Below are positions 1 through 47,640 of a DNA stretch of 47,640 bases, in pieces. The notes under the pieces were generated by a model. That model ran no database searches, had not been told where the DNA came from, and worked only from the letters and a program-made list of their open reading frames with translations. Position 1 is the stretch's first letter. Every line of letters starts with the position of its first letter. This stretch comes from Thermoplasmata archaeon. GTDB lineage: Archaea > Thermoplasmatota > Thermoplasmata > Thermoplasmatales > Thermoplasmataceae. The stretch covers positions 1 to 47,640 of the forward strand of contig JAJYEP010000003.1 in the NCBI GenBank assembly GCA_021785735.1, in the 5' to 3' direction. A program made the translations under genes and the position numbers.

Positions 1-100
1 TGAGCGCGGAATAACCTATCTGAAGATTGAAGGGGCGCTTGATGACCAGGAAAAGGGTCATGCCGAAAATCGCTGCAGATATGTAGAATTCCGGCGACAT
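1..100 (-). CDS. N-terminus of a membrane transporter (partial, runs off window; possibly ArsB/NhaD ion-transporter superfamily)
   Basis: Reverse complement from the ATG at 98-100 reads MSPEFYISAAIFGMTLFLVIKRPFNLQIGYSAL, hydrophobic transporter-like N-terminus. Confidence 0.45.
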   Translation of the reverse strand, partial: MSPEFYISAAIFGMTLFLVIKRPFNLQIGYSAL

Positions 101-284
101 CGCTATGCAGGCACCCCATGCGGAAACATCATGATCAGTGGACCATCCGCCGGACTGCGCAAGCAATTTTTATGCTTTTCCCTCACATATTCAGGATCAT
201 GAATTCCGGATAGAGGAAAATCAGACACCACGAAGCTTCCATGTAGCATGATCGGTCCCAAAAGACTTATTAGTATATTATAAT

Positions 285-665
285 ATGCGTATGAAGGTTT
301 GGAAAATGGGAGCAAAGATAGCGATAGTGATCAATTCAGGACTGGATCAGAGAGCAAAGGTGATGTCAGGTCTTCATGTTGCCAGGAGAATACATGATGC
401 GAAGAAGGAGAACGGCGTTGAGGCCGTGGAGGTGTTCCTGTTCACCGGTGGCGTGAGGGCACTGGAGAAGGGGCAGGACAACAGCGAGATTGTCGACGCC
501 ATACAGGACCTGAGGAAGGCGGGAATCACGCTTGAGGCATGTTCCAACCAGGTGAAGAACTGGAGCCTCGAGGACGAGTTCCAGAAGCAAGGAATCGATC
601 TTGAGTTCGCCAGGGATGCATTCTCCAGATACGCGGTCGAAGGATACACGGTCATATCGTTCTGA
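285..665 (+). CDS. DsrE/DsrF-like family protein
   Basis: ORF 126 aa; KIAIVINSGLDQRAKVMSGLHVARRI...VEVFLFTGGVRAL...GITLEACSNQ pattern typical of DsrE-like folds. Confidence 0.7.
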   Translation: MRMKVWKMGAKIAIVINSGLDQRAKVMSGLHVARRIHDAKKENGVEAVEVFLFTGGVRALEKGQDNSEIVDAIQDLRKAGITLEACSNQVKNWSLEDEFQKQGIDLEFARDAFSRYAVEGYTVISF

Positions 666-1351
666 TGCGATTGAAAAAAGGTGATGTGGTGGACGAACTG
701 TGGTACCTGAGCGGCGATGCCAGGAACGCTGAGTTCATGCCCGAATTCAGCGTGATCGATACAGAATCTAGCCATGGCAGATACGCAGACAGGACAAAAC
801 GGATAACCGTTGCGGACCTGATAAAGTTCCACGGACACGGATGTGACGGCCTCTTCAGGGGTGCGTATGCCATGTCCGTCGGCCTTTCGGATCTATTTCC
901 AGGCGGTGGCACAGACAGGACAGACCTAAGGGTGCTGTCAAAAAACAGCCCGTGCCTTGGAGATGTAGCATCATACCTCACCGGGGGCAGGGTCAGGTTT
1001 GGCACGCAGGACGTCAGGAAGACACCCGGCGTCTGGTACATCATACAGAGAATTTCAGACGGAAAGGCCGTCAGGGTTGTGGAGGAGGAAGGTTTCTTTC
1101 CGGAAAGCATATCCAGGCTTGAGGCAGGCCTGGCGGAAACTGCAGGGGAGAAACTGCCGGCTGCCCTCGATGAACTGAAGAATGCGCAGGATCGGTGGAT
1201 CGGCAGTGTTCTGTTCAAATCAAGACCCCGGGATCATTATTTCTCATCCGTCATAGAGTTCAAGTGGGAAGATACGACCTATGCCGGTTCCGGAGTGCGG
1301 ACTGACGTGCTTTACAAGAATGTGCCAGTGAATCGTTCTCAACAGAGATAG
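665..1351 (+). CDS. FmdE-like (formylmethanofuran dehydrogenase subunit E-like) family protein
   Basis: ORF 228 aa overlapping the previous stop; motif KFHGHGCDGLFRGAYAM characteristic of the FmdE family. Confidence 0.65.
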   Translation: MRLKKGDVVDELWYLSGDARNAEFMPEFSVIDTESSHGRYADRTKRITVADLIKFHGHGCDGLFRGAYAMSVGLSDLFPGGGTDRTDLRVLSKNSPCLGDVASYLTGGRVRFGTQDVRKTPGVWYIIQRISDGKAVRVVEEEGFFPESISRLEAGLAETAGEKLPAALDELKNAQDRWIGSVLFKSRPRDHYFSSVIEFKWEDTTYAGSGVRTDVLYKNVPVNRSQQR

Positions 1352-1468
1352 ATCCCCGCATCATCACAATGGCTCCCGTAGAATGAATTACTTTTTTTCA
1401 TCGAAGGCCTTATTCAGGAGGTCCAGCGTGAGTCCTGACAGGACGGAATATTCAGCAGGATGATGATA

Positions 1469-1942
1469 TCAGTGGTGCATCCCCCTGCTTTCGTACAGAC
1501 TCCCGGGGCCGGCATAGATCAGCAGCAGCACGGAAAATAGCATTGCCAGAATGAAGCCAGTGGACATGAGGTATGAGTTGATGTTGTTCTGCCCGTCAAA
1601 CAGGAAGAAAAGCCCGTCTATGCCCGCAAGCAGTACTGAAAGAAAAAGTCCTGCCGAACCAAGCATGATCCTTTGTGAACCCGTTCCCACGGAGAGAATC
1701 ATGATGCCTATGGACGTGAGGCCAATCAGAATGCCCAGGAACATGTGGGCCATAACGACCGGAAAACCGCCGTAAAGCGGTTCAAAGCCCATCATGGAGA
1801 ATCCATTCATCGCCGGTATTGTGACATACAGGTTGATATACATTCCAAGGAGGAACTCCACGATCAGGAAAAACAGCAGCGCGAACAGCATTGAGAGGAA
1901 TCCACCCCTCATCATTCTCCTTCCAGCCATCATCGGCATCAA
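1469..1942 (-). CDS. multi-pass membrane protein of unknown function
   Basis: ORF 157 aa, several hydrophobic segments. Confidence 0.6.
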   Translation of the reverse strand: MMPMMAGRRMMRGGFLSMLFALLFFLIVEFLLGMYINLYVTIPAMNGFSMMGFEPLYGGFPVVMAHMFLGILIGLTSIGIMILSVGTGSQRIMLGSAGLFLSVLLAGIDGLFFLFDGQNNINSYLMSTGFILAMLFSVLLLIYAGPGSLYESRGMHH

Positions 1943-2078
1943 TACAATTCAGGCATTATTAAAATTTTCCCTATCTTATGCGGCTCTCCTTATTCCGGAG
2001 ATAAAAAAATTACTGGTCCGCAGGGAAGAACCGCTTGAGGATACCCCGGTGCGGGCCATGCTTCCCCTAAAGATGGAA

Positions 2079-2540
2079 TTATTTTGTCGTGTCGGGCTTC
2101 CCCATCCTGCCAAGGATCTTCATTATGCTGAGCAGGATGGCAAGCCCTCTCTCTATGTCAGGATCCTTGACGTCCTTCAGGAGGCTCCAGGTTCCCTTAA
2201 CCTTTGTTCCTGTGGCAAGACTGCCTGATGATATGCCGTCGACGATCTCGTTGATTGCAGCCATGAATTCAGGTTTTGCGATCTTACCCATCAGTTCAAG
2301 CAGGGCATCGAGAATTCCTGCCGTTCCGCTGATCATCTCGCTGCTCATGACGTCCTTCAGGCTGGCCACCAGGTATCCGATTCCCATGAGCGACTGCAGG
2401 ATTCCCTTCTCGCGCAGTTCCCTCAGTTCCTGGATCTCTCCCGAGATCACGGGAAGGTTTCTCAGTATGCTCTCCAGAGGCTCCCTGTTCTCCGGGGCGG
2501 ATAGCTGTTCCAGCAGCGTGTCAAGCGCTTCAGAACTCAT
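2079..2540 (-). CDS. DUF1641 family protein
   Basis: ORF 153 aa, ATGA overlap with upstream SQR-like gene; composition and context (next to SQR) as in DUF1641 proteins. Confidence 0.65.
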   Translation of the reverse strand: MSSEALDTLLEQLSAPENREPLESILRNLPVISGEIQELRELREKGILQSLMGIGYLVASLKDVMSSEMISGTAGILDALLELMGKIAKPEFMAAINEIVDGISSGSLATGTKVKGTWSLLKDVKDPDIERGLAILLSIMKILGRMGKPDTTK

Positions 2541-3703
2541 TCGTTCACCCCGCTGAGGACCGCCTTTGCAGTCATGTTCCAGTAAACCTTGTTGTATATC
2601 AGCTTGAGCCAGTAGTATGAATAGCTTTCCGGCATGAAGACCGGAGGCTGTGTATAGCTCGACGTGATCATTGAGGCTTTTCCCAGCCCTGTAACCATCA
2701 GCGCCCCTCCACTTCCGTCGTACATCGTGTCAGGCTCGTATCCTGTCACCTGCTTGGAGATCCTGTCAGCGACCACGATGGCCTCGGCATCCGCCACGGA
2801 TCCGGCTTTGGAAACGGGCAGATTCGTGGCATCCCCAATTGCATATGCATCGGTGTAGCCGGTGATGTTCAGCGTGAATCTGTCGGTGGGTATCCATCCC
2901 ATGGGGTCCCCGATCTTTGAGTCCTCTACCAGTTTGCTTCCCCTGTGCGGGGGAACCAGAAGCGCCAGGTCAAAGGAAATTCTCTTTCCGTCCCGGGAAA
3001 CAAGTTCCTTCTTTGCTGTGTCCACGGATTTGATCTGGAAGTTCAGTGACGGGTTGATGCCCCTATCCCTGAACATATCGAGCGCGATGTCGGATACCCC
3101 TTTGTCAGGAAATGCCATGGGCATCGGATACACGTATTCTATGCTCACCGCATCCAGCATGTTCCTGGATTTGAAGTAATCATGAAGCATGAAAACAGCC
3201 TCCAGCGGTGCCGGGGTGCATTTATAGGGCATGCTTGTCACTCCCACAACAATCTTCCCCTTTTTGAAGTTGTTCAGTGCCTTCTTCAGCTTGACCGAAT
3301 CGTCCAGGCTGTAGAAGTTGAAGGTCGATTCCCCCATTCCCGGAACGGCATCAAAGTCATACCTTGCCCCCGTGGCCATGACGAGGTAATCATACCTGAT
3401 CTTCTGCTTCTGGGTCGCAACCTCATGGTTCTTCAGATCTATTGCCGTTGCATTCTCCTGTATTAGATCGACGCCATCCACCACCATCCTCCTCTCGTCC
3501 CTGTAGGTTTCCGTCTCCGACATCACGCCGAACGGTATCTCCAGGAACCCCGGCTGATAGTAGTGCCTGCTGCTGCCCTCTATCAGGAGAATGTGAACAT
3601 CTCCCGAACTGATGGATCCGCGAAGCCTGTATGCAAGATGATTTGCAGTACTGATGCCCCCCGATCCACCTCCAATAATGACTATTGTCTTCATTGCATC
3701 CAA
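2537..3703 (-). CDS. NAD(P)/FAD-dependent oxidoreductase, sulfide:quinone oxidoreductase-like
   Basis: 388 aa; N-terminal IVIIGGGSGGISTANHLA Rossmann motif, YDYLVMATGARY, DAYAIGDATNLP. Confidence 0.85.
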   Translation of the reverse strand: MDAMKTIVIIGGGSGGISTANHLAYRLRGSISSGDVHILLIEGSSRHYYQPGFLEIPFGVMSETETYRDERRMVVDGVDLIQENATAIDLKNHEVATQKQKIRYDYLVMATGARYDFDAVPGMGESTFNFYSLDDSVKLKKALNNFKKGKIVVGVTSMPYKCTPAPLEAVFMLHDYFKSRNMLDAVSIEYVYPMPMAFPDKGVSDIALDMFRDRGINPSLNFQIKSVDTAKKELVSRDGKRISFDLALLVPPHRGSKLVEDSKIGDPMGWIPTDRFTLNITGYTDAYAIGDATNLPVSKAGSVADAEAIVVADRISKQVTGYEPDTMYDGSGGALMVTGLGKASMITSSYTQPPVFMPESYSYYWLKLIYNKVYWNMTAKAVLSGVNE

Positions 3704-3815
3704 TTCACGCCATACAGATTAAGGTATTCCACAAAAATTGCCATATTGGGGATAACACTGAATAGTATATCCAGAAAACCCGTGTTTCAGGGGCTTTCGG
3801 CCTATTCTAGATGCT

Positions 3816-4994
3816 TCAATTTTCAGATATGCCCTTCTGCGCCTTCTGTGACATGAAAACCTTCAGCGTGAGAATCATCAGCACAAGCACTGCAGGCGTT
3901 AAGAAGAGCAGGAGCGATTTGAACCCAACCATATTCAGGAAAGTGCCGCCTAGAACAGGCATGATCACCATCATAAGCATCATGGTCGAGGTGAAGTAGC
4001 TGTTGGCCACGTTCCGCTCCTCCATAGTAAATGACCGCCCGATTGAAAACATCGCAATCGGCATGCCAAGTCCATGGGGTATTCCAAGAATAACAAAGGC
4101 GAACGCATAAATCACTATATTGCCGCTTAGGAAAACCATCACCAAACCGAGGATTGAAATGGACATCATCAGCATCACATAGGGGAATATGCTCCCGATC
4201 TTCAGCACGGAAAATAACGCTCTTGTTGCGAAGGAAGCCGTGAAGAAAACTGCGAAGAGGAGAATGACCAGGGAATAGGAAGCGCCATAGATCTGCTTCG
4301 CGTATATTCCCCCGAACGAAAGAATCAGTGCGGTTGACATACTGTATACCAGGAATGTGTAAATTCCCACCCTGAAACCGGGATGTGTCCATACGGATGA
4401 TCTCCTCTCGACTTTCTTCTCTTCCGGAAATTTCACAAACGGGGAAAGGACTGCTCCGACAATTCCCAGGGGAACAAAAAACAGGAAAGCTGTCCTGAGC
4501 GGATAACGGGCCACTATGAGAGATTCCAGTGCAGGTCCCGCAATGAGGCTGACTCCCAGTGCAAGGGTGTAGATTGCAAGTATTCTTTCCCTCGCATTCC
4601 TGTCCTGGAACAGTCCTGCAGAAGTCATAATGTTCGGGAAGATGAAGCCGTAGGAAAGGCCGCTGGCTATCACAAAGACGAGCACTGAAACGGGGGACGA
4701 AAAAGAGAAGAGGAATATTGTCAGCGGATATACGATCGAGGCCAGGACGAAGAGTTTTTTACGGAACCGGACCTCAATGGCGCCGTTTAGTAGGGATGAA
4801 ACCAGTGCGGAGGCCGACAGGGATGCCACCAGCACCCCCACAAGCAACTGGCTGTAGGAAAGATCATACCTGGCCAGGAGCGGTATCGTGGTTTGAACCA
4901 TATTGTTGCTGGCCCGTATGGCGAAGGTGAGTGCAACAATGATCACAACCGTGTAAAGTACACTCGCGGTCAGCGCAATTCTCTGACTTTTCAT
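3816..4994 (-). CDS. MFS transporter
   Basis: 392 aa, 12-TM-like hydrophobic pattern. Confidence 0.8.
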   Translation of the reverse strand: MKSQRIALTASVLYTVVIIVALTFAIRASNNMVQTTIPLLARYDLSYSQLLVGVLVASLSASALVSSLLNGAIEVRFRKKLFVLASIVYPLTIFLFSFSSPVSVLVFVIASGLSYGFIFPNIMTSAGLFQDRNARERILAIYTLALGVSLIAGPALESLIVARYPLRTAFLFFVPLGIVGAVLSPFVKFPEEKKVERRSSVWTHPGFRVGIYTFLVYSMSTALILSFGGIYAKQIYGASYSLVILLFAVFFTASFATRALFSVLKIGSIFPYVMLMMSISILGLVMVFLSGNIVIYAFAFVILGIPHGLGMPIAMFSIGRSFTMEERNVANSYFTSTMMLMMVIMPVLGGTFLNMVGFKSLLLFLTPAVLVLMILTLKVFMSQKAQKGISEN

Positions 4995-5116
4995 GTCCCC
5001 CTTCCATTTGATTCCGGCTGCATTTCCTCACGGTCCCACCACAGGAGCGGCTGCGCCGTTATTTTCTCCTTGTTTTCATTCATTGCCACCGGTACTATCT
5101 TTCCCATGATTTCACC

Positions 5117-6376
5117 TTATGCTTTCACCGCTGCGCTTCCCTGATCGCCCACGGCGTTTGCGGGTCTGAGCGCCAGTTCCCAGACGAAGAATATGCCGGT
5201 GACCACCGCGAATATCCACAGCGTCGTGGTGAAGCCGAAGTATTTCACGGAGAACATGTAGCCAATCAGCGGCATGAGTGCTGACATGATCATCATGGAG
5301 GAGCTGAAGAACGATGTGGACGTTCCAATCTCCTCAGGCTTGAATGTGGTGTTCGCTATCTGTATCCCAAGCGTCCAGGCGATTCCATCCGGTATTGCCG
5401 CTATCAGGAATGCCAGAATGAAGAATGCAACTGAAAGTGAGCTCATTGCAAGGAATACTGATGAGATGAGCGCTATGGACACTGCAAAGACCATGTAGGG
5501 CCTTTTGTTCTGAACCGGCGACTTCAGTCTTATTATAAACCGTGTGACAACGTCGCCTACAAACATTGCTGCGAAAAGGTAAAATACAGTGGCTGCGGAA
5601 AGGCCGAGAACGCTGCCGTAGATGACCCCATAGGAGAATATGACGTAGAACGGTATCGTATATGCGAAAGCGGCTATGACCGCCCAGTTGAACTGCCTGT
5701 TTTTGAACAGCGATGCAATGCCTGCGCTACCCCTGTGTCCCTTTGCCTCCATATACTGGAGGGAGTGTTTTCCTGTCAGCGCTGCCACGAATGGTATTGC
5801 AACAAATGCCATCACAGCGAATATCAGGAAGATCTCCTTGATGCCCAGATCGAGAAGATATCCCGTCACGAAGGGCGCTATTATGAGTGCAAGGGCAACC
5901 CAGAAGGAGAACGAGGCCTGCTCTACCTGCCTCCTTGACTGGTCCTTTGAAGCCATTCCGGCCATTGTCATGAACGAGTCCATGACAAGCCCGGTTATGA
6001 AGCCGTCAATGATCATCAACGTATAGACTTCCGCGAAGCCCGATGCAAATATGTAGAGCGGCATTGTTATACCGAGCAGGGCAAGCGATAATATTTCCAC
6101 GGTCTTCAGCTGACTGGGCCTGAACTTTCGCATCAGAAACGCAGCAACTGCAAATGCCAGCGTGAAAAGCGCAAAACCTATCCCTATTTCAAACGAAGTC
6201 ATGCCAAATGCCAATCCCAGGGATCCGATTGAGGTCTGATAGAACTGCAGCAGGAACCTGCCCATGAAGGCGGCTATTATGATCAGCCATTCCGCTCCGC
6301 TTATCAGGCCGAAATCCAATCCAACCTTTCTCAAACTTTTATTCTGTGTGTCTGCCATAGTTGACCGTATGGTCAA
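5117..6376 (-). CDS. MFS transporter
   Basis: 419 aa, MFS-like hydrophobic pattern; promoter region shared with divergent TetR gene. Confidence 0.8.
   Translation of the reverse strand: MTIRSTMADTQNKSLRKVGLDFGLISGAEWLIIIAAFMGRFLLQFYQTSIGSLGLAFGMTSFEIGIGFALFTLAFAVAAFLMRKFRPSQLKTVEILSLALLGITMPLYIFASGFAEVYTLMIIDGFITGLVMDSFMTMAGMASKDQSRRQVEQASFSFWVALALIIAPFVTGYLLDLGIKEIFLIFAVMAFVAIPFVAALTGKHSLQYMEAKGHRGSAGIASLFKNRQFNWAVIAAFAYTIPFYVIFSYGVIYGSVLGLSAATVFYLFAAMFVGDVVTRFIIRLKSPVQNKRPYMVFAVSIALISSVFLAMSSLSVAFFILAFLIAAIPDGIAWTLGIQIANTTFKPEEIGTSTSFFSSSMMIMSALMPLIGYMFSVKYFGFTTTLWIFAVVTGIFFVWELALRPANAVGDQGSAAVKA
6361..6376. promoter_or_regulatory. candidate TetR operator 1 (TTGACC-GTAT-GGTCAA)
   Basis: Inverted repeat in the intergenic/start region between MFS and TetR genes. 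Confidence 0.6.
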
Positions 6377-6397
6377 TTATTATTTAAGGATTATGAC

Positions 6398-6407
6398 TGA
6401 CCGGTCA
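6398..6407. promoter_or_regulatory. candidate TetR operator 2 (TGACCGGTCA perfect palindrome)
   Basis: Same TGACC/GGTCA half-sites as the 6361 site, followed by another TGACC at ~6415. Confidence 0.55.
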
Positions 6408-6460
6408 ATAAATACTGACCAACCGATTAATAAATATACAGGAATGGCATTATCACTTAT

Positions 6461-7021
6461 ATGAACAACAACGATAAGGAGGAAAAGATTCTGAATGCTG
6501 CAGTCAAAGTTTTCTCAAAGAAGGGGTATGATCTGGCAACGATCGACGAGATCGCAAAGAAGGCCAGGGTCAGCAAGGGCATAGTCTTCTTCTATTACAA
6601 GAGGAAGGATAGCCTCATAGAGAAAGCTGCCCTCCGGTCAGTTCCAGTAGAGGAAATCACCGGCGTGAATGGAAGAAAGCATGGACGTGCCCATGAACTG
6701 CTCATGGATTTCGGGGTGTCTTTTCTGAAGAAATACGAGAATCCTGACCTCAGAAATCTGCTCCTGATGACCATTGCGAACAAGGAGAGATACAGGCAGA
6801 TTGAACTTTCACTGAGGGAAATGTGCTTCCAGGAGATGGACAGAATGTTTTCAAATCTGGAGGAGCTCGCAGGAACTTCCATACCGGCCCCGGTGAAGAA
6901 GGCATTTTTTGGATCACTCCTCTGCTATGTCGTGTGGTGGAATGACAACGAGATGAGCCCTGAAGAGTACGTTAAAATACTCACAGATCGAATTCTATTA
7001 TCGGTCAGCCATGAGGCATAG
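6461..7021 (+). CDS. TetR/AcrR family transcriptional regulator
   Basis: 186 aa; KILNAAVKVFSKKGYDLATIDEIAKKARVSKGIVFFYYKRKDSLI HTH. Confidence 0.92.
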   Translation: MNNNDKEEKILNAAVKVFSKKGYDLATIDEIAKKARVSKGIVFFYYKRKDSLIEKAALRSVPVEEITGVNGRKHGRAHELLMDFGVSFLKKYENPDLRNLLLMTIANKERYRQIELSLREMCFQEMDRMFSNLEELAGTSIPAPVKKAFFGSLLCYVVWWNDNEMSPEEYVKILTDRILLSVSHEA

Positions 7022-7453
7022 GGGAATCTCTTCGTTATACCAGTAAAAAATACGTCTCACCATCTCCCATCCCGGAAGATCCCTATTGTTCCTGCTTCCG
7101 GTATCAACCAGCACTGAAGTTTCAAATTTTTTTCTGATCTGGTCAGTTGGTTCATATCCCACTTCTTTTCTGGTGATGAATGATCCATCAACCGATGCAA
7201 CGCACCACCCAATTCAACAGATTGGTCCTGTATCCTGCGAAATTTAACCTCATATGTTCTTCAACTGAACAGGCAGGGCAGTCATTTGCGCTCAAAGCCT
7301 TTTCAGCAATCTCAGATATTTTTGATCAACGCGTTTTGTTGCCAAACAGGATATGCAAAGAGAATCCGCATCTGAACGAACCGCGCTGGCAAGACTTCAA
7401 GTGTTCGCATGCCGTTAACCATATATGTGAAGTAGAATTATCAATGGGCCTCT

Positions 7454-9370
7454 CTATGGGAAATCCAACTCACTACCGGCAGGCCTATCGTCCCGTCTCT
7501 CCATTCTACTCCTGAAGAACCTCTCCGTCTCCTTATCTACAAAATACACGTAACAGCCCTCCATGCCCCTCGATAACAACACTCTGTATGCGTTCTTTAC
7601 GAGTGTCAAATAGTTGCCTCCGGACCTTCTGGCAGGACTGTCGGCGGAGTTCTCCGGATGTCCTTCCCATATCTGTCTGTCGAAGTTATACTGCAGATCG
7701 GGGCCAAATATAACACCAACGTAGTCAAATTCAAAGCCCTGGGCAGTATAGATACAGCCAATCTGGTCTACACCGTTGGGATCATATGCCCATAATTTTT
7801 CTTCAGGTATCCCATGAGCAAGTTTAATCCCGTGCGCGTCTGATTTTGCATTCCACGGCCTCCTGAAATCTCCGATAACCACATCGGGTTGCAATGTACC
7901 ATCCTCATTGGGCGACGACCATTTCCAGCAGAAACCGGCAGTCATTCTGGCCTTTTTTCCTGCTTTCGCCTTTTTGAGAATGGCTCTCTCGAGTTCCTGT
8001 GGGGACCCGAAAATTCTGAAGTCAAAAACCTCTTCCCTGGACCATATCACGTTGGCAGTTTTCTCTATCTCCAGTGTATTGTCAATCCAGTTTACGAAAG
8101 CATCAGATCCCTGGCATCGGAACTGAGCTTCCAGCTTGAATTTAAGCACATCAGTATTCATGGTTTTTGCGTGTTCTTCTATGTAAGAGGAAGTACCCAC
8201 CTCATTCGGGCGAATTATCTGGTGATTGTCAACAAAAAATACAGAGACCTTTGAAGCCCTTATCAGTTGTTCAACAATGGGTGCACTGTTTCTGTCCTCC
8301 GCCTTTTTGAATCTATCCAGGTCTTTGGGCCATATCCTGTGTGCCTCATCGGCAATTATAACATCAACTTCATTTTCTTCGGCCTTGCCATACTGGTTGA
8401 ACAGCTTTACCTGAAGAGTACTTCTGCTGCCGAGAATATTCCTGAGAGTGGCAGTGAAGGCCCTGGACCCGGTAACATAATGGGCGTTGTAATGCTCTCT
8501 GGACAGATCGCCCATCAGGTTCATAGCTATGACGGATTTCCCGGTCCCCGGTCCGCCTTCGATAATGATCACGGTCTTTTTTGCATTCAAGAAGCCTTCA
8601 TTGACGGCATTCTTTACCATGTCATAAACCACCAGCTGTTCGTCCAGAAGCGTGTAATCTTTCAAACCGGCAATGACGTTTGCAATATGATCCATAAGTT
8701 TCTTGCCTGGGCGTAACTTGCTCTCTTCAATACGCCTTAAAACTTCAACACCATCCCCACCGGACAGGTTCCCGATCAGGAAATCGGAGAGAATTTTCAC
8801 GTCATCCTTTGTGAAGAGTGGAAAATTTGCAAGGTAATCCCTGAATTTGTCAGCATAGATCTCGTTATCCGGGATACGGGGATAATTGTGAAGATATGAA
8901 CACGCGTTCAGAATGATCGGGGAATTTCCTTCATAGAAGGCAGTATGATAATCCTGCAGATACTGCTTGTACTGTCCAACCTGAACAGACGGGTGCAGCA
9001 CATCCCTCAAGGCACCGCCCACCCATGTGGTCAATTCCCGTTCTCCCCTGGAAGGCCGGGTATTCTCCCACTGTTTCAGTTCAATGATAACAGCATTATC
9101 CTTCAGCTTAGCATTCCTGCCACAGATGAGGCAGTCAAGCCTTTTGGAGGACTGGGGTAGCTGGTACTCCAGTATTATTCCATGATCAAACAGATTTGCA
9201 TGCTGGAAGACCATGGAAACAGCCCTGAGGGAATTTTGCCAGGAAGCCACTTCCGCATTGTTAGGATAATAATGAAAATGCTCGAAGAAAGTGCTTTTCA
9301 ACTTGTCGGCTATCTTGTTAAACGTAGTGTCTTCGAAGAACTGGTTGGAAGTCCCGGAGTACAGACGCAT
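7454..9370 (-). CDS. DUF2075 DNA/RNA helicase with N-terminal PD-(D/E)XK-like domain
   Basis: 638 aa; Walker A GGPGTGKS, DEAHR Walker B, N-terminal LDCLI...AVIIELKQW nuclease-like motif, C-terminal YTAQGFEFDYVGVIFG. Confidence 0.85.
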   Translation of the reverse strand: MRLYSGTSNQFFEDTTFNKIADKLKSTFFEHFHYYPNNAEVASWQNSLRAVSMVFQHANLFDHGIILEYQLPQSSKRLDCLICGRNAKLKDNAVIIELKQWENTRPSRGERELTTWVGGALRDVLHPSVQVGQYKQYLQDYHTAFYEGNSPIILNACSYLHNYPRIPDNEIYADKFRDYLANFPLFTKDDVKILSDFLIGNLSGGDGVEVLRRIEESKLRPGKKLMDHIANVIAGLKDYTLLDEQLVVYDMVKNAVNEGFLNAKKTVIIIEGGPGTGKSVIAMNLMGDLSREHYNAHYVTGSRAFTATLRNILGSRSTLQVKLFNQYGKAEENEVDVIIADEAHRIWPKDLDRFKKAEDRNSAPIVEQLIRASKVSVFFVDNHQIIRPNEVGTSSYIEEHAKTMNTDVLKFKLEAQFRCQGSDAFVNWIDNTLEIEKTANVIWSREEVFDFRIFGSPQELERAILKKAKAGKKARMTAGFCWKWSSPNEDGTLQPDVVIGDFRRPWNAKSDAHGIKLAHGIPEEKLWAYDPNGVDQIGCIYTAQGFEFDYVGVIFGPDLQYNFDRQIWEGHPENSADSPARRSGGNYLTLVKNAYRVLLSRGMEGCYVYFVDKETERFFRSRMERRDDRPAGSELDFP

Positions 9371-9501
9371 TTAAACGTATCATACCCTGTTTAAGCATTA
9401 AGTTTTCTCATCAAAAACTCAAAAAAAGGAATTATTCCTGAAAGGTCATTTCGTTTCACCGGGGTCTTTCACATATCCGGAACGATCAGTTCCAAATCGA
9501 T

Positions 9502-9942
9502 CTATTCCGGTTTCCTGATGTTTGTTTTTGCTGCGGAACGGCCGATTGCTGCGACCCACATCATGTATACGGCGAATGATGCAATGGTTGTGATGAAACC
9601 GGCAAGGAAAAAAGCTGAATTTGCATCTTCAGATGATGCAAAATAGATTGCCATTACAGCCACCCCCAGGGTTATGCTTCCGGCAAAGGTCATCAGGAAG
9701 AAGGTCCTGAAGCTCTGATCATCTATTGTAACCAGTTCAGGATCTGTTCCTTTTTTCAGGAGGAATGGCACCTTCTGATGGCAGTTGGGGCATGTGAAGG
9801 TCCACGTTGATCCGTACCTGACTGCGCTCACAGATCCCCATTTGGAGTGCCTGAAGTTGAACCTGAAATGGCAGTTTGGGCATTCAGTATGTGAGGTCAC
9901 CCAGGATCTGTGTCCTTGTGTCATACAATCAACATCTTTCAA
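9502..9942 (-). CDS. zinc-ribbon membrane protein
   Basis: 146 aa; two CxxC pairs (CPNCHF, CPNCHQ) then two TM segments. Confidence 0.65.
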   Translation of the reverse strand: MKDVDCMTQGHRSWVTSHTECPNCHFRFNFRHSKWGSVSAVRYGSTWTFTCPNCHQKVPFLLKKGTDPELVTIDDQSFRTFFLMTFAGSITLGVAVMAIYFASSEDANSAFFLAGFITTIASFAVYMMWVAAIGRSAAKTNIRKPE

Positions 9943-10102
9943 GATAATAAAAATGTTCTACGCATAAAACAGAGAGGAATTGAAATGTGCGCCCTCACCC
10001 AGTGGAAGATTGTGATTTCATACGTTATCTGGCAATTCCCGGGCACGGATAAACCGGCCAGAACCGATCGGGGAGGAAAGATTATTATGGGGAGAAAATT
10101 GT

Positions 10103-10897
10103 GTGAATGTGATAGAAGCTGTTGCTTTCATGCCGAACACCCCGACACTGATCGGTGACCTGGGGGTGGATCATAAGGACACAATCGCTGCACTGAGATC
10201 CCTTGGGAAAGAAATTGCAGGCAAAATTGATGCGGTGGTGATAATGACGCCTCATTTTCAGACATCAGGATCTTTCGGTGTCGTCGGAACGGAAAGACTC
10301 AGGCAGATCTTTGATTTCTACGGATTTCCTCCGGAATTCTATGAGGCCAGATACGAGCCTCCCGGCGATCCTCAGCTAGCAGAACAGATAATAAATCTGG
10401 GAAAGGATACCGGGATCAGGATCGGCCAGGCCGGGAACTGGGGGCTCGACCATGGGGCGTGGTCCCCGCTCTTTCACATTTTCAAGGATGCGGATGTCCC
10501 GACCGTGCCGCTGTCAATATGTCCCGATCTGGGATACCAGGCGCATATCGCGATCGGCAGGCAGATGCGATCCCAGTCCATAAAAAATAATCTGTGCGTG
10601 CTTTCGACCGGATCTCTGATCCACAGGCTCGATCTCTTCCAGGCTGGCAATAAAAGGACACCGCCGAAGGCGATGGAATACCTCGATATCTGCATATCAT
10701 CATTTAAAGAGGGGAAATGGGACAGCATATGGAATGCTCCGTCTGATCTGGTAGGTGCAGCATCCCCCGAGGGCTATAATCTTCCGTTGCGATTCATACA
10801 GGGAGTGGTGGGAGACAGATTCAGGGCCAGAATCCTGGCCAATGAGGTTGAATTCAATGCGGCATCCCTGATCACGGCAGTCTTTGAGGAGGCGTGA
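10103..10897 (+). CDS. LigB/MEMO-like extradiol dioxygenase-superfamily protein
   Basis: 264 aa; AFMPNTPTLIGDLG, VIMTPHFQTS, WGLDHGAWSPL, STGSLIHRL motifs. Confidence 0.75.
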   Translation: MNVIEAVAFMPNTPTLIGDLGVDHKDTIAALRSLGKEIAGKIDAVVIMTPHFQTSGSFGVVGTERLRQIFDFYGFPPEFYEARYEPPGDPQLAEQIINLGKDTGIRIGQAGNWGLDHGAWSPLFHIFKDADVPTVPLSICPDLGYQAHIAIGRQMRSQSIKNNLCVLSTGSLIHRLDLFQAGNKRTPPKAMEYLDICISSFKEGKWDSIWNAPSDLVGAASPEGYNLPLRFIQGVVGDRFRARILANEVEFNAASLITAVFEEA

Positions 10898-11236
10898 TTC
10901 ATTGCTTGTGACAGAATGGCTGTTCTGTCATCAGTGCATCGTCAATCCCCGCATGAGATAGTCTGCTGAGGCACATCACTGTGAAAAAATGAAAATTTCA
11001 TCAAATAACCCTCTGCCCCATCTCTCAGGTTTTTGTCCTCAGTAAATGGGAACTGCCAAAAAATGGCAGGTTGAAAGGATGGAAAAAGTCAACATTTAAA
11101 AATGTATTTATATTTTGAAGGTGTGAATGAATCGATGACCATGAGACAAAAGAATTCACCCAAAGGGAATTCCAGAGAGATCGTCGTAAACTCATCGGTG
11201 TGATTTCTACGTTACCTATTATCCTCGTTAAATAAG

Positions 11237-12548
11237 GTGGAGCATATGAGGCTGGGATATGCAACAGTATTTTTGATATGTTTCCTTTTGTTCAATACCC
11301 TCATTTCGTTTTATAGTTTGAGCATCCTTCACACACTTTATATGAGTAATAATGGTTATTTCTTATACAATTCCCAATCCCCATTCTTTCAGAGCAACCC
11401 TTACATATTTGTTCTTCCGATATCCTCTGCAAATGCATTGTTCGATGCATTGATCGCTTTACTGGTTCTTTACAAGTATGAATTCCTCATCATGCCAGTC
11501 AGTGTCATTCTGCTATCCTTTGGAGCCGTTCTCTGGATGGAAAAAGTTCTGCCCCAAATTTTTATACGAAACGGGAGAAAACCGGACCAATATGGCAGGG
11601 TCTTCTGGTATTCCCTGCTTTTTTCATTTTCGGCTGAAATTTTCGTTCTATTAGCCTTCTCTCTTGGAATTCACGTCTCGTTAATGCTCCAGATATCGGA
11701 TGCACTCATCGTGTTGACAATCCTGATTATTCTGCTGGTCTCGCTCCTTAATGGACTTCATGAGAGAGGATTGGCGTATCCAGAGTGTAAATATCTGCGT
11801 CCCTGTTATTTTTCCCTGCTGTTCTTTCATTCATATGCGCCCTATCTTACCTGATGACGATATTCAGCCCTTTCAGTTATGTTCCAGTTCCGTAGATAAT
11901 GTTCCTGTTGCCGGCGTATCTTGTTCAATATCCGGGGTCTCTGTTCTATCCGGGATTCATCGCTTTAATGTTCTCTGTCAACATTCTCACCTATATTGTG
12001 ATCATAACCGCATTAAAATGGATCTTAAGAGATTCCGGTGAGAAACATCAGTTTACAGGGAAAACTCAATCGAATAAATTCCTGCATGGACTGTCCAGGT
12101 TACGGCACTTCAAAATATTGAAAGTTGCCATAGTGGCCGTAATTGTCATAATCGCCATTCCAATCGCTATCGATATTCCTGTGAGCCATCCCGTGCTTGT
12201 TTACAATGTCCTTTTTGCGCCCGTTTACAGTCCTGGGGCCCTTCCAGTCCACAAGGGGTAGGAAATCATTGCGACCAGTTATAATGCGACAGTTATCTTC
12301 AACGTTAGCGAAAATTCCACACTTGTCGGTGCATGGACATCGCCATCCTGGCTTTCTTATATAGGTTTAACACCTGGACCACCGCGACTCACATGGGGAG
12401 GACTTTTTTATACCCCCTCTTTAATGGTACTTTCAACATTTCTCTTACTCCGGGAGTGTACTATCTGGTCTTTTATTCATTCTTACTAGGCTATAATACA
12501 ATTGTCTACGTTACAAACACCATAAGGTTGATTCCCGAAACAAAATGA
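11237..12548 (+). pseudogene. decayed multi-TM membrane protein gene (several in-frame stops and frame switches)
   Basis: ORF 11237-11854, then frame 1 continues MTIFSPFSYVPVP-TAG(11893-11895)-IMFLLPAYL..PVHKG-TAG(12259-12261)-EIIATSYNATVIFNVSENSTLVGAWTSPS, then frame switch near 12405-12418 to ..NGTFNISLTPGVYYLVFYS.. Confidence 0.5.
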
Positions 12549-13065
12549 GATCGATCCCTGTTCTTCAATGATAGTGCAAAGATCGGACGTACCAGGTCAT
12601 ACTGGATTAGCATTCGCTTAATTGCTATGCTAGTGAGATATCATCCACCTTATATTTCCATATGAAGATGACATGGGACCAGCCGATAATGGTCCCAAAG
12701 AGATGAAATGAATAACCTGTCTTTTTTGCAACCTGTTAACGCATAATGTTAAAAGTTTCTCACCCTAAAATTCCAGAAAATCGGATCAATAAAGAGAGGG
12801 GTTTGCCCAATTCACAGTATTGTAGAGATATGCACTTCATACGGGTTTGTAAAATATTGCATAAAAGTGAATCGCCCATTTGAAGCGGAAAGAACCATGG
12901 GAAAGCCAGGAGAGTATGTCTCGTTTTCTATTCATCCTGTTCGAACCGTGATTCGCAGGTATAATTTTTCTGAGGCAGGTTCAGGAAATCTCTCCTATGG
13001 CTTGAGACGAGCCATTTAATGGCCGAGCTAAATTCCGGAAATTATGAAATTTTCATAAGGATTTA

Positions 13066-13470
13066 TTAATAGGACAGTTCGTTTCGGCCTTTTATCTGCC
13101 AGTCCCGTAACTGCACCTGTATGAGCCCTAGGGCAACAAAGAATATCAGCAGGGGAAAGTCACCAAAAAGGGTTGCTATGAATCCTGCAGCGATCATAGA
13201 ATATCCCCACAGTGCAAAGCGGTTCTTCTTTCTGTCAACATACGCCAGAAATGCAAGGATGGAAGCAACCACGGAAAAACCTAGGAAAGGAACAAAAAAG
13301 GTGTAAAACGATGGGGAATGCACAAACTGATCGGGCAGCCCAAGCGGAAATAAAATATACACTTTCCAGTACACGTAAAAAATAGAGAATAATAGTCCCA
13401 ATTCGCCAAGGACCAGGAAAAGGAGAGCGTAAAGATCCATTCTCTTCGAGTCATCGGGTTTATGCAACAT
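13066..13470 (-). CDS. small membrane protein
   Basis: 134 aa, four hydrophobic segments. Confidence 0.55.
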   Translation of the reverse strand: MLHKPDDSKRMDLYALLFLVLGELGLLFSIFYVYWKVYILFPLGLPDQFVHSPSFYTFFVPFLGFSVVASILAFLAYVDRKKNRFALWGYSMIAAGFIATLFGDFPLLIFFVALGLIQVQLRDWQIKGRNELSY

Positions 13471-13750
13471 TTGGGTTTTCCCCCCACAATTATCCGGTTG
13501 TTCTGGCCGTACTCACTGGCCAAGGTATTTACTCTATTTATATCATTGCGATTGGTTCTGGAGGCATAATATTTGTTTCCAATGTTCCTGATATCTACAA
13601 CCATGATCTTGTATTTCCTCACCCAGTCTGGAATTTATACATACCATGTATATATGTTCCTGTGGTCCCCATCGTAATCTCAGTGAGTGAAACAAGAGAT
13701 TTTCAAGGTATAATCAAAAATTGGTGGTTTGATATGCTACGTAAAAAAAG

Positions 13751-13870
13751 ATGGAGTTGAGGATTGACGTCGGGAAAGGAAAGAGAAAATACATCATCAC
13801 ATACTGCTACCTAAGAAAAGCTGTGAGGACATTCAAGAGAAGCAGGATTAAAAATATTGGGCCCGTTTAG
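13751..13870 (+). pseudogene. possible truncated transposase N-terminus
   Basis: 39-codon ORF MELRIDVGKGKRKYIITYCYLRKAVRTFKRSRIKNIGPV, basic, transposase-like flavour; ends abruptly. Confidence 0.3.
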
Positions 13871-13952
13871 TCATCACTCGGTACCCAAGAATCTCTCCCA
13901 CACTCCATGGTCAAGAAAAATATATATATATTATAAAATCGTAAAGTTTACT

Positions 13953-15788
13953 ATGAAAGGGAAATTAGTTGTTATGGTTGGTTTTGTAATGATATTGATG
14001 ATGGTTTCGCCGCTTTCTTCTGCACATCAGCCGGTGAAAAAAAATAGTGTCGAGTTGGGCGATTTTAACATATCATTTAGTGGAGGAAAAGCTTCTATCT
14101 ATTCAAACGGATTGAACTATAAACAGCACTGGGAACTATACCAGCTAAACGAGGGTCAACTGTCCAGAATCCAATTCAAGGTTCAGAAAATAATCCGAAA
14201 GAACAATACAATGCAAAATACAGTTGGGCTTGAATTTCTTGGGCAAGGATTCGTTGTGGGTGAAATATATTCACTCAGTGGAAATGGATTGGATATGAGC
14301 ATGTCTATTCAAAACAATAACTCTAATAACAGGACAATTGTTGCAATATACTCTATTACGGAACCACACAGCAATCATATTCTGGAGAATGGATTCATAA
14401 ATTATAACCTGAACACAAACGCTCTGGGTGTTTATGACAAAGTAGTTCCGATTAACTCCCGCGCCTGGGAAATAGGTGACACAACTAGTCAACTTTCCTG
14501 GAAAACGCAATATCCTATATTCGAAGCAGGTCTCTTGAATTCATCCATACTGGGAAATAAAATTGCTCTTTCTTTCGGCCCTGTAACTATATCCGGTAAT
14601 TCTTCCTATTTCATTGATCCTGTCCTTAGACCCATGATGGTTATATGTGCATGTGGGGGTGGGGGAGGTGGGGGCCCATTACCTATTACAATAAACAGTG
14701 TTGAATACGAGTATACAGACTCATCAACCGTGACAACCTTTTCTGCTTACACTCCCATTACAGTGAAGGCCCAGATTGGGAGCATGGGGGGATATAGCTC
14801 TGCAACGATTGATTTCTATATAGTTACTCGGGGCTACGGTCTGACATTTATTGGGTCCCGGGCGATCTATGGGGTTGGTACCGCATCTATAACATGGAGT
14901 TCCCAACCCGGTTCATATTTGGGGTTTGCTGCTTCCAGTCCCCAGGGAGATACAACTGTTTACTCAAGTTTCCCGGCCTATCCAATCAATATATTTACCG
15001 CGATGCCAATAACTTATGGAAATAATCAAATATCGAATCCACCGGATACCTATACTCACTATCAGGTTTTTACTCCTGGGCAGACGTATATCGGGGATTT
15101 GGTCGAGCAAGTGGCCTCTGGTCCAAATACTTCAGAACCTCAATCAGCTTCAAATTTTATGACCTTTACCACAGGGTTTGGGCAGCCTTCGAAACAGTAT
15201 TATCTGGTATCAGCCTATGAGCAAAAATTCTACTGGGCTGGGGATTCCATAGGCGATAGTTCTTCTTTAGATATGCTTGACGCGAATTTCAACAGTGCTT
15301 CATGGCAGGCAGTAAGTAATGGTTCGTGGGGCACACAACCATACGCCGAGTCTCTTTATTACGCCATGGCCGCCGCTTTTGCATCCAATCCAGATACGGT
15401 ACCAGTGGCTATTGCTATGGCTGCCTTCGGGCCAATATTCTTCCAGAGTCCCGGACCCTATTCAGAAGGAACGGGTACCAACACAATTTATGCAGGAGGT
15501 AATGCCAGTAGTGCTTTGTTCGGTGACAATGGTTATACGTACCTGAACGATCAGTACGGACCCTGGTACTGGCCAAGTTACAAACCTGTGTACTTATTCT
15601 CTTTTCAGGCTCAAATAGGATTCAAATACGGTCCCGGCAGTAATTACAATTCCAATAACGCAGTTCTTGAATATCTGGGGTACACGTCTCATTATTATAT
15701 AGAGGCGGCTTATCCTTATGATACCAGTAGTAGTTACCCGACAATGGGATTCACAATCTTTGAACCTATCGGCATGGCCGTTTCATGA
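13953..15788 (+). CDS. large secreted/surface protein with signal peptide and poly-Gly linker
   Basis: ORF 13857-15788; likely start MKGKLVVMVGFVMILMMVSPLSSAHQ; CACGGGGGGGPLP linker; Ser/Thr/Tyr/Asn-rich. Confidence 0.7.
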   Translation: MKGKLVVMVGFVMILMMVSPLSSAHQPVKKNSVELGDFNISFSGGKASIYSNGLNYKQHWELYQLNEGQLSRIQFKVQKIIRKNNTMQNTVGLEFLGQGFVVGEIYSLSGNGLDMSMSIQNNNSNNRTIVAIYSITEPHSNHILENGFINYNLNTNALGVYDKVVPINSRAWEIGDTTSQLSWKTQYPIFEAGLLNSSILGNKIALSFGPVTISGNSSYFIDPVLRPMMVICACGGGGGGGPLPITINSVEYEYTDSSTVTTFSAYTPITVKAQIGSMGGYSSATIDFYIVTRGYGLTFIGSRAIYGVGTASITWSSQPGSYLGFAASSPQGDTTVYSSFPAYPINIFTAMPITYGNNQISNPPDTYTHYQVFTPGQTYIGDLVEQVASGPNTSEPQSASNFMTFTTGFGQPSKQYYLVSAYEQKFYWAGDSIGDSSSLDMLDANFNSASWQAVSNGSWGTQPYAESLYYAMAAAFASNPDTVPVAIAMAAFGPIFFQSPGPYSEGTGTNTIYAGGNASSALFGDNGYTYLNDQYGPWYWPSYKPVYLFSFQAQIGFKYGPGSNYNSNNAVLEYLGYTSHYYIEAAYPYDTSSSYPTMGFTIFEPIGMAVS

Positions 15789-16489
15789 GGCGGAAGATGA
15801 TCTTAAGGAGGAGGGAGATCTATGCGATCATTGCAGCAGTGGTTGCAGTGATAATTGTATTTCCTGCTTTGATCACCAATATTCCCGCGTCATATTCATT
15901 GGCAACTGCAAAAAATATTGATTTGAACCATATTAACCCCGGGTATATTGATGGGCAAACCGATGCCAATTTCAACTTTCATGTGATTTCGATAAACGTT
16001 TCTGGGATCAGTGTAAGTTACTTTGCTGAATACTATGCTCCATTTGATGACTTCTGCAGAACGGTGAATCTTTCGAATTTTCACAATGTGGGGAACCCCG
16101 GTATCAGCAGCTCTTCAACCATGCTGTTCGTTTATTCCATGATAAGCCTGTTAAACGTTTCCTATGATGGATTTCATGGGGCACTTTCAACTTCGGTCGG
16201 TAATATCCATCTTACAGGAAATTCGAATGCGACAAAGGGACTTCCGTTGAAAGGACCACAGGTGACCGTAAATTATTCCCCGTCCGGAAATCCTCAAAAT
16301 ATAATAATTCAATATCTGGATCCCGTAGTGTTATTGAACAATGGAACCCTTTCCTTTACACCGCCGACAGGAAATTACTCATATACCTTCACATTCAATA
16401 TTTTGACATACGAGGAATATGGTATCTACAGGGTGCTTGAAAATAGCACTCCCGTTAGTTTCCATTTCAACTTTGTAGTGGTGCGATGA
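15785..16489 (+). CDS. membrane-anchored extracytoplasmic protein
   Basis: 234 aa; ATGA overlap with upstream gene; N-terminal TM (IYAIIAAVVAVIIVFPALI), Asn-rich exterior. Confidence 0.65.
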   Translation: MRRKMILRRREIYAIIAAVVAVIIVFPALITNIPASYSLATAKNIDLNHINPGYIDGQTDANFNFHVISINVSGISVSYFAEYYAPFDDFCRTVNLSNFHNVGNPGISSSSTMLFVYSMISLLNVSYDGFHGALSTSVGNIHLTGNSNATKGLPLKGPQVTVNYSPSGNPQNIIIQYLDPVVLLNNGTLSFTPPTGNYSYTFTFNILTYEEYGIYRVLENSTPVSFHFNFVVVR

Positions 16490-16535
16490 AAGCCTTTTTT
16501 CGTAACAACTCCTCCTCAGTTTTTTGACAGCGTGT

Positions 16536-16720
16536 TAGATATTAAATGAAACAAACGATGCAGGAACACGTGAATGTATCAGAAGAACGGATGGGTGATG
16601 ATCGAAGTTCAACTGCATGAGGTCGATACCGCTGGAGAAGCGACGGAGGGTAGTTTATGCAGATTCAAAAAATGTTATTGATCGCTGGAAAACCCAGAAT
16701 GGACACGTCAATATTTTGAC
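16536..16720 (+). repeat. diverged copy A of a ~175-bp repeat ending in a degenerate tRNA-Ala-like repeat
   Basis: Aligns by eye with 24898-25080 (…ATGAAACAAAC.ATG…GTGAATGTAT.AGAAGAAC…TTATGCA.AT.CAAAAAA…TTATTGATC.CTGGAAA…CCAGAATGGACA…). Confidence 0.6.
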
Positions 16721-16769
16721 AACGTCATAATGACTCAATTTTTAATAAGTGAGATTATATTTCTTCAAG

Positions 16770-17456
16770 ATGAGCTACAGACCACATATGTCAGACGAAG
16801 AGATAGATCTCAGGAAGATGTGGCACGAGAAAGCATATGTGAAAATGGACGAACAGAAAACCATCCGGAGGCAATACCTGGGTAGAAAGCTGGTGGTTCC
16901 GAAAGAGGTCACACCGCCAGCATGGATGAGCAAACTTCTTGGCAAGACCATACTGGAGGATATCAGGGAAATCGACCGGGTATTAGACATGGGCACCGGA
17001 AGTGGAATAAATGCGATACTGGCCGCATCTAAATCGCACGATGTGGTAGCTGCTGATGTGAATCCTTACTGCATCGAGGCGGGTAGAAAGAATGCAAGAA
17101 GAAATGGAGTATATTCTAGGATAAAGTTTATTGTAAGCGACTTGTTTCAGAATGTTGATGGAAAGTTCGACCTGATAATATTTGACCCTCCTTTCAGATG
17201 GTTTGCCCCGAGAGATATCAGGGAAAGGGCTACAGCAGACGAGAATTTTAGATCAATGACAGGGTTCTTCAACGATGTACGGGAATATTTGCAGCCCAAT
17301 GGCAGAATTCTGATCGAGTACGGGGATTCAGGGGACAAGAATTATTTTCTGAGCCTGGTAGATGGGGGAGGCTTTAGGAAAGAGCTAATTAAATACAGAT
17401 ACATTGAACGTTACGGAAGAAAGTGGGGATACTACGTCTGGAAGCTTTTTCCTTGA
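16770..17456 (+). CDS. class I SAM-dependent methyltransferase (HemK/PrmC-like)
   Basis: DRVLDMGTGSGINAILAA, VVAADVNPYCIEAGRKN, FDLIIFDPPFRWF; start possibly 16749. Confidence 0.8.
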   Translation: MSYRPHMSDEEIDLRKMWHEKAYVKMDEQKTIRRQYLGRKLVVPKEVTPPAWMSKLLGKTILEDIREIDRVLDMGTGSGINAILAASKSHDVVAADVNPYCIEAGRKNARRNGVYSRIKFIVSDLFQNVDGKFDLIIFDPPFRWFAPRDIRERATADENFRSMTGFFNDVREYLQPNGRILIEYGDSGDKNYFLSLVDGGGFRKELIKYRYIERYGRKWGYYVWKLFP

Positions 17457-17535
17457 AATTTCCTCCGTCCCGAAGAGGCCTAGAATCCCTTGTAATGAGT
17501 TACGTGAAAGTGCAACTATATAATTTTCATAAATA

Positions 17536-17602
17536 ACAAAAAACATCTTTGAACAGGGATTCTGCATGATACAATGCTAAAGTTTCCCATGCGAAACTCA
17601 AG
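17536..17602 (+). repeat. second dispersed repeat, copy 1
   Basis: ACAAAAAACATCTTTGAACAGGGATTCTGCATGATACAATGCTAAAGTTTCCCATGCGAAACTCAAG resembles 18818-18884. Confidence 0.45.
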
Positions 17603-17704
17603 GCGGATCAAATTCCATAACCTTCAGGGCTGGTTTTCCGTTAATCAATAAAACGTGAACTCGGGCACGACGCAAGTATATATATTCACCTCAAATAGGA
17701 AAGC

Positions 17705-18280
17705 ATGCGGAGAGTGATCCTGGACACCATAATCTCCCTGGACGGTTATTACACGAGTCCAAAGAGTGAAATCGATTGGTTCGAATTTGACAGAGAGGAG
17801 ACTGAATGGTCAAAGCAGATTCTTCGAAGAGTTGACGCGATGCTGTACGGTCGAATCACCTATCAGGAATTCAGTGAATTCTGGCCGAAAGCATCCCCAA
17901 GCCCTGACGGATTCGACTCTGAGATCATTGGACAGCTGAATGGACTTCAGAAGGTGGTGTTCTCCCGCACGCTCCCGAAAGCAAAATGGCATCCTGCAGT
18001 GCTGATACGCGAAAACCCGGTGGACGCTGTTGCCGAGCTTAAAAAAGATCCTGGAAAGGACATGGTGATCGTGGGGAGCGGGACTCTCGTATCTGCACTC
18101 GTAAGGAACGAACTGATCGACGAGTACCGCATCCGGATTCGGCCCATCATCCTGGGTGCGGGCAGGCCCCTCTTCGCAGATGATCAAAAGAGGCACAAAC
18201 TCAAATTGATATCTTCCAGAGCGTTTGGTAACGGTGTGGTTGCACTGCATTATGAACCTGCCCACCAGCCGTCCATATAG
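17705..18280 (+). CDS. dihydrofolate reductase / RibD C-terminal-like family protein
   Basis: MRRVILDTIISLDGYYTSPKSEIDWFEFD...VDAMLYGRITYQEF..., typical RibD_C. Confidence 0.85.
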   Translation: MRRVILDTIISLDGYYTSPKSEIDWFEFDREETEWSKQILRRVDAMLYGRITYQEFSEFWPKASPSPDGFDSEIIGQLNGLQKVVFSRTLPKAKWHPAVLIRENPVDAVAELKKDPGKDMVIVGSGTLVSALVRNELIDEYRIRIRPIILGAGRPLFADDQKRHKLKLISSRAFGNGVVALHYEPAHQPSI

Positions 18281-18817
18281 GCTGCCGATGCGCTTTCATG
18301 CTGGAAGAGAGGTTCTCCAGGCGAACTTTTTTCATGGAAGAATTCAAACCTGAGTTCCGCAGTTCAATCTTTTTGAGAATGCATACTTATGTGCTATTTT
18401 ACTTTCTTTTCTGCAGAATTTATGTTCTTTTTGTCCGTGCACCATCAATGAATTTTTTCTGGGTGTGGAATGCTGATCCTGTTGAGGAGATCCAGAACCT
18501 GTTCTGATTCAGACCGGATCATGATGATTACTGATTGAAGAGAAACAGGTGTAAACTTTAATTGCGAAGGAATTCGTACTGTTTCAGAGATTGTAAGTTC
18601 AGTCTTCTTCCCTCATGGATCATGGAAAAACGTACCGAAACAACAATAGAGAGCATACGAAAGTCTCTGAACAGCCTGGATGTTGTTCCGGTTAATGTGG
18701 ATACGAGAAATATATGCATTTCATCGGAGAGCCAGGAAGCCTCTCACATTCTGAAAACACTAGGTCTGCCATATCCCAGAATCCGTGAATGTGCACATAC
18801 ATACCCCCTGATGTTTT

Positions 18818-18884
18818 ACAAAAAACATTGTCATACACGGATTTTGCATGAAACAATGCTAATGTCTGTCATGCGGAAGCCAAG
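18818..18884 (+). repeat. second dispersed repeat, copy 2
   Basis: ACAAAAAACATTGTCATACACGGATTTTGCATGAAACAATGCTAATGTCTGTCATGCGGAAGCCAAG; see 17536-17602. Confidence 0.45.
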
Positions 18885-18918
18885 TTTAAATTGTCATACT
18901 CCCTGATCATAGGAAAGA

Positions 18919-19161
18919 ATGAATAAATCCACAATCCAAATAAGCGATGCCACCAAAATGAGGCTGGAGCTGCTGAAGGCAGCTGGTAGCATGACTTATG
19001 ACAAACTGATAAGAGCCTTATTGAGCCTGATCCCTGAGGGTGATGACGGGGGTAAATACACTGATGAATTCAAAGCATCTCTCCTAGAAAGTTCTCTGGA
19101 TGTAGCGGAAGGCAGAGTTATTTCACTTGACGAATTAAAGAGAAGGCTATCCTTGGATTGA
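18919..19161 (+). CDS. orphan antitoxin-like protein
   Basis: 80 aa; C-terminal GRVISLDELKRRL typical of small antitoxins; no co-oriented toxin follows. Confidence 0.45.
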   Translation: MNKSTIQISDATKMRLELLKAAGSMTYDKLIRALLSLIPEGDDGGKYTDEFKASLLESSLDVAEGRVISLDELKRRLSLD

Positions 19162-19233
19162 TCTGTACCCTGACAGTTAGAAAATGTTATAGATCTGTTG
19201 CTGTACTCAAGCGAACAATGCTTCCCGGGGATG

Positions 19234-19632
19234 TCATTCCATTCTGACAACCTTTACACCGGTAAGTTCTGCAGCTTCCGCCTGCTTCCGGTCCGATGTA
19301 ACAAGCTCCCCCTCGTTTTCGAGAGCGAACTGAATGAACATGGCATCGTAGACGGTGATTTCTAACTTTACAGCCAGGATAACAGCTTTGTACAGCAGGG
19401 GAGAATCGTCCGCAATCAGAACAATCGATCTGAGAGATTCCACGATATCCCGCAGGTCCTCGATCGCAATTTCATGTCTCATGGCCTTCTTCCTTAGGGC
19501 ATTACCAGTTTCCAGCAAAGCAAATCCGAGTGTTGTGCCAGTTGTTACGAAATCGCCTGCTTTTTCCCAACCCGGCTCGTGGGAAACGTACCTGACCAGT
19601 ATGGATGAGTCAATGACCTGAATCCCTGTCAT
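19234..19632 (-). CDS. VapC-type PIN-domain toxin
   Basis: 132 aa; VIDSSILVRYV, FALLETGNALRKKA, ITVYDAMFIQFAL, LVTSDRKQAEAAE. Confidence 0.85.
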   Translation of the reverse strand: MTGIQVIDSSILVRYVSHEPGWEKAGDFVTTGTTLGFALLETGNALRKKAMRHEIAIEDLRDIVESLRSIVLIADDSPLLYKAVILAVKLEITVYDAMFIQFALENEGELVTSDRKQAEAAELTGVKVVRME

Positions 19633-19840
19633 CCCTGATACTCCTGGAAGCGAAACCCGGCTCGGATGGCTTAACTCTCTCTCTTATTATGGCATCGAGC
19701 TTCTCCCTTTGCTGAAGGGCATTGAGATCGTGCGTCATTTTTCTCACGTATTCTTTGAGTTTCTCTGGCGGGTTGATACCACTTTCAACGAGCTTTTCGT
19801 AATCTCTGTCATCAATGCGTATACAGATTACCCTGCTCAT
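19610..19840 (-). CDS. VapB-type antitoxin
   Basis: 76 aa, overlaps downstream VapC; MSRVICIRIDDRDYEKLVESGINPPEKLKEYV. Confidence 0.7.
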   Translation of the reverse strand: MSRVICIRIDDRDYEKLVESGINPPEKLKEYVRKMTHDLNALQQREKLDAIIRERVKPSEPGFASRSIRDDRDSGH

Positions 19841-20236
19841 GTTTACGAATAGTATACAAATTATTAATGCCTTTGATCAAACGGCATTACAGCACTTTAA
19901 AAGCCCTATTGACTTGATCCGGCGTTCAACAGATTAAATTTCAAATAACTTTTCTGAACGGTGAAACTTTCATTTCCGTTTTCCCTCACACGAACAGTTT
20001 TGCCTCTCTGTAATGCTCTTTCAAAAAGCAGTTATTGATTTCGAGAATGCGCCGTTACTCCTGAAACTCTGAACTATTCCCCGGAAGATCAGTTGATGCT
20101 TTTAAATTTGGAAATGGTCTGATCAGGGGAAAACCAGAGTACCTTGACGCCACAACGTTTGGTTGGAATCAAAGGATAAACCTAAAAAGAAAACCTGAAA
20201 CATTCCACAAATCCCGGTCAAACGAAGTTCGCAATG

Positions 20237-20275
20237 TGGATCGGCCGGTATTTGATTGAAGGTATAAGGGAATAC
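20237..20275 (+). repeat. tRNA-Ala-3'-end-derived repeat (copy a)
   Basis: TGGATCGGCCGGTATTTGA (16/19 to tRNA end) + TTGAAGGTATAAGGGAATAC. Confidence 0.65.
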
Positions 20276-20329
20276 TCTGTTTAGAATTCAAAATATTTCA
20301 CAATTCCATTATGAAAAGTAGATCTTTCA

Positions 20330-20710
20330 TTACTGCTTCTGGAGAAATTCTGATCCCGCACGCTTAACTCCAGGTTTATCGTACATATGATCCGAGCTGA
20401 TGATCTCGTCCTCGCAGAGTGAGGCGTGGAATGAGTCGAACAATCCTGCTTTTTCATGTTCTATTGGATGGGCCGCCACAATGGTACAATACTCGCCTGC
20501 ACCGGTCAGCCTGGCAATGAACAGGACGCTGGCAATCATCTCTTCCACATGAACTTCCTTTCTGACTCTAACCAGCGCAAGTTCCACCAGCGTTAGAATG
20601 GACGTGTAAGTTTCTCCTGTATAACTCTCAAGCACCTTTAATGCCCATGAATTCAGCCCATCATCTGAATTGCAAATTGCAACGAGGAATTCTGTATCTG
20701 CGTAAGGCAT
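20330..20710 (-). CDS. PIN-domain protein (VapC-like), antitoxin apparently lost
   Basis: 126 aa; YADTEFLVAICN, SILTLVELALVRV, LFDSFHASLCEDEIISSDHMYD. Confidence 0.65.
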   Translation of the reverse strand: MPYADTEFLVAICNSDDGLNSWALKVLESYTGETYTSILTLVELALVRVRKEVHVEEMIASVLFIARLTGAGEYCTIVAAHPIEHEKAGLFDSFHASLCEDEIISSDHMYDKPGVKRAGSEFLQKQ

Positions 20711-21091
20711 TTCATCCGCTTTCTCTCTCTTCTTTTTTTACCTTGCTCCTCTGTCCGGGTTGATCCGTGCCTTTTCATCCATTCTTGCTTCCTCGATCAT
20801 TTCTGATCAACGACAGATTTCGAATTGATCAATCTTGCAGAAAACCCTCTCAAATATCCCATCGGGATTCCCGGAGATCCCCAAGCAAATGAATGAACGC
20901 CCAGTGAGGGAAAAACTTGAGTATGGTTTATTGAGTTAGTGCTATCTTTCGCACCGTTTATTTTCCATAAACATGCAAGGATCATTCAATTTTGAATTCA
21001 TGCGAAATCCATTCAGTATTAGTTGCATAATGAATGTGCAGGCATCGTCTTTATCTGGGTGAGCACAAAGCCGAAAATATATCAACGTTCT

Positions 21092-21328
21092 TCAGCGATC
21101 AGTCGCCCTTCCCAGATACACAAATTTTGATTTTACCGTCCTGGACGGATCGGGTTCAGGAATCCTGCAGTCACAGTGCCATTTACAGTCCTCAGTTAGT
21201 ACATGTCCTGCAGGCCAGTGGGGCAGGTTCAGGAGTCTGCTCCGTGTGATATGGTGAAGCCAAACAGAATCTCTCATGGCGATCGAATGCCCACAATTTT
21301 TGCACACGCCAAACTGCAGTCTTGCCAT
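21092..21328 (-). CDS. small putative zinc-binding protein
   Basis: MARLQFGVCKNCGHSIAMRDSVWLHH...CKWHCDCRIPEPDP; Cys/His spacing zinc-ribbon-like. Confidence 0.3.
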   Translation of the reverse strand: MARLQFGVCKNCGHSIAMRDSVWLHHITRSRLLNLPHWPAGHVLTEDCKWHCDCRIPEPDPSRTVKSKFVYLGRATDR

Positions 21329-21571
21329 AATCCAATAAGCAAATTCACAGGAATATAAATTTCTGCCTGTTGGGAGAATCCTTGAAAACGGTTGTTTCTT
21401 AAAAACATGAACCGGTCGATATCTTACTGAGGCATCAAGCGGGTTGTGGAGATCAATACACATGTAGCGTCAGGCTGCCGGATATGAGATTGGCGCTCCG
21501 ATTGAGTCCATCTGGGAAATATCCATAAATTGCGGATTCTATGGATGAACTCCAATTGAGGAAACAGCAGG

Positions 21572-22129
21572 CTACTCCTGCAGCGGGTTCCTGAACCAAG
21601 CCAGAATGGCCTCATTTTCACCCCGGAACATACCGTTTTTTCCTATCCCTCTCTTTCCAAGAGATTTAGTAAACATATAGATCGACTTGTTCTGAAGGGT
21701 CACTTTCATGGGTGGTATAAGGCCTCTGGAATCCCTGAATCTTTTGAAAAATTCATCGTATCCCACCGATATGTCAGTAATGGAATCTCTTTTCACCACG
21801 TAAAGTGGGTCCATATTTGGAGTGTAGAAATGCATAGATCCTCCTGAGATTGATAGATAACCTTCATGTTTATGCAGGGGTTTGCCTATCGGTTGTGACG
21901 TATGGGCAGACACCCATCTTTCCCATGCGCCGATGCTGTCAAACTCATCCGAAAATAGCCACAGAGCTTCCAGTAGAAATCCGGCGGATTTAATGACATT
22001 CTCTATATACCTGCTCCTGGGGACGTCTCCCCTGTCCATATCTATGAGCTTTACTATCTTTTCATCCAGGGATATGCTTATCTTCTGGGCCATTGCTCCC
22101 CTCATCCAAATTGTATGATTTTCAAGCAT
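21572..22129 (-). CDS. ribbon-helix-helix N-terminus fused to unknown C-terminal domain
   Basis: MAQKISISLDEKIVKLIDMDRGDVPRSRYIENVIKSA (RHH) + ~130 aa unknown; start may be 22093. Confidence 0.6.
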   Translation of the reverse strand: MLENHTIWMRGAMAQKISISLDEKIVKLIDMDRGDVPRSRYIENVIKSAGFLLEALWLFSDEFDSIGAWERWVSAHTSQPIGKPLHKHEGYLSISGGSMHFYTPNMDPLYVVKRDSITDISVGYDEFFKRFRDSRGLIPPMKVTLQNKSIYMFTKSLGKRGIGKNGMFRGENEAILAWFRNPLQE

Positions 22130-22139
22130 TAATACTTTT

Positions 22140-22151
22140 CCTACTAGTAGG
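22140..22151. promoter_or_regulatory. palindrome CCTACTAGTAGG, candidate operator of the RHH gene
   Basis: Perfect 12-bp palindrome just upstream of 22129. Confidence 0.45.
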
Positions 22152-22357
22152 ATTGTTCATACTTTCAGGTCACCATTACAGTCAGGCAAAGAAGTCCCAT
22201 AACGTCAGGAGTTAGGCGAGAACCTCAGGAATACCATCTGTTTATGACCAATCGGAAGGATTGAAGGCATGTTTCCGCACTTGCAATAACCCCACACTAG
22301 ACCAATGCTTCCGGCAGATATATGGTTCAGAAATAAGGAAGGATATTATTTTTACCC

Positions 22358-22495
22358 ATGCGTCCAGAGGTCGCTGTAAGCCCCATTAGCACCCTTGGAT
22401 GATAATATTCAAGGAGCTTCTGGTAGCTGGTTGAAGCAGCATGGTGAAACTCGTCTATCACTATGTAATCATAATGGAACGGATCAGTTCAATTG
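22358..22495 (-). pseudogene. relic of an SF2 DEAD/DEAH helicase
   Basis: Reverse strand reads DPFHYDYIVIDEFHHAASTSYQKLLEYYHPRVLMGLTATSGRMG (motif II DEFHHA, motif III GLTAT) with an in-frame TGA just upstream. Confidence 0.7.
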
Positions 22496-22848
22496 CCGCG
22501 GAAACGATTTTCATGCCGGCATAGCCCACCGGCAGTCCTTCAGTTCCTGTTCATGATCTCCGATACTGTCCAACTAAGGTTCCTGATAAGTTATCGCGCC
22601 TTTGAGTTACTTCCCGGACCCACTCTCCCTGAATTAGTTTTGAGATTGTGTTACATTTTGTATATGGGAACGTTGCGTGATCGCGTTGAAAGGGATCCTT
22701 CAAGGCTGCTGCTAAACTGGCTAACATTACAACAAAAACAGTCGTTCCTTAAAGGTGACGCATAAACCTGCAGGAAGTGTTGCACCCTTTGCCATGGCCC
22801 CTGTAAGGTGTCTGCATGAGAATCCTGTTCCTGTAATAATATCCGTGA

Positions 22849-24639
22849 TCACTCATATTGGACATTAATGGATTCCAGATCGGATTTCACCTTCTTTCCT
22901 GTTTCTGGGTCCTCGAAGAAAATGTCAGTGCCTTTTATTCCCCGTGTTAGCAATATGTAGTACCTGTTTCTGAGAAGCTCCAAAGCCTTGACCGGGTCAG
23001 TCTTTGATAATCTCTTCAGGGAGTAATGGTTCCCGATTCCGTCTGTTATTGGTTCTCCGTTAACAACCCATCCATTTCTCCAGATAAGGTCCCTCCCCCA
23101 TACCAGCCCAGTGTACAGTGCCTCAAACCCCTGACTACCGTAAACACTGGCACATCTTGATAGTGGATCAATTTTTCCCGACCAGTACCTTGGATACTCA
23201 GTTTTCGGGTCCATTAGCCAGTATATGTCAAGGTCGGTTCCCCTGTAGATATCAAGGTTTGATGCGAGAGGATATCCTATTCTTCTGTTGTCTATGCCTG
23301 TTAGTTCTCTCATATCTCCTTTTGATTCGGTAAAAGCACACATAAGTGCTATCTTCATACCCTGATCGTGAATTTTCCGGAGGTCCCCAAGCATGTCTTT
23401 TATCATATCGAATACTCTTAACCTGTATTCAGAGAACCCCGTTGCTTTTGCACCGTATAACAGATGTCGCACAAACTGCAGGTATGGGACCGGCGATCTG
23501 AAGACGGAGAGGAACTCACGTTTTGTTATGTTTCTGCATGACTTTTCAAAGTTCTCGAAAGTGCCTGCCTCGTCCCCGATCAGTATCTGTTTATCATCAT
23601 AAAAATAGACCTTCACTGTGGATCTGCCCTGGGTGGTTCTGATGACTGACTCCGTCATCCTCTGCGCTTCGTCATAAATGATCAGGTCTATTTTTCCATA
23701 GTTCCGGGCAGGGAAATTCGCCTCGCCTATCCCCGTGCCTTTGCCTGTAGAATAGTAAAGTATTTGTGGAGATAGACTGTACTTTCTATCCTTCGTCTCC
23801 AGTATCTGTTTTAGCGTATTGAGAAGCCTGTTGTTCCTGTATGCCAGGAATACATTGTATCCTTTTAGAAAACTCTCGAGCAGCATATATACTGCAACAA
23901 GGGTCTTTCCAGATCCGCTGCTCCCCTTAACAAGAAACGTTCTATCCTCGTTGCCCTTAACGGCATCCAGCACATCATGGATTAGAAGCGCCTGATTTTC
24001 GGTAAGTCCATAACCTCTTCCAAGCAAAGTTGATGATGCGTTTGAAATAATTTCACTCTTGTTTTGGCTTATCAGTTCAATAAAGTCATCCGATACGTGA
24101 AACTCACCGTTCCTGATCTTATCGACAATAGACTGGCCTTCGGGTCGCCTGAATGCTGCAATCCTGTCCCTTAATTCTCCGAAAGTATGCACGATTTCAC
24201 AGTCTTCAGAAGAGTATGTTCGGTTGTTGTAAAGAAGCAGTGATCCGGAATATTTTATTTCCCGTCCACTGGAATGAAAATAATTGAATTTTGAAACATA
24301 GTTGTTAAGTTGATAGCAGGGATCAAGGCGCAGTTCCCCATCAGCCACGACAACCCTTTCGTCTATTCGTTCAATATTCTTCCATCCCTTTGCCTCAATT
24401 ACCTGCGCAGCATCGGTATCCACTATGACATAGTCTGCCCTTTCAAGGTTGAATATCGGGAATTCAGCAAACGACGGGTAACCGCTTATTATATTGATTA
24501 CCCCTTTTGTAAGCGTTTTCCAGACGCTAACCTGAGAGGCCCCCGGAATCTCGTTTAAATAATCCCTGTATGCGTCAATCAAATCTGCAACGGCTTTTTC
24601 ATCACTTTCGTATTGGTTCAGGAGAAGAGGCAGAGACAC
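22849..24639 (-). CDS. DUF2075 DNA/RNA helicase with N-terminal PD-(D/E)XK-like domain (second, divergent)
   Basis: 596 aa; GSSGSGKT Walker A, DLIIYDEAQRM Walker B, N-terminal DYVIVDTDAAQVIEAKGWKN, C-terminal YGSQGFEALYTGLVWGRDL. Confidence 0.85.
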   Translation of the reverse strand: MSLPLLLNQYESDEKAVADLIDAYRDYLNEIPGASQVSVWKTLTKGVINIISGYPSFAEFPIFNLERADYVIVDTDAAQVIEAKGWKNIERIDERVVVADGELRLDPCYQLNNYVSKFNYFHSSGREIKYSGSLLLYNNRTYSSEDCEIVHTFGELRDRIAAFRRPEGQSIVDKIRNGEFHVSDDFIELISQNKSEIISNASSTLLGRGYGLTENQALLIHDVLDAVKGNEDRTFLVKGSSGSGKTLVAVYMLLESFLKGYNVFLAYRNNRLLNTLKQILETKDRKYSLSPQILYYSTGKGTGIGEANFPARNYGKIDLIIYDEAQRMTESVIRTTQGRSTVKVYFYDDKQILIGDEAGTFENFEKSCRNITKREFLSVFRSPVPYLQFVRHLLYGAKATGFSEYRLRVFDMIKDMLGDLRKIHDQGMKIALMCAFTESKGDMRELTGIDNRRIGYPLASNLDIYRGTDLDIYWLMDPKTEYPRYWSGKIDPLSRCASVYGSQGFEALYTGLVWGRDLIWRNGWVVNGEPITDGIGNHYSLKRLSKTDPVKALELLRNRYYILLTRGIKGTDIFFEDPETGKKVKSDLESINVQYE

Positions 24640-24897
24640 GATAATGTTAAATTACCATTAGAATAATATGTTTTCGTGGTTTCCTAAAATCTTCCCTTTA
24701 ACAGATATCCTTCATATATTCTGTGAAATCAGTCAATTTTACCCGAATAGTTGTGAAACAAGGTCTGCTTCACCACTGATCTTATACGGGATATCAAGAG
24801 ATTCCTGCGGATACTCTTAACAAGCGGTGGACGTACCCTTACAGATCGTAACATTGTGCCATTGACGCAATATAACGGTTTTTCTCTCTACATAGGT

Positions 24898-25080
24898 ATC
24901 AGATATGAAGTGAAACAAACAATGTATGAACAGGTGAATGTATTAGAAGAACTGACGAGCGATGATCCAAGTAAACTGTATGAGGTTGACTCCTCAGAAG
25001 AAGCAATGGAATGTAACTTATGCAAATCAAAAAAAGCTATTGATCACTGGAAAGTCCAGAATGGACAGGCCGGAATCTGA
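24898..25080 (+). repeat. copy B of the ~175-bp repeat, encodes a CxxC fragment
   Basis: Homologous by eye to 16536-16720; ORF ...MECNLCKSKKAIDHWKVQNGQAGI. Confidence 0.6.
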
Positions 25081-25100
25081 TTAATGTATCAGGCTAACAC
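25062..25100 (+). repeat. tRNA-Ala-3'-end-derived repeat (copy b)
   Basis: TGGACAGGCCGGAATCTGA (15/19) + TTAATGTATCAGGCTAACAC. Confidence 0.65.
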
Positions 25101-25208
25101 TGTTCTGGAATTCTCGAATTTCAGGAGCTGCTGTTCAAGGAGTACATTCAATTTATGCATATTCAAGTCAAAAAGGGGGTAATTGCCGAAAAAATGGTGT
25201 TTCGATGC

Positions 25209-25649
25209 CTACAGAGCGGTTTCTATACCGAGTTTCCTTGCTGTTGAATTAAGTTCCTTATCCCCGGAGCAAAACAATGCACTCCCGGCTTCAATACAGG
25301 TTTCAAGCTGAATTGCATCCACAACGTAAACGTGATGTTCGATTACCGTCTTAACCGCTTTCCGGATTACCTGACTGCTTACGGGATAAATTTCGACAGA
25401 GGAGGATCTTTCAAGTGTACCCAGTTCGCTTAACATTGTCTGGAGTCGATCCATGGCGTCAATGCCCATCTTTCTGGAATATTTGTCAAAAACAACTGCC
25501 GCTTCGCCGATATTTATTTCGGATAGACAAACAACAGTCTGCCCCCTGTAAGCCTGACGGAAATAAGTGTCAGCTATTTCACTACCTTCTTCCTTAACAT
25601 ATCTTTTAACCAGTATGCTGGTATCAAGATAGACGCGAGACGCGTTCAT
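25209..25649 (-). CDS. VapC-type PIN-domain toxin
   Basis: 146 aa; YLDTSILVKRYVKEEGSEIAD, SEINIGEAAVVF, HVYVVDAIQLETCI, LFCSGDKELNSTARKLG. Confidence 0.88.
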   Translation of the reverse strand: MNASRVYLDTSILVKRYVKEEGSEIADTYFRQAYRGQTVVCLSEINIGEAAVVFDKYSRKMGIDAMDRLQTMLSELGTLERSSSVEIYPVSSQVIRKAVKTVIEHHVYVVDAIQLETCIEAGSALFCSGDKELNSTARKLGIETAL

Positions 25650-25908
25650 TCCGTAGCTCCCTGACTTGTTTTTCTGAGTAAGCCTTGCCGGAGAGATCAG
25701 GCCTGCGTATCTCTACATTCTCCCCACTAATGTATCCGCATTCAAGATTGAGTTCCCTGCACAGGTCACCAAGGATCTCCATACTGGAAAGGGACCGAAG
25801 TGAGTTTTCGACGTAATCGCTAAGAGTCCTCCCTCTTTTTAACAGGGCCAGTTTTGCATTATCCACTACTGGTTTTTCTACCGATACGGTTATTTTGGTT
25901 TTAACCAT
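25624..25908 (-). CDS. VapB-type antitoxin
   Basis: MVKTKITVSVEKPVVDNAKLALLKRGRTLSDYVENSLRSL; overlaps toxin start. Confidence 0.75.
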   Translation of the reverse strand: MVKTKITVSVEKPVVDNAKLALLKRGRTLSDYVENSLRSLSSMEILGDLCRELNLECGYISGENVEIRRPDLSGKAYSEKQVRELRNERVSRLS

Positions 25909-25912
25909 ACAG

Positions 25913-25924
25913 CCGTATATACGG
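25913..25924. promoter_or_regulatory. palindrome CCGTATATACGG, candidate TA operator
   Basis: Perfect palindrome 4 bp upstream of the antitoxin start (25908). Confidence 0.55.
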
Positions 25925-26052
25925 TAAGATGTATTAAGTCTTTTCACCGGTGTGTTTCTGAGTCGAAAGCTGATTTGGTACTAGCGTCAGATATAATCGT
26001 AAATCTAATACGATGAATAAGGATAAAATGCAAATGTAAATATGCCCAAAAA

Positions 26053-26091
26053 TTGGGCAGCCGGGATTTGATTAATATTTTAAGGGAATAC
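26053..26091 (+). repeat. tRNA-Ala-3'-end-derived repeat (copy c)
   Basis: TTGGGCAGCCGGGATTTGA (14/19) + TTAATATTTTAAGGGAATAC. Confidence 0.65.
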
Positions 26092-26310
26092 TGCATAAAT
26101 TGTCATATTGGTCTCAGATTGAACCTAATGTTAACACGGATTGCCTGAGGAGGAGCAAGAGATTTAGTCCTGTGAAGGGCCAAAGGGGTTATGTTTTATT
26201 CTGAAAAAGTAACCGGGATGTTGTAACGTTAGAGTTGCAATATGGAAATAGTATATAATTACAGTTATTACATATAGAGTTTTATATGAAATATGTATAT
26301 CGCATGAATT

Positions 26311-27213
26311 ATGGATAGACACATATTAAATCGCCTAAGGGAAAGAATGCTGGATAGAGGCCCAATACGCAATTTGCCTGAAAAGACGCTTCAGGAATCA
26401 TTCATACTGAATACATGGGGAACCAATGCAATAGAAGGAAACACACTTACTCTGGATGAGGTAACCAGGGTGATTGAGAGCGGCATGACTGTGCCCAATC
26501 ATACAGTAAGGGATCTGATGGAAACGGTACAGCATCGCGCAGCATTGGCTGAAGTGGTGAGTGGAAGAATACCTGAAGTCAACATGAAAAGTGCATTGAA
26601 TCTGCACAGTATGATCTTTCATGGGATACTTTCGGACGCGGGACAATGGAGATTGGTAAATGTCAGGATATCGGGCTCAAGGTATTCCCCACCAAGGGTC
26701 GAAAAGATCGTCTCTCTGCTCCAGGAATGGGAGCAGCATTATGTGGCAATGGAAATGAAGCACGAAGACGTTTTTTCCCAAGCTGCTGAAATGCATTTTG
26801 TTTTTGAATCGATCCACCCCTTCTCCGATGGAAATGGAAGAGTTGGCAGGCTCTTGTTGAACATACACTTCCTTAATCACAACTGGCCACTCATTCATAT
26901 TCTCCCCCAGGACAGGAACTCCTACCTGAATGCTCTTGAGTCTGCTCATCGAGATGGCATGCACAAACTGACAGAGTTCCTTGAAACGAATATGGCAAGC
27001 TCGCTCATTTTTGCGCTTGACATGGTTGGATCCGAGGAGGACAGGCTATTAACTCTTAACGAAGCAAAGAAAGCATCCGATACAGATTACTCGACAAAAT
27101 ATCTGGCACTTAGAATCACGCAGGGTGAGCTTCCGGGAATCAGATTAAACGGCAGGTGGAAGACAAGTCCAGTCGCAATAAGCCTTTATCGGGAAATAAA
27201 AGGCAGAGAGTGA
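26311..27213 (+). CDS. Fic/DOC family protein
   Basis: 300 aa; HPFSDGNGRVGRLL Fic motif and TNAIEGN inhibitory-helix motif. Confidence 0.95.
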   Translation: MDRHILNRLRERMLDRGPIRNLPEKTLQESFILNTWGTNAIEGNTLTLDEVTRVIESGMTVPNHTVRDLMETVQHRAALAEVVSGRIPEVNMKSALNLHSMIFHGILSDAGQWRLVNVRISGSRYSPPRVEKIVSLLQEWEQHYVAMEMKHEDVFSQAAEMHFVFESIHPFSDGNGRVGRLLLNIHFLNHNWPLIHILPQDRNSYLNALESAHRDGMHKLTEFLETNMASSLIFALDMVGSEEDRLLTLNEAKKASDTDYSTKYLALRITQGELPGIRLNGRWKTSPVAISLYREIKGRE

Positions 27214-27281
27214 TATCCATATCTTAACCTCACTCACCGACAGTTATTTCAAGTTTTGAATGGTCGCACTAAGTTCAGAAC

Positions 27282-27767
27282 TCAATCTATTTCATCAATG
27301 TACTTTGAGAGGGCTCTCCTGTAATCTGGCAATAGGCCCTGATTTCCCGAAATGATGAAACCTAGAGCAGCCTTGAGAGACTTCTTAAGTTCACCATGCC
27401 TGAACAGAGCAATACACAGGAACGTCAGGGCTGCGGGATCGCTAGTTTCTCTATACACTCTTCCCAGTATATCAACTGCACTTTCATTTTTGCCAGTAAC
27501 ACTCAGAGAACTTCCCAACTGAATTTCAGCCTGAGTTTTTATTTTTCCCGAAAGTCCCAGTCTTATAGCAATCTGATATAGAGTAATTGCCTCAGTCTCC
27601 TTCCCCATGAAATCCAAAGCGTTTGCATATTCAAACAGGTACACTGCATTTCCTTGGTATTCCTCAAAAACTTCTTGGAATTTAGCTAGCATCACTTCAG
27701 GGCTGTCCTGATGTTTCCAGGCTTCTCCTATAATCTTATTCAGGTGTTCTTCCATCTCAATTGGCAT
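27282..27767 (-). CDS. tetratricopeptide-repeat protein
   Basis: 161 aa; repeated A-type helices, YLFEYANALDFMGKETEAITLYQIAIRLGL. Confidence 0.75.
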   Translation of the reverse strand: MPIEMEEHLNKIIGEAWKHQDSPEVMLAKFQEVFEEYQGNAVYLFEYANALDFMGKETEAITLYQIAIRLGLSGKIKTQAEIQLGSSLSVTGKNESAVDILGRVYRETSDPAALTFLCIALFRHGELKKSLKAALGFIISGNQGLLPDYRRALSKYIDEID

Positions 27768-28083
27768 CAGAATAATAGATATTTAAGTATTTCCAACCTG
27801 ATTTGTGACTTTATATCAGCAGATGCATGAGATTGGATAGTGTCTCAAATTTTGTGTAATATATGGAGTCAAAGTCACAGGGATAAACGAATCATGGTTG
27901 CACATGACATCGATGGAACTCTTTGAATGCACGGACGTGATCGAGGAAATGCTCCAGAAGTGGCACCCCTGAATTTACAAAACTTTCGAGACGCTATGAT
28001 CACTTATGAAAAAAATATAATCAAATGCCTGATATAATCATCTAATTTCTCCAAAAAATACGAATGTAAATATGCTCAAAAAA

Positions 28084-28122
28084 TAGAGCGGACGGGATTT
28101 GATTATTGTTTTAAGCGAATAC
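28084..28122 (+). repeat. tRNA-Ala-3'-end-derived repeat (copy d)
   Basis: TAGAGCGGACGGGATTTGA (16/19) + TTATTGTTTTAAGCGAATAC. Confidence 0.65.
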
Positions 28123-28198
28123 TAAAGTTATATGTATAGCAGCTGAGCAGGTGTAAGAGTTTCCTGCCTGCAGGAGCTCCCTTTGTTGTTCACATTGG

Positions 28199-28213
28199 AT
28201 TACATATTGTAAT
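28199..28213. promoter_or_regulatory. inverted repeat ATTACA-TAT-TGTAAT, candidate TA operator
   Basis: Upstream of the antitoxin at 28250; a second TATTACATTATGTAGTA element abuts the start. Confidence 0.45.
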
Positions 28214-28249
28214 ACTGAAACTTATAATATAGGTATTACATTATGTAGT

Positions 28250-28477
28250 ATGAAGATGTATACCACAGTATCAGCAAAGATCTCAGAAGAAGAGAGGGAG
28301 GAATTAAGGAAACTTGGATTGAACCCAACAGCAATTATAAGAAAGGCGGTGCAGGAGGAAATCAGGAAAGCCAGAAGTAAAGATTTAATTGAGAAAATGA
28401 AAAAAGTGGCGCCCATAATCTCGAAATTAAAGTTGGATGAAATAGTATCAGACATCAGGGAGGACAGGGAAAGATGA
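28250..28477 (+). CDS. VapB-type antitoxin
   Basis: 75 aa; YTTVSAKISEEEREELRKLGLNPTAIIRKAVQEEI; ATGA overlap with toxin. Confidence 0.75.
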   Translation: MKMYTTVSAKISEEEREELRKLGLNPTAIIRKAVQEEIRKARSKDLIEKMKKVAPIISKLKLDEIVSDIREDRER

Positions 28478-28857
28478 ATCTGCTGGACGCCTCTGCAATT
28501 TTTAACCTCTTTCAGAGTGGTAAGTACAGTGCGCTCATTGCCGGGGCAACGATCCCTCTTGCCAGGTATGAGATAGGCAACATTCTGTGGAAGAATCATA
28601 ATATCAGAAATAGAATTTCAAAAAGAGAAGCAGCAGAATCCGGCACTGTTCTATTTGAATTGATTGATTCAATGGAACGGATTGTCCCATCACCAGCTTC
28701 TGCGTTGAGCCTGTCACTGGAGGTGGGCCTGACGTTCTACGATTCATCTTATCTCATATCTGCTATTGAATCAGGTTACGATCTTGTAACTGATGATTTG
28801 AAACTGCACAAGATTGCAAGCTCCAAGGTACCGACGCGGAAAAGCCTGGATCTGTGA
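28474..28857 (+). CDS. VapC-type PIN-domain toxin
   Basis: 127 aa; NLLDASAIFNLF, LARYEIGNILWKN, LTFYDSSYLISAI, LVTDDLKLHKIA. Confidence 0.9.
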   Translation: MNLLDASAIFNLFQSGKYSALIAGATIPLARYEIGNILWKNHNIRNRISKREAAESGTVLFELIDSMERIVPSPASALSLSLEVGLTFYDSSYLISAIESGYDLVTDDLKLHKIASSKVPTRKSLDL

Positions 28858-28911
28858 TGGGTTCATTGTCACGCATTATTCCTGCGAGATAATTATGTGT
28901 TAGGGCAATTA

Positions 28912-28950
28912 TGGACCGGTCAGGATTTGATTAAAGTTTCAAACTAATGT
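28912..28950 (+). repeat. tRNA-Ala-3'-end-derived repeat (copy e)
   Basis: TGGACCGGTCAGGATTTGA (18/19) + TTAAAGTTTCAAACTAATGT. Confidence 0.75.
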
Positions 28951-29005
28951 ATTGAATAATCTATAATGAAGCAATTTTTCCAGTCTTTTTGTGAAAATTT
29001 ATATG

Positions 29006-29017
29006 ATGTTTAAACAT
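29006..29017. promoter_or_regulatory. palindrome ATGTTTAAACAT, candidate TA operator
   Basis: Perfect palindrome 11 bp upstream of the GTG start at 29029. Confidence 0.5.
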
Positions 29018-29028
29018 AAATATATGTT

Positions 29029-29241
29029 GTGTCAAAAACCATCACAATCAGAAATTCTGTATACGATGAGTTAAAGAGATTCAAGAAGGAGAATGAGAGT
29101 TTCAGCGATCTTCTGGACAGATTGATCAAATCACAGAGCAAGAAGGATCTCCTCAAGTCATTAAGGGGAAGCATTGAATTTGAAGATAAGGAGAAACTCC
29201 TTAAGGAGATCGAAAAGAAAAGGTGGGAGAAGAGAAATTGA
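29029..29241 (+). CDS. VapB-type antitoxin (DUF217-like)
   Basis: GTG start; SKTITIRNSVYDELKRFKKENESFSDLLDRLIK. Confidence 0.8.
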   Translation: MSKTITIRNSVYDELKRFKKENESFSDLLDRLIKSQSKKDLLKSLRGSIEFEDKEKLLKEIEKKRWEKRN

Positions 29242-29615
29242 TTCTGCTGGACACAGACGTCATCATAGAAGTTCTAGATAAGAAATCAGACAAGGGGAAA
29301 GCACTAATGCCTAGGGTTATTGAAAGCGGGGAAGAATACTGTACAAATTCGGTGAATATGCACGAAGTGCTTTATTACATTGAAAAATATTCCAAAGACT
29401 CTCATTCAGTCCTGCAGATACCGACACTGGGATACAATAAGAATGACAGCGAACTATCGGCTGTTTTGGAGCTAAGCGCAGAAAGAAAAGGAAGATCAGT
29501 TCCAAGAACTGATGCAATTGTCGCGTCAATAGCAATAAACAATGGTTGCTCACTTTATACATTAGATGAACACTTTGAAGTTTTCACGGGCAATGGTCTC
29601 AAACTGTTCAGATAG
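29223..29615 (+). CDS. VapC-type PIN-domain toxin
   Basis: 130 aa; LILLDTDVIIEVLDKKSDKG, NSVNMHEVLYYIE, VPRTDAIVASIAINNGCSLYTLDEHF. Confidence 0.88.
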   Translation: MGEEKLILLDTDVIIEVLDKKSDKGKALMPRVIESGEEYCTNSVNMHEVLYYIEKYSKDSHSVLQIPTLGYNKNDSELSAVLELSAERKGRSVPRTDAIVASIAINNGCSLYTLDEHFEVFTGNGLKLFR

Positions 29616-29622
29616 GACAGAA

Positions 29623-29661
29623 TGGTCCAGTTTATATTTGATTAAAGTTTTAAGGGAATAC
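29623..29661 (+). repeat. tRNA-Ala-3'-end-derived repeat (copy f)
   Basis: TGGTCCAGTTTATATTTGA (13/19) + perfect arm TTAAAGTTTTAAGGGAATAC. Confidence 0.65.
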
Positions 29662-29729
29662 CTACAGCCACAGATTTTTAAAATCTTACCCTCTTAACAG
29701 GTGTATGACCACCCAAATCACAAAATAAG

Positions 29730-30170
29730 ATGCCTTCAAAATTTGAGAAACCAGATGAAAGCCTAGGTTTTCTACTTTAGCAGACTATGAATCTCTGGCA
29801 GAGGAAAATGAGAGCAGCCTTAAGAGAATCGGGGCTGACCCATGTACAGTTTGTGCTCCTGGTCTCCACTGTATGGTTGAACGATCACGGCAGGGAAGCC
29901 ACGCAGGTAATAATTGCGAGGTTTGCGCATGCTGATGTTATGATGACATCGCAAGTTTTGCGTTCTCTTGAAGAAAAGGACCTGGTTCTGCGGTTAAAAA
30001 ACCCGGGTGACACTAGAGCTCATCTAATGTCTCCGGCGGAAAAAGGGAGAAAGCTGATTGGAAAAGCTATAAAAATCGTCGAGGATACTGATAGTGCATT
30101 CTTTGCCATATTGGACGATAATATGAGTGAACTCACCGAAATGCTTAGAAAACTGATTTCTTCTAACTGA
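29730..30170 (+). pseudogene. MarR-family regulator with in-frame TAG near the N-terminus (translatable remainder 29787-30170)
   Basis: MPSKFEKPDESLGFLL-TAG-QTMNLWQRKMRAALRESGLTHVQFVLLVS...; TAG at 29778-29780. Confidence 0.65.
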
Positions 30171-30376
30171 ATCTCAGGATCACCTAATAATCCCGCGAAT
30201 AAACCGCCTTTGCCATTATTTCCAATGTGTGGTATACAATGCAGCCCTGGGTCGATTCACATCAGTCAGGGATTAATCCTCCAAACAAAAAACTGAAGTC
30301 ACAGCTGCTAGGGATTCAAGCATAAGGTATGAAAGAGGTATTTTGATACTATTCACAAATTTATGAATATATGGAA

Positions 30377-30395
30377 TGGACCGGTCGGGATTTAA
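30377..30395 (+). repeat. tRNA-Ala-3'-end-derived repeat (copy g)
   Basis: TGGACCGGTCGGGATTTAA (18/19); right arm diverged. Confidence 0.7.
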
Positions 30396-30433
30396 GTATA
30401 GTCTCGAGGAGGTATTATTTGGACATCATGTCT

Positions 30434-30826
30434 TTAATAACTCTCTATTCTCAAACTTTCTATATCGTTAAAATGCTTAATATTACGCGTGATTAGAATC
30501 TCGTTTCTTCTTGAACAGATACCCGCAATCATGGAGTCTTCTGGATCGATTAACATTCCATTCTTTCTTTTTTGTGCAAAGATCTTTCCAGCCTCTATTG
30601 CAGAATCCTCATCAAAACTTATTATTGGTAGGCCTTTGAGTATTCGATTTATCTTATTTCTCTCCCGATCCTGTTTAATGCTAAGGGCCACACCAACGAA
30701 TAATTCAAAAATTGAAATTGAGGTAACTGCTATAGTGTTACCATTTTTTTCAATTTCCTCCGCCTTCTTTATCGCCTCCTTATCAGATTTCATTATGTCT
30801 ATAAGAAACGAAGTATCAGCTATCAT
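30434..30826 (-). CDS. VapC-type PIN-domain toxin
   Basis: 130 aa; MIADTSFLIDIMKSD, SIFELFVGV, LIDPEDSMIAGICSRRNEILITRNIKHF. Confidence 0.9.
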   Translation of the reverse strand: MIADTSFLIDIMKSDKEAIKKAEEIEKNGNTIAVTSISIFELFVGVALSIKQDRERNKINRILKGLPIISFDEDSAIEAGKIFAQKRKNGMLIDPEDSMIAGICSRRNEILITRNIKHFNDIESLRIESY

Positions 30827-31062
30827 TATCTATTTAACTCCGAGGTAATTTTATTTATTCTTTCTCTGGTTAACTTCCTGGAATCTCTAATATTCTTCTC
30901 TAAAGATCTTCCCTCATCTTCTTTTATGATGTCCTTTAAATCAAGCACATTTGTTCTATTTGTCAGTCTATAAATGAGTTCTGTAAAACTTTCGTTTTTT
31001 AACTTTAGCTCTGATAACCTTAAATAAGCTTCATCCGAAATAGATATGTTTTTGCTCCCCAT
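30826..31062 (-). CDS. VapB-type antitoxin (DUF217-like)
   Basis: MGSKNISISDEAYLRLSELKLKNESFTELIYRLTNR. Confidence 0.82.
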   Translation of the reverse strand: MGSKNISISDEAYLRLSELKLKNESFTELIYRLTNRTNVLDLKDIIKEDEGRSLEKNIRDSRKLTRERINKITSELNR

Positions 31063-31069
31063 CTCGTTC

Positions 31070-31087
31070 ACACACATATATGTGTGT
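31070..31087. promoter_or_regulatory. 18-bp perfect palindrome ACACACATATATGTGTGT, candidate TA operator
   Basis: 7 bp upstream of the antitoxin start at 31062. Confidence 0.6.
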
Positions 31088-31192
31088 AAAAAATATAAAC
31101 CTTCTTCCGTATCACAATTCAAGACATGCTGATTACTTCCAACTATCCCGAAACAGTCAGCACGTATTCATTGGTAGATACTATCAAAGTCA

Positions 31193-31729
31193 ATGCGACC
31201 TGACATACCAGTCAATGGATCACCAAGTACCTCAATCTCCCCGTACAGTTTGGATAATCCAGTAAGGTATAGGTTCACATCTCTTTGTACCGTTTCTCTT
31301 TCTAAATTAATTGAAAAAGCAAATGAGCAAGATGTGGGTATAAGAACTGACGACCCTTACCTTATGATCCTTCTGCACTCTTCTTACGCATTCCGACGTT
31401 GGCGCAACCACCCGCGATATGATAAAATTTGTCAAAATTTAGATCAACCAGAAATATCCGTCCACAATGTTTCACAATTAGCTATTGCTGCATTCCTACA
31501 AGACTTGGGAAATGGTGTCGCTCTGGCTCCAGAAACCCAGAAAGTCAGGCGCTGTGATTTGTGGATATCCGGTGGTCCATCGAATTTGGTCTCACTGGAA
31601 GTAAAGTCACGCAATGAATTACGAACACTTAAATTTCGGCTTTCTCCGGACTATGCCACCAAAGCGATAAGGGCAACTCTCGATTCAGCTGGCATTCCGG
31701 GGTTAGGTGGTTTTGCACTTAGCTCTTAG
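31193..31729 (+). pseudogene. possible truncated PD-(D/E)XK-like nuclease fragment
   Basis: RRCDLWISGGPSNLVSLEVKSRNELRTL (D..EVK pattern); ends next to IS relic. Confidence 0.35.
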
Positions 31730-31953
31730 GATATTGAAACCATTCTTAGGCAGGCCCGTTTAGAAATGCAGAAACTTGATGACCGGGATCTGAGGCCTTC
31801 CATGCCGAAGGTCTCGTAAGATTCCTTCCAGCGATAGAACATGGTTGGATCTGCCCCGTATTTCCTGCATGTCTCGACAACATGACCCTTATCCTTGATC
31901 TCGCTGATAAGGGCAAGTTTCTCTTCTGCCTTCCAGTGTTTCCGCTCAGACAT
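31726..31953 (-). mobile_element. truncated transposase OrfA-type HTH (IS3-like) relic
   Basis: MSERKHWKAEEKLALISEIKDKGHVVETCRKYGADPTMFYRWKESYETFGMEGLR then loses coding. Confidence 0.7.
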
Positions 31954-32121
31954 TGTTTCCCCCAAACCCCCTTTCCATAATGGTTCTAATATATTTATAG
32001 AGATATAAGCAAATGTTGTCCAATCATTTAAGGGGCCAGTACAGTTATATACAATTCTCTTGTAATTGGACAAATCTTGACTAATAGAGTTGACTTTGGT
32101 TTCATCGCCAGAGAAAACCAG

Positions 32122-32160
32122 TGGACCGGTCGGGATTTGATTAAAGTTTTAAGCGAATAC
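32122..32160 (+). repeat. tRNA-Ala-3'-end-derived repeat (copy h)
   Basis: TGGACCGGTCGGGATTTGA, exact 19/19 match to 40161-40179, + TTAAAGTTTTAAGCGAATAC. Confidence 0.85.
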
Positions 32161-32414
32161 TATGGTTCTCATAAAACCAATGTAAATTCATTTTGTGGTG
32201 AAAACAGAGCATTTGTTACCTTCTATATGGTAGCTTACGGGGTCCTACAACTTCTGAGACCTCAACATATTGGGTTCTTTGGCTGGTGATAAAAGAAATG
32301 AGGTACGTCTCAATCACTCTCTCAAAAAAGAGGTAAGAACTACATAGTCTAACATAATATCACAAGACTTAGAAGAAGTTGTGTGAAATCTACGCCCCAA
32401 TTCTTGAAGGAGTG

Positions 32415-33206
32415 ATGTTGCTTTGGGTTGCACTTGCAATCCCCTTCCTTATATTCGTAATCGTGGATATACGTTCCACTCCAGAGAATCCAATCCTCAA
32501 ACTGGGATTTGTCTTGGTAACAGCCGATACAGGGGTTATAGGAGCTTTCCTTTATGTGGTAGGGTGCAGAGAGCCTTTACCTGGTCTTCACGAACGCTAC
32601 GTTTCTGCAAGGTGGAGACAGGTACTTGAGTCGACTATCCACTGCGTCGCAGGAGATGGCGTAGGCATTCTGGCAGGTGCCGTAATTAGTTCTGTAATAC
32701 ACTTTTCTCCATTTGTTGACGTGGCTATTGAATATTCCATGGGTTTCCTCTTTGGATGGGCGATATTCCAGTCATTGTTCATGCGTGACATGGCAGGTGG
32801 TTCTTACAGGCGTTCTTTAGCTTCGACTTTTATACCGGAACTGCTCTCCATGAATCTGCTGATGACCGCAATGATTCCCATTTCCACTATCTCCCTGGCA
32901 AACCTTCCTGGAGGTCATAACCCGTTAGGAGTGGTGTTCTGGTTTATATTTTCCATGGCTCTCTTGGGAGGATTAGGAATGGCTTACCCAATGAACTGGT
33001 GGCTGGTATCAAGGCATCTTAAGCACGGCATGATTACTGTCAGGCCTAAAACACACGATTCAGAAAGTATGATAAACAAACATACAGATATGCACCACCC
33101 GAAAGAATCTCTTCCTAGTAGGCGGATCATATCGATAATGGCATCCATATCAATTTTGGCGCTAGCCGCAGGAATAACGATTGCATGGTTTTTTGGCGGT
33201 CTGTAA
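32415..33206 (+). CDS. DUF4396-like membrane protein
   Basis: ESTIHCVAGDGVGILAGAV, FLFGWAIFQSLFMRDM, AYPMNWWLVSRHLKHGM. Confidence 0.65.
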   Translation: MLLWVALAIPFLIFVIVDIRSTPENPILKLGFVLVTADTGVIGAFLYVVGCREPLPGLHERYVSARWRQVLESTIHCVAGDGVGILAGAVISSVIHFSPFVDVAIEYSMGFLFGWAIFQSLFMRDMAGGSYRRSLASTFIPELLSMNLLMTAMIPISTISLANLPGGHNPLGVVFWFIFSMALLGGLGMAYPMNWWLVSRHLKHGMITVRPKTHDSESMINKHTDMHHPKESLPSRRIISIMASISILALAAGITIAWFFGGL

Positions 33207-33259
33207 ATGTGTGTTCCAGTATAATAAAAGGTAAAATGTTTGTTTATTTAACCCATTTT

Positions 33260-35368
33260 TCACTGCGAAAGATGAGGCTGCGCCGACTTCGAATACAGGC
33301 GGAGGTCACTTCTTTTCCACTCATTTCTAATTTTTTTTCTAAGCATAAGGGAGTTTATCACCACAGATGATGAACTCATGCCCATTGCAAACGCAGCAAG
33401 TATTGGAAGAACAGAGAAGACAGACAGCCCGAGGAATGGGACCAGCACTCCGCCGGCAATTGGCATCAGAAGTGTGTTGTAGCCCACAGCCCATCCGATG
33501 TTCTGCTTTATCTTTGAAATTGTCTTGGTTCCTATAATCCTGGTCAGTATGAGCTGTCTCAGGTCGTTGTTGATGAGTATAATGTCACCGCTTTCCCTTG
33601 CTATATCCGTACCTGAACCCATTGCAATTCCAACGTCCGCTGTTTCAAGTGCCACAGTGTCATTGATCCCGTCTCCTGTAAACATGACGAAGTCTCCTTT
33701 CATCTGGTATTCCCTGATAATTTCTGATTTGTTCTCCGGAAGAACCTCCGCGTGGATATCATCGATTCCAAGGATGTCGGCGACCCGTTCGGCCTCAGAT
33801 TTTGAATCCCCAGTTACCATGGCAGTCCTTATGCCAAGCTTTTTGAGCTCTTTGACGGTTTCAACTGCACTCTCCCGAACAGTGTATGCAAGCGTTATGT
33901 CGCCCATACTCACACCATCCATGTAAATGGATACCACTGATCCTCCTTTACGACTGGCTCTAGTTATTTTTACCTCCCTGCCATCAACAGTGCCCGATAT
34001 CCCAATACCAGGTATCTCATTGACCTTCTGTGCCCCATCGATCGAAATTGAGGCTTTCTCGGCCTCCTTGATTATGGCCCTGGCTATGGGATGGTTGGAA
34101 GATCTCTCAACAGATGCTGCCATATGCAGCACTTCTTCTTTTGACCACTCTTTTTCTGGGAGGATGTCTGTAATGGCCGGATCTGGTTCCGTGAGTGTGC
34201 CAGTCTTGTCGAATACAGCCATATTGACCTTTGACAGCCTGTCCAGAGCACTGGTATTCTTTATAATTATACCATTCTCGGATGCGTAATTTGACGATAT
34301 GAGTAATGTGATTGGCCCGGCAAGCCCAATGGCGCACGGGCAGGCTATGACTACAACTGAAACAAATGCCAGGACTGCAATTTCCAGGGGAAGGGCAAAT
34401 CCCGTGTTGTTGAGGTAGAAATACCAGAAGAGACCCGAAGCCAGGGCTGCAGCAATCACCACAGGAACAAAAATTGCTGAGAATACGTCTGCAATTCTCT
34501 GTACTTTTGCCCTTCCTGAAATCGCCCTCTGGATCAGTTCATATATCTGGCTGACGGTGCTGTTCTTTCCCGTTCTTGTAACACTGATCTTAAGGACGCC
34601 ATTGAGGTTGGAAGTGCCGGATGAAACCATATCGTCTTTCTTTTTCAATACCGGTTCCTGCTCTCCAGTGAGCATGGATTCATCCACTTCAGCTGAACCG
34701 TCTATGACCGTTCCATCAGCAGGAATGGATTCGCCAGGCCTAATGAGGATAGTACTCCCTTCCTTGAGCTCATCCGTTGGTGTGTCAACTTCCTTTCCAT
34801 CTTCTGTGATCACGTGTGAAACATTTGGAATAAGCTCAAGAAGCTTACTGGCAGCCTTGTTGGCACGAACCTTTGTCAGGTTCTCAATGAAGTTGCCCGT
34901 GAGTATGAGTGTGATTATGAATGCAGACGCGTCAAAGTAGACGTCTGCGGCCGGTATCTTACCCGGGAAAAAAGTAACATAGCTGGAGAATATGAATGCA
35001 GTAAGTGTTCCCATTGAGATCAGGAGGTCCATGTTTCCGGATCTGCTCTTGATAGCATGATATGCTCCTTCGTAGAATCCATATCCAGAGTAAAACTGAA
35101 CCGGAAGAGTCAGCATAAAGAGGGCAATATCCTTGTATGCCTGTCCAAGAAAAAGGCTTCCTGGAACCAGGTAGTTTATGATTATGATTGGTATCGCGAG
35201 ACCCCATCCCACAGAAAGGCGCCTTTTCAGGCGGGTCGCTTCTTTTTCCGGTGAACTGTACTTCTGTTGGCAGGTTTTAGAACAAAAATAGTATGTTTGC
35301 CCGTCGACTACCGACGTCAGATCGGTATCCTCCGGTACAAACATTCCACATACGGGATCAGTTGGCAT
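33260..35368 (-). CDS. copA-like: copper/heavy-metal translocating P1B-type ATPase with N-terminal YHS-like domain
   Basis: CPCAIGLAGP, DKTGTLTEP, SNHPIARAI, GDGINDTVALETADVGIAMGSGTD; N-terminal DPVCGM...YYFCSKTCQQKY. Confidence 0.93.
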   Translation of the reverse strand: MPTDPVCGMFVPEDTDLTSVVDGQTYYFCSKTCQQKYSSPEKEATRLKRRLSVGWGLAIPIIIINYLVPGSLFLGQAYKDIALFMLTLPVQFYSGYGFYEGAYHAIKSRSGNMDLLISMGTLTAFIFSSYVTFFPGKIPAADVYFDASAFIITLILTGNFIENLTKVRANKAASKLLELIPNVSHVITEDGKEVDTPTDELKEGSTILIRPGESIPADGTVIDGSAEVDESMLTGEQEPVLKKKDDMVSSGTSNLNGVLKISVTRTGKNSTVSQIYELIQRAISGRAKVQRIADVFSAIFVPVVIAAALASGLFWYFYLNNTGFALPLEIAVLAFVSVVVIACPCAIGLAGPITLLISSNYASENGIIIKNTSALDRLSKVNMAVFDKTGTLTEPDPAITDILPEKEWSKEEVLHMAASVERSSNHPIARAIIKEAEKASISIDGAQKVNEIPGIGISGTVDGREVKITRASRKGGSVVSIYMDGVSMGDITLAYTVRESAVETVKELKKLGIRTAMVTGDSKSEAERVADILGIDDIHAEVLPENKSEIIREYQMKGDFVMFTGDGINDTVALETADVGIAMGSGTDIARESGDIILINNDLRQLILTRIIGTKTISKIKQNIGWAVGYNTLLMPIAGGVLVPFLGLSVFSVLPILAAFAMGMSSSSVVINSLMLRKKIRNEWKRSDLRLYSKSAQPHLSQ

Positions 35369-35379
35369 TTATATTCTCC

Positions 35380-35520
35380 TTACCTGCTGTATTTCAGGGG
35401 GTTCTTGTCGAATTCTGACTTGCAGTGGCTGCTGCAGAAGTAGAACGTTTTTCCCTGGAACTCACTCTTCAGGTCAGTGCTCTCCTTCACTTTCATTCCG
35501 CATATTACATCTGTTGCCAT
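35380..35520 (-). CDS. YHS-domain small metal-binding protein
   Basis: MATDVICGMKVKESTDLKSEFQGKTFYFCSSHCKSEFDKNPLKY. Confidence 0.8.
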   Translation of the reverse strand: MATDVICGMKVKESTDLKSEFQGKTFYFCSSHCKSEFDKNPLKYSR

Positions 35521-35595
35521 GGTTATGAATTGTGTTGCGATACATATATTATCTCTATCCATAATGTTAAAGTAGTTGAGTAAAATCATTACATT

Positions 35596-36123
35596 ATGAG
35601 AAGAAATCTTTCTGAACTGGAACAGAGACTCATATTATTGCTCAAGAGAAATTCCAGGATGAGTATAGTGGAAATAGCAAGTGAACTGGGCACCAGCAGG
35701 CTTACAGCCAAGAAGGCCCTGGACTCCATAATATCAAGCGGAAGGATCAAGAAATTCACCATCTCCCTTGCAGATGAAGAAAAGGATATGGTTCTTGTAT
35801 ACACTGACAATTTAGAGAACATACCGGGGAATATTATCCTGGAGCGCTTCTCTCTCATAGACGGATCCTACATGGTGATCCTCTACTATGAGGACCTCAT
35901 AAAGATAAAGAAGGCTAACATAAAAAGAGTTGAAATAGCAACCTCCAGAGAATTGTATGAAAACATGAACAGGGCAGAAAACCTCCACTGCGATTACTGC
36001 AGAAAAGAGATCAAAGATAATCCGATCTCAGTTGAAATAAGGGGAAAGACATATTACGTGTGCTGTCCGAACTGTGAGAGAGACCTTAAGAAAAGAGGAG
36101 AATTAAATATCGAGGAAAACTGA
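35596..36123 (+). CDS. HTH + TRASH-domain metal-responsive regulator (CopT/CopR-like)
   Basis: AsnC-like HTH N-terminus; C-terminal CDYCRKEI...KTYYVCCPNCERDL. Confidence 0.8.
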   Translation: MRRNLSELEQRLILLLKRNSRMSIVEIASELGTSRLTAKKALDSIISSGRIKKFTISLADEEKDMVLVYTDNLENIPGNIILERFSLIDGSYMVILYYEDLIKIKKANIKRVEIATSRELYENMNRAENLHCDYCRKEIKDNPISVEIRGKTYYVCCPNCERDLKKRGELNIEEN

Positions 36124-36267
36124 CATTAGCATATACGAACCAAAACATGTTGAAAAGGGCATGGAAGGATTCTACTCAAATTGTTCTCATAGTGTTTAGA
36201 AAATTGGAGCGTTCTGGACAGTTTGGACAGTTATATTATAAATAACTGAGAAGAATTATAATTATCT

Positions 36268-36681
36268 ATGAGTGGGAGAGGAGATTTCACTACCGGGAGG
36301 CATTCGACACCTGGTGCGGTTGATAATGACCCGTCGGTCAAGAATTCCAACACTCCAGAATTAATATCTGTTGGAAAGGGGAAAGTCGAATCGGGAAAAG
36401 GAGTAGTAAAGGCTGCAGAAGGAAAATTTCTTGTCCTGGATTTGATTGAGGAAAAGGGCCCGTGTCCCGATAATATGTGCCAATTGGAAGCTAAAATCAG
36501 TGCAGGAATTCTTGACAGCATCAATGACCCATCCTCATATGAAATAATTAAAACTGAGAAGTTCACTTTTGCCATCAGCAAAGCTGTGTGGCGAGCCATA
36601 GATAAGGGCAGGCAAGACATTTCCATCAGGAAAGGACGATTTGGCAGTCTGATGGTGAAAGGATTCTCACTAACCTATTGA
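36268..36681 (+). CDS. hypothetical protein
   Basis: 137 aa ORF. Confidence 0.5.
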   Translation: MSGRGDFTTGRHSTPGAVDNDPSVKNSNTPELISVGKGKVESGKGVVKAAEGKFLVLDLIEEKGPCPDNMCQLEAKISAGILDSINDPSSYEIIKTEKFTFAISKAVWRAIDKGRQDISIRKGRFGSLMVKGFSLTY

Positions 36682-36769
36682 TAGCTCTTATCATCATGTA
36701 TGTTTTTAGTTACCATAAATTACAAATTGAATAGGGTATTGTTTTATCTCTTCACAAGATTTCGTAAGT

Positions 36770-36961
36770 ATGTCTTGCGGATGTATGAAGAATACAGGAA
36801 ATGAAATGGGAAAGCACCATATGCAAAGCCACGGCAGTGAGGAAAACCCCACAGTGAATGAAACTAAGACTGCAATTGGCATATTGAACGAGAGATATGC
36901 AAGGGGAGAAATCGAGAAGGAAGAATATTTAAGCATGAAGAATGAGATTTTATCCAGGTGA
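36770..36961 (+). CDS. small SHOCT-domain protein
   Basis: C-terminal AIGILNERYARGEIEKEEYLSMKNEIL. Confidence 0.7.
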   Translation: MSCGCMKNTGNEMGKHHMQSHGSEENPTVNETKTAIGILNERYARGEIEKEEYLSMKNEILSR

Positions 36962-37358
36962 AGAAATGGCAACTGAATACAGAGTTAAATCAGAACGTTC
37001 CTTCGACGAGGTGTGCGATAAGATAAGAGAGGTAGTGCCTCTAAATGGTTTCTCAATATTATCTGAGATCAGGACAAGTGACATACTGAGGTCAAAGGGG
37101 TTTGAATATCCAAATCTTAGAACGTTTGATATTTGTAATGCCAAATATGCACATGAGGCTCTTTCCTTCGACAATAGGGTTGAGACACTCATTCCATGCC
37201 ATCTAATAGCAAAATCAGTGGAAGGCGGAACAGAAATATCTGCTCAACTGCCTGCAGAAATTTTCCGCACTCTTCAAACAGACAAGACGGGAAAGAATTC
37301 TGCCTTTCTGGATGAGGTTGAGACTAAACTCAAAACCGTTGTAGACTCATTTATATAA
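36942..37358 (+). CDS. DUF302 family protein
   Basis: 138 aa (likely start MATEYRV); ...NAKYAHEALSFDNRVETLIPCHLIAKSVEGGTEISA. Confidence 0.65.
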   Translation: MRFYPGEEMATEYRVKSERSFDEVCDKIREVVPLNGFSILSEIRTSDILRSKGFEYPNLRTFDICNAKYAHEALSFDNRVETLIPCHLIAKSVEGGTEISAQLPAEIFRTLQTDKTGKNSAFLDEVETKLKTVVDSFI

Positions 37359-37681
37359 TCGTTGAATAGGCTATAGAGTTAAGCAGGAAAGACTGCTTCT
37401 GGAGCACCAGTCTTTTAGTGCAGGGATTGGTTATCATATGGTCTGAAATGCTTTCGCGAGAGAATTTCTATGTGTGACTTTATTCAGATGAGGCAGTAAA
37501 CCATCAGGATGGTTTTATTGTCATTTATGGTAATTGATATCCTTTGAGTTGTTTTTTATAATGTACTCAAGACACTCATTTATTTTCCTGGACATTGCAG
37601 CAATTTGCCATAAAGTGATGGAGTTTACCTTACTTCTTAGTGAGAAAAGTTAGGTAGGCAGTATTGCTACCGCCAGATTAA

Positions 37682-38284
37682 TTAATGTTCTACGACAATT
37701 TTTCCGTACATCCCGTTTTCGGCATGCCCAGGATAGGTACACAGATACCAGTAAGTTCCGGTCTGTGAAAAACTATAGCTGACATTGTAGTAATAGAAGT
37801 GCCCAGAATTTGTTGGTGACAGAAAACTCATAGACGTCATAGAGTTATATCCTCCTGAGCCCATGGAGCCCATGCCACTCATGTACGAATATGGCGGTCC
37901 TTGGCTGCTCAACACAAAATTGTGTTCAGAATCAGTATCGATATTTACCACCGTGAAATGAACAGTCACTCCTTCTTTGATTACTATTGTTGGGTTGTAC
38001 AAACCCTGTATCTCGAAGCTGTACATGCTCGGCGCGTTCATGGGGCCTGCCATAACAAGCAAAGTGGTGGAATTGTTTACATAAATAGTTGAATTCGCCT
38101 GTGAAACATAAACTCCCGGCCCTGTTACATTCAAACTTTCGAGCTGGGACTGCGTCAGGTACTGGGAACTGCTGGATGTATTATATCCACCGTAGTAATA
38201 GAAAGCTGAAAATACAAGCACGGCGGTAAGGAAAGCAACTCCCACAATTCCTATGGTTTTATATTTATTCATAGAAAATTTCAT
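37682..38284 (-). CDS. membrane-anchored blue-copper (cupredoxin/sulfocyanin-like) protein
   Basis: N-terminal TM; H in DSEHNFVLS, C-x4-H-x4-M in LCTYPGHAENGMYGKIVV. Confidence 0.85.
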   Translation of the reverse strand: MKFSMNKYKTIGIVGVAFLTAVLVFSAFYYYGGYNTSSSSQYLTQSQLESLNVTGPGVYVSQANSTIYVNNSTTLLVMAGPMNAPSMYSFEIQGLYNPTIVIKEGVTVHFTVVNIDTDSEHNFVLSSQGPPYSYMSGMGSMGSGGYNSMTSMSFLSPTNSGHFYYYNVSYSFSQTGTYWYLCTYPGHAENGMYGKIVVEH

Positions 38285-38641
38285 CTCCTTATGGTTTCAA
38301 TCATCTGACGGTATTCTGCCTCAGATATTTCTCCCTTTGCGAATCTTTCTTTCGCAATCTCCTCTGCCCTTGCTGTCTGCTCAACAGGTCGGTACGGTTC
38401 CGTGGTTCGAACGGCTTCAAATATGAAATAAATAAACACCAACACCAAGATTACCGATATCACACCAATGATCGGCATTATTATTCCCATACCATAGAAA
38501 CCTCCCATCATTCCGTACGGCCCATATGCTCCATTATAGTATCGGCCTCCGAACAATATGGAAGTTGTTATCGCCACAGCAGCAACCACTGCAACAAGCC
38601 CTACAAGGACCCATATCAGATTTTCAATTCTCCTTTCCATA
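38281..38641 (-). CDS. SHOCT-domain membrane protein
   Basis: two TM segments; AEEIAKERFAKGEISEAEYRQMIETI. Confidence 0.75.
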
Positions 38642-38678
38642 ATGCAATAAATCCTGAAAAAATACTTAATTGTTATCT

Positions 38679-38690
38679 GAAACATGTTTC
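38679..38690. promoter_or_regulatory. palindrome GAAACATGTTTC, candidate operator
   Basis: Perfect 12-bp palindrome between the HTH gene and the SHOCT/cupredoxin operon. Confidence 0.5.
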
Positions 38691-38696
38691 ATGAAA

Positions 38697-39026
38697 CTAT
38701 TTGAAATTGGTTTCAGTGAGGATTATTTCGTTTGTGACTCCCTTTCCCATCCTCACAACCACCCCTTTGTTCTCTAAGGATGTAAGCGTTCTGGATATTG
38801 ATGCCTTTGATGCATCTATTGTGGTCGCTATCTTGCTTTGAAGCATTTTATTTCCATTGGTCTTTATAAGTTCTATGACTTCAAGCTCTAAGTTTGTAAA
38901 GTATTCCGAGTTCACTCTAGTCATTGAAGTAGTGTCACCAGATGGGCGCATCTCATCTGACCTTGATAAGATAATAGTTCGGAATTCTCCATTTTTAGGT
39001 CGTAATATGGGATAAAGCGTCATCAA
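38697..39026 (-). CDS. winged-HTH regulator
   Basis: FTNLELEVIELIKTNGNKMLQSKIATTIDASKASISRTLTSLENKGVVVRMGKG. Confidence 0.75.
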   Translation of the reverse strand: MMTLYPILRPKNGEFRTIILSRSDEMRPSGDTTSMTRVNSEYFTNLELEVIELIKTNGNKMLQSKIATTIDASKASISRTLTSLENKGVVVRMGKGVTNEIILTETNFK

Positions 39027-39256
39027 CCCTTTAACGGAAAGTGCAGAAATTGCAAGTTAACTATTATAATCCCTGTAAAAAGGTAGAAAAAATTTTCAGT
39101 CACCCTGCCATCAAGGTAAACAACAACCACAAAAAATGTTATCGAGATGACTATGATAAGGAGAGAGAGCAACAGGGAGATACCGTAGAATATAAGCCGT
39201 CTTATACCCTGTGGTCCTCCGGACGCTGGGAATGCAGAATCTGTGCTCCTTCTCAT
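39023..39256 (-). CDS. small two-TM membrane protein
   Basis: MRRSTDSAFPASGGPQGIRRLIFYGISLLLSLLIIVISITFFVVVVYLDG... Confidence 0.5.
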   Translation of the reverse strand: MRRSTDSAFPASGGPQGIRRLIFYGISLLLSLLIIVISITFFVVVVYLDGRVTENFFYLFTGIIIVNLQFLHFPLKG

Positions 39257-39276
39257 CGATCGATATACTCTATGAT

Positions 39277-39987
39277 TTATTGGACATAAACTGTCCCTGT
39301 CATCCAGCCAGCAGTGGACATTGCACCTCCCCATCCTGATGAACCTGTGCCACAAGCAGCCTCGCATTGCCAGGTCATGCTTCCGGTGCTGTTAAGATAA
39401 AATGATGCGATTTCAGTGTATCCCGCCATGACAGGAATGTTAACAATGGTGCTTGATCCTTGTAAGATGGTAAAAGTATGCAATACTTTTGATGCAGGGA
39501 ATGATGTCATATTAGTTGACCAGGACTCTGAAGTATTGCTTCCCATAGCGGTAGTGCCGTTTATTGCAAGGACCTTGTCATTCAGTATTCCACTGGCTGT
39601 CAAATACTGCGATGGTACAGAGGCATTACCCATATCATACGATGTGATGGTGACAGTTATCTTGGTGTGTGTAGGCAGCGTAATATTAGAAGTGGACTGA
39701 AGAGAACCATTCACAACCTCATAGTACCTGGGTTGAGCTCCAACTGAACTGTTGTAATTTGCGTCCATGACTTCTATCAAATCAAGGTGATATGCGCCAA
39801 TCATCTGCTGATTACTACTATGGCTACTGATAACAGCGACCTGATGGTCATAAGCAACACCAATCCCAACTCCTCCTATAATCACTATCGCGGAAACAAT
39901 GGCGTAGAAAACCTTTTCCTGCATAATGAAAGAATGGTTGAGAAATCTTAAAAGTTCCCTTATCACAATGCAAAGGAATTGCATCAT
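39277..39987 (-). CDS. membrane-anchored cupredoxin-like protein
   Basis: N-terminal TM; H in KVLHTFTI; C-terminal MTWQCEAACGTGSSGWGGAMSTAGWMTGTVYV (CuA-like Cys pair). Confidence 0.65.
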   Translation of the reverse strand: MMQFLCIVIRELLRFLNHSFIMQEKVFYAIVSAIVIIGGVGIGVAYDHQVAVISSHSSNQQMIGAYHLDLIEVMDANYNSSVGAQPRYYEVVNGSLQSTSNITLPTHTKITVTITSYDMGNASVPSQYLTASGILNDKVLAINGTTAMGSNTSESWSTNMTSFPASKVLHTFTILQGSSTIVNIPVMAGYTEIASFYLNSTGSMTWQCEAACGTGSSGWGGAMSTAGWMTGTVYVQ

Positions 39988-40160
39988 GACTGTTCATAAT
40001 GTATAATAAACGATCAGGAAAGATTATTGTGTACTTTTCAGCACCAGAATCCTGATGGGAAAAATCAGGATTGCGAGGTTCATCGCGTTGAAACTCCCAT
40101 TACTTGTTGTGTTTAAGGTGTGGTTTTTATCGTCTTCCTCAGGGTTTGGAAAGAAAAAAA

Positions 40161-40232
40161 TGGACCGGTCGGGATTTGAACCCGAGACCTCCTGCTTGCG
40201 AAGCAGGCGATCTACCGCTGATCTACCGGCCC
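40161..40232 (-). tRNA. tRNA-Ala (anticodon CGC)
   Basis: GGGCCGGTAGATCAGCGGTAGATCGCCTGCTTCGCAAGCAGGAGGTCTCGGGTTCAAATCCCGACCGGTCCA; full cloverleaf, G3:U70 identity pair, A73. Confidence 0.95.
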
Positions 40233-40411
40233 TATCGATTTAATATTCGCACAATCTGATTATGGACTGAACTGGTAATTTCTGATTCTTATTCAATACT
40301 TATGCTCTGAACCCACATACCTGTCACATTTAGATAATACGCTTTGGAAGGTGTAAGCTTCATCTCATCGATAGAAGCATTGATACGCTGATCTGCAATG
40401 AAAGGAGGCAG

Positions 40412-41974
40412 ATGACATCAGACCGGTTAGCGGAACCACTTGGCGACATCACTCCGAGGGAGTACCAGGTGAGCATTGCAAGGCAGTGTCTTCAGAAGAA
40501 CACGATGGTTGTTCTGCCGACCGGCCTCGGGAAAACGGTGATAGCCGCGCTTGCGATCAGGGAGATACTCGACAGAGGTGGAAGGGCGCTGTTTCTGGCT
40601 CCCACCAAACCACTGGTGAGCCAGCATGGCCGGACCCTGAAAAACTTGCTCGGAATGCCGGACAGAGTGGGCCTTCTCACCGGCGAGACCGGGCAATCCA
40701 GAAGAGAGGGAATTCTCTCCAGCAGCGTTGTTGTGTCCACGCCACAGACCATAGAGAACCTTGTGGATTCCGGGAAGATCGATCTGTCCGCATATGGAAT
40801 ACTGGTGTTCGACGAGGTTCACAGGGCATCCGGAAATTACGCTTACGTGAAGATAGCCAAAGCCTATCTCGCGAGTTCTGCAGGGCTTATCCTGGGCATG
40901 ACCGCAAGTCCCGGCGGTGACCGATCGAAACTCAATGTCCTGATGAAGATCATGGGATTCCAGAATGCCGTCATAAAGTCGGAGGACGATCCCGACGTCA
41001 GGAAATACGTACAGGAAACACGAACGGAGATCGTGAGGATCAAGAGGCCGCCGGAGGTTGACGAGATTCTGGCAATAGCGAGGAAAATCCTTTCAGAAAT
41101 ATCAGCAAAGCTCCAGAAGTCCGATGAATTCAGCGGAGTCCGCCTCACGAGGAAGGAGGTTGCGTCCGCCATCAGCGATCTTTCGGGCAGGGCAAGGAGC
41201 GGGGAACCGGAACTGTTCAACCTCATTCCCGTGGCTACTTCATACATAAGGTTCGATTACGCTGTGGAATACCTTGAAAGCCAGGGGGTGGAGATTTTCC
41301 AGGAGTACCTGCTGCAGATAATCAACAGTGAGGACAAATCAATGCAGCGCACCGCAAGGATACTCAGGTCATTCCCCGAATTCGAGAGCATGATGAGGAT
41401 GACTGCTGATTTCATGGAGCACGGCGACAACCCCAAGATGATGTACGTCAAACGGTTATGCGAGGACAGGCTCACGAGCAACCCCGGCGGAAAGATTCTT
41501 GTGTTCACGCACTTCCGGAAGACGTCGGAAATACTCACCGAGTATCTCTCAAGGAATTCCCCCGGACTGAAGGTTGCAAGGTTTGTCGGCCAGGGGACGA
41601 AGGGCGAGGACAGGGGCATGAACCAGAAGACCCAGGAATCCGTGCTCGATGACTTCCGGAACGGGAAGTACAGGGTTCTGGTTGCCACAAGCGTCGCCGA
41701 GGAGGGCCTCGACATACCTTCCACGGATCTTGTCATATTCTATGAGCCAATACCATCGGACATAAGATCGATCCAGAGGCGCGGAAGGACGGGCAGGAAC
41801 AGGGCAGGGGAGGTCGTGATACTGACCTACGAGGGAAGCAGGGACATCGGGTATCTCCTGTCAAGCATGAACAAGGAATCAAGGATGAGGAAGAACCTCT
41901 ACTCTCTTTCGAGGGAAAATGAATCTTCTCCCGTATCACGGAAAAAGGATTTCGACCTCTACGACTTCAGCTGA
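40412..41974 (+). CDS. Hef-type SF2 helicase (helicase part only)
   Basis: LPTGLGKT, FDEVHRASG, GMTASPGGD, SVAEEGLDIPSTDLV, QRRGRTGR; no ERCC4 nuclease/HhH after ~520 aa. Confidence 0.88.
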   Translation: MTSDRLAEPLGDITPREYQVSIARQCLQKNTMVVLPTGLGKTVIAALAIREILDRGGRALFLAPTKPLVSQHGRTLKNLLGMPDRVGLLTGETGQSRREGILSSSVVVSTPQTIENLVDSGKIDLSAYGILVFDEVHRASGNYAYVKIAKAYLASSAGLILGMTASPGGDRSKLNVLMKIMGFQNAVIKSEDDPDVRKYVQETRTEIVRIKRPPEVDEILAIARKILSEISAKLQKSDEFSGVRLTRKEVASAISDLSGRARSGEPELFNLIPVATSYIRFDYAVEYLESQGVEIFQEYLLQIINSEDKSMQRTARILRSFPEFESMMRMTADFMEHGDNPKMMYVKRLCEDRLTSNPGGKILVFTHFRKTSEILTEYLSRNSPGLKVARFVGQGTKGEDRGMNQKTQESVLDDFRNGKYRVLVATSVAEEGLDIPSTDLVIFYEPIPSDIRSIQRRGRTGRNRAGEVVILTYEGSRDIGYLLSSMNKESRMRKNLYSLSRENESSPVSRKKDFDLYDFS

Positions 41975-42962
41975 TCTCGCTTCCGGCGTTGACAAGCCTT
42001 GCGACGAGTGCATCAAGCTGTATCTTTTCGTTTGCACCCTCAACAAGTCTGAATTCCGTCTCAGCCAGTGCAATTATGACCGCGATCTTCCTCCTCGGAT
42101 CGGTCTGTGATCTCCTTATGGCGGAGTGCATGCCCCTGACGATGTCTATACCCGAAAGCCCCTTCTGCATCATCAGGTCGTCCACCATGCCCATGGCCTG
42201 GTTGAAGTCCTGCTGCTCCACCGAGAATGCGAGAATCCTCTCAAATTCCTTCGACGATGCCATGCCGGCGATGTCGTAGATCTTCATGGCTGATATGTCC
42301 CCGGAGAAGTGGGCGGCCTGCAGGATGTTTATGGCATTCCTCATGTCCCCGCCGGAGACGTCCGCAATGGCGTCCGCGGATTCCTCAGAGAGCTCGAAAC
42401 CCTCGCTTTTTGCGATGTCGAACATCTTCCTCCTGAGTTCTGCCTCGCTCAGCGGCCGGAATCTCAGGATCACGCATCTTGACTGAATGGGAGGAATGAT
42501 CTGTGATGAATAGTTGCAGGAAAATATGAACCTGGTCGTCGAGGAATAAATCTCCATGGTTCTCCTGAGCGCAGCCTGCGCCTCCGATGTGAGCTGGTCC
42601 GCCTCGTCCAGGAATATGATCTTGAAGCCTCTTGGATTGGAGGGCATTATCCTTGCGTAGTCCTTCACGCTCACCATGCCCTCGTACTTGTCGTCCCGGT
42701 CCTCATGGCCCCTTATGACGTTTATCCCCCTGTTGTTGGAGGCATTGAGCTCGAGAAAATTCTCCTTCCAGGTCTCGCCGAAAAGCTCCATGGCGACGGC
42801 CATTGCGGATGCGGTCTTGCCCGTGCCTGCCGGTCCGGAGAATATGATATGCGGCAGCTGCCCGGACTGCACGAAAGCCTTGAGCTTCCTGACTGCATCA
42901 TCCTGCCCGTAAATCCCGGAAAGATCCTTCGGCCTGTACTTCTCGATCCATACCTCGTTCAT
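41967..42962 (-). CDS. rfcS: replication factor C small subunit
   Basis: MNEVWIEKYRPKDLSGIYGQ, GPAGTGKT, FLDEADQLTSEAQAALRRTME; start could be 42989. Confidence 0.95.
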   Translation of the reverse strand: MNEVWIEKYRPKDLSGIYGQDDAVRKLKAFVQSGQLPHIIFSGPAGTGKTASAMAVAMELFGETWKENFLELNASNNRGINVIRGHEDRDDKYEGMVSVKDYARIMPSNPRGFKIIFLDEADQLTSEAQAALRRTMEIYSSTTRFIFSCNYSSQIIPPIQSRCVILRFRPLSEAELRRKMFDIAKSEGFELSEESADAIADVSGGDMRNAINILQAAHFSGDISAMKIYDIAGMASSKEFERILAFSVEQQDFNQAMGMVDDLMMQKGLSGIDIVRGMHSAIRRSQTDPRRKIAVIIALAETEFRLVEGANEKIQLDALVARLVNAGSEIS

Positions 42963-43061
42963 GATTCTCACAGATGGGTGATTCAGCATGGCATCGCCTT
43001 TATAAGAAATTTGGTCTGTCCACCCGGCAGTCTCATTCCATATCACCGGAAAGGCGACTGA

Positions 43062-43616
43062 ATGGTTTATCTAATACAATTTGATCTGGTATCGATCCAG
43101 TTGGCATTCAGAACCTTATCAGCGGACAGGAGCAGCATGAGGGACGATGTGCTGAGCCTCGTCTACATAATGATGGCGGTCATCGGGGGCTGGGTGAATG
43201 CCCAGGGACAGTGGGTCAAGGACTTCTCCTACAGCAAGGTGGTGAACCTTCCGCTCTTCTCCTGGACATTCACCGCCTCCGGTGTCTCGTGGTACAGCGT
43301 GGGGTTGTTCGATGACATCCTGGGCACGGTTATGATCATAACAGGCCTCATAATGTTCAGGAGGCATTCGCAGATCGATCTCCGCATTGTGAGGAATTTT
43401 CTCTTTTTCATACCGTTCCTTGCCGCATATTTTGTCATGGATTTTGCGAACGTTTACCTGTTTCTGTCCTACTATTATGGAAGCCTGTCCATAACGCTCT
43501 ACGGTGAGATATGGAACACTGTGCTCTATTTCGGCATGCTGCCCATGCTGATCCTGTCATGCATAATCATACTGTCAGCGGACAGATCCTCAATGGCCCG
43601 ATCTGGGAACGTTTAA
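43062..43616 (+). CDS. membrane protein
   Basis: 184 aa, multiple TM segments; start possibly 43137. Confidence 0.6.
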   Translation: MVYLIQFDLVSIQLAFRTLSADRSSMRDDVLSLVYIMMAVIGGWVNAQGQWVKDFSYSKVVNLPLFSWTFTASGVSWYSVGLFDDILGTVMIITGLIMFRRHSQIDLRIVRNFLFFIPFLAAYFVMDFANVYLFLSYYYGSLSITLYGEIWNTVLYFGMLPMLILSCIIILSADRSSMARSGNV

Positions 43617-43640
43617 TAAACGAATCCATAATCATAGATC

Positions 43641-44267
43641 ATGGGAATGGGAAGTGCATCGATTGTGGTCCTTGCCTCAGGGGAGGGCACCAACCTCCAG
43701 GCCATAATGGACGCCATCGCAAGGGGCGAACTGGACTGCACAGTCTCTCTGGTCGTATCCGACGTGAGGGATGCCAGGGCACTTGAACGGGCCAGGAATT
43801 CCGGGATAACCGCCGTACACTTCCCGAGGGAGAAGAGGACCCAGGACGAGTATTCCGATGCTCTCAGGGATCTCATAATGTCGTATCCGCACGATTTCAT
43901 AGTGCTTGCCGGGTTCCTCAAGATTCTTTCCGGAAGTTTCATCCGGGCATTCCCGAACAGGATAATAAACATCCATCCGTCGCTGCTGCCATGCTTCGGA
44001 GGAAAGGGCTTCTATGGCGAGAAGGTCCATAAGTCGGTGATAGAGAGCGGCGCCAGGATATCCGGATGCACAGTCCACTTTGTAACGGAGGACGTTGACC
44101 TCGGGCCCATAATAGACCAGGAATCTGTGCCGGTGCTTGACAGAGACACGCCGGAACAGCTTGCCATGAGGATACATCCCGTTGAACACCAACTGCTGGT
44201 GAGATCCATCCGGCTGCTTGTGAGCGGAAGATATGAAATAATTGGAAAAAGAGTGGTAAGGACCTGA
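43641..44267 (+). CDS. purN: phosphoribosylglycinamide formyltransferase
   Basis: IVVLASGEGTNLQAIMDA, VLAGFLKILSGSFIRAFPNRIINIHPSLLPCFGGKGFYG, SGCTVHFVTEDVDLGPII. Confidence 0.95.
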   Translation: MGMGSASIVVLASGEGTNLQAIMDAIARGELDCTVSLVVSDVRDARALERARNSGITAVHFPREKRTQDEYSDALRDLIMSYPHDFIVLAGFLKILSGSFIRAFPNRIINIHPSLLPCFGGKGFYGEKVHKSVIESGARISGCTVHFVTEDVDLGPIIDQESVPVLDRDTPEQLAMRIHPVEHQLLVRSIRLLVSGRYEIIGKRVVRT

Positions 44268-44310
44268 TTGAAAGGAAAATAAATTTTGGAAAAGGTTTCA
44301 GGGAACGAGT

Positions 44311-44715
44311 TCACTCATCAAGCGCGAACTTGTATCCGTACATGATGACTCCGCTCTTCCCGTCCTCCCTTATTCTGCGGAAGACAGCGCGGACCCTCTT
44401 TCCCATCTTAACCTCGTCCGGATCACAGTCCACGATCTGCCCGGTGAGCGATGGTCCCTCGTCGAGCTTTATTATTGCCATGACGTAGGGCCGCTGCCTC
44501 GAGAAGGTAGGCGGTGCATCATGCACCACTGTGAACGATACAATCTCGCCAAGGCCCGAAAGATCGGTCTCCTTTATCTTGCCGATGGACTCGCGATGGC
44601 ATTTCGGGCATATGTCCCTGGGCGGGAAATAAACCGTGCCGCAGTTGTTGCATTTGTGACCGATGAGCCTGTACCTGTGATCCGCCTCTCTCCATATGCT
44701 TGATAGTTCTCCCAT
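44311..44715 (-). CDS. DUF35 OB-fold/zinc-ribbon protein
   Basis: GHKCNNCGTVYFPPRDICPKCHRES; partner of thiolase/HMGS. Confidence 0.9.
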   Translation of the reverse strand: MGELSSIWREADHRYRLIGHKCNNCGTVYFPPRDICPKCHRESIGKIKETDLSGLGEIVSFTVVHDAPPTFSRQRPYVMAIIKLDEGPSLTGQIVDCDPDEVKMGKRVRAVFRRIREDGKSGVIMYGYKFALDE

Positions 44716-45888
44716 TTAATCGCCTCCCACGATGTGAACGATGGATGTCGAACCTGAGCCCGCCATGTTGTGGAGCATGGCATGCTCCGGATCCTTTATC
44801 TGTCTCTCCCCCGCCTTGCCCCTGAACTGCAGGTATGCCTCCACGAACTGGCCGACGCCGGTTGCGCCCATGGGGTTTCCCTTCGCCTTGAGCCCGCCCG
44901 AAGGATTCACCGGAATTCTTCCCCTGAGTGAAATTTCATCCGGAACGAGATCCTTCGCGCTTCCCTTCTTTGCAAATCCAAGGTCCTCAAGCGCCAGGAG
45001 GCCGTATATGCTGTATGAATCGTTCAGTTCAACAAAGGATATGTCGTCATTCCTGACCTTCGCCTGATCAAGTGCCTTCCTAGCAGCTATTGCCGTGGAA
45101 TCCAGCCTGTAGAGCGATGCCCTGCTGTGAAGTGCAAGATAATCCTGCGCAATTCCCGATCCCTGAATCCTGACGCCCTCCATCCCGTTCTTCTTCATGT
45201 ACCTGTCCGATGCCAGGACAAGTGCTGAAGCGCCGTCGCTTATGGGGCTGCAGTCCATGATGTTCAGCGGGTCTGCAACCATGGTTGAGTTCATGGCGGC
45301 ATCAAGCGTCAGCTTGTTCCTGTAATGCGCAGACGGATTCTTGGATGCGTTCTCATGATCATTGACAGAAATCATGGCGAGAGTCTCCTTGTCCACATGG
45401 AAATCAGCCATGTACTTTCTTGCCGACATTGCGGCGAGTGCAGCGGGTGTTGCACCGAAGAAAGCCTCCCATTCCCTGTCCAGCGTTGTGCTCATCATGT
45501 CCAGCATCTCCGATCCGTATATGTCGGTCATCTTCTCGACCCCGCCGACCATGGCCACGTCGTACTCGCCGGATCTTATTGCAAGATAAGCCTCCCTGAC
45601 AGCTGCCGCTCCGGATGCAGATGATGCCTCCACCCTCACGGCGGGGATGTTGTTGCTTGCCAGCCCCGAGAAGTCTGCTATGAGCGATCCGATGTCGTTC
45701 TGCCCGTTCACGGTTCCGGAAAGGCTGCTGCTGCCGTAGAGAATCTGTATGTCCCTTGAATAGATCCCCGCATTCTCAACTGCTTTCAGACCAGCCTCGA
45801 CAGCGATCTCCCTCAGTGACCTGTCCCATAGCTCGCCATACTTTGTCTCTCCCGATCCAACAATGTAAACTTCACTCAATGTTCTCAC
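44716..45888 (-). CDS. thiolase-family acetyl-CoA acetyltransferase
   Basis: [57 protein letters not shown]. Confidence 0.92.
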
Positions 45889-46927
45889 CGAAAACCAGTT
45901 TTTTCTTGTATTTGGCGTAGATTGCGTAATCCACCCACCTGACTTTGCTCATCATCTTCCTCACGGTCGGAGCCGAACTCCTGTCCATCTCCTCTATGGC
46001 ATCCGTGACGGTTATGTCGAACGCGTCCGATCCCGCGCCGGATCCGAATGACACGGCAAGAATCCTGTCACCGGATTTTGCCACGTCAAGTATCGCCGAC
46101 AATCCGGTCATCATCGATGCGGAATAGGTGTTGCCTATGTACGGGGTCACAAGGCCCTCCTTGTATTGCGATTCCTTGAAGCCGAGCATCTTTGCTGCCC
46201 TGGTCGGGAATTTCCCGTTGGGCTGGTGAAACACGGCATAGTCGTAATCCTCCGGCTTTGTCTTCATTCTCTCCATCATCCTGCTGGATGCGCCGATCAC
46301 ATGCTTGAAGTATGCAGGCTCTCCGGTGAATCTTTCGCCGTGTGTTGGATAGGGCTGCCCCTCCCTCCTCCAGAAATCAGGAGTGTCGGAAGTGACGGAA
46401 AGTGTGTCGTTGATCTCCGCCACCGGGTGATCATTTCCGACGATTATTGCGGTGCCTCCCGCTGAGGCGGAATATTCCAGTGCATCTCCGGGAGCTCCCT
46501 GGGACGTGTCGGAACCGATTGCAAGGCCGTACTTGATCAGGCCGGAGTCAACCATGGCCTTTACGTTCTGCACGCCGGCTGTGCCTGCCTTGCATGCGAA
46601 TTCGTAATCAGCGGCAAAGAGCTCGAAACTTGCTCCGATCGCCGACCCGACTATGGTTGCAGTGGGCTTGACCGCATAGGGATGGGATTCGGAACCGACG
46701 TAAATCGCGCCGATATCCCTGGGATTGATCTTTCTCCACCTGATGGCATTTCTTGCAGCCTCGACAGAAATTGTGGCCACGTCCTCATCGGGTGCAGGAA
46801 CAGACTTGCTCTGGATTCCTATCCCGTTCTTTATATTCTCAGGATCCTCCCCCCATACCCTTGCTATCTCCTCGGATTTGATCCTGAAGGTGGGTATGTA
46901 GGAGCCATAACTCATTATGCCAGACAT
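45872..46927 (-). CDS. hydroxymethylglutaryl-CoA synthase
   Basis: [70 protein letters not shown]. Confidence 0.95.
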
Positions 46928-47544
46928 ATAATACCAGACAGAATAGGGCTACGATATATATAAAAATTAACGATTATCGGTTCGTCACTTGACGTATAAA
47001 TATCCTCATGTTTTTGGAATGAGCCCTGATACAGCAAGGTCATGAATGCATTCAGCTTCCTGCCGTTCAGTTCATCCCTTGATTCAACTCCTGTCAGTCT
47101 GATTGCGGATCGTACCTCCCGGCTGAAAAACATCTCAATAATATTGTTGAAAAAAGTGATAACCATGTGGCTTTTTTGGAAAGTCCTCACCCGCCATTTG
47201 TTGTGCCTTCATTCAGTATCTACAGGTTAGCATGCCAGTTCAATTGGATTTTTCCCAAAGGGTTCAATCGTGTTTACCCCTGACCAGCTCATGAAACCGG
47301 ATATGTTCCCTGAAAATGTATCGAGTTAGGGACGGAGGCTGGGCGGGCTGATCATGTTTGTGGAGACAGATAAACTGCTGAGAGAAGATCTGTGCGAATT
47401 TGGCTTCGCTGCACAGGTGATGCATACTGGTAAGATTCAGCAGTGTTCAAACTGGTAGATTTAATGTGTACAGTGGTGATGAACAAGCCGCCTTTGCACA
47501 CAATTTTCCCTTAAAATGATACATCAAAGGATATGTACGGTTAA

Positions 47545-47564
47545 CACACATGACCATATGTGTG
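47545..47564. promoter_or_regulatory. inverted repeat CACACAT-n6-ATGTGTG, candidate antitoxin operator
   Basis: Overlaps the start of the RHH-like ORF at 47560; resembles the palindrome at 31070-31087. Confidence 0.4.
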
Positions 47565-47640
47565 CACTCAAAGACTGAATTTAACCTTACCTGATGATGT
47601 TTCAGAAATTCTCAAAACTAAAAAGAATAAATCGAAGTTC
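47560..47640 (+). CDS. N-terminus of a CopG/RHH-type antitoxin (partial, runs off window)
   Basis: GTG start reads MCTQRLNLTLPDDVSEILKTKKNKSKF, typical RHH antitoxin; not in the supplied ORF track. Confidence 0.55.
   Translation, partial: MCTQRLNLTLPDDVSEILKTKKNKSKF

Follow-up and report, generated by a model that had tools for sequence, protein, structure and literature searches.

The window analysed here, a stretch of 47,640 nt from contig JAJYEP010000003.1 (forward strand, positions 1-47,640; source assembly 77% complete), most likely contains a tRNA-anchored cassette array, in which non-autonomous cassettes carrying the attachment site of integrative plasmids are stacked at tRNA-Ala by an integrase supplied in trans. 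Eight 40-bp repeats are located between 20237 and 32161, all of them real, intergenic and on one strand, and the features of the locus are as follows.

16700..16719, + strand: probable decayed att core, with the duplicated 169 bp before it; under the profile cut-off
20237..20276, + strand: att repeat, rank 8 from the tRNA, core 16/19
20277..25061: composite interval with a PIN protein, small ORFs and a Schlafen group 3 helicase (22849-24639)
25062..25101, + strand: att repeat, rank 7, core 15/19
25102..26052: cassette, VapBC (25209-25947); relatives in G013, G014 and G017
26053..26092, + strand: att repeat, rank 6, core 14/19
26093..28083: cassette, Fic (26311-27213) and TPR protein (27282-27767); relatives in G010, G016, G017 and G018
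28084..28123, + strand: att repeat, rank 5, core 16/19
28124..28911: cassette, VapBC-type pair (28250-28857); entire unit common to G028, homologous unit in G021
28912..28951, + strand: att repeat, rank 4, core 18/19
28952..29622: cassette, VapBC (29029-29615); same 709-711 bp unit in G010, G016 and G021
29623..29662, + strand: att repeat, rank 3, core 13/19, arm nearly intact
29663..30376: cassette remnant, MarR gene (29787-30170)
30377..30416, + strand: att repeat, rank 2, core 18/19, arm decayed
30417..32121: cassette, VapBC (30434-31122) with an ORF and transposase-HTH relic (31193-32073)
32122..32161, + strand: att repeat, rank 1, core 19/19
32162..40160: 8-kb cassette with DUF4396, P-type Cu ATPase, YHS protein, rusticyanin (9.6e-70), SHOCT protein and others
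40161..40232, - strand: tRNA-Ala(CGC), the insertion target (ARAGORN, Rfam RF00005), whose 3'-terminal 19 nt (40161-40179) are the att core; it flanks arrays in other genomes too
40412..41974, + strand: DEAD/Hef-type helicase (type judged from sequence), a conserved chromosomal neighbour marking the tRNA-Ala(CGC) locus across genera

The structure, orientation and tRNA linkage of the sites are established by sequence comparison. The first 19 nt of the repeat are the 3' end of tRNA-Ala(CGC), TGGACCGGTCGGGATTTGA, covering A73, the acceptor strand and the T-arm, and are followed by a 21-nt arm, TTAAWGTTTTAAGSGAATACT; the edges of the repeat are sharp in a 72-copy logo. With at most three mismatches, the 19-mer occurs six times in the window versus 0.01 expected from shuffles. 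Outward from the tRNA, the cores match its end at 19, 18, 13, 18, 16, 14, 15 and 16 of 19 positions. Core decay follows distance from the tRNA across 61 pooled sites (rho 0.41, p 0.001), which is a statistical trend and not an ordered series. No additional repeat copies were found in the source assembly, which is 77% complete. A hairpin formed by the left flank pairing with the core, apparent in several window copies, was dropped as it disappeared in the 72-copy alignment.

The original prediction of at least eight same-orientation repeats starting with the complement of the tRNA-Ala 3' end held, with a length of 40 nt rather than ~39, and recounting gave the same core matches for each copy. 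The decay away from the tRNA that it described held as a trend only. Its ninth, degenerate copy near 16700 was partly supported: the score fell under the profile cut-off, yet a decayed site is plausible, since the preceding 169 bp (16537-16705) are 80% identical to 24901-25067, the module end left of 25062. The statement that intervals mostly hold one functional unit held with qualifications, as the tRNA-proximal interval spans 8 kb, 20237-25061 contains several genes, and the MarR interval is a cassette with an internal deletion, 1.3 kb more being present within it in a near-identical contig from another bin. The copper and electron-transport unit (32162..40160) recurs in G013 and G014, in their tRNA-Ala(TGC) islands, its homology starting exactly at the repeat. 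It may have arisen from a 21-kb plasmid by deletion instead of being an independent cassette, which is a point against the model.

In total, 112 sites were uncovered in 25 stretches of 17 related Thermoplasmata genomes, none on the opposite strand; where a stretch includes the tRNA-Ala gene, of CGC or TGC type, they always lie to its 3' side. Nearly all repeats of the complete genomes fall in such islands in a single orientation, with few orphans (G018:1348239, G018:1582369 and G013:183104), and one contig of Acidiplasma aeolicum carries one site. No exact site was found in viral_contigs that would indicate a virus-borne or free form. Among 104 cassette proteins, PIN (21), RHH-like DUF7557 (21), VapB (13) and ParE (11) were identified, and gene orientation is mixed.

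Mobility of the units across genera is likewise shown. Homology chains between modules from different genera ended at repeats in both partners in 45/218 cases on the left and 45/218 on the right, whereas the null averaged 0.08 and 0.10, with maxima of 3 and 2 in 1000; G024:C149, which matches the window at 99.85% identity across 16.5 kb, was excluded from this test because it is possibly misbinned. Compact two-gene units of 709-711, 721-723 and 802-805 bp recur in different genera with both ends intact, and tRNA-adjacent cassettes of one genome are internal in another, the homology stopping at core position 19. Two genomes of one genus, G048 and G045, differ by a single 1140-bp cassette bounded by repeats on both sides, and the 4.37 kb that remain when it is removed align at 95.2%. 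Together with the chain-end test, this indel provides the repeat-bounded presence and absence between related strains expected of an additive tRNA island, and the direct repeats of the tRNA 3' end at a recurrent tRNA target fulfil the other expectation. One G013 array contains an 820-bp cassette duplicated at 99% identity with exact ends. The exchange point maps to core position 7 or earlier in the G048/G045 event and to the core/arm border in the G013 duplication, and a pooled crossover comparison showed nothing above background (identity 0.77 in the core and 0.74 in the arm). The two events disagree on the exchange point, which counts against the model.

In many relatives, a 430-aa pNOB8-like tyrosine recombinase is encoded beside the site, its gene starting 49-50 nt after tRNA-Ala. 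This integrase heads 19-21 kb integrative plasmids at tRNA-Ala, and an inverted copy of the non-tRNA half of the repeat lies between the tRNA and the int gene. In G025, a 1.2-kb cassette separates tRNA-Ala(TGC) from the int-side arm, whereas in G010, G013 and G014 this arm and the tRNA are contiguous. As a separate observation against the model, the small cassettes have one arm only, whereas the int plasmids have the inverted second arm. R152, K196, Y270xxR273, H300 and Y308 are invariant in 28 homologues from relatives, none of them in the window, which meets the R...YxxR...Y signature defining pNOB8-type integrases (PMC8371274); the whole gene beside tRNA-Ala after integration, another pNOB8-type feature, is likewise found in relatives and not in the window. 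The integrase profile matched P. abyssi XerA at 2.5e-5, and a predicted structure (pLDDT 82) matched XerA, Cre and IntI structures; an earlier model built from 8 close sequences (pLDDT 48) was useless. Paralogues are encoded behind tRNA-Val, -Leu, -Cys and -Pro, and the arm motif TAAtCGAATAC is present in most of their att regions. In G014, the search for arrays at tRNA-Val, -Pro and -Cys gave at most a single candidate site close to each paralogous integrase. The 430-aa integrase itself gave no PF00589 match at E 0.01; since PF00589 alone misses this family, a PF00589 negative does not imply the absence of a recombinase. No integrase was found in the 77% complete source assembly, which also weighs against the model, and int pseudogenes are present in G025, G004 and G018.

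The original description of a locus with no integrase and mixed orientation, unlike classic integrons, is correct for the window, but the type of locus is not truly integrase-less, as relatives carry the dedicated enzyme next to the same tRNA and it is lacking only in the incomplete source assembly. Nor does every insertion occur in series at the tRNA: the clean one-cassette difference between G048 and G045 is at the second array position. Neither outcome that would have refuted the prediction was observed: repeats are not scattered genome-wide, and indel and homology boundaries coincide with them. The central claim of a tRNA-anchored accretion locus is supported and extends beyond the window.

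In the mechanism proposed here, the 3' end of tRNA-Ala (CGC or TGC) would serve as attB and the plasmid-encoded 430-aa integrase as the recombinase, inserting its 19-21 kb plasmids at this tRNA. The plasmid attachment site would have the form inverted arm, 19-nt tRNA 3' end and arm TTAAWGTTTTAAGSGAATACT, so that each integration would regenerate the tRNA and leave the 19-nt core and arm at the far end. Small modules of 0.4-8 kb, typically one toxin-antitoxin operon with one core-plus-arm site, would not move autonomously: the integrase, acting in trans, would cut them out as circles at a pair of direct sites and insert them again at the tRNA or, occasionally, at a different site. With every further round of insertion the array would grow while its outer sites decay, and toxin-antitoxin cassettes may stabilise it by making loss costly. 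Cassette movement by the integrase, its catalysis of site-specific recombination, the circular intermediate and the stabilisation are inferred only, with no circles or reads as evidence.

An alternative unlikely to be correct is that complete integrative plasmids inserted serially at tRNA-Ala and were worn down, leaving att-proximal cargo in modules that are not self-mobile. In its favour, the copper-rusticyanin unit of the window equals the cargo end of a 21-kb int plasmid of G014 that has no intervening site, 1.3 kb are missing from within the MarR interval, and int pseudogenes occur in the three genomes named above. Against it stand the compact two-gene units with intact ends in different genera, the 99% duplicate with exact ends in one array and the clean single-cassette indel; random deletion would not produce the same exact ends repeatedly. 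Integrase-free shuffling of modules by homologous recombination between the 40-bp repeats is still harder to accept. It could accommodate the finding that the exchange points of two events fall in different parts of the site, and that one indel lies away from the tRNA, but only 19 nt are common to a site and the tRNA it would join, an integrase with a matching arm lies beside the tRNA, and the sites are poor substrates since their mutual identity is only ~75%.

Similarly improbable is the proposal that the arm palindrome ATTYGMTTAA-WGTT-TTAAGSGAAT is a dif-like site for chromosomal XerA, comparable to Acinetobacter pdif modules. The site has partial palindromic symmetry, complete in the arms of one copy from G014, and in G015 and G016, which bear arrays, XerA is the sole PF00589 enzyme found; however, both genomes carry homologues of the 430-aa integrase missed by Pfam, and the arm motif lies beside tRNA-specific integrases. 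The palindrome was absent from the XerA-bearing, array-free genomes G001, G007 and G027, where a host dif site would be expected, so the site is not dif. A true archaeal integron with IntI and attC can practically be ruled out. Single-operon, toxin-antitoxin-rich cassettes in a direct-repeat array growing at one end next to an integrase do resemble one, but attC-like R-box pairs were present at 0/91 sites, the site is 40 nt long and conserved in sequence, and the integrase lacks a PF00589 match. Without attC, and with genes in mixed orientation where integron cassettes mostly share one orientation behind a common promoter, the array is not an integron.

The tRNA-anchored cassette array also permits a bolder reading, towards which the evidence leans only slightly: an archaeal integron analogue, with a tRNA gene as primary site, a plasmid-borne tRNA-specific integrase and a 40-bp tRNA-derived cassette site, by which many genera of acidophilic Thermoplasmata share single-operon cassettes for toxin-antitoxin, defence and metal functions, within a larger family of tRNA-addressed integrases. 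The proposed mechanism itself offers an evolutionary route to integron-like cassette capture without attC or IntI and may account for the spread of toxin-antitoxin and metal genes among acid mine drainage archaea. As the site, the likely recombinase and the mobile unit are named, and cultured hosts are apparently available, among which we take Thermoplasma volcanium and Cuniculiplasma divulgatum to be, the mechanism is directly testable.

Several known systems share parts of this organisation. Integrons, including archaeal ones (PMC9668308) and superintegrons (PMC11551772), have an array beside an integrase, indels, duplications and many toxin-antitoxin cassettes, whereas the present array has no attC, a functional tRNA gene as primary site, mixed orientation and a different integrase. 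Acinetobacter dif modules (PMC6449649) are also small, discrete and recombinase-less, some with toxin-antitoxin genes, and are moved by a recombinase encoded elsewhere, but pdif sites are plasmid XerCD sites, and every site of the array is in direct orientation, linked to the tRNA and paired with a dedicated integrase. Tycheposons, compared here through a secondary source (PMC10872708), are islands bordered by a tRNA that carry cargo and a tyrosine recombinase; array units are mostly <2.1 kb, single-module and integrase-free. The pNOB8-type plasmids (PMC8371274) share the R...YxxR...Y integrase with its gene intact beside the tRNA after integration, and plasmid genes for ParA, Orc1/Cdc6-like and HerA/VirB4-like ATPase proteins, but in Thermoplasmata the attachment site is also used by small passive cassettes, which line up in long arrays, and inverted 21-nt arms surround the tRNA core.

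The closest known kind is the bacterial additive flexible genomic island at tRNA genes, described in Alteromonas (PMC4119200), Ca. Actinomarinales (PMC7771536) and Methylophilaceae (PMC10872708), the last with repeats of 20 nt of tRNA-Lys. These islands likewise use a tRNA as cassette target, with recurring direct repeats of its 3' end, presence/absence variation and growth at the tRNA. The archaeal array differs in the conserved 21-nt non-tRNA arm of its repeat, in cassettes that are mostly single toxin-antitoxin operons shared across genera, and in the identification of a probable dedicated integrase with tRNA-specific paralogues. Additive tRNA islands have so far been described mainly by content; the Thermoplasmata array is an archaeal variant for which the site, the probable integrase and the mobile unit can be named.

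The window represents the whole of contig C5, from an assembly of 1.17 Mb that is 77% complete, and features a tRNA gene with an array of repeats:

40161-40232, minus strand: tRNA-Ala(CGC)
Starts 20237, 25062, 26053, 28084, 28912, 29623, 30377 and 32122, plus strand: eight copies of a 40-nt repeat, all within intergenic gaps
Intervals delimited by the repeats, starting at the outer end: PIN protein with Schlafen group 3 helicase; VapBC; Fic with TPR; VapBC; VapBC; MarR; VapBC with a transposase relic; 8-kb block nearest the tRNA (P-type copper ATPase, rusticyanin and others)

Repeat positions 1-19 (the core) are complementary to the 3' end of the tRNA, and positions 20-40 form a separate arm. 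A logo built on 72 copies, drawn from several genomes, has sharp edges: most positions from -4 to +40 carry ~1-2 bits, and there is little information outside these limits. A direct repeat of 169 bp (80%) was also observed at 16537-16705 and 24901-25067, each copy lying directly left of a site, which represents two cassettes with related ends.

The intervals, or cassettes, behave as mobile units. Chains of homologous stretches were built between arrays and their ends compared with the sites; the left end fell at a site in both partners in 45/218 cases, as did the right end in 45/218, against means of 0.08 (left) and 0.10 (right) in a shifted-site null. Among the Thermoplasmata genomes compared, a 2.0-kb unit is common to G010, G013 and G016, a VapBC unit of 709-711 bp is shared by the window, G010, G016 and G021, and the window unit at 28084 recurs in G028. 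An 820-bp unit is duplicated at 99% inside a single G013 array, and the congeneric G045 and G048 are one 1140-bp cassette apart, being collinear over 4.37 kb at 95.2% once it is removed repeat-to-repeat. The 8-kb copper unit lies at tRNA-Ala(CGC) in the window and at a tRNA-Ala(TGC) island in G013 and G014. Additionally, some cassettes are tRNA-adjacent in one genome and internal in another, with homology stopping at core position 19.

These data fit a mechanism, inferred from sequence without reads or circles, in which site-specific recombination at the 3' end of the tRNA would stack the cassettes. In G010, G013 and G014 the arm on the side of int, the tyrosine integrase gene of relatives' plasmids, directly follows the tRNA, and in G025 tRNA-Ala(TGC) is separated by a two-gene cassette of 1.2 kb, which has its own arm, from a core copy that is followed by the int-side arm and an int pseudogene; this comparison provides a near-direct before/after view of insertion. 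Small cassettes carry one arm, not two, and the cassette crossover point was not resolved by the comparisons made. Core mismatches increased with site order outward from the tRNA (rho 0.41, p 0.001; 61 sites, those within an array not being independent), with exceptions common.

A contig binned in another genus (L053, G024:C149) is 99.85% identical to window 13248-29723 over 16.5 kb, for which either recent transfer or misbinning is possible. Compared with L053, the 29623 cassette lacks ~1.3 kb internally at window 29717-29723, comprising a 159-aa ORF and the start of MarR. The break itself shows short sequence similarity, which points to decay of the cassette through internal deletion.

No integrase copy was found in the window's 77%-complete assembly. 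In G014 a 430-aa gene starts 49 nt past tRNA-Ala(CGC), and many relatives have int at this same position behind tRNA-Ala, where it leads plasmid-like elements that also encode ParA and a HerA/VirB4-like ATPase. The protein had no Pfam match; NCBIfam gave a partial match to XerA (7e-9) and PHROG a match to an integrase (6e-5). A profile of 28 members hits Pyrococcus abyssi XerA at 2.5e-5. Archaeal XerA structures were the best matches of the structure model (28 sequences, pLDDT 82), with modest TM-scores of about 0.5 or below that probably stem from domain arrangement. R152, K196, Y270, R273, H300 and Y308 are invariant in the 28-member set, fitting the R...YxxR...Y signature by which the pNOB8 type is defined (PMC8371274).

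Between tRNA and int, TTTAATYTATTAATCGAATACT is related in inverted orientation to the repeat arm (16/21 positions by eye), and therefore the plasmid site is arm-core-arm. Paralogous integrases, 40-74% identical, follow tRNA-Val, -Leu, -Cys and -Pro at a distance of 48-61 nt, and most of them have a TAAtCGAATAC-like motif at the same place; the arm therefore appears to go with the integrase family and the core with the target tRNA. These integrases of 430-450 aa (L129-L148, e.g. L130, L131, L132, L134 and L135) apparently belong to one lineage that is likely to have switched its target tRNA.

A 21-kb int plasmid of G014 (G014:C1:56324-77571; L057, L039) joins the copper-rusticyanin block to a MerA-like reductase, an Orc1/Cdc6-like protein, a resolvase and ParA. 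It is likely genomic island 1 of Cuniculiplasma divulgatum S5 (PMC5155288), an identity inferred in part from content. The copper unit might be a trimmed plasmid rather than an independent cassette.

Scanning with a profile from the eight window copies revealed arrays in most same-family genomes and few in the order's other families. An exact-pattern scan gave contig titles from Thermoplasmata and Thermoplasmatales MAGs (I-plasma and E-plasma among them), Acidiplasma aeolicum, uncultured clone ASS_A1 and a single bin carrying the Micrarchaeota label. Where genomes are complete, sites are concentrated 3' of tRNA-Ala(CGC) and tRNA-Ala(TGC) in one orientation relative to the tRNA. All 112 sites that a weight-matrix scan detected in 25 stretches were on the expected strand, with none on the opposite one. 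No array was seen at the Ala(GGC) isoacceptor in the stretches examined; this tRNA differs at the T-stem and acceptor junction.

An orphan site with a diverged core (G018:C1:1348239, L149) is not near tRNA-Ala but ~7 kb 3' of a tRNA-Val gene. One contig (L104), from a MAG with the label Candidatus Micrarchaeota, bears a site and sequence related to the plasmids' int end; the label denotes a symbiont lineage, and host-symbiont transfer or misbinning could each account for it. Both tRNA-Ala contigs of the congeneric G001 (ends of C18 and C14) stop 1 nt past the tRNA, as would be expected if the 3' side were repeated or variable in the population. Truncated tRNA-Ala 3' parts occur in or near islands (G013:C1:908134, L041:13135; G017:C11:13440-13484; G029:C9:1254-1297), ~44 nt long in G017 and G029, tentatively suggesting a second integrase class cutting nearer the anticodon of the same tRNA.

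Small cassettes mostly encode toxin-antitoxin (TA) pairs: the 104 proteins from cassettes up to ~2.1 kb included 21 PIN, 21 DUF7557 (RHH-like), 13 VapB and 11 ParE matches, and a single protein can be counted under two families. TA cassettes may stabilise the array, an inference that rests on analogy with superintegrons (PMC11551772). The Schlafen group 3 helicase protein (window 22849-24639), with an N-terminal extension and located in the composite outer interval, is a defence candidate.

Bacteria are already known to have additive islands in which cassettes occur with repeats of a tRNA 3' end (PMC4119200, PMC7771536, PMC10872708). For Cuniculiplasma and other acidophilic archaea, published work reports genomic islands that contain TA, rusticyanin and metal genes (PMC5155288, PMC12302457). 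The relevant passages of the latter two papers do not describe the repeats or cassettes; prior description is not excluded, as most subscription literature fell outside the search. The array is judged to work like an integron without being one. It is most likely an archaeal variant of the additive tRNA islands, distinct from the bacterial ones in adding a defined site, single-operon units and an integrase whose assignment is probable.
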